Under the pieces are notes generated by a model. The model was not told where the DNA came from. It was given only the letters and a program-made list of their open reading frames with translations, and ran no database searches. From the NCBI RefSeq assembly GCF_026151205.1, contig NC_087072.1, positions 15,600,169 through 15,664,168 on the forward strand: DNA of 64,000 bases. Reading direction: 5' to 3'. Position 1 is the stretch's first letter. Each line of letters begins with the position of its first letter. The DNA comes from Bolinopsis microptera (Eukaryota; Ctenophora; Tentaculata; Lobata; Bolinopsidae). Of this stretch, positions 1 through 64,000 are shown one piece after another. A program made the position numbers and the translations under genes.

Positions 1-1056
1 TTGAAAGATGCTGGTTGTTCGGAGGACGACATTCGCTTAGTTCAATACCTTCTATCGAATACTCTCCTTAGAGTTCGTGTTAACTCCTCACTGTCGGAAG
101 AGTTTGAAAGTTTACTCGGAGCCTTTCAAGGTGACAGTTTATCTGGAAAGCTATTCACACTTATTCTTGCAGCAGCCTTACACCACCTCAGAGCTGTATC
201 TGGGAGACCAAACCCACCAGTATCAGAACTAGGTTTTCCAACTGAGTGGGAATATTCAGACGATTGTGACTTTGCTGACGAGGACATCGAGAGACTGAGA
301 ATTTTCCTTCCTGCAGTGAAGGAGATTCTCAAAGACTGGAACCTCCAAGTAAATGAAAGTAAAACTGAATTCAGTACCTTCTACCTGGCGAAAAAATCTG
401 ATAAAGACACAAACGGTCAGCCATTAGCTAATAACGAACCATGGCGAAGTAACAAGTCACTAGGTTCCTTACTGTGTACTGAGAAGGACATTCAAAGAAG
501 GAGAATCCTAGCTGAGATCGCTTTTAAGAACTTTGAAAAAGTGTGGTTGTCCGGTAAGAAAATATCCCTTGAAAGAAAGCTGAGGTTATACGATGCTCAA
601 GTTGTATCTGTATTGATTTACAACTCAAATAGTTGGAGTCCTAAGAAAGCAACCATGGAGAAAATGGACACACTCCATCGTAGACACCTCAGATCCATTT
701 TAAACATCAAATGGCCTAAAGGTATGATAAGCAACAAAGCATTGTATGAAAGGTGCAAAGTTGAAAAGTTATCCAAGCGTATTGAACACCAGCGGTGGAA
801 GATGTTTGGACACATTCTCAGGAGTATGGAGAACACCCCAGCCCAAACGGCTCTCTCTTTTGCTATTGAATCAGATAATTTATTCATTGGAAGATTGGGG
901 AGACCTAGAATGAACTTGTTATCGGTTTTAAGAAGTGATTTAAATAGTAGAAATTTGCAAATGGACAACTTGTATGAATTGAACGAAATTAGAGATATAG
1001 CTGCATGCAACAGATGTTGGGAAAATCTTTTTCAAGGGTACAGTTTACCGCATTAA
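1..1056 (+). CDS. LINE reverse transcriptase, C-terminal part
   Basis: An open frame of 351 codons runs from the window edge to a TAA stop. It is the back half of a non-LTR retrotransposon reverse transcriptase. The QGDSLSGKLF segment (about residues 43-52) matches RT motif B and YSDD (about 85-88) is the catalytic motif C, with serine in place of the usual alanine. LQVNESKTEF follows as the next RT motif. The last 150 residues have the R-R-H-L-R-S-I-L and RWKMFGHILR pattern common after the RT domain in endonuclease-bearing LINEs. The endonuclease and the RT start lie outside the window. The frame is open, so the copy may be young. I do not assign a clade. Confidence 0.85.
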   Translation: MKDAGCSEDDIRLVQYLLSNTLLRVRVNSSLSEEFESLLGAFQGDSLSGKLFTLILAAALHHLRAVSGRPNPPVSELGFPTEWEYSDDCDFADEDIERLRIFLPAVKEILKDWNLQVNESKTEFSTFYLAKKSDKDTNGQPLANNEPWRSNKSLGSLLCTEKDIQRRRILAEIAFKNFEKVWLSGKKISLERKLRLYDAQVVSVLIYNSNSWSPKKATMEKMDTLHRRHLRSILNIKWPKGMISNKALYERCKVEKLSKRIEHQRWKMFGHILRSMENTPAQTALSFAIESDNLFIGRLGRPRMNLLSVLRSDLNSRNLQMDNLYELNEIRDIAACNRCWENLFQGYSLPH

Positions 1057-1113
1057 GGTATTTTTAAGAATCATTTTTGTCGGTAAGATCCTGTTTTATA
1101 ATAATAATAATAA
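1..1113 (+). mobile_element. LINE 3' end with ATA-repeat tail
   Basis: The RT stop codon is followed by only about 40 bp of 3' UTR and then a run of ATA/TAA triplets at about 1098-1113. This is the short tandem-repeat tail used by several LINE clades instead of poly(A). It marks the 3' insertion boundary. The insertion lies on the 5' side of the first visible exon of the adenosine kinase gene, perhaps inside its first intron. Confidence 0.7.
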
Positions 1114-1616
1114 GCAATACCTCTAGGGATATTACCGTGGTCTCTCGTAGTCTGTAAGTATCTCAATTGACAAGATGCCCTAACTGATCTAACTGCTAAG
1201 TTGTCCAATTTAGGCATCGGGGGACTCATAATGATAAATGTTACTGAAAACAAACTAAAATCTCATATATATATATATGTTGTTTTTATATATATAAGAA
1301 CAACTTATATATAAGTTTTTCATTGAGATCAGAGATGATAATATGGTCAATAATATATCGCTCGCGATCATCGTTCATTATAACTTTTAAAACTCCCCAT
1401 GTAAAGAAGAATTATCCGTTGTATTGCGTCGCTTTCCTGTTAATAAGTTCGTCAATGGCTGCTCATTAAGGATGATGATTAATCACTCTAAATCTCGAAG
1501 CTCGAGTGTTGAGTGATTTGGATGCTGATTTATTTACCGTTTAAAAAAGCATTTTCAAATATTTAGATTTTATAAGTGTGTTTTGATCAAGTTTAACCGT
1601 GCGATTATTTCACCAG
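1114..1616. other. Non-coding stretch before the first ADK exon
   Basis: It contains a short (AT)n region at about 1265-1315 with an imperfect hairpin. I looked for the missing 5' exon of adenosine kinase (pattern G-x-x-N-P-L-L-D) and did not find it here. Confidence 0.5.
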
Positions 1617-3946
<2,330 letters not shown>

Positions 3947-4930
3947 GATGGATGTCTAGCTACCGTGATACCAAGCAGTCCTGATAACCGGTGAGCTGGA
4001 TATCACTTAGATCTGTGGGACCCCACTCAATCCTCAGCTCTGGCCTCTAGGACGACAGTTTCTGAAACTCTAGCTTCTAAGACTTTTATTTCTGGTGCTC
4101 CAGTATTATTTGTGTTGAAAGTACGAGGAGCGATCTAAGGTGTCATCACCGCTGGAATACTTATGTCACAGTAGCTAAATATCAGATTTAATATTATATT
4201 ATTCTATCTAGAGACTATTTTGTGCTAGTTTTTATTATGTTAAGTTAGTGCCAGGGTAATTTATTCCATTTTTCCGGGTTTATTGGATGAGGTTTTACGA
4301 TTTCGAAATTTGATAGATTTTGCAATTTGCATGATAATATGTATATGATTCTGGGTGTTAATTAGAACAGTTTATGGCATGTTTTGGTTCTAATTTATTT
4401 TCTCTTTAGTATATTTTAGATTATTTCCATGATATTCGAGAATATGCTGTCTGTCTTACGGCTATGATATCTAATATTGCATATTATTTTGGTCTCTGAT
4501 AAAATTAACCCTCTTTATATCGAAAGTTTTAAGATTGAAATTTTAAGTCATATCGAAGTTGAACATTTTTTTCATTCAGAATTTCACTGTTCATTATTAG
4601 ATAATAACTAGTTCATTTTAAAACACTGTCTTTAATTTTTGTCTTCATCAAATATTATCTGCTCAATTCTCTTTCAAAATTTGACAACAAGAGAAAAATG
4701 AAATATACGTATCCCATTGAGATACCAATGCCAATTTCCTCTTATTGAATCGAAGATATTCAATTACTAGTGTAACTAGCCTGGAATCATGACGAAATTT
4801 GAAGCCTGAAACTACCAGTAAATCTGAACACATGTTAACACGTCATGTTAACGTCATTTGAAATCTAATCCCTTTGATGTCGTCTGTTTAACAGGTAACA
4901 TTATTAAATGGTTCTCTCTGTAACCGGACA
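3947..4930. other. 3' flank of ADK copy 1
   Basis: AT-rich DNA with no coding signal. It should hold the 3' UTR; no clear AATAAA signal stood out. Confidence 0.4.
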
Positions 4931-5056
4931 TACCTTACTCGGGAATATTATAGCGGGTTAATTTATGACTGGGAAAATTAATGACCGGGAAAAATATGGC
5001 GGAATGTTCCAAAACCCACCAAGCATCAAAATGTATTACTATTAGTTAATAGTTTA

Positions 5057-5163
5057 CCTTACTCGGGAACATTATAGCGGGTTAATTTATGACTGGGAAA
5101 ATTAATGACCGGGAAAAATATGGCGAATTTTCCAAAACCCAGTCATAATATTCCCTAGTAAGG
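5057..5163. mobile_element. Mariner-type MITE with partial second copy
   Basis: A 107-bp fold-back with termini CCTTACTCGGGAA and TTCCCTAGTAAGG, flanked on both sides by TA (5055-5056 and 5164-5165). This is the target duplication of Tc1/mariner elements. A one-ended copy of the same sequence lies just upstream at about 4934-5020. No coding capacity. Confidence 0.65.
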
Positions 5164-5319
5164 TATTTCATTTTGGTAAATTATAATTCCTAATTCGCTT
5201 ATGTTTCGTTATCGTTGTGGAGACGAGGTTCCCAGTAGACTGTACTGAGTGTACATAGTACAATATGTACGATATACGGCGTCATGATAACTTGATATAG
5301 CCTTCGTTGTGGTTCGCAG

Positions 5320-5383
5320 GGCTCCGAATGGGCTGGAGTGCAATTACCCAGAACCTCGCCCTGAAATACCTGTTTACCACATC
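5320..5383 (+). other. Candidate orphan exon
   Basis: A stretch bounded by an acceptor-like TTCGCAG and a GTGAGT donor is open in one frame and reads APNGLECNYPEPRPEIPVYH. The bias looks coding, but I do not recognise it and no partner exon is evident nearby. Confidence 0.25.
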
Positions 5384-5549
5384 GTGAGTTTCCACCGTCA
5401 CTAAGGGGATTTCCCGTACTTCCACACTAGACAGGGTCGTTATTCTCGGGGGACATGTCCTCTAGTTTTAGAAGGAGACAAACAGCAAACTGTTCGATAA
5501 GCAGCTATTTTTACATTCCTCTGTCTTGTACCATACTTCTCCTTGCACC

Positions 5550-5696
5550 ATGCCGCTCCTACCTCTAACTTCTAAGGAGCTGTTATCAGTACCTGATAAG
5601 CTGATAACCATGGTCGAGACGTACGTGAGCATGAGATATTACTTCACTGGAAATGTCAACGGTACTGCATTCACTTCACTGTTACAGTCTACTTGA
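5550..5696 (+). CDS. Short unrecognised ORF or first exon
   Basis: ATG-initiated frame of 48 codons beginning MPLLPLTSKELLSVPDKL. Third-position usage looks coding and a possible GT donor lies at 5662. It could be a small gene, a first exon or an accident. It lies 3' of ADK copy 1 on the same strand. No family recognised. Confidence 0.25.
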   Translation: MPLLPLTSKELLSVPDKLITMVETYVSMRYYFTGNVNGTAFTSLLQST

Positions 5697-6290
5697 GTCA
5701 CGTTCGCTTGATAACTTGTGTGAGCGTGAAACATGATAAGATATACTGAATACAGCAGGGACAACTGTACGGTAGTGTTAAACAAGGAACTGAAACCGAG
5801 GGGTTCCGTTCAGGCCCTTCACACTTAGTTTCTGTCTAAACAGTTCTTATGTACCGTCACAATAGTGACTTTAATATATAATATGATATAATATATAATA
5901 TGATATAGATTATAGGTGCGGTAAAATGTTTGCAAATAATGCGATCTCATACCTGCCTACAATTATTTTATGTGCAGCAAATTTTGAGGAAAAAAAACCG
6001 CAATTAACCTATGCAATTAGGCATTAGCCAAATTTGAAGCATTTAGGTACTCTCAGGTTGGAATATTTAACACCGTAGTATATATAAGGTTGCAACTTAC
6101 AATACACGATTGTTTAGTTTAATACATCTAATAACTTACAAGGTGAGTGTATTACACCGAGTTTCCTGACAATACAAGATGTAACATTCTAGAATTAACC
6201 TCATAGAAGGTAGATAGGCAGGATGACTGAGGTTAGATGAGCTAGCGATGAGCATATTTTAGGCAGGAATTCCACGCTGTAATGTTAATA

Positions 6291-6599
6291 TTTTTTAGAT
6301 ATCATTGAGCATTTAAGCAGTGATACAACGTATCTCGGGATGATCCGCAGAGTCTCGACTAGTTTCGGCTTACCGCCATCAACAGGATCGATGAATCATC
6401 TCAAATTATTTGTTATATAGTAGTGTTGAAAGTATTAAAAAGTATTAAAAGTTTTAATACTTTCAACACTACTATATAACAAATAATTTGAGATGATTCA
6501 TCGATCCTGTTGATGGCGGTAAGCCGAAACTAGTCGAGACTCTGCGGATCATCCCGAGATACGTTGTATCACTGCTTATGCTCAATGATATCTAAAAAA
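6291..6599. repeat. 309-bp near-perfect fold-back
   Basis: Two arms of about 150 bp (6291-6440 and 6452-6599) are reverse complements of each other and differ by a 2-bp indel near the outer ends. The loop is 11 nt. This is either a palindromic MITE or a recent inverted duplication. A diverged stretch of the arm sequence (TTTCAACNCTACTAT...AACAAATAATTTG) occurs again near 48395-48429. Confidence 0.85.
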
Positions 6600-6904
6600 T
6601 CTTAAGATCCTAACGTATTTTATCTTGGGAGGATTGCGGCTAATTAACACCCTTGCTGGACAATCTCTCCTTTCCTTAACGTCAGCGAAAGCTTTATCAC
6701 GCTGTAATGTTACAACATAACATTCCGACACTATGTGTGTATAATAAACAAAAATGCTGCAAATTGAATATCATCTAAGCGTACTAAAGTGACTCAATTT
6801 CAATTGTTAATTTCGATTGGAGATCTAGATCTAGCTTGAGGAGTTATTCATTCGCCAAGATTTCTGGGTACATTTTTTGGAGGAAAAATAGTTCTATAAT
6901 ATGT

Positions 6905-7121
6905 GGGGGGGGGGGGGGGGGGGCATCAACCTCATAAATACAGGTATTATTCCCTCCGATTTCAAAATAGGTTGTTGTTTTTTCAGTATTTTCCCCACTT
7001 ATAACATAATATATTCAATTCTAAATATATTCATAGTGTTACTGTTAGCTGTTTTAAAGTGCTTTTACTACATGAGGGAGTTGATATCAAGTTAAACCCC
7101 CCCCCCCCCCCCCGGGCCCCC
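6905..7121. mobile_element. Small element with G-run and C-run ends
   Basis: Starts with about 19 G and ends with about 17 C, GGG and CCCCC. The flanks ATATGTG (6899-6905) and ATATGTG (7122-7128) look like a target duplication of about 7 bp. The interior (~175 bp) has no gene. The G-run ends resemble those of the much larger element in the HEATR1 intron, but the adjoining bases differ. Confidence 0.5.
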
Positions 7122-7570
7122 ATATGTGTTTTTCCTGATTTTTGGAAATAGTACCTTCTTTCCGATGTTTTTGATGTTACTTCATGCAAAAATACCCTAA
7201 TCACAATTATGAGTATCTCGATCTTTTCTTATTGTATACAGCATTACAAAGTGCACAATCTTCACTGAAAGAACGAATATCGGTCGATGGTGCAGAAAAG
7301 TGCGGTATTAGGTCAATAGTGCGATTCTGCACTCATCGCACTTACATGATTTTTGATTTGATTTGATTTTAACTTTTTTAAATAGTACATACACAATACA
7401 GCAATGAGAATAGAAAACAATCGACATCATGATTCATGAGGCATTACGTTGGGTGAACGTTGTAGACGATATTGTATAAATACTAAAAGCATGGGTATTG
7501 GGTAAGTGGTACAAGTTCTGGGGGTATACGTATTACAGGTAATAGTTCTTCCCCCAGACTCACTAACACA

Positions 7571-8426
7571 CAGTGGGCCACCATGCTATATTAGGCTCAA
7601 AATTGAGTTTATCAGTTTAAGATGCATTCAAAATGATCTGATAGGAAAACTGTTTCCCTACAGAATGCAAAACCAATGTTTTTGCTTTTTGGCAGTGAAA
7701 AATAGCTCTTACTCTGATGTCTGTTCCTCAAATTAATAAATGTGATAATATAAAAGAAATCTCCAAACAACTCTCAGATAGACTTAATTTATTGGAAAAA
7801 ACCTCATAGGCCAATTTTTTTAAGCCAATTTTTGACATGAGCCTGAGTTTTTGTCCCATTTTTAGGCACATTTTTGGCCTTCCAACACAGAAATAGTTGT
7901 GTTGCCGGCCTTTGCCGCCCTATTCCATAGTACCATCTGAAAGCCTAGAGGATTCCCTGCAAGATACAAGGAAAATCAATTAGGGCAAATTAGGGGCATT
8001 TTTTAAAATGCCGATTTTTTACCAATTTATTTAATTGGCTAAATCAATGTTATTTGGGGCTTATGCCGAAATATTGGCATACATATTTTTGTTATAACTC
8101 GGCCATCCTTTGTTCTTGCTTGATGAAATTTTTAAATACAAGTTTTGGAAGCGTTCAGCTACAAGTAAAATACCCCAAGACTGGTTTTGTGGCTTGTGTA
8201 AGGAATTTTGAATTTTGGGGCATTTTGGGGCATTTTGGGGCTACAAATTCAAGGAGCATAATTTAAAAATCCCCGCTTTTCTCAGTTTTTGTGTATAGTA
8301 GGGTCTTGAAATTGGTTTGGATCGTTTTTTTGTTGTTGCGCCAAAGCAGTCTAAAGAACACCTTTCAGACATATTTGGATGGTACTAACATGTCTAATAT
8401 AGCCTACCCCCTATTCTGGCCCACTG
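7571..8426. mobile_element. hAT-like non-autonomous element
   Basis: 856-bp segment with inverted ends CAGTGGGCCA and TGGCCCACTG. The CAGNG start is typical of hAT. The flanks share TAACAC near both ends, an imperfect version of the expected 8-bp duplication. The interior has no recognisable transposase and contains a short GGGGCATTTT repeat near 8216-8240. Confidence 0.6.
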
Positions 8427-9470
8427 TGTAACACCTGACCACCTCCATTTAAAACACACAAATTTAAAATTATCAAAATATAATGTCACCAAGATGTAAC
8501 CCTTACTTAGGGACACAACAATGCGCGGCGCGGGGTTCACTTACATGTTCACTTCGTTAGGACAGATAATAACTAAAATATTTCCTCCGAACTTCTAAAG
8601 TTCCAGGCTTTGGTTCCTAATCTCGTTAAACCCTCATTATGACGTAGTGGATACCACGCAGTGGGCCAGTGGTTGTTGTCTCAACTGAGGGGCTAGTCTT
8701 ATTGTCTCAGCGTCTTCCAGGGTGGCAGGGTATGAGGGTACCGCTTATCTTCCTGTCTTACATTGTGTCTGAGTTGTGTATGGGGTCAGTTGAAGGAGGT
8801 GGGTCTTGCTTTCAATCTTATTTTCATTTCCAGAATCAGTGGTCCTGATTATCAGGTGGTGCAGCTTGCCAGTGATTAATAATTACTTTACAAAGTCTGA
8901 TCAGGTAATCAATTAAACGATAATTGGGATTTTTGTCATGTAATTATAGGATTGTTAGACGCAATCTTTCTTATAATAATGGTCTAGTTCGCACACTTTA
9001 TAATATGGTACGTGGTTTTGGTCCGCTCAATTGTGACCCGTCTCAAATGAAGGTTTTATATTTCACATTTCAAACCATAAACCAGTTAGTAACCACATGA
9101 ACCTTATTGCTGCATATCTTATCTACTTTAGGATAATATGCAATTGTTTGAGCTGTTATATTGAACAAAATATTAAGTTTCCTATTATTTGTGCCTACTG
9201 GTGTGCAGAGCCCCTTGCTGCTCATACTGTATGTGACTTTGAAATTAATCCAGCTTTATAATATTATAATGATGTAATTAATGTAATTAATGATAATATG
9301 ATCTTATATATATTATGAGGTGTTCATCTCGTGTTGATTATTGTGTTATTTTGACGTTTCTTGGTAACCTATGTATACGTTAACCTGTTTAAGCTTCAAT
9401 TACGATAGAGTTGCAGTATCTTTCTTATTGGTCTACATTCACATAATATCTTTTTTTTATTTCTTTGCAG
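8427..9470. other. Intergenic DNA before ADK copy 2
   Basis: No convincing gene. A second CAGTGGGCCAGTGG string occurs near 8659, possibly a lone hAT-type end. The promoter of ADK copy 2 should lie here or upstream. Confidence 0.35.
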
Positions 9471-17478
<8,008 letters not shown>

Positions 17479-19482
17479 AAGAGACCATCTTAGGATTCAA
17501 ATTTCCTTCTTTCTAATGCATGCATCATACCAGATTGTTAGAGCTAGTTCTTAGATAAGGTTAATTGTTCTGCAGTGTTGGTAGAGTTAAAACAATTTAT
17601 GATTGTGAAGTTTTGTTACTTTAATATTTGGGCAGCAAGCCTGATAAACAGATTTATTAATATCGAAAAACTGAAAAATGGGGTCCAGACTCCAGCAGAG
17701 ACATATTTTTTTAATCTTAATGTTATAATTTGAATTGCCACAACCGATTTTTACTGTAAGTTACTGTAATTGTTTTGTTATCGATCACATATTTCCGTTT
17801 CCTTTTGAAATTGTTATTTCACTTTGAAGTTCTTGTTACTAAGTACAATAACTACCAAAATAAAATGAATACGGCTTTGTTCTTAACAGATATACCCAAT
17901 ATTTTAAATAAAACTATTAACAATAATGAATGGTTATATCTGACCAGAAGAATCATCTCCCTTATATAATATTTTAGTAAGTTAGTAGAGGCTGCACCAT
18001 GTTTTAGATTGATACGTAAATAAAACGGTTACCAAGCTATACTAATACTATGTATTAAGTATAAAAATTATGCAGCCGTTTGGCTATAATTAATTAATTA
18101 ATTAATTAACTACCTCTCTAATTACATAACAGCTCACGTAAATAATTGCTATAATTTATAATAGAAAGTGACTATAAAAAAGTCACATATTATCGCATAA
18201 TCGCCTCTCAATTAAGAGGTATAAGGAGACTTTATTCCCGTTCGTGTATAGAGCGGTATAAAGCGCAGTCAATGTAAAACTTGACAAATGTTTTATAGTG
18301 CTCCGTTCTTTGTGATATATAATGTAGTCTTGCTGCATCTGGTGAATTAATTACGCAAATTTAACGCAACTGTGGGCCGTAAACTACGTAATATTATGTA
18401 GTAACTACGTAATATTATGTAGTAACTACATAATATCTAGAACTATAAATAATATATAATGTGCTACATTATATTCACTACACAGTGCATTCCGCATCAA
18501 AAGCTGGGTTTTATAGTTTATCAGTCTATCGTGAGCTGTGAGACTTCATTAGACCCCTGAAATGCCCCCTGGCCGTTAATACAATATAACACTATACACA
18601 AGTGGATTTTAATGTATTGTGTATAAAGTTGTATCTTGCGCATTTCCATGTTGACACCCGATACTAAGTCCACATAACTTCTTAGTGCTAGTTTAACAGG
18701 TTTTTGGCTTAATAGCTTTATTCGCTTCGTATACGTGTATACATTTCTTGTTCGCTTTTGAATCTAATTTTCCTGTTACTGTATTTACGAGCACATTATA
18801 TGAACCTAATTACTGGCATGGCGGGGAGGTTATGTTAACCTATCAGACTGTAGAAATACCTCATAGAACTCAACAAGTGCCAGATGGTAAAACATGTTTT
18901 TAATGGCCTGAATCGTAGACCTGTAGACGACTTGTTATAAAATGGTTATTTCAGCGGGAATTTACATCACCATCTCCCAACTGAAACCGCTAGTCAGATC
19001 TGTTATTCTTACAGGAGATTTTCTTTCAAACTGTTCCCAGATAATATTATATTTGTCATTTGTTTTAGTGATAATTCATGCCAAAATTTAATACATGGTG
19101 CTGTACTCGCACTAATATTCCATACATTTCCTTACAATATATAAATGGCTCAAATTAAAATCTATTGTTTGGTAGAATCATTGTTTGATATAGCGATAAT
19201 TAAGCCAAGAAAGAGAGATAGTTAGCCATTAACCAACATGTAGTCTCGTGATGTGGTCTGTTTTATTGTTCTTCTCAACTTGTATATTCTCCCTTAGTGT
19301 ACTGAAATCTGCTGTTTCTTGGTTCAAATATATTTGTTGTGCTATACATTCAATATTAATGTACCCGTTACTTGGTGTAATAATTTGCCACTCCAGCAAA
19401 TTGATCGCTCAGCTTTACAAGCTAAACTAAAATGAAATTTACAGAATGACTTGAAACCACCACGCAGCTACCTCATGAGAGA
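17479..19482. other. Intergenic DNA, ADK copy 2 to transporter
   Basis: AT-rich, with a (TTAA)n run near 18090-18110 and tandem TAACTACGTAATATTATGTAG units near 18385-18435. No gene seen apart from the ADK 3' UTR. Confidence 0.4.
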
Positions 19483-21121
19483 ATGTATTCAGAAAAAGAG
19501 ACCCTTTCCAAACGTAACTACATCTCTGTAGACCACGCTGTAGAACATGCCGGGTTCGGTCTGGCCCAGATCAAATACATGCTGGCAGCATGTGTGGTCT
19601 TCTTCACCGAAGTACAGTTTATCCATCTGGGCAGTTTAACCCTGCCCAGCATCAGCTGTGAGTGGAATTTGGAGAAGTGGCAGATTCTCATCCTGCTAAT
19701 AAGTGCATCAGTTACCAGGACTATTGGCAGTTTTGTGGGCGGGTCTCTCTCAGATAAATACGGTCGAAAAAACAACGTTCTGATAGGGTTGTTCTGCATG
19801 ATCGTGTTTGGGCTTGCAGCGGTGCTCCAGACTAACTTTTACATATTTCTAACATTCCGCGCCTCCTCCTTCTTCTTCCTGCACTGTATCACCCCCTCAG
19901 CTCTGTGCATTGTACTGGAGATAAGCCCCCGGAGGATGCGCTTCCTTGCTAAGATGGTACTGGCAGTAGCTGGACAGTTGGGAGCAACATGTTCCTCTCT
20001 GCTGGCTATGTACTATCTTAACTCACTGGGGTGGAGGGACTTGTCCTTCTATATGATCATGCCTTGTTTCCTTCCTCTTCTTATCTTCTTCTTCCTCTCT
20101 GATTCTCCTCGTTATCTATTCCTGTCTGGTGATTACAATGGAGGTAGAAAAGCGATGAAGCAGATTTACAGGATGAACGGGAAGCAGGATGTGAGCCATT
20201 TGATAAGGAATGTGAAGGATCAGGAAAGGGGAAATGTTAAACAGATGTTTGCACCAGAGTTTGAGCACACTACTTGGATGATTCTGGGAGTCATTACTGT
20301 TAAAAACTTGGTGGTTTCTATCATGCATACTGCCATGCCTTACATGCTTCAGGTAAATAAAATATACATTTGTTTTCAGTACATCAAAGGATAAACCCCA
20401 TTTTAGTTAAGATTTTGCTGAATATCGGTTCGTGTCATTGTTTTACTGTCTTATGTCAGATGAAAATCGCAAATTATTTGTTAAAAAAATCTCTGAATAA
20501 ACAATTAAAATTGAAAAACTATTCCAGGGCGACGTTTGTAGTACAGATCCAAACAATAACACTATGTCGAACGAGAAGGAGAACTGCCGAGGGTTGACCT
20601 CCAAAACACTTTACAGCCTAACAAAAGGTCACATCCTGGGTATAGTCATCACAGTGGTCTCCCTCTCCATGTCTCAGGTGGTAGGGAGGCGACGCTCTTC
20701 CATAACCTGCTATATCTTCGCAGCTGGAGCTATGATATCTAATATCTGGTGTCAGGGAAAAGAGGCCTTTATACTTAAAATCACCACAGCAAGTGCCCTG
20801 ATTCACGGTGGGTCTGCTATCATAAACCTGTTTATCCAGGAGATATACCCGACCTCGATCAGAGCCATGACAACTGGATTCTTCTTCTCGTTAGGACATC
20901 TCATCAGTACTGCCTCTCCCTACGTGTCAATATATCTTGTTCTCGGTCATGAGATCCATTTCTTTACTTTTGGGGGACTACTGTTTATAGTGTGTGCCTT
21001 TATGTTACTCCGTATTAAGCATGAGGGTAAGGACGCTCCTTTGCAGGAAACAACCAGATACAATACGTTACAGTCTGATTTGGATTGGGGTCTTGAGGAA
21101 CTTGACTACGATTCTGATTAA
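19483..21121 (+). CDS. SVOP-like MFS transporter
   Basis: Two exons, 19483-20352 and 20528-21121, give 487 residues, close to vertebrate SVOPL. It belongs to the SV2/SVOP branch of the major facilitator superfamily: GFGLAQIKYML opening, CEWNLEKWQ before TM2, the loop 2-3 motif GGSLSDKYGRK, SDSPRYLFLSGD after TM6, and YPTSIRA before the late helices. About twelve hydrophobic segments are visible. It would be a plasma- or vesicle-membrane transporter; the substrate cannot be read from the sequence. The second 6-TM half has VVGRRRSS in place of the DRxGRR motif. The single intron is 175 bp. Start chosen at the first ATG, 15 nt after a CACGCAG sequence. AATAAA at 21368 is a good poly(A) signal. 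Confidence 0.88.
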
Positions 21122-21367
21122 CTTTTCTTGGGATTTTTAATGATTTTCTTGATATGTGTGTGACATTTGATAATTGTGACTAATCTTAAATTGTTTTTGA
21201 CTTATCACTACCAGTTTTTTTTATTAACTATGCATTCTTAAATTTCTACCTATATGTGGAATAGAGCATGTAATAGTGTGTACTGTGTAATCACCAAAAC
21301 GTGTAACTATGTAATTTGTTTGTAGATATTTGTAGCATTTTTTTTTCATATGAATTTGTCGTGGTTT

Positions 21368-21373
21368 AATAAA
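21368..21373 (+). terminator. Poly(A) signal of the SVOP-like gene
   Basis: AATAAA about 245 bp after the stop codon, followed by a GT-rich stretch. Confidence 0.6.
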
Positions 21374-22083
21374 TTTTGAACTGGATCATTGTGTTTCATT
21401 GTTTACATGAACAAATAATTTCTGCAGGCTCAACAAATAAGATAAACCCATGACTTCTTTTCACCTCGAAATATCGCATATATTTTAATGGTCGAAATCA
21501 AACTTATGCTTATGCGTGTGGAACAATTTGTTACAGAAGAATTCTATTCAAATCGCACTAACACACATAGGATGTCCGTTTAATCAACAAATTCTACGAG
21601 TTATGTAATAGTGAATGTTAAAACAGTAGAGCATAGTGTGATGTTGATCAGATGATACTTTATTGAGTAGTAGTAGTAGTAGTAGTGTTGGTTTATATTG
21701 CGAGTGTCGCGTCAATATCTCTGTTAAGTTACTCAGCAGAGTAGGCAAAATACCAGCGCAAAAAGATTGATCTATCCATTCACCCTTTCCGACTTATCAG
21801 ATGAACTAGAATTTTGTACTACTGCATTTTAGACAATTTAGACATGCATGTTATAAATTTGGAATAAAATTAGCTTATGTCTCATCCTTGGCACCTGCAT
21901 TGCTGTTCATGAAGCAAACAGTTAACTCTTTCTTCCTTGTGATTCTAATATAATGTATCTTTACAGCCATGCTGTTATCCCACAATGTTAACTACTAGAT
22001 TTATTATCAGATCACTTCACTGCTGTAAGTATTTTAATGTATTTCCCAAATCTCATATTTGTTTTCCACGAAATTTTAATCTG
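21374..22083. other. Intergenic DNA before glyoxalase II
   Basis: No gene seen. A short (TAG)n run lies near 21666-21685. Confidence 0.4.
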
Positions 22084-22278
22084 TCATTGAGACAGCAAGT
22101 CATCGAGACAGCAAGTCATCGAGACAGCAAGTCATTGAGACAGCAAGTCATTGAGACAGCAAGTCATTGAGACAGCAAGTCATTGAGACAGCAAGTCATT
22201 GAGACAGCAAGTCATTGAGACAGCAAGTCATTGAGACAGCAAGTCATTGAAACAGCAAGTCATTGAGACAGCAAGTCA
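22084..22278 (+). repeat. 16-bp tandem repeat, about 12 copies
   Basis: Unit GAGACAGCAAGTCATT repeated with single-base variants (catcg/cattg/cattgaa). It ends about 115 bp upstream of the HAGH start codon, so it may lie in its promoter or 5' leader. Confidence 0.95.
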
Positions 22279-22391
22279 GATCCTGCTTAACACCAACAAG
22301 CTTACAAAAGTTGAACAGCTCACAATTGTTTTAAATTTCAGTGTCCAAGAAACCGTTCCATTCTTTACCTTCATTCCACGACCATCGTAAA

Positions 22392-24346
22392 ATGAAAGTA
22401 AGCTTAACAGGTTTAAGTTTTAATAACAAGTTACGCATATCACTGAGGAGTGATTTTCACCATATTGAATGTGTATGAAGCCGACCTCTAAAAATCATTA
22501 AATTTTGTGCTTGATCCTGTGAACCGTTTAAAAGAACATTTATTAAATTCCCTTTGAATAACCGCATTTTTACAGGTGGACTTGATTCCACTATTGGAAG
22601 ACAACTATGGATATCTTATAATTGACGAGTCTACAAACGGTAAGATGTTATTTTAATCATTTGACTACTCGGAAAGTTATCTTTACTTAGTGCCGCCCAC
22701 TTGCTTTGTACAAGCCCGACTTTCTCGCCTTCTCAGCCTTTTGTCAATCATGGGGTTCCGTTTGCGTTTTCCTCTACCCTAATTTTCTTTCCAATGGATT
22801 TTTTCTTGAGCATTTGGGACTGATGTCACTAAGATTCAGCTTCCTACACGCATTAAATTAGGAAAAACGCGGCAACGGATTGCCAATGCGGTCGCACATA
22901 TTGCGTGTTGTTTCGGGAACGCGCCATAAGAATTCGATGATAGATTTGCTTTTTTCAGCATCGGCTTAAATAGCGTGGTTTTTAATTTTTGCGCACAGCA
23001 CGTTTTTGTACTGCATACATGCATGTCTTTCTCATCCAGTCTGTTTGTTTAATTGAAAATATGTGGTTCTAACATCTTGTACCTTTATCAGTTGGAGCTG
23101 TCGTGGACCCAGTGACTCCAAACACTGTGCTAAAGGCAATCTCAGATGCTGGAGTCAAAGTCGAACAAGTTTTAACAACACATCATCATTGGGATCATGC
23201 AGGTTGGAGAGGTGTTACTAAATGAGTAATAACATCTTTCTTAATGGTTAATGTTGTTGCAAGTTATCTCAAAAAAGTTATATATTTTTTACATATTTTT
23301 TAAATACGAGCTTTTCTGATTGGATTCACGTACTCTAGTTCGACACGCACTACAGTTCGCCAGATATCACCCCTGTCGAACTAGAGATTTCGACAAATTT
23401 CAAAACTCTAGTTCGACAGTCGAAGTTCTCTTGTCGAACTTGAGTACGTGTACCTTCTGATTGCAGGAGGCAACGAAGAGCTGAACACCAAGGCACCTGG
23501 TATGACATTTTACGGAGGTGACGACAGAATAGGGGCTCTGAACAAGACAGTGTCACACAATGATACCTTTAATATTGGTTCAATGAAAGTTACGTGTTTT
23601 GAGACTCCCTGCCATACCTCAGGACACATCTGTTATCTAGTTGAAGGAGAAGGGGCTGATCCAGCAGTATTTACAGGTAACGTAACGGTTTTTACATGGC
23701 GTTTCTGGTAGTGCTGCATGCAATGACCGTTTAAAAAGTTTTAGAAATTTTACTTTATGATAACTTATACTTACTGATAATTAGATCAAGATTGGATAAT
23801 TATAACTTAATTTCCATTTTCAGGAGATACCCTATTCGCAGCTGGATGTGGACGTTTCTTCGAAGGAACAGCACCCCAAATGTACCGAGCTCTGATAGAA
23901 ATCCTCAGCTCCCTCCCCGATAACACTCGTGTGTACTGTGGACACGAGTATACAGCTCAGAACCTCAAGTTCGCTAAACACGTGGAACCTGACAACCTAG
24001 CAGTTCTGGGAATGATTGAGGAGGTGAGTCCTCCGTCTTTTAGTTTGTTTGTTTGTTGTTTGTCAATACTTCAATACAGGTCGACTACCATAATATGTGA
24101 AAGAATCATAAAATGAGAGTGATAAGATCAAATAAAATTATAATCTGATATTACGTGATTTTTATTCAGGTTGCTAAAAAACGTGAAGCTGGGGAACCTA
24201 CTATACCGACAACTATTGGACAGGAGAAAACTTTCAACCCATTTATGAGAGTAAAAGAGAGTGGGGTCCAGAAGTTTGCAGGATGCTCTGATCCTGTCGA
24301 GGTTATGAAAGTAATCAGGTCGGCTAAAGATAAGTTCCGGGGTTAA
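22392..24346 (+). CDS. HAGH: Hydroxyacylglutathione hydrolase (glyoxalase II)
   Basis: Metallo-beta-lactamase-fold hydrolase that splits S-D-lactoylglutathione to lactate and glutathione in methylglyoxal detoxification. Six exons: 22392-22397, 22576-22639, 23092-23202, 23467-23676, 23824-24023, 24170-24346; 255 residues, near the 260 of the human cytosolic form. The metal motif THHHWDHAG is at about residues 52-60. Further metal or substrate motifs are [31 protein letters not shown] and VYCGHEYT, and the glutathione-binding tail NPFMRV is present. The first coding exon is only ATG AAA, which reproduces the MKV start of the cytosolic human protein. No mitochondrial leader is seen. A MITE sits in intron 3, against the exon 4 acceptor. 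Confidence 0.94.
23325..23452. mobile_element. GTTCGACA MITE in HAGH intron 3
   Basis: About 128 bp with inverted ends CACGTACTCTAGTTCGACA and TGTCGAACTTGAGTACGTG and internal GTTCGACA/TGTCGAAC units. It ends about 14 bp before the exon 4 splice junction, so the branch point of that intron may lie inside it. Confidence 0.7.
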
Positions 24347-24598
24347 ATTTTAAAGAAATTTCTTTCATAAGACTGTGCCAAGAGTCTTGACGAGCTTAAT
24401 TTATTATGATTTTGTAAACATTCTATTCAGTTACATTTAAGATAGATTTTTATGTGTGACGTGTTATCTACAATCGTTTTACTGCTAAAATATCTTTACT
24501 CGTAAATTCAATGTTGATACTTTCCCACTAAAATGTTTGCTGTCATGTCCGATTAAAACTCATCTTATTTCTAACACCAGTCCGCACAATCTAGGTGT

Positions 24599-25897
24599 AT
24601 GTTGACATCAGTGGACAGTTACACACTAACACTCTGCGAACATCTCTACACATTCGAGGTTATTGGTAGTACTGTTTTTATCAGAAACAACACCCCACTA
24701 TCTTGGAAAGGGCCATGTGATATCAGATCTATTAATGCAGTCTACAACAGCACGTCTCTTATTCACGTCAAGTTGACCAATGACACTAGTTATGTTCTTA
24801 ATCTAGAAAAGGCTCAATTGAAAGAGCTGCTGAAACTATCCCTCTGCCCTGCTGCTGTTTATAGTTCACCTGATTTTCTGATACACCACGACAATAAATC
24901 ATGTTATCTCTATCATCTGAGATCGGGCAAGCTATCAGTGAAGCTCAATCACCAACTAATAGGCTATGACTTCAGGACTAAATCTTACATTTTCAAATCT
25001 GCAGACGCAGCTCACGCTTATCTAAAGGACTCTCTGATATTGAAACCCTACAACAACCCCTGTCTAGACTCCGTTACATCCCTACCAATATCCTGGGTAA
25101 CTGTAATATCCGCTCACTCTCTGATCCTAGGAACATCTCTCCGCCGAGTCATGTATGTATACGACGGTATTATAAAATCTCACTTCAGACTACCCCACTT
25201 AATAGAAGACATTAACCCTACGAGCGACATCCAGATCAGAGTATCAGGCAGCTGTGTCAGTACAGTTCTGACTTTGCCTGTGTTGGGACTAGTCAGGACT
25301 ACCGAGCAAGAGGACAGTGGTGATGTGAGCGGTGCTATGCAGCAGTTAGTAGTTTCCTGTGATAACCACATTAGAAAACAGCTGGTGGGTCTGAACAGAT
25401 TACACTCTCGACATGAAAAGAAAGTTGACTTCTTGGCGGAAATTTGGAATAAGTTGTTTAATTTACATAATGTGGATGGAATTGTACAAGATTTTAGTGC
25501 TGATCGTGGGTCCAAGAAAAGAAAAATCGAGAATTCTAATTCTTCAGATTTGCATGCTGCTCAGTTGCCCTTTCAGATACCGATAAGTCCAAATACCTCC
25601 ACCGAGATATCTATTTTTCTAGAGTCAGACCGCACAATCTCAGCTTATTGTACAGATGCATCCAAACCTCTACTTGGCACCTGCAATGGTATTCCGTTTG
25701 ATTACTCTGAGTGTATCACTTTGCCAAGAAGTTTACAGTTTGGGAGAGGGACTAAATATGATGTTAGATTAACACCTGAATTCAGGGAAAATCTTCGCAG
25801 GATGTTCGCCAAAGCGTTAGTCTCTGGCCAAGACGATCTGATGGTCGATACTCTGGCTCATTTAACTAAAATAGTGTTAGCAATCGACAATAGATAG
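24599..25897 (+). CDS. Unrecognised 432-residue protein, intronless
   Basis: A single open frame of 432 codons with coding-like codon use, 252 bp after the HAGH stop and 429 bp before HEATR1, all on one strand. I do not recognise the family. Residues 1-250 are beta-strand rich with short alternating hydrophobic stretches, such as might form a propeller, followed by a helical stretch (RLHSRHEKKVDFLAEIWNKL, about residues 266-285) and a basic GSKKRKIE run (about 305-312) that could be a nuclear localisation signal. No signal peptide or membrane segment. The ATG lies 22 nt after an AACACCAG acceptor-like sequence. It may be a fast-evolving nuclear protein; no function is claimed. Confidence 0.75.
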   Translation: MLTSVDSYTLTLCEHLYTFEVIGSTVFIRNNTPLSWKGPCDIRSINAVYNSTSLIHVKLTNDTSYVLNLEKAQLKELLKLSLCPAAVYSSPDFLIHHDNKSCYLYHLRSGKLSVKLNHQLIGYDFRTKSYIFKSADAAHAYLKDSLILKPYNNPCLDSVTSLPISWVTVISAHSLILGTSLRRVMYVYDGIIKSHFRLPHLIEDINPTSDIQIRVSGSCVSTVLTLPVLGLVRTTEQEDSGDVSGAMQQLVVSCDNHIRKQLVGLNRLHSRHEKKVDFLAEIWNKLFNLHNVDGIVQDFSADRGSKKRKIENSNSSDLHAAQLPFQIPISPNTSTEISIFLESDRTISAYCTDASKPLLGTCNGIPFDYSECITLPRSLQFGRGTKYDVRLTPEFRENLRRMFAKALVSGQDDLMVDTLAHLTKIVLAIDNR

Positions 25898-26326
25898 TAT
25901 AGATAACATTAATCGGGCATTAACAACTTAGGTAAAATTGATGTTTGTGGACTGATGTATTGTGCTGTTTTCTTTTTCTCCTTTTCGGTATCTATTCACG
26001 ATGAAGATTTTTAAAGCATTTAGATTGTCGCTAACCTCATTCTAAAGCGGATTTTATTTGTTTGTAAATTGAAAACATAACTTGTGATTACTTGTGATTA
26101 ACGTTCATGCTGAAATACTGATAAGAATGTATATTTTAAATTGCTGTAATATTTTGTTTAAATCGAATTTATCCAGATAGTGTTCCATTCCGTCTACCCA
26201 TCTTGAATTCATTATTTACTCTTTTAAGTGTTGTGTCATTGTTACCATTTTATATTTGATGTTAAAGATCTTTCTGATAAAAACACAAATGAATATTCAA
26301 ATACTAACCATTAAATTTCAGTTAGG
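25898..26326. other. Spacer before HEATR1
   Basis: 429 bp of AT-rich DNA with no gene. A TTTCAG acceptor at 26320 is 6 nt before the HEATR1 ATG. Confidence 0.5.
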
Positions 26327-29300
26327 ATGACTTTGTTATCGCAGCAACTCCAGAAGTTAGCACTTCCTAAAGAGCAGGTAAAAGGAGGAGCAATCCAGCA
26401 CTCCTCCCTCATCTTCTCCACCAGAGTTGCCTCGGACTACGATGTCCAGGATATCTATGATATTGGATCAACGGTTTCGAAGAGCTAGTCGCGCTGAACC
26501 CTTGCTTTGCCCGATTCAAAGATACCCTATTTCACCAGACTGCTGGAAAGTTTGAGCGGCTCTTGAAGAGTGCTGAATTTCTAGAAGGGGTTGATAGTGA
26601 GATTGAGCTTTTCCTTGCCCATGCTTCGAATTACGGTCTTCTGTCACCTGCTCACAAAGCTCTGGAGTGGCTTGTCAGAGCTTATAAGATCCACATTTAC
26701 AATTCTGACGCCCTACTCTCTGCTTTCATCCCACTTCATGATTCTAAAGTTTTCGCTAAAATCTTAGAGATCACAACTCTGCCCGATACGTGGATTTGGC
26801 TAGAGACCGCCAAGACGAACAACGTAAGTGTTGGAAGAGCAGAACTGGTGAAACTCTGTACATCCAACCCCCACTACCTCTCCTGCTTCATGGAGCGAGC
26901 AATGAAGATCATCAACCTGACCGAAAACACGGCTAGAATTCACCACTCTTTCCTCGTGACCCTGGTCTTCTTGGTCCTGGAACAGTTCGAGGAAGTTCCT
27001 CCTGATGTTTTTCCGAAGATCTATTCCTGTATGATAACAGCCATCTCCAGTTCAAACAAGGACCTCAAATCAGCTGGGTACATTATTACTGGGCAGGTTA
27101 TGAGGAAGATCACGTTGAAGGATCAGATAGTACGTGAGCTGATCTCTACTGTTGCTGCTCATCCCAACCCATCGCTGGTTAAAGAGTTGATCCTCTGTAT
27201 CTCGTGTATTTTGCACTTCCATCCAGTGTCAGATCTACCAGTTGGACTTGTCGAGCTGTTGTTGCAGGATCAGTTTGTCTTGGCATTGGGCTTGATTTAC
27301 GAGAAAAATGATATCAGCGGATTCATCAAAGAGTTACTCGTGACTGGAGTCGATCTTTGCTTCAAGTCTGGCATTTTGTTTTCCGAGAAATTTTCACGAA
27401 TGTTCCAACTGCCCGACCTTCCAGAGAGTATCGTGACTAGTGTTGTAGATCGTTACTTCGAGCTGTACTTCGCCGCCTCTCAAGAAACAAGAAATTCTGA
27501 AAGTGTGAATCAGCTTGGGGACATGCTATCTTCATCATTCTCCTCCCAAGTTCAGGACACATTCCAGAAATTCCACTCTCAAGGATCCGACATGGTGGTA
27601 CTAGGACAACTTAAAACCCTCATTCTTGGCAAGTATCTCGGAAATGAGTCTTCACAGAAAATTTTAGAAATCAACCACGAGCTACCTGGCATCCGTATGT
27701 TAGGATTACTGAAGATATCAGAGAAGCTGGATTCTGGACGGGAGCTGTCCAGTGAGGAAGAAAAGGATATTACCGGTACGATCATCTCGAGGATTACCGA
27801 CGAGGATGACTCTGTTTCGATAAAATCCCTGGAAATGATCAAGAAGTTTATAAAGACCTCAGAAGTGTTGGATTCTGTCACTTCTGCCGTTCTAAAGAAG
27901 ATGCAATCAATGGTGACAGACAGAAACCTGAACAAGGACACCGTGGTATCCCTCATAGCCTCTCTGATCGGGTTCCCTGAATCCCAACAGATCCTTCACA
28001 CCCTGCTCCTAGCTGTAGTGAACTTTATTCCGGTGTGTGATCAGCATCACTCTAAACAGATAGCTGTGCAGCTCAGGTAAGCACTTCTTTTCTGCTGTCA
28101 TGTTTACCACTTCTAAAGTTCTAACTGTCTTCGGGTCTCTTTGTTATAACTTTTCTTATTTTATCCAACTTCTAGCGTGTCTTTTAATCGGCTTATTCTT
28201 CTGCTTTAACCTGCTTATAAAGCAATGAAAGGCATTAGTTTGGTCAAATCAAACGGAACATATGCTATCAGACTTTCAACTGACTAAGGCAGGGTTAAAA
28301 CAGTTTTAACGCTAGCAATGATCCCCTTTTACATAGTTCCACTAAAATGATAATTTAAGATTAAATATGTATACTGTATAGTGATAGGTAAATAAAGTAA
28401 AAATGTAATAAAACAGTAGGGATAAAGTATACTAAGTAAACGTAGTCGACACGTCATAAAACGAACTGACCCAAATTAAACTGATAGATCTCCCGCGTAA
28501 TTTCCCGCGTAATTCTAAAACTCCGATTTGCGCCGCTGCAAAGTTATTATAAAACTAAATTCAACACGTGCGACAAATATGTCCTGTTTTAGGTCCAGCG
28601 AGTCTCTGAAGCGACTCAGCGCCTATCTTCCAACTGACACCAACCTGGACGTGCTGGTTACCCACATCCGTGATTACCCTCAGAGAGCAGCTCTAGTGGA
28701 GACGATGTGTAACAACCCCACCCCACAACACTTCAGGGTCATCTGTTCTCTAGTTGACGCTGTGGAGGGTGGTGAAGTTAGTACCCTCGCTCAGTACCTT
28801 CTCTCTGTCTTGAACACGGCTGTCGATAGAAAGGTATGCTGGGCGGCTGTTGAGGAGGTGATTTGTGTTTTGTTTTTAAGGTTGTTAATTGGTTATGGTG
28901 GTTTAATGAAATATTAGATGGTTATAAGTTGAATCCTAATTAAACGTCTTACAGTTTGAGTACAAAGAGATGCTTGTCCAAGATGCTGATTTCGAGAATA
29001 CTGTTGCTAAAGCCCCAAAGTTCTTCAAAAATTTCGCCATCATGAAACGCGTAAGTTTGTCCAATTCTAAATTTAAATTTTTGATAAATTTCACTCCTTC
29101 AAACTTACACCTAGTAAGTGACTAATAACCGAGAACAATTATTTCTTAAGTTGAGGGGGGGGGGGGGGGGGGGGGGGGTCCAACCCGATGTCCGATATGA
29201 GGGTTGATGAGGCCAAAATCGGAATCGGAAAAATCGGAAAAATCGGAAAATTGAGAAATTAACAGAATCGATCTCTAACACCTCTCAGAAGTGATATAAT

Positions 29301-32300
29301 TCAACCAGAACCCCTACATATGCTATATTGTTATGAGAAAACGAACCAATTGGACATTCCAATAGTATGTTTTATGTGTTTTTCCACTGCAGGGGCGCTA
29401 GTATGCTCACTACTAGTTGGAGTTGTCATGTACTCCCAGACCCGAGTGCTTTGGCCTTTTGACGTGAGATCGATTGTTTCTGCTCATTAATTTTATCCCT
29501 GTTACTTGTTATTATGTATTAGTACAACACTAGGTACCGGGTTATATTTTGTGGTCCGGTCTTTAAACATACCATAATATCACTAATACACTGCACCTTA
29601 AATGTATAGTCAAGTACATTTGTGGACACGTTCATTTGAGTTTGAGGATATTGGTAAACAAAAATAATAGCGTTTTTGACGATAGTGGCTTAATTTTGAC
29701 ATCTATTAACCTAGCACGTTCAGAAGTTCTGAACATTAGCCACGTAGCCCATCCTCCCATATGCACCGCTCAGAAAGAAAATCTATTGTTGTTAGGCACT
29801 ATAATGTTTCAAATGTCACATTTTGTGTGACTTAGTTAACTGCAGTTGTCTAATTATCATTCTTTGGTCTGAAATATAGTAAATTAGGTCAATCTAAAAA
29901 TTATGATACAACATTGGTTAATGGGCACGGATCGAACGGTTACAAGGCAATATTTGGGTAACTTTGTCACACTCATGATACCATACCTCTATTCTACTGT
30001 GAGGTGTCCTAAAAACCCTTTCAACTCATTATTTGATGGTTGCTCTACCAATCATAGCCCTAAAATATGTTGTTTTGAATATATAGCTAATACAGGCACT
30101 CGGTTATTGGGAAATGAGGTTAATTCTGTCACAATATATGGAATTTAAAATTTTGGGCGAATTATTTATATCTGATTTTGGTTTGAAAGGCGGGAAAATT
30201 TTATATGATGACAATGTAGTTGATGCAAGTTAAGATCAGTTGATGTTAACATTGTCACAAAAAATTATACGAAATCGTAAATAGATTAAAAACAATGATG
30301 ATAGAATGAAATAGTCTCTTATAATAACTCTTATAATAACCCTTATAATAACTGATGTGACAAAGTAAACATGTCTTGCCCCTATTTTGAAGATCTATAT
30401 TCTATACCTCTATTAGAATATTGTCCAGAACATCAGAGCTTAAGTTTAACAATTTTAGGTTAAATTTGTCAAAGTCACTAAAAATGTGACAAAATTAACT
30501 TTTCATGCCCCAACAATTTCAAGATAGTGTGTAAAAATTAGCAGGCTGCTTTATTACTTATATAAATCAATCCAAACTACAAAAAAATATATGTTAATGT
30601 GATGTCGATTACCTAACTCTTATAATAACTGATGTGACAAAGTAAACATGTCTTGCCCCTATTTTGAAGATCTATAACTCTATTAGAATTCGACATTCTT
30701 TCATAAACGATTGGAAGAATATTGTCCAGAACATAAGAACTCAATTTTAAAAATTTAGATTAATTTGTCAAAGACATTGAAAATGTGACAAAATTAACTT
30801 TCCCTGCCCCAACAGTATCAAGATACCCAAGATAGTGTGTTAAAATTGGCATAGGATTTATTACAGGTATATTAAAGTATTAATCGATCCAAACTACGAA
30901 AAATATCTTTTAATCTGATGACGATTACCTAACTCTTATAATAACTGATGTGACAAAGTAAACATGTCTTGCCCCTATTTTGGCGAACTATACCTCTATT
31001 AGAATACTATGTAACTTTATCATCAAACAAATTTCGATAAAGTAGTTATTTTGCCAGCAAGGAGCTAACAGAGTTATAATAATTTTTGGTGACGAAATTA
31101 CCCTATTTTTGACCATGTAGCGGTAGTTTAATTGTGACACTGTTAACATATTACCACCTGATAATGATTTGTGTGACTGGTGCATGGTACTAGCAGTGTT
31201 GTTTGATCCATAGTACGTATAATATAAGGGGTTTAAGCTGGTATATCATTATTTGTTCAATTTCACACATGTTCAGATATCATCAAGATTATGTGACAAA
31301 GTAAGCTTGGTTGTGCCTTCTGTGTTTTAATTCCTTACGACTATATAATATAATAACAATTCCCAGCACTTCCAGGCCATCAAATAAACTGACACTACTC
31401 AGCATTGCTTATCAGGGTGCCCTAAACATTCATCACATATTTTCTTTAATGTGTGACAGAGTAAACCTGAATGCACCATCTAACGAAAAAAGTCGTCAAA
31501 TATGTAGGTAATGGTCATATGTACCCATCCAATCAACTGGACACTCAAAAATTTGGTCAAAAACGGCAGCAAGGGGTCCATATTTACTCCGTCACATGTT
31601 TATAGTGTGACAATGTAACCATTTCCGTGCCGGCCGTATTTAAGCGATATCTTATCACCTGATTAAGATATCGTTATGTGACAAAGTTAGCCTGGAGGAT
31701 GAGACGATTATCCTAACCATCAAGGGTTTAAGTAATTTCATAGTGTGACAAAGTCAACTACACTGTGCCTTTTAATAGGGTCACTTATATTTACCAATTT
31801 CCTCAAACTCAAATGAACGTGTCCTTGTATCATAACACATGCTTGGCTGGGGGATCATGTTTTGTGTCCGTTCGGTACCCTATATTTTCAAAACGGACAA
31901 AAAGTAGAGCGAACAAAAACGGACAAAAACAGACAAAAACAGACAAAACATTTACATGTCCTCCTCCTCCTCCCTGGTCTTCCTCCTCCTTCTCATCAGT
32001 CCTCCTCCTCCTCCTAAGTCTTCCTCCTCCTCCTGAGTCCTTCTCCTCCTCAGTTCTCTTCAGTCCTCTTCCTGACTCCTCGTCCTCGTCCTTCTCCTCA
32101 GTCCTCCTCACCCTGCTCCTCAGTCCCCTCCTCCTCCTCAGTCCTACTCCCAGTCCTCCTCCTTCTCCTTCTCCTCCTCCTCCTCATTTCTCCTACTCAT
32201 CCTCCTCCTCCTTCTCCTCCCCATCAGTCCTCCTGAGTCCTCCTCATAGTCGTCCTCCTCCTCCTGAGTCCTCCTCATCCTCCTCCACCTCCTGAGTTCT

Positions 32301-35300
32301 CCTTCTGAGTCCTCCTCCTCATCCTCCTCCTCAGTCATCCTCCTCTTCCTCCTCAGTCCTCCCCAGTCCTCCTCCTCCTCATCCTCCTCCTTCTCCTCCT
32401 CATCAGTCCTCATCCTCTGTCCTCCTCATAATCGTCCTAGTCCTCATCCTCATCCTTAGTCCTCCTTATCCTCCTCCTCAGTCCTCCCCCAGTCCTCCTC
32501 CTCATTCTCCTCCTTCTCCTCCTAGCCTCATCCTCCTCCTCCTTCTCCGCTTTCTTCTTCTCCTAATCAGTCCTCCTCCTCCTCGTCCTTAGTCCTCGTC
32601 CTCGTCCTCCTCAGTCTTCCTCCTCAGTCCTCCTCCTCATCATACTCCTCCTCCTCAACAGTCCTCCTCCTCCTCCTCAGTCTCCTCCTCCTCATCGTCC
32701 TCCTCAGTCATCCTCATCCTTCTCCTCATCAGTCCTCATCCTCAGTCCTACACTAGTCGTCCTCGTCCTCTTTCTCCTCCTGAGTCCTCCTCCTCCTCAT
32801 CAGTCCTCCTCCTCCTCTTCAGTCCTCCTCCTGAGTCCTCCTGAGTCCTCCTCCACCTTCTGAGTCCTCCTCCTGAGTCATCCTCATCCTCCTCAATCTT
32901 CTCCTTATCCTCCTCCTCCTCCTCCTCCTCATTCTCCTCCTTATCCTCCTCCTTCTCCTCCTCCTTTTCCTCTTCCTTCTCCTCCTAATCAGTCCTCTTC
33001 TTTAGCCCTCATTATCATCCTCCTAGTCCTCGTCCTTAGTCCTCGTCCTCATCCTCCTCAGTCTTCCTCCTCAGTCCTGCTCCTCCTTCTCCTCCTTCTC
33101 AGTCCTCTTCCTCCTCAGCCTCCTCCTGATCCTCCTCTTTAGTCCTCTTCCTCCTCCTCAGTCCTACTCCTCAATCCTCCTCCTCCTCCTCCTCCTCCTC
33201 CTCCTCCTCCTCCTCCTCCTCCTCATCCTCATCCTCCTCATCCTCCTCCTCCTCAGTCCTCCTCCTCCTCCTCGTGAGTCTCATCCTCCTCATCCTTCTC
33301 CTTAGTCCTCCTCCTCTTCCTCAGTCCTACTCCTCAGTCCTCCTCCTCTCCCTCATCCTCTTCAGTCCTCTTCCTCAGCTCTCATCTTCTTCCTCCTCAG
33401 TCCTCCTCCTCTTCAGTCCCCAGTCCTCCTCCTACTCGTCAGTCCTCCTCCTCCTCCTCCTCGTCCTCATCCTCCTCGTCCTCATCCTCAGTCCTTCTCC
33501 TCCTCCTCAGTCCTCCTCCACCTCCTCAGTCCTCCTTCTCCTTCTCCTTCTTCTCCTCCTACTCCTAAGTCCTCCTCCCCTCCTCAGTCCTCCTCCTCCT
33601 TCTCCTCCTTTTTTTCCTTCTCCTCCTTCTCCTCGTACCCCTAAGTCCTCCTCCTCAGTCCTCCCCCAGTCCACCTCCTCATCAGTCCTCTGCCAGTCCT
33701 CCTTCCCCTCCTTCTCATCCTCAGTCCTCCTCCTCATCATCCTGCTCAGTCCTCCCTCAGTCCTCCTCCTCCTCAGTCCTCCCTAAGTCCTCCTCTTCCT
33801 CAGTCCTCCCCCAGTCCTCCTTCTCCTCTTCATCATCAGTCCTCCTCCTCAGTCCTCGTCCTCGTCCTTCTCCTTCTTATTAGTCCTCCTCCTCAGTCTT
33901 CCTCCTCGTCCTCGCTCTCGTCCTCCTCCTCAGTCCTCCTCGTCCTTAGTCCTCCTCTTCCTCACCAATGAGCTGCTCCTCTTCGTCAGTCCTCCCTCTC
34001 CTCTTCAGTCCTCCTCCTCCTCAGTCCTCCTCCTCCTCAGTCCTCCTCGGTCCTTCTCCTCCTCCTCAGTCCTCCCCAGTCCTCCTCTTTCTCCTCAGTC
34101 TTCCTCCTTCTCCTCCTCCTCCTCCTCAGTTCTCCTCCTCACCCTCCTCCTCCTTCTCCTCTTCCTTCTCCTCCTAATCAGTCCTCCTCCTCAGTCGTCC
34201 TCGTCCTTAGTCATCGTCCTCATCGTCCTTAGTCCTCGTCCTCATCCTCCCAGTCCTTGTCCTTAGTCCTCGTCCTCATCTTCTTAGTCCTCGTCCTGGT
34301 CCTCCTCTGTCCTCCTCAGTCCTCCTTCTCCTCAGTCCTCAGTCCTCCTCCTCAGTCCTCTTCCTCCTCCTCAGTCCTCCCCCAGTCCTCCTTCTCCTCT
34401 TCGTCATCCTCAGTCCTCCTCCTTCTTATCAGTCCTCCTCCTCAGTCCTCGTCCTCGCTCTCGTACTCGTCTTCAGTCCTCGTCGTCCTTAGCCCTCGCG
34501 TTCTCTTAGTCCTCCTCCTCCCCGTCCTCAGTCCTCCTCTTGAAATGGGTAGCACGGTCAATGGTCATTAACCGTGCTACCCATTTCTGCAGATAGCCTG
34601 TTACAAATTGTGGAGACAATTTAAATCAAAAGTTACTAAAGCGTTCTCTATTTGTTACGATTGTTATTACCAACCGTACCTCTTTCAATTGTGGACCGGG
34701 GTGGATGTTTCTGTCAAACAAGAGTTGATACCACAGTGTGTTGTTTTTCGGACGAAACGATTCTTGTTTGGAACTAGAAACCATTTTGGGGTTCTGGGAC
34801 CACAACAAATCGATTTCTTGTCATATTTAAGTACAGAAATAGCTACATATATCGCCTAGAAACCTCAGAGGAAAGATTTAAATTTTCCCGATTTTTCCGA
34901 TATGAGGGTTGATGAGGCCAAAATCGGGATCGGAATGATCGGAATGATCGGGTTGGACCCCCCCCCCCCCCCCCCCAAAGGGAGTAGAGTTTGTGGGAGG
35001 ATTAACAGAAGTTTTCAGTCAAGAGAAGTACAAGTTTCTAAGGACTCTTCGGTTGGAAACCATGGAAACAAAGTTTTGTAACCACTGGAACATTAAACAA
35101 TTAATAGGGACAAAACACCAAAGCCCTGTTTGGATTAACGACTCGGTGTGAAGAATACTGTGACATAAAGCTATCAGAGCCGTAATTCTGTTTTCGAACT
35201 GGGGAGGGTGGGGGGGGGGGTACGGTTTGCCAAATGGAGCGGCGCGGAAGCAGGTGTCTGAAGCCCGAGAAAAATTGTTGACTTTTTGAGTTAAAATTAT

Positions 35301-38300
35301 GAATTGAGATATCATCTTGCACTTACGTATAGAAGCACTTTTAGATAGTAAATACTTTTAAATAGTTGATCATAGATATAGATATCCTTTGCCCAGTGAT
35401 CTGTGCAGTTTTATTTTCGATGAGCTTCTACTTAATTATAGTTTATTATTTGTAGCGAACTACAAAGAAAATTAAAATTTTTGGCAAAAAATTTGGGGGG
35501 TGGGGTGATCAACCACCCAATCCCCCCGGGGGTCTTCCGCGAAAATTCTTCTTAAAATAGTACCATGTAAGTTCATACGTATTCTCTCTCTCTCTCTGTT
35601 TTGGTCAACGGTTTCTGGCCTCCTAGTGAAGAGGGAGGCCTTCTCGCCGTGCCCACAGAGTGTGACTTCTGCTAGCCACACTCCAGGATACGTTCATACG
35701 TATTAATAGTAGCTTACGAACTATCACTAAGTACGTCCACGAAACTATTACTTCGTAACTTTGAGAAAGTAATCAGAGAAAGTGTCTTCCGCTAACCGGA
35801 GTTTACGAACTTAGTGTCCCATAATTGATACAATTAGCGGACCATCACAGAGCTCCTTGTTTGGAAGTATCAAGTGTGCAGACAATCTAATTTGCATTGA
35901 GATCAGTACAGGGATTACTACGTTTTAGTTATGCCTTTGTTAAGGTTCGTGTGTTATTCTCTGTATTGCATAGGTTATGGACACGTTCATTTGAGTTTGA
36001 GGATATTGGTAAATATAAGTGACCCTATTAAAAGGCACAGTGTAGTTGACTTTGTCACACTATGAAATTACTTAAACCCTTGATGGTTAGGATAATCGTC
36101 TCATCCTCCAGGCTAACTTTGTCACATAACGATATCTTAATCAGGTGATAAGATAATATCGCTTAAATACGGCCGGCACGGAAATGGTTACATTGTCACA
36201 CTATAAACATGTGACGGAGTAAATATGGACCCCTTGCTGCCGTTTTTGACCAAATTTTTGAGTGTCCAGTTGATTGGATGGGTACATATGACCATTACCT
36301 ACATATTTGACGACTTTTTTCGTTAGATGGTGCATTCAGGTTTACTCTGTCATGTACATTAAAGAAAATATGTGATGAATGTTTAGGGCACCCTGATAAG
36401 CAATGCTGAGTAGTGTAAGTTTATTTGATGGCCTGGAAGTGCTGGGAATTGTTATTATATCATATAGTCGTAAGGAATTAAAACACAGAAGGCACAACCA
36501 AGCTTACTTTGTCACATAATCTTGATGATATCTGAACATGTGTGAAATTGAACAAATAATGATATACCAGCTTAAACCCCTTATATTATACGTACTATGG
36601 ATCAAACAACACTGCTAGTACCATGCACCAGTCACATAAATCATTATCAGGTGGTAATATGTTAACAGTGTCACAATTAAACTACCGCAACATGGTCAAA
36701 AATAGGGTAATTTCGTCACAAAAAATTATTATAACTCTGTTACCTCCTTGCTGGCAAAATAACTAGTTTATCGAAATTTTCTTGATGATAAAGTTACATA
36801 GTATTCTAATAGAGGTATAGTTCTTCAAAATAGGGGCAAGACATGTTTACTTTGTCACATCAGTTATTATAAGAGTTAGGTAATCGTCACCAGCTGAAAA
36901 GATATTTTTCGTAGTTTGGATCGATAATACTTTAATATACCTGTAATAAATCCTATGCCAATTTTAACACACTATCTTGATACTGTTGGGGCAGGGAAAG
37001 TTAATTTTGTCACATTTTCAATGTCTTTGACAAATAAATCTAAATTTTTAAAATTGAGTTCTTATGTTCTGGACAATATTCTTCCAATCGTTTCTGAAAG
37101 AATGTTGAATTCTAATAGAGTTATAGATCTTCAAAATAGGGGCAAGACATGTTTACTTTGTCACATCAGTTATTATAAGAGTTATTATAAGAGTTATTAG
37201 AAGAGTTATTATAAGAGTTATTATAAGAGTTATTATAAGAGTTATTATAAGAGTTATTATGAGAGTTATTATAAGAGTTATTATAAGAGTTATTATAAGA
37301 GTTATTATAAGAGTTATTATAAGAGTTATTATAAGAGTTATTATAAGAGTTATTATAAGAGTTATTATAAGAGTTATTATAAGAGTTATCATAAGAGTTA
37401 TTATAAGAGTTATTATAAGAGTTATTGTAAGAGTTATTATAAGAGACTATTTCATTCTATAATCATTGTTTTTAATCTATTTACGATTTCGTATAATTTT
37501 TTGTGACAATGTTAACATCAACTGATCTTAACTTGCATCAACTACATTGTCATCATATAAAACTTTCCCGCCTTTCAAACCAAAATCAGATATAAATAAT
37601 TCGCCCAAAATTTTAAATTCCATATATTGTGACAGAATTAACCTCATTTCCCAATAACCGAGTGCCTGTATTAGCTAACTATTCAAAACAACATATTTTA
37701 GGGCTATGATTGGTAGAGCAACCATCAAATAATGAGTTGAAAGGGTTTTTAGGACACCTCACAGTAGAATAGAGGTATGGTATCATGAGTGTGACAAAGT
37801 TACCCAAATATTGCCTTTTAACCGTTCGATCCGTGCCCATTAACCAATGTTGTATCATAATTGTTAGATTGACCTAATTTACTATATTTCAGACCAAGGA
37901 ATGATAATTAGACAACTGCAGTTAACTAAGTCACACAAAATGTGACATTTGAAACATTATAGTGCCTAACAACAATAGATTTTCTTTCTGAGCGGTGCAT
38001 ATGGGAGTATGGGTTACGTGGCTAATGTTCAGAACTTCTGAACGTGCTAGGTTAAGGGGGCAAACACCAAATCTGTCCAGACCAAATGACCTCATAGGCA
38101 GTTCAGTGACCTTCTAGCGCACCGTTTCCACACCAAAAAAATCATTTTGAGAATACACATTTTTGTAATCGATCATTTCCTGGTTAAGAGTGCAATTTTC
38201 GGAAAAAATAATTTTTTTGGTTGAGACGCTATAATTTAGCTAATTATTGAGATAGCGAGCTAAAATTTTTCAAAAAATATGTTTTTGTACTGTTCTACAT

Positions 38301-41300
38301 GGGTGTAAAATTTCATTACCGTATCTCAAAAGGCTGATGTGTTATAACCATTTAAAGTCAAAAAAGCTGAAATCGTCCTTTCAGGCTCATTTTGATCATA
38401 AGTCAGTCAGGGAACAAGGTCGTTTTTTATGCTTGACATGAAATTGTTCTCTGAACTCTGGCGCAGTTTTTGATGACCTCAAAAATGTGTTTACTCATTT
38501 GTAGTCAGATCTATTGGACCTCAAAGTTACAAGAAAAAAGTTATGATATTTTTATTTTTGTCAAAAAAATGATTCTGAAACCACAGAAACAAAGCTTGGA
38601 CTCCAATTTTAGGTAAAAATGGTCCGCTTCAATGTGCTCTAAGACCCTGTATTGGTTAGGAAATCATTCTGGCGAACAAAAATCGTGCATTTTTTCCCCT
38701 GGGTGATTGTAAGATATTTGGTGTGTTTGCCTCAAACGTCCAAAGTTACTCGATTTGGGGCTAATATATTATGCTGGAGTTGTTAACAGATAAGACATGC
38801 TTTTAAATTTCTGGACATCAATTTGTAGTCGACATCGAGAGAGAAACTAAGCTTTGTGCTTTGATTATAAATTATTAAAAATATCAGAACTATAATTGAA
38901 ATTAAAACTGTACATCATTTTACAATTACAGCTAATTGCTTGAAGTCATATAATGGCTACGTTTATTTAAGCAAATTTTTATGGACGCTTGACGAACCCC
39001 CAGAGCTAAAAACATTTTGGTCACTTCCTCGTCAGTCATACTGAGATACTTTTCACATGACAATTGTTCTGTCATTTTTAATGCGACAGTATCAGTAATG
39101 AGACCCGCTTTTAGCATGGGATTTGTACAACGCTGAATAACGCTCTCTAAAGAGCGGCAGCTAGAGCTCATAATTTCTAAAGTCACTTTCAAAGTGCTCA
39201 TTATCTTTGCCAAAGCCTTGCAATCATGAAGAGCATCATGGAGCTGGCTGATTTCTTCTACCGAACCCCCACAGGCCACAAAGTTTTTCTCCAAGGTACC
39301 GTTCAGTTTCAGCATTCTTAGTATGTCAACTGTGAACAACTTCCGCCGCACTATGATGAAAAGTTCTGGGTCGAGTTTGTTTCTCCAATGACTTAGGAGA
39401 CAATGGTCATCAAAGCTCGAGTTGTTGTAACCAACACAAATGACTTGTGCTGGCTCCAGCTCCTCCCCACCCTGGAGGTTCAATACCCATCTTGCAAATT
39501 TGTCAAAGACAAGACGTGCTGGTGAGGCTGACAATTGTTCCATCACTCCGTTAGACTGCTTGCAGAGGTTGCCCCCGACCTCAAAAAGTCCATTCACTTT
39601 TGAAGTATCGGCCGAAACCGGACCAGTAGGCAATATGTACTCTGAGAACTGCTCCATGATCGTGCCAGTGGCCCATATCCAAAAAATTTTTAATTTCCTA
39701 CATTCTCAATTTTTTCGTTTTCTGTGGCCCACTCGCTTCGCTCGCATAAAAAGTCTTTGTATTCGCGCGGTTCAAAGATTTTTCATGGCGGATTCCAGAT
39801 TCTCAATTTTACTTTTTTAGGGCCCGGAATGCTTTTTAATAGATAATCCTAGGTTACTTTTGGGGGCGAAGCCACCGAAAATTTTGGAAATTTAAACTAG
39901 ATTTGGCCTCCTGGAACGAATCTGACAAAGGAGAACGATTTTAGCATACTATTTTCTGATTTCAATTTTTATTGGGATAAATTGTCTGGATTCTAGAATC
40001 CCTAAACACTTGGCTTAACTAAAGCACGAAATAGGAGACAGCATGAAGTATCAAGAGTCTATAATTTTGGCAAAAATGTTTTCTCATCTACTACCATCAC
40101 TTTCTGCTTTCAAGCTATAAACTAATACAGGGTTAAGTGAATTTGGTAACACGACATCTGTCCGACAGCGACATCTGTCCGACAGCAATATTTTCGTGTG
40201 TTTGAAGTGATTATATCTCAAATTTGGCACATAGAAATTTATCCAAACTTGTACAAATTATTTGTCTTAAAGCTATCTTACTATCTAGAAAGTTTCAAGA
40301 AAATCGTATCGTTGGATCTCCAGATATATGCTTTGGAACCACTGAAAACCACCGAATTTGATATATTTTTTGTGTTTAAGGTAATATCTTAAACTTGGCA
40401 CATAGAAACTCGCTCAAACTTACACAGATTATTCGTCCTATAACCACCGTACTTTATGGAAAGTTTTAAGAAAATCGTACGGTAGGATCCGACATAAACT
40501 ATTGTCCAAATAACCTATTTTCTGAGTCGGACAGATGTCGCTGTCGGACAGATGTCGCCCAATCTGCGTTTCCTATCTTATTTAAATAGTAAATACTAAT
40601 AGTCATTATTATATTTTTGGAAAATTTAAATTCCTTGTTTCTTGAATATTTGGTCTCATACTTGCTTCCTTCTCCAAATTCACTGATTGGGCGACATCTG
40701 TCCGACAGCGACATCTGTCCGACTCAGAAAATACAAAGAATGCTTCTGCATTATGCATGTTTAGACGTATTACATCAACTCATAATACTAAATACTATAT
40801 AATGTTCTTTGAACTCCTGACATAAAGTTATTACAATTGCATTGATGACCGTTCACAACATTACATGATTGATAATGCTATTATCAAAACTGGAATGGTA
40901 GTCTATATTGGTTAGTGGTTACTTGATGCACAGATTTTGTAGCTAATAGCAACAAACTTTGGTCTGTGAAACGAAATTTGATAGACTGGATCAGTGGATC
41001 CCTGACTGAGGACATTTAAATAACGGTCCAGCAACTTTTAGTCTGCTCTTTCACTTAAATTCCTACTGAAATATTATCGAAAATTCTCAGAGTTGGCTCT
41101 CGAATTTCCTACTTTTTGTCAAAAATTTCCTACTTTTAAAAATTTCCTACATTCTTAGAATGCGAGAATGCGGGTTTTTGGATATGGGGCCAGTGGAGGG
41201 ATCAAAGCGTACAGCAGCAATCTGAGAAATGTTGTCCATCAAAATGAGTTTATTGAACAATGTGTAAAAATGTGCTGTGTATTCTAAACTAACATACTTT

Positions 41301-44300
41301 AGATATAATCAATGTGTATGCAGATTTTAGTTTAAGTTATTGTGTAATTTGTCAAGAAGACATACTATAGTGTTTACTGTTCAGTATGATATTGCTACAA
41401 TTCTCACCTGAAGTATGTCATTCTCTCTACGTAACCCGGCTGTCTCTAAATCGTAAACAACCACACTCTTAGCCAAGTTGTCTTTCTGGAGAGTAACCTG
41501 GCTGACAGGACAGAGCTCTGCTCCTCTGTCATACTCGCTCATTTTGTAACGAGCTGTCCGGACGGCCTGTTTCTGTTTGTTTTTCAAGCGCCGGACGTTC
41601 TGGTTTTTCCGGATCGCAGAGGAACGTTTCCGTTTCTTGTACTTACCTGATATTTTTCAATGCGAAACAACTTTACTCATGCCATAAGGGTATCATAATA
41701 ACGTATCACCATTGTATTGGATCTAGATTCTGTGTGCAATCTACAGAGGAAAGATATCTTGCTAGAGTGGCTTGAGGATTTTCACAGTAGTCAAATGACA
41801 GTTGATGTAGCACTTGGTGCACTCTATTTCTAGTGAACCCCACAAGTTGTTGACACTAAATGATCTGACATTTTTAATCTCTAACCAATCTCCACACTTG
41901 TGGCATTTGAAACTGTCAAAAAAGCTTTTATCTAGGAAACATGTGTTATTCTCCAAAGTCATAGTTTCTGCTTCATTATTAAATTCACTTGCAGCAACTT
42001 CAACAGCAGGCTCTATGCCAGGTTGTTGTTGACGTGTTTTACAGGGCGTTCGGAGATGCCCGTATTTGAAGCTAATGTCTGAATAGAAGTCGCTGGAAAA
42101 TGAGTTTAATGTGCACTGTTTGCTCATTTTTGTGCCGTCTAATTTGCAACACCATAAGTCATATTCCAATGAGAGACCCTCTAGGACTGACAACGGGAGA
42201 GAGATTTCTAACTTACTGAACAGTTCCGAGAAATTGTCAATCGTAAATTTAACCAGATGTGCAAAATTACGGATTGTGTCACATTTTGTGCATGCCCTTG
42301 GCCTCAGACGATGCTTCTCTTTGAACGTAAATTGCGCTTCTAGATCGCTCAATAGGGCTCTGATTTCCTTCATGACAATGTCGGTGCTATTTTCTCATTA
42401 GATTCCTGATGTAGTAAAGATATAATATATTTCAATAATGAAATGTATGGTTTTTAATTTTAATTCTACAAGGTAAATCTACCACAGATGTATTACTAAA
42501 ACTAATAGGTTTCCATTATTATTCCAGTATCAGTTTTGTTACATTTTTCTTCAAATTTCTTTATATAGGCAAAATTCCTACAAGACTGCACAAATTGATA
42601 ATTTGGGCAGCGCTCCCGCAGGGGGAGATCACCCCCTACTTCCATGCTGGGTCCCCAGTCCAGTTTACGGGTCATCCTTTTTATGACCTAGACATGCAAA
42701 AACCACCATATCTTGGTTGAGGTCTGGATGGAAATAACGGTATAAACTCACGCATTCCTGAACCCTCTATCTATACCGAAAACTGTTTGTTTACTCAGTT
42801 ACACTACCAGCCTTGCTAATACTAGTATTGAAAGTGTGGAGGTACACTTCAATTACACGTTAATGAGTTAACTTATGTAATTGTTAGTTAATATGTTCAT
42901 GTATCTATAAATATGTCCAAAAAAAACAAACAAAACTGTTGAACGCTATGCTTGGGTTGTAAATATGTAGAAGTGATCGTATCATGTTTAACTATTATTG
43001 TTTGTAAAACAATTTAACATTGGTTTTTATACTTTAAGTTATAACATCTCTTTTCAACAAGTATTTGTTGCCAAATCATGTTTCAACGCCTTCTGTTTAC
43101 TGTTAACAACTCCGGCATAATATATTAGCCCCAAATCGAGTAACTTTGGACGTTTGAGGCAAACACACCAAATATCTTACAATCACCCAGGGGAAAAAAT
43201 GCACGATTTTTGTTCGCCAGAATGATTTCCTAACCAATACAGGGTCTTAGAGCACATTGAAGCGGACCATTTTCACCTAAAATTGGAGTCCAAGCTTCGT
43301 TTCTGTGGTTTCAGAATCATTTTTTTGACAAAAATAAAAATATCATGACTTTTTTCTTGTAACTTTGAGGTCCAATAGATCTGACTACAAATGAGTAAAC
43401 ACATTTTTGAGGTCATCAAAAACTGCGCCAGAGTTCAGAGAACAATTTCATGTCAAGCATAAAAAACGACCTTGTTCCCTGACTGACTTATGATCAAAAT
43501 GAGCCTGAAAGGACGATTTCAGCTTTTTTGACTTTAAATGGTTATAACACATCAGCCTTTTGAGATACGGTAATGAAATTTTACACCCATGTAGAACAGT
43601 ACAAAAACATATTTTTTGAAAAATTTTAGCTCGCTATCTCAATAATTAGCTAAATTATAGCGTCTCAACCAAAAAATTATTTTTTCCGAAAATTGCACTC
43701 TTAACCAGGAAATGGTCGATTACAAAAATGGGTATTCTCAAAATGATTTTTTTTTGTGTGGAAACGGTGCGCTAGAAGGTCACTGAACTGCCTATGAGGT
43801 CATTTGGTCTGGACGGCACAAACCACTGTTTTGGTGTATGCCCCCTTAATAGATGTCAAAATTAAGCCACTATCGTCAAAAACGCTATTATTTTTGTTTA
43901 CCAATATCCTCAAACTCAAATGAACGTGTCCTTATATACAACGAGTAAATATTCTCATTTTTTAAAACGATGTACAACAAATAGTTAGGTTGTAAAACTT
44001 TTGGTAGTCCTGATATAATATAGTCCTGGTATAATGATTCAAAGGGAGAAAAAAATTCGCCTGGTATAATATTATCATTTCATACATACAGTTGGTATGT
44101 GATGCCAATCTTAGATTCCTCGATGTCATTGTAAAATGGCCAGGATCGGTTAACTACAAGACTATCTGGAAAAATTGTGGACTTGAAGAGCGCATGGACG
44201 ATTTCTTGTTCAGTCAGCCTAGGACTTATACCTTTTTGGAGATTCGGGGTATAAACTCCGCCCCCACATGATGATACCATATTTGGATCCCGCTTCAGCT

Positions 44301-47300
44301 GTCGAGAGAATGTTCAACGAACATCACAAGAAATGTCGATGCCCTATCGAGAGAGCGATAGGGACGCTCAAGTCCCGATGCACGTGGAGGCAACCTGGTG
44401 GTACCAGATTGTTAATCTTAATTTTTTCTATTCTATTGTAGAATCATTACCTTTAATGTTAAAACATACGTTCACGTTATAATCTAAACTTGTTTAGAAT
44501 AGAATTGTATTGATTGACAACGTCAGCCTGGGAATAATGAGTATTTTTTTCTGACTTAAGAACTAATATTTGTTCGTAAGTAGGTACACCCCAACCCTTA
44601 CTTTCGAACTAATCCCATTTCTATCATGTTACGCACGAACTTAAGAAGTTCGTAAACGGTTAAGTATAAAAAACTCATTAGAAGTGTCACATTACTAATT
44701 ATTTGTGGACTTAGGGGGAAAAATTTGGTAGTAACTTTAGGAAGTCAAATGATCATAACTGTGTATCGTGGATACAGATATGCAATATCAATACAATATC
44801 TTGGTATGTTAGTTCGTAAGTTGGACAAAGATCGTTTCGCGGACGACCCCCCGGGAATTACAGCCCTGAAAGCTATTGTCCTCAGCACTGTCCTTAATAT
44901 TGTATAGGATTGTTATTTTTACACATTCGATAAATGTAAATGCCTAACATAGTGTGTTTCCCTTCTTCTCCAAATCTAATAAAATGTAAAGGATACTTTA
45001 ATCGACTGTCGTGGATTCTTCTAACCTCTTCTAACATTGGAGCTCGCGTTACCGGCTCCATAACACATATATCATGATTGTTAACTTGGAATTTACTATC
45101 CTCTGTGAAGATCTGTACATACTACCCAGCTATAATTACAACTTGTGGTGCAATATATCGTTCTTTTAATATTTTAACCCCTAATATTTTGCCCAAATTT
45201 GTGCTATGTTCAGATCTTTGAGTTTGTCATATGTGTAGCTGTGATTTTGGTTATCTGCAGCGAGCAGTACATTGTTGCCATTATCCCATGTACCAACATA
45301 TTATTTTTCCCAAGTTTAATCAAAACTTCCATCGCTAACTTGTAAAGACCTCTACCCAGCCATGAAGAACAAAAAGAATTGTACTTGCTTCGGACTCCTC
45401 ATCGTCTTCCTTTCAGTGAACATCCTCGTAGCAGTATTGTTTTACCCTCTCGATGGCATTACCCAGATTAGTATTGTAGCTGTTCAGGCAAACAGTAACC
45501 AGAGCGGGACATTTCCTCACAATAATCAGAGCGGGACATTACTTCGCAATAATCAGAGCGGGACATTTCCTCACAATAATCAGAACGGGACATTACTTCA
45601 AAATAATCAGAGCGAGACATTTCCTCACAATATTCAGAGCGGGACATTACTTCACAATCAAAGCAGTTGGCTTCCTCAATCTGATGTAACTGAAGGTACA
45701 GCAAATTCAGAACAACCATCACGTACTTTATTCCGTGTACAGTTTGTAACAGAGGGAAGGTGTCTCGGAATATCGGGCACGAAGAAACCTGTTGTTAAAT
45801 TTTGTAACCCACTTGAGAGAGATACTTTTGTTTTCATGGATGGTAAGATAAGATCGGAGGAACTTAACTTATGTTTAAGTGAGGATCGTTCTGATAACAA
45901 ATTATTGTTGTTTCTGGATTGCGAAGTGGCGGCTAGATTCGAACTTGTCGATGAGATTCTTGCCAAGATACCGGACAATGAATCTGAGGAGGAATCTTAT
46001 TTTTCAGCTTTGAATGACACAGAAGATTCTGGATGTCCTTCAACAAACAGTCCTGAAATAGGTGGCAAAGTTGGGTTAACAACCTGCAGGATAGAGGCTT
46101 CAAAAGTAGGGCTACTGGAGGAAACATCATTCCTCAAAGATAGAGCAGCTCTTCTTCTACCACTCCCGCCTGATGACACGTGTAATTTCCCTGCTTGTGG
46201 TATGAACAAACGGGCACCTCCTGTAAAAGCCTTGTTTGCTAATCAGATAGAGAGATGTGGTGACTTGTCAGAGTGTGTTACCGTGGTTACTAAGACTGCT
46301 AGGAGACCACTATTCGTTATCAGACTTGCTAAGAGTCTGCGGAAACAGTTTAAACTTGACCTTCCTATGATAGTTATTGACGACGGTCCTGAAGGTTATA
46401 GCTCTGAGATAATGGATGAGATCGCCAAATTCCCTAATATGCAATACGTCATGTCCTCTCCAGATCTAGGCATTGCCGAGGGGAGGAATATAGGGCTACG
46501 AATGGTGAAGACTAAATATTTCTTCCTATTAGATGATGATATGGTCGCTACAGATAGAACAGAAGTTTCTAAATTGGTGGAGATATTAGACACCACCGAC
46601 GCCACTCTCGTTGGGGGAGGGTTTATGTTTCCAGGTTTCTTAGAGTTTGGTATGGATCCTTATGGGAAAAAAACTTTATTTCACTATGAAAACACATGTA
46701 CTGACCAACCTGTAACAGGGTTTCCTGATTGTTATAGATGTGAAATTACCGCCAATAGGTTCGTGGCAAGAACACAAGATGCTATAGCGGTGGGAGGTTG
46801 GAGCAAAGAACTTAAAATAGTTGAGCACAAAGATTTCTTCCTGCGGTTGAAGGGGGCGGGAAAGAAGGTAGTGTTCTGTCCGGGATTTATCGTAGTAGAC
46901 GATCACAGCCGGACTCAGGGAGTGGAGCTTGTTGGAGGATTAACAGAAGTGTTCAATCGAGAGAAGTACAAGTTGCTCAGGACTCTTCGGTTTGAAACCA
47001 TGGAAATGAAGTTTTGTAACCACTGGAACATTGAACAAGTAATAGGGACAGATCACAAGTACCCTGCCTGGATTGATGACATTGACTAGGTAACCAGGTA
47101 ACCAGGTTACTATGGTAATAGGGACAGATCACCATGCCAGTACCCTGCCTGGATCGATGACATTGACTAGGGGTAAAGCATATTTAGGTAAGAATACTGT
47201 GATATTAAGCTATGCTCAAAATGTATTTCATCTTCAACGTAACGTCTACCTTTTAATTGAGTGGATTGGAAGCTCTACTGGTCAGAAAGACTTACTGTAA

Positions 47301-50300
47301 GTGATATATCAGGTCTTGATTCTTAGTTTAATTTGTATAACTAATGTTTGTATGTTTGTATAACTGATGTGCTCAAAACCACTTGTTTTTATTTTAGCCT
47401 CACATATGTGCACACTGCACGCCTTATTTAAATATTATTGTCCTAAATATTGTGTACATTTTGTTAATGTAAAGGATACTTTAATCGAATGTTTTGGATT
47501 TTGTAAAATTCTTCTAAACTCCAAAAGATGCCAACATATAACTAAAGTAATCCACGAAAAGCTCTACTCACTTGAAGATCTTTTTCGCGTATTTGCCTCC
47601 GCAGTTGAGAACAATAACCTTGGTGAGCGAATCTTTGATAAGTTGAAGCTGCTTCTCGAAGACAGGCAGATGATTTGACAGGTCCATCCGCACATCAAAG
47701 TGCTGAACATCCTTGATGCTGAAGTTATCGTCTTGGGACGCTAAATATTGCAGATACACGATACTGTTTATTCCGTAATCGTCTGCTGAGGCCAGGATGG
47801 AGAACTCGTACCATTTATACTCCTTCAACAAGTCGAATATAGCCTGACTCTGGTGAGCATCAGATGGGGACAGCCGGATCTCAAAATCATCTGATCTGTG
47901 AAAGTCAGTGAAAGGATTAGTGGCAACTGCAGCTATGAGAGGGAGAAGGAACTGATTGGCGAGGTTAGCCTGGATATCTGTTAAAGTAGAGTCACAGGCT
48001 GATATTACAGCTACCACCTCCTGCTCCAGTAGAGCACAGAAGCAGGTCTGGAGACTGAGGTAGGTGGAGTCGTGGTACTGTTCCACTAGCTCCACAGTAG
48101 TCTCACTGCTCTCTAGTCTGGAGATGGTGTACTCAGCTAGTCTCCTGATGGCATCCGCCCCCTCCTCATCTTCAGAATCAAGGATGAGTCCTATCTTGTA
48201 GCCATGACAACACGCGAAAACAAGGACGAAGAGATGCGGTAACATTGTAGCCTGAAGATATGAAATGATTTCACAAAAGGTGATTATGGATTTGGTTTAG
48301 TCACCACTATGCGTGTTAAGATACTTGACGCTTTATAGTTTAATTGAGAAGTTGGGAGAATGCACTGTTTATTAAACAATAGACTCAATTTAAATACTTT
48401 CAACTCTACTATGTAACAAATAATTTGTTAAACAATAGACTCAATTTAAAAAATTGATTATTGACCAAAAGACTTAACTTAAATATTGGACAAAAGACAA
48501 ATTCGAGATAGATGAATCAAGCGGCCAGTTTCCGCTGTTAATAATAATACTACCATTGCACTACAATGCTGGCGACTGGCATCACCTCATACTGAGTTTA
48601 AAATGAAAATCCTTAACCAGCAGCGTTTATTCCATCTGGAGCATTATTTCGCGTGACGACGTTCGTTAACCACCTAATCGTAGCCACTAGGTCGGTCTCC
48701 AATAAAGCAACTTTAATTTCACTCTCGAGAAATAGGAACAATTACAGAAAACGATTTAACCATTAATCCATGCCTTGAGAAAAAATTTTGATAAGCAGTT
48801 AGAATTGCTCTTGTGTAGGCAACAAAGTTACCAGGTTAATATTTGTTCTACCCATGCGGGTCACGAACTAGGAGATCTTAGATCACCTTGAGAATCTTGA
48901 TAAAATTAGCGCTCATTTAGTGATTTGCGGTCGCCTCAGGTGCAACCTTTATAATTACACTTGGTATGTTCGGAATAGAACGAGAATTATATTATAATTA
49001 CGCCGTGGAGTCTGGACCCGTTCTAATTACTTCTGTCAGATGAGAACTAGACGTTTTGATGTTAATCTAAGAAAGGAAACGTTAGGTACCGTCTAGACGG
49101 GCTCTAAGTTAGGTACCGTCTAGCCGGGCTCTAAGAGGTGACGTAATTAACGGCGGCGTGCAGCACTGGTAGTGGTTATACTGGACAATAAATCCAGCCA
49201 AGGATACGTTATAGCTTCGTACTTTATACAGTCTTTATTTAAAGTAAGTTATAGTTTGACAGATTTCCACCGGCCAGATGTGTAGGGACTACGGGTGGAA
49301 GATGAATAATTGATATTCCAACAGCATCTTGTTCCCTTCATTGTGCTGATTCCGGGAAGCATTCTGTTTACGCTCTCATCATTCTGTAGGATGAGATATC
49401 GTTCATTTAAAATTGGGTAATTATAGGCCCCCATTTCACATCTCAGATGTGAAATGGGGGCTCAATAATTTGTAGTAATGATATATGAGCTATAACAGTT
49501 CCCGAAGTAACGAGTTAAATAAACGTCTAATAATTAAAGAACATACGTTACCCATTTTCTAAAAGTGGGGGGGGGGGGGGGGTCCAACCCGATGTCCGAT
49601 ATGAGGGTTGATGAGGCCAAAATCGGAATCGGAAAATCGGAAAAATCGGAAAATTGAGAAATTAACAGAATCGATCTCTAAAACCTCTCAGAAGTGATAT
49701 AATTCAACCAGAACCCCTCCATATGCTATATTGTTATGAGAAAACGAACCAATTGGACATTCCAATAGTATGTTTTATGTGTTTTTCCACTGCAGGGGCG
49801 CTAGTATACTCACTACTAGTTGGAGTTGTCATGTACTCCCAGACCCGAGTGCTTTGGCCTTTTGACGTGAGATCGATTGTTTCTGCTCATTAATTTTATC
49901 CCTGTTACTTGTTATTATGTATTAGTACAACACTAGGTACCAGGTTATATTTTGTGGTCCGGTCTTTAAACATACCATAATATCACTAGTACACTGCACC
50001 TTAAATGTATAGTCAAGTACATTTGTATCGTAACACATGCTCAGGGTTGCCGGGGGACCTTAAAAACCTTAAAAAACCTTAAAAACCTTAAAAACGGCAA
50101 TTTTGGGCAAAAAACCTTAAAAAAGACGTGAAAAACGGGCAAATTTTCGGGTTTTTAAGGTTTTTTAAGGTTCCATACCTAAATTATACCTAGCTTGATG
50201 TAGATCTAAATGGATTTTCCGGATTAGTAAAATTTTCTGAATTATACCTAGCTTGATGTAGATATGATAAGATTTTCTGAAATTATACCTAGCTCGGTGT

Positions 50301-53300
50301 AGACCTGATAAGATTTTCTGAAATTATACCTAGCTCGGTGTAGATCTAATTGGGTTTTTCTGAAATTATACCTAGCTCGGTGTAGATCTAATTGGGTTTT
50401 TCTGAAATTATACCTAGCTTGTTGTAGATCTATTGGGTTTTTCTGAAATTATACCTAGCTTGTTGTAGATCTAATTGGGGTTTTCTGAAATTATACCTAG
50501 CTTGTTGTAGATCTAATTGGGTTTTTCTGAAATTATACCTAGCTTGTTGTAGATCTAATTGGGTTTTTCTGAAATTATACCTAGCTTGTTGTAGATCTAA
50601 TTGGGTTTTTCTGAAATTATACCTAGCTTGTTGTAGATCTATTGGGTTTTTCTGAAATTATACCTAGCTTGTTGTAGATCTAATTGGGCTTTTCTGAAAT
50701 TATACCTAGCTTGTTGTAGATCTAATTGGGTTTTTCTGAAATTATACCTAGCTTGTTGTAGATCTAATTGGGTTTTTCTGAAATTATACCTAGCTTGTTG
50801 TAGATCTAATTGGGTTTTTCTGAAATTATACCTAGCTTGTTGTAGATCTAATTGGGTTTTTCTGAAATTATACCTAGCTTGTTGTAGATCTATTGGGTTT
50901 TTCTGAAATTATACCTAGCTTGTTGTAGATCTAATTGGGCTTTTCTGAAATTATACCTAGCTTGTTGTAGATCTAATTGGGTTTTTCTGAAATTATACCT
51001 AGCTTGTTGTAGATCTAATTGGGTTTTTCTGAAATTATACCTAGCTTGTTGTAGATCTAATTGGGTTTTTCTGAAATTATACCTAGGTCGGTGTAGATCT
51101 AATTGGGGTTTTCTGAAATTATACCTTCCCCCTTTAGATATGTCATATGATTGCAATTTCTGTAGCGGAAACCTTAAAAAACCTTAAATTTAACTGTTTT
51201 GGACCTTAAAAATGGGTCAAAAGGGGCCTTAAAAGACGTGAAAAAACCTTAAAAATGACTCTCAAAAATGCCGGCAACCCTGCTGACATGCTTGGCTGGG
51301 GGTCATGTTTTGTGTCCGTTCGGTACCCTATATTTTCAAAACGGACAAAAAGTAGGGCGAACAAAAACGGACAAAAACAGACAAAAACAGAAAAACATTT
51401 ACATGTCCTCCTCCTCCTCCCTGGTCTTTCTCCTCCTTCTCATCAGTCCTCCTCCTCCTCCTAAGTCTTCCTCCTCCTCCTGAGTCCTTCTCCTCCTCAG
51501 TTCTCTTCAGTCCTCTTCCTGACTCCTCGTCCTCGTCCTCGTCCTTCTCCTCAGTCCTCCTCACCCTGCTCCTCAGTCCCCTCCTCCTCCTCAGTCCTAC
51601 TCCCAGTCCTCCTCCTTCTCCTTCTCCTCCTCCTCCTCCTCATTTCTCCTCCCCATCAGTCCTCCTGAGTCCTCCTCATAGTCGTCCTCCTCCTCCTGAG
51701 TCCTCCTCCTCATCCTCCTCCACCTCCTGAGTCCTCCTTCTGAGTCCTCTTCCTCATCCTCCTCCTCAGTCATCCTCCTCTTCCTCCTCAGTCCTCCTCC
51801 TCCTCATCCTCCTCCTTCTCCTCCTCATCAGTCCTCATCCTCTGTCCTCCTCATCAGTCCTCATCCTCTGTCCTCCTCATAATCGTCCTCGTCCTCATCC
51901 TCATCCTTAGTCCTCCTTATTCTCCTCCTCAGTCCTCCCCCAGTCCTCCTCCTCATTCTCCTCCTTCTCCTCCTAGCCTCATCCTCCTCCTCCTTCTCCG
52001 CTTTCTTCTTCTCCTAATCAGTCCTCCTCCTCCTCGTCCTTAGTCCTCGTCCTCGTCCTCCTCAGTCTTCCTCCTCAGTCCTCCTCCTCATCATCCTCCT
52101 CCTCCTCCTCAACAGTCATCCTCCTCCTCCTCAGTCTCCTCCTCCTCATCGTCCCCCTCAGTCCTCCTCCTCCTTCTCCTCATCAGTCCTCATCCTCAGT
52201 CCTACACTAGTCGTCCTCGTCCTTAGTCCTCGTCCTCATCCTCTTCCTCCTCCTGAGTCCTCCTCCTCCTCATCAGTCCTCCTCCTCCTCTTCAGTCCTC
52301 CTCCTGAGTCCTCCTGAGTCCTCCTCCACCTTCTGAGTCCTCCTCCTGAGTCATCCTCCTCCTCCTCAATCTTCTCCTTATCCTCCTCCTCCTCCTCCTC
52401 CTTATCCTCCTCCTTCTCCTCCTCCTTTTCCTCTTCCTTCACCTCCTAATCAGTCCTCTTCTTTAGCCCTCGTTATCATCCTCCTAGTCCTCGTCCTTAG
52501 TCCTCGTCCTCATCCTCCTCATTCTTCCTCCTCAGTCCTGCTCCTCCTTCTCCTCCTCCTCAGTCCTCTTCCTCCTCAGCCTCCTCCTGATCCTCCTCTT
52601 TAGTCCTCTTCCTCCTCCTCAGTCCTACTCCTCAGTCCTCCTCCTCATCCTCCTCCTCCTCCTCCTCCTCATCCTTATCCTCATCCTCCTCAGTCCTCCT
52701 CGTCAGTCCTTCTCCTCCTCGTCAGTCCTCCTCCTCCTCCTCTTCAGTCCTCCTTCTTCTTCTCCTCATTCTCCTCCTACTCATAAGTCCTCCTCCTCAG
52801 TCCTCCTCCTCCTTCTCCTCCTCCTATTTCTCCTCATTTTCCTCCTTCTCCTCCTACTCCTAAGTCCTCCTCCTCAGTCCTTCCCCAGTCCTCCTCCTCA
52901 TCAGTCCTCCCCTGGTCCTCCTTCTCCTCATCATCCTCAGTCCTCCTCCTCATCGTCCTACTCAGTCCTCCCCCAGTCATCCTCCTCCTCAGTCCTCCCC
53001 AAGTCCTCCTCTTCCTCAGTCCTCCCCTCCTCCTCCTCAGTCCTCCTTCTCCTTCTCCTTCTTCTCCTCCTACTCCTAAGTCCTCCTCCTCCTCATCAGT
53101 TCTCCTCCTCCTTCTCCTCCTTCTCATCATCAGTCCTCCTCCTCATCATCCTCCTCAGTCCTCCCTCAGTCCTCCTCCTCCTCAGTCCTCCCTAAGTCCT
53201 CCTCTTCCTCAGTCCTCCCCCAGTCCTCCTTCTCCTCTTCATCATCAGTCCTCCTCCTCAGTCCTCGTCCTCGTCCTTCTCCTTCTTATCAGTCCTCCTC

Positions 53301-56300
53301 CTCAGTCTTCCTCCTCGTCCTCGCTCTCGTCCTCCTCCTCAGTCCTCCTCGTCCTTAGTCCTGCTCCTCCTCACCAATGAGCTGCTCCTCTTCGTCAGTC
53401 CTCCCTCTCCTCTTCAGTCCTCCTCCTCCTCAGTCCTCCTCCTCCTCAGTCCTCCTCGGTCCTTCTCCTCCTCCTCAGTCCTCCCCAGTCCTCCTCTTTC
53501 TCCTCAGTCTTCCTCCTTCTCCTCCTCCTCCTCCTCAGTTCTCCTCCTCACCCTCCTCCTCCTTCTCCTCTTCCTTCTCCTCCTAATCAGTCCTCCTCCT
53601 CCTCGTCCTTAGTCATCGTCCTCATCCTCATCGTCCTTAATCCTCGTCCTCATCCTCCCAGTCCTTGTCCTTAGTCCTCGTCCTCATCCTCCTAGTCCTC
53701 GACTTGGTCCTCCTCAGTCCTCCTTCTCCTCAGTCCACAGTCCTCCTCCTCAGTCCTCTTCCTCCTCCTCAGTCCTCCCCCAGTCCTCCTTCTCCTCCTC
53801 GTCATCCTCAGTCCTCCTCCTCCTTCTTATCAGTCCTCCTCCTCAGTCCTCGTCCTCGCTCTCGTACTCGTCCTCAGTCCTCGTCGTCCTTAGCCCTCGC
53901 GTTCTCTTAGTCCTCCTCCTCCCCGTCCTCAGTCCTCCTCTTGAAATGGGTAGCACGGTCAATGGTCATTAACCGTGCTACCCATTTCTGCAGATAGCCT
54001 GTTACAAATTGTGGAGACAATTTAAATCAAAAGTTACTAAAGCGTTCTCTATTTGTTACGATTGTTATTACCAACCGTACCTCTTTCAATTGTGGACCGG
54101 GGTGGATGTTTCTGTCAAACAAGAGTTGATACGACAGTGTGTTTTTTTTTCGGACGAAACGATTCTTGTTTGGAACTAGAAACCATTTTGGGGTTCTGGG
54201 ACCACCACCAATCGATTTCTTGTCATATTTAAGTACAGAAATAGCTACCTATATCGCCTAGAAACCTCAGAGGAAAGATTTAAATTTTCCCGATTTTTCC
54301 GATATGAGGGTTGATGAGGCCAAAATCGGGATCGGAATGATCGGAATGATCGGGTTGGACCTTCCCCCCCCCCCCCCCCCCCTAGTTGAAAAAAAAAACA
54401 AATCAATAAATATTCAGGAGTGGGAGATGGTCGGACTGGTCCTCTCAGTTCTCACCAGACTGGCCCCTAAGATCACCTCTCCACAAGATATCAAGCATCT
54501 CCTCCTCTATCTAGTGAGATCCTGTACTTTACATCAACCCTGCAAACCGCTCATTGCTGCCATCGACAGGGGACTGGTCTACAGTGTGGCTATGAAGGTA
54601 AATTTAATAAACTTTGAGCATTTTAATGATATATTCATTGGTTTATCAGCAAACCTGTTGTCGTTTCAAATGAAGACTTTCTTTGTACATCCTAAAGCAT
54701 GATGAATTATGTTTAAACATCAACCCTCTTATATATAATATCTAGGTTGCGTTAGAAGAAGATCCCAGTTCGATCCTGGCCTCTGAAGGTCTAGACGGGA
54801 CGGAGTCGCTGGATAACCTGCTGGAATGTCTCAGACTTGTGAAGATTACGGAGGAGAACCTGAACTCTGTGTTCCCTCACTTGCTGTGTGCTCTAGTAGC
54901 TCCCTCTCAAAAGGTACTCAGGGTTACAGCTACCCTACTATTGTCTTGATAGTTCCAATTCGGTCGAGCAAGGTATATAATTGCAATTAACTTGGATTGC
55001 TCTTTTTATAGATTATTTACTGAATTTCTGTTTTTCAGGTTCGATCATGGGCCTACAAGCGGTTGAAGACCGTATCCAAGTTGGATCCATCCTCATCGAC
55101 GGGCGTCGATATTCTACAGAATCTTGAAATTACCAAAAATGTTGAATTTGAGATGCTAAAACAGGTTCGAAATAGACACACTCTCGGTTTTTCAAAATAG
55201 CGTTTTTTAAGTCGTTAAAAGCTCCACTTCCTGACTTCCTAGAACACCTGAATCCTGATACTGATTACTTGTAATCGTATTGGTATTTGAAGAACAATCC
55301 CAGCTGCCTCCCATTAACCGATATTAAATCATTAGTAGGGCCCCAACTCGACGAAGGACAACAAACATTAACTTTAATTTTCCTAATTTTTACAAAGTAG
55401 AATGTGGCTTATGACCATTGCAGTGCCGTATTGTGTATCAACTATTAAAGTATTAAACATTGGTGGGACTTTAAGAGAACAAGCATCCAACAAATGCTCT
55501 AGGGTGTGTCCACTGTTTACTAATACTATCCGCCAACCAATTTTGTTAAAGACCTGTTAAAAGATATTATGTTAAAGATAAATATACCAGAGAGATGCTT
55601 CCCCTGTTCCCCACAATAGAGACTCTTTTTTATGCGAGATTATAAATATTATGTGATGTCAAGATTTGGAACGTAATGATTAATTTTTCAGGAAATAGGA
55701 AAAGTATGCTTGAGCAACGACGCTAAGATATCATCTTGGTTAGAGGAAACATTGCCATACGGCGAAAAGTTGAACAGTCTTTATGGGATTTTTGGGGCAG
55801 TGCAGCATCCAGCTAAACTTAAATACAGCCTTCAGCTCATCAAGGTTTGCATCCCAGCAACAAATTACAAATCAATGTAATCATACACCATTTCTCACTC
55901 ATTAAACTAAGAAACAGCTTACAATTTGCTTGATCTGAAAGTCTGAAAGTGATAACCCCCTGACTAACAACTAAACCCCCAGGATGGAGCAACACGAGGT
56001 GGACTGCTAGGTGACTTGTCTCCCTCCTCCACCTCACTGCTCCTCAACCACTCTCCCCTGATGGAGCTCTTCTTCTCTGCCATGGAAACCAATCCTGGTC
56101 TTCTTGCAGAGGGTCTCAACTCTGAGTTCCTGGGAGAGTTCCCGGCTGTGTCACGTGATAGGGTGGTAAGAGTGTTGCTGGGAGAGTGCAACAAAGAGTG
56201 GGAGGAACATATCAAACTTACCATCAGACAGGTACTAGTTCGAGAAGCTTTTAGGAGGAGTAATTGGAGTTGTGATTATTTTATTTAAAACGATCTGAGT

Positions 56301-57901
56301 CTGAGAAATATAAGAATGTATTGACAACTTTTAATTTCATGAGCTTAATAATATGACAAACGAAATGAAACATAGCATTTGTAAACTGCCTATTATATAT
56401 CAACAATCAGTATCAAAATAAGAAGTGTCAATATTAACGAGTGTAAAACGTCAAGAAGTTGAAACTCAAAATCACAAACACTACATTTGCTCAGAGTTCT
56501 AAAATGAATACTTCGTCATACTTTTTACTCGGTACTTTCTTCACAGACTCAACCACATCTGAGTTCTGATTTATACGGGCCCTCATTGACCTTTCTCTCC
56601 AATTCAAGAACCAATTTTCTGTGTACAGAACGTCCCTCAGGCGACCGATCCGGCGAAATCCGGCGAAATAACCACAGCTTTATATTCCGGAGACTGCCTG
56701 AGGTCTTTAGCTCTGATCAGTATGTGGTGAACGGTGCCAGAGTTTTCTAATGACACCCTGACTGGTCGAGCTTTATCAGCAGATTTATTACCAACTCGAA
56801 CAGCTTTAAATTTTGGATTATTTAATTCTTTAAATACGTCACCAATTTTGTTGTTAAGGTTCTCTTCTGCGTCCTCTACGAGACCAAAAATCACAACATT
56901 TCTACTGCGATCTCCTTCAACTACACCATTCTTCTGTTTGGTGAATGGGGGCGCAGAGCTCTGTCGTACCAAACTATTTGCAGAGCTCTGAGAGCTCAGC
57001 AAATATTTTGACACGACAGAACTGTAAGACTGAATTACATCTTGTACAGAGTTCTCTACAGCTGTTTTGACGGTAGTTTGAACCGAATCATGCTCCTTAC
57101 TCTTCATTTCCAGAAGTTCTCCTTGCAACTGAGCAACTGATTTTTGAGATTTGATCAGTTCACTTTTCATATTCTCTATTTCAAATCTCGCTGTTGGGAA
57201 AACATCATTATAATTGCTGATATACTGAAACACGTCGAATAGATGCTCCGCTAAGACTTCCTTGTTCAGTTTCTTAAACTTCTCTACCGTAACTTGGCTA
57301 TCATATTCACAATTTATTGTTTCCATCATTTCCTTAGACCAATCACCCAGAGCTATCGTGGCACTCGCAAAATTGTCCAAATCATCCCCGGACCACATCG
57401 TAGACTCTGCATTTTCCATTTTGTACTTGTATAGCACCAAAAACTCAGTATCAGCTAGTTTGCAGTTGTATTGCTGCGATAACAGTTGAAAAATGAGAGC
57501 TCAAATCTGGTCAACACATAACAAAACTGCACTTAAAACATGATAATACAATTTGTGTTTGTAAATGTCAGCTCAATGCTGTTAGCTAGTCTCACCTACC
57601 CTAGACATCAGCTTTTTTAACCTCGCTAATATCTCTAGACATAGTGTACGTGACAAGAATTAAAACTATGCTATTCTGAACTATGCTGTTCTAAACAATG
57701 CCATTATACTATGTTATGCCATTCTAACAGTGTTTTTTTACATGCTAACACCCAATCCCGAGGTATTATTTTATTCACAAACTTTTAATTCCCCAGAAAG
57801 TAACGGAGCTACCGGTTGACATGACACTCCCAGTTATGCTAGGAATGCTGAATGAAAAGGAGCGGTTTAATCCACACATTCTTCTCGTTCTCAACATGCA
57901 G
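26327..57901 (+). CDS. HEATR1: HEATR1 (UTP10/BP28), 5' half, frameshifted
   Basis: Nucleolar HEAT-repeat scaffold of the small-subunit processome (t-UTP group), needed for rDNA transcription and 18S rRNA processing. The start MTLLSQQLQKLALPKEQ matches the human N-terminus MTSLAQQLQRLALPQ, and IGSTGFEEL and ALEWLVRAYKIHIYN follow. Exons: 26327-28076, 28593-28833, 28955-29050, 54418-54597, 54746-54913, 55039-55164, 55692-55844, 55983-56231, 57797-57901. All junctions keep phase; they encode about 1,023 residues against about 2,144 in human, so the C-terminal half is not in view. One G appears missing near 26474 (ACGGTTTCGAAGAG where ACG GGT TTC is expected), which would stop translation after about 50 codons; it may be a sequencing error. 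The third intron is 25.4 kb and holds a composite transposon insertion. Confidence 0.9.
29624..31824. mobile_element. 2.2-kb 4-bp-TSD element, copy C1
   Basis: Inverted ends GGACACGTTCATTTGAGTTT (about 35 bp in total), flanked by TTGT on both sides (29620-29623, 31825-31828). The matching empty site is in copy B at about 50025. The interior has no long ORF but many GTGACA-AAGT-type motifs, and three copies of a ~70-bp block containing CATGTCTTGCCCCTATTTTG (near 30371, 30647, 30964). A near-identical copy in reverse orientation lies at 35979-43931. Non-autonomous; superfamily unknown. Confidence 0.85.
31955..34540 (+). repeat. C/T-rich minisatellite array, copy A
   Basis: About 2.6 kb almost without purines apart from regular CAGT/CATC/CGTC interruptions; units such as CCTCCTCCTCAGT. 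The purines are on the opposite strand to HEATR1 transcription. Apparent S/P/L-rich frames are not genes. Almost the same array recurs in copy B. Confidence 0.95.
34543..34587. repeat. Hairpin at the end of the C/T array
   Basis: Arms AAATGGGTAGCACGGTCAATG and the inverse, 20 of 21 bp paired, with a 2-3 nt loop. The same hairpin is present in copy B at 53944-53987. Confidence 0.85.
34977..35151 (+). pseudogene. 3' fragment of a second glycosyltransferase gene
   Basis: The sequence immediately right of copy A aligns with the last ~56 codons of the intact glycosyltransferase at 45362-47089 (GGLTEVF, EKYK-LRTLR-ETME-KFCNHWNI), ending in its own TGA at 35149. Part of the 3' UTR (AGAATACTGTGA) also matches. 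The 5' part of this paralog is absent: it is cut exactly at the C-run of the transposon. Homology at both DNA and protein level is clear, so the duplication is fairly recent. Confidence 0.85.
35152..35974. other. Unassigned DNA between paralog fragment and element C2
   Basis: Contains a G-run at about 35211-35220 and several ACGAACTT/TTCGTAAG motifs (35690-35820). No gene recognised. Confidence 0.35.
37165..37445 (+). repeat. 12-bp tandem repeat, about 23 copies
   Basis: Unit AAGAGTTATTAT. Copy C1 has only about three units at the corresponding place (near 30315-30355), so the array expanded after the two copies separated. Frames through it are not genes. Confidence 0.95.
38932..41587 (-). 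CDS. DEDDh exonuclease gene, split by an insertion
   Basis: The 5' part on the minus strand (41587-41409) has a basic KQKQAVRTARYK stretch and then VVYDLETAGL, an Exo I motif with the first catalytic Asp and Glu, ending at a GTGAGA donor. After a ~190-bp intron (acceptor TTTCTCAG near 41217) the coding sequence resumes, is interrupted by the 1.5-kb element 39672-41188, and continues at 39671-38932. That last part has YNNSSFDDHCL (Exo II-like Asp) and LHDALHDCKAL (Exo III His and Asp). Order and spacing fit the TREX/PML-type DnaQ exonuclease family, a 3'-5' DNA or RNA exonuclease. It lies within a TTAA transposon, so it is element cargo rather than a host gene. With the insertion in place the product would be truncated. 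Confidence 0.7.
39672..41188. mobile_element. 1.5-kb TIR element with 8-bp TSD
   Basis: Inverted ends CCCATATCCAAAAA and TTTTTGGATATGGG, flanked by GCCAGTGG on both sides (39664-39671, 41189-41196). No transposase seen. The interior has two ~180-bp direct repeats (about 40200-40370 and 40375-40510, both with TTGGCACATAGAAA) and three GTCGGACAGATGTCG inverted-repeat blocks. The family is uncertain: 8 bp fits hAT or P, but the ends lack the hAT CA start. Confidence 0.75.
40517..40733. repeat. Palindromic GTCGGACAGATGTCG element
   Basis: Near-perfect ~48-bp inverted ends, each with two copies of GTCGGACAGATGTCG, at 40517-40564 and 40685-40733. A third block at about 40152-40187 is inverted relative to the first, so 40152-40564 may be another version. 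Confidence 0.75.
41762..42373 (-). CDS. Zinc-ribbon protein of the TTAA transposon
   Basis: Open frame of 203 codons upstream of the exonuclease on the same strand. It has a C-x2-C pair at residues 28-31 (ACTKCD) and a later C-x2-C ... C-x2-C set (CHKCGDWLEI, IECTKCYINC, about residues 157-191), like a zinc ribbon. The second set resembles the N-terminal zinc ribbon of transposase-related proteins in cnidarian and sponge genomes annotated as Mutator-like; this is from memory and not certain. A donor-like site near the end could join it to the exonuclease exons about 100 bp downstream, making one gene. No catalytic DDE triad is visible. Confidence 0.5.
   Translation of the reverse strand: MKEIRALLSDLEAQFTFKEKHRLRPRACTKCDTIRNFAHLVKFTIDNFSELFSKLEISLPLSVLEGLSLEYDLWCCKLDGTKMSKQCTLNSFSSDFYSDISFKYGHLRTPCKTRQQQPGIEPAVEVAASEFNNEAETMTLENNTCFLDKSFFDSFKCHKCGDWLEIKNVRSFSVNNLWGSLEIECTKCYINCHLTTVKILKPL
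44089..44420 (+). pseudogene. PIF/Harbinger transposase fragment
   Basis: After an ACATACAG acceptor the plus strand reads QLVCDANLRFLDVIVKWPGS and KTIWKNCGLEERM. After a short degraded stretch it reads MFNEHHKKCRCPIERAIGTL followed by KSRC. These are characteristic parts of HARBI1-like nuclease: the D-A-x-x-x-F-x-D segment, WPGS, and the FN-H-x-x-x-R-x-x-IER-x-x-G-x-LKSR segment holding the last catalytic Glu. The G-D-S-G-Y-P segment expected between them is not intact. A dead exon of a plain DNA transposon. Confidence 0.75.
44421..45361. other. 5' flank of the glycosyltransferase gene
   Basis: No gene seen. The stretch AATGTAAAGGATACTTTAAT at about 44984 recurs in the 3' flank of the glycosyltransferase (about 47469), so a further 3' remnant of this family may lie here. 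An upstream TCTACCCAG ends 2 nt before the start codon. Confidence 0.4.
45362..47089 (+). CDS. B4GALNT-like glycosyltransferase with lectin-like stem
   Basis: Intronless, 575 residues. A type II Golgi enzyme by layout: short basic N-terminus, signal anchor at residues 9-30 (CFGLLIVFLSVNILVAVLFY), then a stem with seven NQSGT/NQSET-type repeats (about 44-100) that are potential N-glycosylation sites. A ricin-B/beta-trefoil-like region follows (about 122-205: LFRVQFVTEGRCLGIS ... LNLCLSED). The C-terminal 270 residues form a GT-A fold like the B4GALNT1/2 family: PMIVIDDGPEGY, LGIAEGRNIGLRMV, the metal-binding LLDDDM at about 389-394, LVGGG, and HKDFFLRLKGAGKKV with a late VDDHS. It probably transfers GalNAc or a similar sugar to glycans. 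It lies inside the HEATR1 intron, on the same strand, within the segment between the two transposon copies. Confidence 0.85.
   Translation: MKNKKNCTCFGLLIVFLSVNILVAVLFYPLDGITQISIVAVQANSNQSGTFPHNNQSGTLLRNNQSGTFPHNNQNGTLLQNNQSETFPHNIQSGTLLHNQSSWLPQSDVTEGTANSEQPSRTLFRVQFVTEGRCLGISGTKKPVVKFCNPLERDTFVFMDGKIRSEELNLCLSEDRSDNKLLLFLDCEVAARFELVDEILAKIPDNESEEESYFSALNDTEDSGCPSTNSPEIGGKVGLTTCRIEASKVGLLEETSFLKDRAALLLPLPPDDTCNFPACGMNKRAPPVKALFANQIERCGDLSECVTVVTKTARRPLFVIRLAKSLRKQFKLDLPMIVIDDGPEGYSSEIMDEIAKFPNMQYVMSSPDLGIAEGRNIGLRMVKTKYFFLLDDDMVATDRTEVSKLVEILDTTDATLVGGGFMFPGFLEFGMDPYGKKTLFHYENTCTDQPVTGFPDCYRCEITANRFVARTQDAIAVGGWSKELKIVEHKDFFLRLKGAGKKVVFCPGFIVVDDHSRTQGVELVGGLTEVFNREKYKLLRTLRFETMEMKFCNHWNIEQVIGTDHKYPAWIDDID
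47098..47169 (+). repeat. Duplicated 3' end of the glycosyltransferase ORF
   Basis: Just after the stop codon, GTAATAGGGACAGATCAC and TACCCTGCCTGGAT plus GACATTGACTAG occur a second time with small changes. A local ~70-bp tandem duplication, now non-coding. Confidence 0.85.
47170..47571. other. 3' flank of the glycosyltransferase
   Basis: Shares short blocks with DNA at 35150-35180 and 44980-45020, as expected for a duplicated family. If the receptor gene at 47572 has more exons, its next intron begins here; no further exon was recognised. Confidence 0.4.
47572..48245 (-). CDS. Glutamate-receptor-type ligand-binding exon
   Basis: First coding exon, 224 codons, ending at a GTGAGT donor (47571). 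The signal peptide MLPHLFVLVFACCHG is followed by YKIGLILDSEDEEGADAIRR. The body matches the periplasmic type 1 (ANF receptor) fold that forms the amino-terminal domain of ionotropic glutamate receptors and related receptors: VVAVISACDSTLT, LIAAVATNPF, FDLLKEYKWYEFSILASADD, then LTKVIVLNCGGKYA. The start ATG is 6 nt after an ATCTTCAG acceptor. No further receptor exon is seen to the left, where the glycosyltransferase and transposons lie, so the gene is probably cut off. Confidence 0.75.
48246..49426. other. 5' flank of the receptor exon
   Basis: No gene seen. It includes a diverged piece (48391-48429) of the 6.3-kb fold-back repeat and a tandem TTAGGTACCGTCTAG duplication near 49083-49130. 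Confidence 0.4.
49427..49461. repeat. Perfect 17-bp-arm palindrome
   Basis: GCCCCCATTTCACATCT followed by one C and then the exact reverse complement. It could be the joined ends of a lost element. Confidence 0.9.
50042..51284. mobile_element. hAT-like element packed with 42-bp repeats
   Basis: Inverted ends CAGGGTTGCCGG and CCGGCAACCCTG, typical of hAT, with ACATGCT duplicated on both sides (empty site in copy A near 31836). Just inside each end are runs of ACCTTAAAAA. The core is a tandem array. No transposase. Confidence 0.8.
50165..51125 (+). repeat. 42-bp tandem array, about 23 copies
   Basis: Unit contains CTGAAATTATACCTAGCTTG, then TTGTAGATCTAATTGGG and a T-run. Central units are nearly identical, while those at both edges vary (CTCGGTG for CTTGTTG), as in arrays that grow from the middle. 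The minus-strand frame through it is not a gene. Confidence 0.95.
51403..53938 (+). repeat. C/T-rich minisatellite array, copy B
   Basis: Counterpart of the copy A array, about 2.5 kb, with small block insertions and deletions relative to it. Same strand bias. Confidence 0.95.
53944..53987. repeat. Hairpin at the end of the C/T array, copy B
   Basis: Same 21-bp-arm hairpin as at 34543-34587, identical in both arms. Confidence 0.85.
56549..57440 (-). pseudogene. LINE ORF1 remnant in a HEATR1 intron
   Basis: The main frame (57440-56637, 267 codons) has an acidic start, a coiled coil (MKSELIKSQKSVAQLQGELL, about residues 88-107), then an RRM-like ORF1 core: RNVVIFGLVEDAEENLNNKI, AVRVGNKS, RPVRVSLENS, AVVISPDF. 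The natural continuation (SPEGRSVHRKLVLELERKV) is in another frame, because the bases TTTCGCCGGA are tandemly duplicated near 56645-56665. No ORF2 follows on the minus strand, so this is a lone ORF1 or a truncated, reverse-oriented copy in the intron 56232-57796. Confidence 0.75.
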
Positions 57902-58146
57902 GTATAATTAGAGAGTGTTTATAGTTTTTTTGAGTTGTAAAACGAAAACGGCTTTTACGATGAAAAACTGGACAATAAGTGATTAAATAATAATAATCAT
58001 TTTGCTGTTCCAACAATTGATAAGTCGAAGCAGTTTTTCAAATTTTAAAAGATGTAAGAATACGAAAGTGCGTCCAAGTAGTAATTATTATATTAATAGC
58101 TAACTATTATTAATTACTTCTGTAGACTTAAATCTAGACTTAACTA
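57902..58146. other. DNA after the last visible HEATR1 exon
   Basis: Starts with a GTATAA donor, so HEATR1 should continue, but I found no further HEATR1 exon before the GPCR genes. Confidence 0.45.
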
Positions 58147-58279
58147 CAGTAAAACCACGATTTACCGCGTAGTTTAGGGAAAGTAAAAGCCGCGGTAAAT
58201 CGGAGTTTTTATCGTTAAAATTTACATGTTAATTCCTAATTTGGGGGAAGGAAATTCGGTATAAATCGGGGTTTTACTG
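58147..58279. mobile_element. Mariner-type MITE, 133 bp
   Basis: Inverted ends CAGTAAAACCACGATTTACC and GGTATAAATCGGGGTTTTACTG, flanked by TA on each side (58145-58146, 58280-58281). No coding capacity. Found in many Tc1/mariner MITE families. Confidence 0.8.
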
Positions 58280-59142
58280 TAAATGGATTCGACATGTAAT
58301 TTTTAAAAACACCGCCAATTCTAAAATTTAAAAACGTTTGGACACAATAACTGGCAACTAAAAGGAAAGCTTTCTACTGGCAAGAATGACAGTTTGAAAT
58401 CAGAATTGATATAACGGAGTGTCACGATTTGTGGCTTACAGAAGGAGTGTCACGATTTGTGGCTTACAGAACGTTGTCAGATCCATTAATATACAAATTT
58501 ACCCTCGCTGCTGACAACCGACGAAAGGAATTTTAATTATGCACCAACCTGTATAGAAGAAGAAAAGCAAGATAGAAATGATCAATAAAGTATATGTAAA
58601 ATTACAGACTACAGTACAGTAGGGTAAATGCTAAGATAGAGACAGAATATATAAAATACCCAAAATATGCTGTTTAAAAACATGTTCGGGATGTACATAC
58701 TATGCATGTAAAATATGCAAACAACTTTTCAAAACTTTGTACAAAGAGGAGATCCTTGTTAATGTTATGTAATTTATAACTAATCTGGACTAGTTAAACC
58801 GTAAGTTAAACAGAGAACAATTTACCGTAACGGAAGTACCATCGTCAAGTTGAGCTGTTGTATGAATAAAATCTGTTGTAAAAATTAAAGCACATGTTTA
58901 AAAGTGCTCCATTCCACGTTACAAACACCCTCTCACTGCCAGCTCCAAAAACTACCGGAACACAGAGGCGCTGGTGTTGATGTGCCTCTATGCAAAGTCT
59001 TGGCAACTTCACCAAATTATAAATAACAATATTTTCACACTTCACACGTTTTAGGAGAGTAGAATGCTCTCCGGTTTGTTCTAGAAACGGACTACGGAGT
59101 GCATACTATCATGACTGGCTGCTACGGCCACATTCATCTTTC
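58280..59142. other. Unassigned DNA 3' of GPCR 1
   Basis: Contains a 28-bp tandem duplicate (GGAGTGTCACGATTTGTGGC..., 58416-58471) and presumably the 3' UTR of the minus-strand GPCR. No gene recognised. Confidence 0.4.
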
Positions 59143-60246
59143 TCAAAACGCTGATTCAGTCTGCGGAGTTGCTTGGCTGGTACTGGCAAGCGAGACGATG
59201 CTTTCTGTGATCCCTCTCACATTTTCCCTGATGGCTGTCTTCAAGGCTGATCCTCTGGCAATGAGGATGAGTGGATTAAAGGCAGCATTGACGAAGGGAG
59301 CAACAACCCCCGTCAGAAACCTCCACCTGTACTTTTTTCTCTCTTCGTCAACGTAAGCTTCTGACTCGAAACCCTTCTCTTGGAAGATGTCTCTGCAGTA
59401 CGTTATAGGGTACACCACGTACACAGTGTTACACACGAAGAATAGCACTGTCATCATGAAAATAGTGATGGTGATCCTTCTCTGTACGTCCGTGTTGGTA
59501 GATTTCTCGGGCTGCATTTTTAGTAGTGTATGTGACTGGACCACCATACAGACAACCACTACGATGGAGGGAAGGAGATAGGGTAGACCAATGAAGAGAG
59601 AAACGTTCCTACATTCATCCTTTGAATTACCGCCAGTGTAGAATCTGTTCATTATTTGATACTGTCCTGGACTGTAGAGGTATGCATCATAGACACTTAT
59701 ATCCTGAGGTGCTTCTTCCAAGGAGATCTGGACCACTGTAAAGATAATCCATCCCAGAATATACACCGCAACAGCGATGACCCAGGCCCTGTTATTGATC
59801 CTGTAGAATGGTTGGATGATGTTGATGGTCCTGGCAGAGGCCACGGTCAGGTTAAGAAACACTGAGACCTTGAAAGTGACCGAGAATATGGCATAGGCCG
59901 GCAAAACAAGAGCTATGGAGGCCTCAGTGGAGTGTTTCTGTAGGAAGAGGGCCAGAGAAACAAGGAGAGCAGATATCGCTGTCAGCAGATCAGTACTCGA
60001 CACAAACAGGTACATAAGTGGCACAGTGTCTTTTCTCTTCTTCAAGTAGAACCAGAACACGAGGAGGTTCAGAAGCAGAGCTTGAATTCCCAGACAGAGG
60101 TTAACTGTTGCCATCGTGTAGGTGAAACCTTCACCCACATACTGTTTAGTGTCTGAAAAATCCGTCACGGGTGGAGTTCGTTCTGTTTGCGGATCTGGAC
60201 TACCAGTACCCAATGGACTAGTCACGTCAGGGTATCCTGTTACCAT
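59143..60246 (-). CDS. Class A orphan GPCR 1
   Basis: Intronless, 367 residues, seven membrane segments: about 43-64, 75-98, 113-135, 152-170, 216-236, 261-283 and 306-325. Extracellular N-terminus with a Pro/Thr-rich stretch. TM3 ends in ARTINI where most class A receptors have DRY; TM7 is NAAFNPLILIARG, an NPxxY variant lacking the Tyr. TM6 has FFVCNTVYVVYP with the usual Pro. The C-tail is short and Ser/Thr-rich (SIVSLASTSQATPQTES). The ligand is unknown. The ATG is 9 nt after a TTCCACTCAG acceptor. A close paralog lies at 63209 onwards, and an N-terminal fragment of another at 60458. Confidence 0.85.
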   Translation of the reverse strand: MVTGYPDVTSPLGTGSPDPQTERTPPVTDFSDTKQYVGEGFTYTMATVNLCLGIQALLLNLLVFWFYLKKRKDTVPLMYLFVSSTDLLTAISALLVSLALFLQKHSTEASIALVLPAYAIFSVTFKVSVFLNLTVASARTINIIQPFYRINNRAWVIAVAVYILGWIIFTVVQISLEEAPQDISVYDAYLYSPGQYQIMNRFYTGGNSKDECRNVSLFIGLPYLLPSIVVVVCMVVQSHTLLKMQPEKSTNTDVQRRITITIFMMTVLFFVCNTVYVVYPITYCRDIFQEKGFESEAYVDEERKKYRWRFLTGVVAPFVNAAFNPLILIARGSALKTAIRENVRGITESIVSLASTSQATPQTESAF

Positions 60247-60457
60247 TTTCCTTCCCTGAGTGGAATAATTGAAGTCATATTATTCCGAGTGATTTCATTG
60301 CTAGTCAAATATTTCAAATATCAAAATATACGAACTCCGCGGTTGAGGTTGATTTGAGGGAACATTGTGCACATGATACTATTTAATGTCTACGGTTACA
60401 AGATTTGAAACGGTCGATTAGTAAGGGATGATACTATTGGCGAAATTTAAATAAGTT

Positions 60458-60545
60458 ATAATCCGTGACGGGTTGAATATATTCTGTTGGCGGATCTGGA
60501 CTAGTCACGGAAGGTGTACCTGTGGTTGTTAGGTCCGTTACCATT
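60458..60545 (-). pseudogene. N-terminal fragment of a further GPCR paralog
   Basis: The minus strand reads MVTDLTTTGTPSVTSPDPPT and then EYIQPVTDY, matching the start of GPCR 1 (MVTGYPDVTSPLGTGSPDPQ, TERTPPVTD). The acceptor-like ATTACCCAG 9 nt upstream is also kept. The similarity ends before TM1, so only the leader survives: a dead duplicate between the two receptor genes. Confidence 0.75.
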
Positions 60546-60842
60546 TTCCTCTTCTGGGTAATATTTAAATTCATACAACTATTACGAGCAAACAAAATAA
60601 GAATACTTTATATTGGTCTGATTGGTGGATTATCGTTGTGTAGTAATGTGGATCTACCATTAACACGCCATGTTTTCAATCACTAATCGACGAGCAAGCT
60701 CGACTCCCAAGGGTGCATGCAACGTGATATCGGTTCGATTAGTTGCGGGTATGGCTGTAAATGTGTCGATCATAATATTGTGTACAAGCAGAGATTTGAA
60801 TGGGCTATATTTTTACTGGTAAACAATTCGGAAAATCATGTG

Positions 60843-60919
60843 CCGGTGCGGGAATGATCTGCTACTCTGCTAACCTCCGAGTTACATGCACGGTGCTCTA
60901 CCAGTTGAGTTACCGCCCG
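60843..60919 (-). tRNA. tRNA-Thr(UGU)-like sequence, degraded
   Basis: The minus strand starts CGGGCGGTAACTCAACTGGT, an A-box and D-arm, then AGAGCACCGTGCATGTAACT with a 7-nt loop CATGTAA giving anticodon TGT. The anticodon stem has one mismatch. The T-arm is poor (GCAGATCATTCC instead of GGTTCGAATCC) and the acceptor stem pairs only partly. Probably a tRNA pseudogene or the head of a tRNA-derived SINE. Confidence 0.45.
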
Positions 60920-63208
60920 AATACGTTATATATTTTCTCTGAAAATGTCTCGCCCTGCGTATGAAAACTATATAATTATAACAACAAGGGGCCAACAAGG
61001 GTGGTAAATCGGTGCATCATACATTTTTTCTGAATAATTATGAGAATGTTGTAATTGTAAAACGTAGTGGTCCGGACCCTACACTTCTTGGGATTTAGGA
61101 TTTACAGATACAATCGTTATCGACGAGAAGTTCTGTCGAGAAAACCAAGTCGGTCCTAATCTTCGATCAGCTTGGCGAGTGGCGGGTCATTGGGGATAGC
61201 TCACGCCTTAACGATTAGACATTAAATAACGACAAGCAAATGAGCAGGGAGGACGATTAAATGTAAATTATGATCAGATCCGGTCCACCTTTTACAGTTA
61301 TAGATATATATTACATAACTAGTTCCTGGGGTTAATAACTCCAACCTTTACTGTCTGGTCTTGGGTCAATATAATTCAATTACATCATGTTCCTTCAGTT
61401 CAGTTTTAACACACTGGACTGGAACGTTTGGAAATCTTTTCTGCATAGCCATCCAATAACCATCTTTTTGACATATTTTTGTCAAGACAAGTTTCTGCGT
61501 TTGATCATGATGGTGATCTATGATTTTACTTGTAAAAGGGTTATTTAAAAATACAATTGCGAATGTTGAGTTATGGTGTCAACTGTCAAGATATCGAGTA
61601 GAAATTTTATTGTAGGTTATTTGAAAGTTCTTGGTTATGTGAGAATGCCCCAAGCATGCTCAAGCTACAAAATGTTAATTCGGCTACCGGACAACTGAAC
61701 CCAATTTAGACAATTTAGACTAACCCTAACCCCCTGTCGGTCACCCGTAAATTCAAGACACAAAGCCGCGCTCACATTGCAGATATCTCATGCCTTGTGA
61801 CTGAGCTCTTAGTTTGCGCTATTGTTATTTTCAGTGTGTCCAGTTAAATCCAGATATTCTTCAAAGAAAATTGAATACATATTTATTACGTATTGTAATT
61901 TTCAGTGACCATACATGGGGTATATAGACCCGGCCGAAGTCATCCTGTTTAGCATAACCTTACCTTATTACAATAATACTCAGTATACTTGTGGGTCCTA
62001 TTGTCTAGCACGCGCTAGCTGTGTCATTTTCTAGATATTGCCTATAGAGCCGAATGTTTATTAAAAAGTGGAGGCTTATCTTTTAACCTTTGCGGCTCAG
62101 CTATCGGTGGCCCTTTTAGTAGTATCTCGAAGCTCAAGTGTAACGCGATTTATCCTTTAGCACACTCGATGTTTTAACCTTATCTAAAGGATTCATTACA
62201 GCTTCTTAAATGACACGAGTGCATTAGTCTGAGGGTTGCGTCCCGAATTCGTCGTGATCATTATTCTCTTGGTCCTATGGTTACAATTCCATAGTATAAC
62301 TTTAACCATAAATTCATGGTCATGATTGATGGCCAATGCTCTAACCATGTCTGCGGAACAGCCATTTGTTATGGTTATCAACCTCACTAATTTTAGGCTG
62401 AGTTTAAATTAATCATAATATACAGAATTGAAAACGAAATAAAAACTGTGTAATTTGAGCTCTCGAATGCTAATATGTTTAACAGAGAGAATTGTTTTTG
62501 GCTATTACCGTAGATGGACGAAAGAAGTAATTTTCTCAAAGTTGGTACAAGAAAATCTTCATGTTTCCAAAACTGGAAATATTCTTAATTCAAATAAAGT
62601 TAAAAGCATAACTAAGACTCAAAACTGTAAATTTTTTCATTTAAAATTATGAAAATAAGTAATCAATCAATCAATTGAAGATGTAATTATCTATATTACA
62701 TCAGCAGAAAATTCAAACAACATGATATGACACTGTATTTTAGAGAATAGTATGCCATCTGCAAAGCAAAAACTCTCAAATATAAAACACGGCGGAGATA
62801 TAAGACCCAACGTGTGCACACTGACTTTTGGCCCACCCTGTATATTCACCTCTCACCTCGGTATGTACAGAGTCACAATATGAATAAATGGTAGAACAGC
62901 CAACATAACAGCAGCATTAACAGGACAACAACATTAACAGGACAACAATAAAACTGGACTGCAATTAAACTGAACAACAATAAAACTGGACAACAATAAA
63001 CTTGGGCATTGACCTTTATAATGTCTAATGGTGAGCTTCTCCCACTTGGTTACATAAGCTAACATAGATACATAAAGTCAGTGCCGAAATTTTATTCGTG
63101 ATTAAAAATGCCACATCTGAGCAATTGTTCCTGTTCAATGTTCATGGATTGAGATTTGAGAAGGATGAACATTTAAAATTCATACTAAAGTATCATCTTG
63201 AATCTCGA
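60920..63208. other. Intergenic DNA between GPCR copies
   Basis: No gene seen. Short ACAACAATAAAACTGGAC tandem units lie near 62925-63000. The 3' UTR of GPCR 2 should lie at its right end. Confidence 0.4.
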
Positions 63209-64000
63209 TCAAGCTGTCTCGTTAAAAGTAACTTTTGACATCTTTTTGTCCAAAGTAGGTGGTGCCTCCCTCACATCTCTATTGTTCAAACTTGTCTCAA
63301 CTCTTGACAATCTTCCATTCAGTACGCTGAGTTCTAGTCTTGAGTCTCTCTTGGGGACGACAGCACTCCCATTCGCGTCGGTTACAACAGAGTTCATATT
63401 CATTAATACAGTCCCACCTCCCTGGGAGGTCCTCGATGGCCTGCCCATACCAACTGAAGTGAATTCGGTAATTCTTCTCGACTTGTTCCTGATGGCTGCC
63501 TTGAGGGCTTTTCCTCTGACAATGAGGATGAGGGGATTAAAGGCAGCATTGACGAAGGGAGCAACAACACCCGTCAGAAACCTCCACATGTACTTCTTTT
63601 TCTCTTTGTCATAGAACGTTTCTGTATCGAAACCCTTCTCTTGGAAGATTTCACTACAGTGAGTAATAGGGTAGACCACGTAGACCGTGTTACATACGAA
63701 GAATAGCACTGTCATCATAAAAATTGTGATGGTGATGTCCCTCTGTACGTCCGTGTTGGTAGATTTCTCGGGCTGCATTTTCAGTAGTGTGTGTGACTGG
63801 ACCACCATACAGACAACCACTACGATAGAGGGAAAGAGATAGGGCAGACCGATAAACAGGGACACGTTCCTACATTCATTTTTCCGATGACCGGCACTTT
63901 CAGCTATTTGATACTGTCCTGGGCTGTAGAGGTATGCTTCATAGACGCTTCTATGCTGAGGTGCCTCTTCCAAGGAGATCTGGACCACTGTAAAGATAAT
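63209..64000 (-). CDS. Class A orphan GPCR 2, cut by window end
   Basis: At least 259 C-terminal residues of a close paralog of GPCR 1. The visible part begins inside TM4/ECL2 (VQISLEEAPQ) and includes TM5 (LPYLFPSIVVVVCMVVQSHT), the identical loop LLKMQPEKSTNTDVQR, TM6 and TM7 with NPLILIVRG. The C-tail is longer than in GPCR 1 by about 60 residues and divergent, with Ser/Thr and Arg clusters. The N-terminal half is beyond the window. Tandem same-strand duplication about 3 kb apart. Confidence 0.85.
   Translation of the reverse strand: MIFTVVQISLEEAPQHRSVYEAYLYSPGQYQIAESAGHRKNECRNVSLFIGLPYLFPSIVVVVCMVVQSHTLLKMQPEKSTNTDVQRDITITIFMMTVLFFVCNTVYVVYPITHCSEIFQEKGFDTETFYDKEKKKYMWRFLTGVVAPFVNAAFNPLILIVRGKALKAAIRNKSRRITEFTSVGMGRPSRTSQGGGTVLMNMNSVVTDANGSAVVPKRDSRLELSVLNGRLSRVETSLNNRDVREAPPTLDKKMSKVTFNETA

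Follow-up and report, generated by a model that had tools for sequence, protein, structure and literature searches.

The window analysed here is a 64,000-bp stretch of the Bolinopsis microptera assembly (contig NC_087072.1, here C1, positions 15,600,169 to 15,664,168), in which one intron of HEATR1 carries an insertion of 25,228 bp. The insertion comprises element copy 1, a carried segment termed X, and element copy 2 (Table 1). The flanking exons (..KNFAIMKR / EWEMVGLV..) are in frame across the intron, which without the insertion spans 132 bp, with 104 bp on the left including one AGTTGA and 28 bp on the right. Removal of the insertion thus leaves an in-frame intron comparable in size to the adjoining introns of 121 and 148 bp. 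HEATR1 occupies a single place in the assembly, and a genome-wide search with its exon-1 protein gave one match.

Table 1 Features of the HEATR1 intron and its insertion, in window coordinates.
Feature	Position	Strand	Remarks
HEATR1 intron with insertion	29051..54417	+	25,367 bp; from exon translations and splice sites
Target duplication AGTTGA, left	29149..29154	+	Flank of copy 1
Element copy 1, G-run to C-run	29155..34976	+	5,822 bp
Transposon nested in copy 1	29624..31824	+	GGACACGTTCATTTGAG inverted ends, TTGT duplication; copy 2 site empty
TCC-rich minisatellite within copy 1	31959..34456	+	
Carried segment X	34977..49566	+	14,590 bp
Second glycosyltransferase, 3' end, cut by element	34978..35142	+	At left edge of X
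Short interspersed repeat (~106 bp) inserted in X	35584..35691	+	Absent from C7
Transposon nested in X, same family as 29624..31824	35979..43931	-	TTAT duplication; C7 site empty
TTAA-flanked inverted-repeat element inside the 35979..43931 transposon	38056..43845	.	
Glycosyltransferase family 2 ORF, open, 575 aa	45362..47089	+	PF00535, E 2.4e-16
Class C receptor-like gene, part of first exon	47571..48245	-	ANF_receptor PF01094, E 1.7e-22
End (inverted repeat) of a further transposon family, truncated by copy 2	49281..49429	+	
Element copy 2, G-run to C-run	49567..54382	+	4,816 bp
CAGGGTTGCCGG..CCGGCAACCCTG inverted-repeat element carrying 42-bp tandem repeats, inserted in copy 2	50042..51284	.	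Absent from copy 1
Target duplication AGTTGA, right	54384..54389	+	Extra T at 54383 between C-run and AGTTGA

Both element copies start with GGGG..TCCAACCCGAT and end with ATCGGGTTGGACC..CCCC, and they form direct repeats at a spacing of approximately 19.4–20.4 kb, confirming the first-pass annotation in its placement of two same-orientation G-run copies at the ends of the intron. The left-end pattern of this family has 119 matches genome-wide. With nested inserts left out, copies 1 and 2 are 95.1% identical over 3,466 aligned columns; most of their 169 differences (103) are concentrated in two 300-column windows of the TCC-rich minisatellite, and divergence outside these windows is approximately 2%. 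Reading frames in copy 1 and 13 family loci are mostly low-complexity, with some longer ones in loci L081 and L082. We regard the family as a putative DNA transposon, unclassified as to superfamily, whose transposase would be supplied in trans. Within the parts of the literature available to us, a search found no report of the G-run element, though one may exist.

Segment X had been described as 14.6 kb of gene-bearing DNA with an intact glycosyltransferase, part of a second one, and a glutamate-receptor exon. The open glycosyltransferase reading frame, the 3' end of the second, and a receptor exon are all present, but a pile of nested transposons takes up about 8 kb, so the host-like DNA of X amounts to only ~6.6 kb. 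The solved protein nearest to the open reading frame is beta-1,4 N-acetylgalactosaminyltransferase 1 (E 9.4e-14). Compared with C7, the carried gene has 6 synonymous and 14 non-synonymous changes, and the resulting dN/dS of 0.66 does not show constraint. The best solved match of the receptor exon is metabotropic glutamate receptor 7 (E 2.2e-09). Since calcium-sensing and taste receptors match too, we call this exon class C receptor-like, most like mGluR, rather than glutamate receptor as such.

Contig C7 has a glycosyltransferase/receptor cluster with which most of the host-like DNA in X is collinear, at 94.6–100% identity, which bears out the view that the carried genes are foreign to HEATR1. 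An apparent 6.35-kb gap between X and C7 is a separate inverted-repeat transposon in C7, and the corresponding site in X is empty. The DNA of the left edge of X continues at C7:7147917 and C7:7138868 (matches to the last 79 to 91 codons only) and at C8:974156, in each case with no element breaking it. Because the edge cuts a coding stretch that is uninterrupted at these three places, copy 1 appears to have once inserted in a sequence of this kind. The right edge of X lies just beyond the end of another transposon, and the right part of X, 48379–49243, matches C8 only, at 84–90%, which suggests that the exact donor haplotype is missing from the assembly. We found no G-run element, and hence no element-flanked donor unit, in 30 kb of C7 or in 20 kb at each of its two relatives, a second C7 place and C8; the donor haplotype may lie outside the assembly. 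The search for X elsewhere in the genome therefore yielded a collinear relative on C7 and not the exact element-flanked donor. Of the six glycosyltransferase places compared, X alone is open at full length. The C7 gene has a 1-bp frameshift, the second C7 place holds a fragment, and the C8, C11, and C4 genes are shifted or interrupted; the genome may have further open copies beyond these six.

Simple G-run copies typically have their own target duplications, found in 17 of the 18 paired copies tested. These are exact words of 5–9 bp (15 of the 17 within 6–8 bp) that often begin with A and finish with T, and a single fixed length is absent. The lone exception, C9:6538713/6535397, lies within a tandem duplication that includes its flank and was for that reason not counted among the 17; including it makes 17 of 18. 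It indicates that a copy can lack a duplication without a composite. In the window, matching flank bases number 0 for copy 1 alone, 3 for copy 2 alone, 0 for the inner pair (AAAAGT and AAAGGGAG), and 6 for the outer pair, the AGTTGA that the annotation had noted on the outermost flanks. This outer duplication is six bases only, with the extra T at the right. As a measure of chance, AGTTGA begins at an offset of 0–2 from 0.17% of window positions, and as a control, mismatched left and right flanks of the 17 simple copies shared six bases in 4 of 272 pairs. Stronger evidence than these word-match figures is the pattern itself, in which 17 of 18 paired simple copies have their own duplication, both window copies lack one, and a duplication is present on the outer flanks.

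We conclude that the HEATR1 insertion is probably a naturally formed composite transposon, or macrotransposon, with a probability of about 0.62. Copies 1 and 2 would be independent insertions of like orientation that came to flank a glycosyltransferase/receptor segment in a C7-like cluster. A transposase acting in trans would then have used the outer left end of copy 1 and the outer right end of copy 2 as the ends of one element, and the whole unit would have moved to C1, into the ~132-bp intron of the single-copy gene HEATR1, duplicating its target AGTTGA. This reading, one of two proposed in the first-pass annotation, best fits what is directly observed: two same-family copies with compatible outer ends flank passenger DNA, one duplication surrounds the whole unit and none surrounds either copy, and the passenger is foreign to its target and traceable to the C7 cluster over most of its host-like part. 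The transposase, the two original donor insertions, and the one-step move are what the reading would add.

We also searched the genome for other composites. Among 100 of the 119 left ends, seven same-orientation pairs lie within 20.4 kb of each other (the window pair, three on C9, and three on C5), as does one opposite-orientation pair, on C2. Of the left ends in the C5 and C9 clusters, we inspected eight. C9:6529118 and C5:6680258 are simple copies with their own duplications, and the left end at C9:6538713 pairs with the right end at C9:6535397. Flanks are common to C5:6661620 and C5:6813379 (an inverted duplication) and to C9:6538696 and C9:6541009 (a tandem duplication). In the stretches examined, C5:6647344, C5:6661620, C5:6813379, C5:6819813, and C9:6541009 had no right end of their own. 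A broader reading, in which paired copies of this unclassified family naturally carry multi-gene segments between chromosomes in a ctenophore and the HEATR1 intron preserves a gene that is decaying at home, is doubtful when taken as a whole.

A somewhat unlikely alternative begins with a resident simple copy in HEATR1, flanked by AGTTGA. A break there, for example in the course of an attempted excision, could have been repaired by copying the two-copy unit from the C7-like cluster, or a circle carrying both copies could have recombined in. By either route the outer duplication and the unmatched inner flanks would be as observed, and the donor would stay where it was. The best-matching G-run family ends are 94–100% alike, which is enough for recombination, and Galileo in Drosophila is a documented case of transposon copies recombining ectopically (PMC2775673). 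The annotation had offered integration of a circle at a resident copy as its second reading. A circle derived from one simple insertion is disfavored by the unmatched inner flanks, and a two-copy circle would look the same as the composite. Any scheme with a resident copy requires one more insertion and a further event after it. With all 8 of 8 reference copies, end divergence also fits copies inherited whole better than copies with exchanged halves, although the factor is mostly modest: likelihood ratios are 2.3–32 for seven references, while the value of 611 for the remaining one is inflated by the alignment of the ends (4.4 in a smaller first version), and they draw on few differences and non-independent references and include post-event changes. 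Linking left-end to right-end types as a measure of chimerism gave too few informative sites. The divergence comparison leans modestly against gap repair or recombination with a resident copy.

Misassembly also appears unlikely. Here HEATR1 would carry at most one simple copy, and X would come from an unassembled C7 haplotype joined through the repeats. The assembly was built with wtdbg v2.4, HiRise, TGS-Gapcloser, Purge Haplotigs, and pilon (PMC10232365), and assembly with wtdbg followed by gap closing and haplotig purging can create repeat-driven misjoins. Homopolymer ends and 5-kb repeats are difficult to assemble, exon 1 of HEATR1 in the window has a probable frameshift, and X is near-identical, not identical, to C7. 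Against a misjoin, there is no N in 29001–54500, and X has its own nested transposon at a site that is empty in C7. Two separate switches in different repeat copies would be needed, and a donor unit with both copies would still be required; none was seen in the C7 and C8 stretches read.

Transposition from reversed ends with re-replication, as in maize Ac, is very improbable. In that scheme the ends facing inward would insert, and the re-replicated flanking DNA would be joined within X. It too produces outside transposon copies and one outer target duplication (PMC4270019), but it predicts an end-joining junction within X, and X is collinear with C7 through the sole candidate break. A caveat is 49430–49566, where nothing elsewhere matched apart from the 149-bp repeat and a local palindrome. 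We rejected a tandem duplication of one HEATR1 insertion, as X is not HEATR1 DNA and each of the two copies is at least as close to copies elsewhere as to the other. The left end of copy 2 has 1 difference to other genomic copies and 10 to copy 1, and its right end 0 and 5; the left end of copy 1 has 4 differences to others and 10 to copy 2, with its right end tied at 5, though counts so near the ends vary with how they are aligned (6/450 or 9/450 for copy 1 and C6:11.47M). Two independent insertions around a resident segment were likewise rejected, since neither copy has its own duplication, yet 17 of 18 others do.

In bacteria, composite transposons consist of two element copies that flank and move passenger genes; these are prokaryotic and based on insertion sequences. 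The HEATR1 insertion looks like a natural animal case of a known kind, that of maize Ac/Ds. A 28-kb Ac/Ds macrotransposon in maize was excised and left a modified 8-bp footprint (PMC9910405). Direct-orientation Ac/Ds pairs likewise use the outer ends of two copies, take the intervening DNA along, and produce a single outer duplication. The present case differs in its family, with G-run ends and 5–9 bp words, in its animal host, and in being deduced from one genome rather than pedigrees. Alternative transposition, in which the ends of two separate copies similarly take part in one reaction, has been reported for Drosophila P elements, Fusarium impala, and Sleeping Beauty transgenes in mice (PMC8225341). 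As described in the portions of that source available to us, these cases are inversions and other rearrangements, whereas here genes are carried between the copies and the duplication lies outside them. The Composite Insertions formed from reversed ends (PMC4270019) also have outer transposon ends, genomic DNA inside, and a target duplication; in X, by contrast, we saw no internal joining site, and its related source is on another contig. In Drosophila buzzatii, ectopic recombination between Galileo copies was recognized from exchanged duplications and chimeric copies (PMC2775673). We applied the same logic of recombination versus transposition to the HEATR1 insertion, although Galileo involves inversions and opposite-orientation copies, and for our direct copies the chimerism comparison is short of informative sites.

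In the literature available to us, macrotransposition has been worked out in maize lines, and the animal examples are of alternative transposition by P elements and transgenes. If the composite reading is correct, the HEATR1 insertion would be a natural case from an early-branching animal in which the target duplication can be seen together with a related source cluster and an open passenger coding sequence. It would also mean that, with no retrotransposition involved, whole genes can be spread from one chromosome to another by non-autonomous elements.

The two same-orientation copies of a G-run-ended transposon in the HEATR1 intron (copies 1 and 2, here A and B) and the segment X between them constitute a well-formed composite insertion, most likely produced by macrotransposition, in which the outer ends of A and B are used as one element that moves A-X-B. 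The features are collected in the table below. Copy 1 looks non-autonomous, since its frames of at least 100 aa are low-complexity. A 2.2-kb element is nested in copy 1, and the corresponding site is empty in copy 2; reciprocally, a 1.2-kb element with 42-bp repeats is nested in copy 2 at a site empty in copy 1. The inverted-repeat family with GGACACGTTCATTTGAG ends, which has two members here, has 39 other scored places at 97-98% (the window's own second member counted), 40 of 971 candidates having been scored.

Features of the HEATR1 intron and its surroundings
Feature	Position	Orientation	Remarks
Frame change in HEATR1 exon 1	26327-26480		reading frame shifts ~150 bp past start codon
HEATR1 intron	29051-54417		exons either side in frame (translation)
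Element copy 1 (A)	29155-34976	same as copy 2	G-run + TCCAACCCGAT start, ATCGGGTTGGACC + C-run end
GGACACGTTCATTTGAG-ended element in copy 1	29624-31824	opposite to member in X
Segment X	34977-49566		14,590 bp
Transposon pile in X; GGACACGTTCATTTGAG-ended member	35979-43931	opposite to member in copy 1	8 kb
TTAA-flanked element	38056-43845		inverted ends of GGGGGCA type
Glycosyltransferase family 2 ORF	45362-47089		open
Element copy 2 (B)	49567-54382	same as copy 1	G-run + TCCAACCCGAT start, ATCGGGTTGGACC + C-run end
Receptor-like genes, two similar, in tandem (by-eye reading)	59080-60260, 63220-64000	minus	downstream of HEATR1

The first-pass annotation named the host gene HEATR1, and a domain search agrees with this, finding in exon 1 the U3snoRNP10 domain that HEATR1 has. 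The window occupies C1:15600169-15664168. The searched assembly comprises 264.65 Mb in 232 contigs, with matches on C1-C13 (15-26 Mb among those with size shown) and a few small contigs; for the B. microptera assembly, 97.23% of bases are reported to lie in 13 chromosome-scale scaffolds (PMC10232365). A genome-wide search indicated a single HEATR1 place, so there is no second allele for comparison.

Matching up the 40 best hits to each end of the element by location and orientation gave fifteen simple copies outside the window, and neighbouring clusters supplied two more. All 17 carry a matching word at both ends (for example, ATTGGCT, AACCTT, ATAGTT, AAAGATT, ACCTTATT and AAACGAT), with the C10:6.9M word ambiguous where it merges into the C-run and the C9:6.08M word five or six bases long, hinging on a single G. 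No matching end word occurs in an eighteenth pair (C9:6538713/6535397), giving 17/18 overall; this sole exception is a tandemly duplicated member (L083/L084, C9:6535397-6541026) whose outer right end is without a target duplication. In the window, flanks match over 0 bases for copy 1 alone, 3 for copy 2 alone, 0 for the inner pair facing X and 6 for the outer pair, AGTTGA, an additional T preceding the right-hand word. Taken alone, AGTTGA is moderate evidence, because 4 of 272 mismatched flank pairs also reach six bases and the right outer flank shares five (TAGTT) with another copy's flank. The absence of a duplication around either copy, together with one common to the outside, is a strong pattern.

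Closeness alone is no evidence of a composite; the target-duplication pattern is. With 119 left-end matches genome-wide in a pattern search, our arithmetic predicts ~0.5 same-orientation pairs within 20.4 kb by chance, and seven occur among the 100 of these matches that were listed, two of the clusters having arisen at least partly by segmental or tandem duplication. Separately, L078 (C5:6661420-6666420), with G-tracts hundreds of bases long, and L082 (C5:6809200-6813560) are one element with identical left flanks, oppositely oriented and separated by ~150 kb; they may represent an inverted duplication complicated by assembly problems.

Besides the transposon pile, whose site is empty in C7, X holds ~6.6 kb of host-like DNA, which aligns piece by piece to C7:7147917-7134654 (minus strand) at 97.7% (608 columns), 100% (287), 97.9% (529), 96.8% (187), 98.2% (385), 98.6% (2,392) and 94.6% (1,295). 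Two of the pieces are separated from each other in C7 by a 6.35-kb inverted-repeat transposon of the glycosyltransferase cluster there, where X is unbroken, so X is a collinear piece of a C7-like cluster rather than a patchwork. The C7 transposon (L038/L039, C7:7139981-7146335) has long near-perfect inverted ends (TACTCTAGTAGCAGGGAATAG..), and the cluster also contains a partial tandem duplication. Past 48378, X follows C8 (84-90%) instead of C7, and the precise donor haplotype is therefore absent from the assembly. At its left edge, X cuts into a glycosyltransferase coding stretch that runs on unbroken at two C7 places, which match the last 79-91 codons only, and in the C8 copy; the right edge lies 137 bp beyond an inverted-repeat end that belongs to a different transposon family.

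The nearest solved relative of the carried glycosyltransferase is beta-1,4 N-acetylgalactosaminyltransferase 1. A 1-bp gap falls at codon 397 of the C7 relative, and shifts or interruptions affect the copies on C8, C11 and C4; some of these lesions could be single-base assembly errors. Against C7, dN/dS is 0.66 on few changes, which does not demonstrate constraint. The receptor exon in X corresponds to the beginning of a class C receptor-like gene closest to metabotropic glutamate receptors, and an open-frame search of X did not find the later exons. Minus-strand frames of the TTAA-flanked element have very weak 3'-5' exonuclease similarity (Pfam Rv2179c-like, E 0.051; ERI1 exoribonuclease 3, E 0.88).

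Under macrotransposition, A and B would first have inserted at the donor, one on each side of X, and their outer ends would then have acted as one element, moving A-X-B in a single event, which the outer-only duplication fits. The inner flanks would retain one half of each older donor insertion site. Alternatively, a resident copy with AGTTGA was later converted to A-X-B via gap repair or a circle. Movement of whole units predicts similar divergence at both ends of each copy, whereas exchanged halves predict a copy 1 left end like the copy 2 right end. The unit model was favoured for 8/8 reference copies with both ends known, with likelihood ratios of 2.3, 3.2, 3.6, 5.9, 28.7, 32.1, 32.3 and 611 (this highest value being exaggerated by the alignment of the ends); an earlier version with one reference gave 4.4. 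With non-independent references and small counts, the test leans to macrotransposition without settling the choice. There is also room for an assembly misjoin, given the assembler and haplotig purging used for B. microptera; against this, the insertion contains zero N. The frame change in HEATR1 exon 1, probably a 1-bp indel, is either a nearby base-level error or a real lesion in a single-copy gene. Re-replication at reversed ends predicts a joining site within X, where none is evident.

A-X-B is a further instance of an already known kind of structure, and is of interest as a natural example in an animal, with coding cargo of recognisable source.
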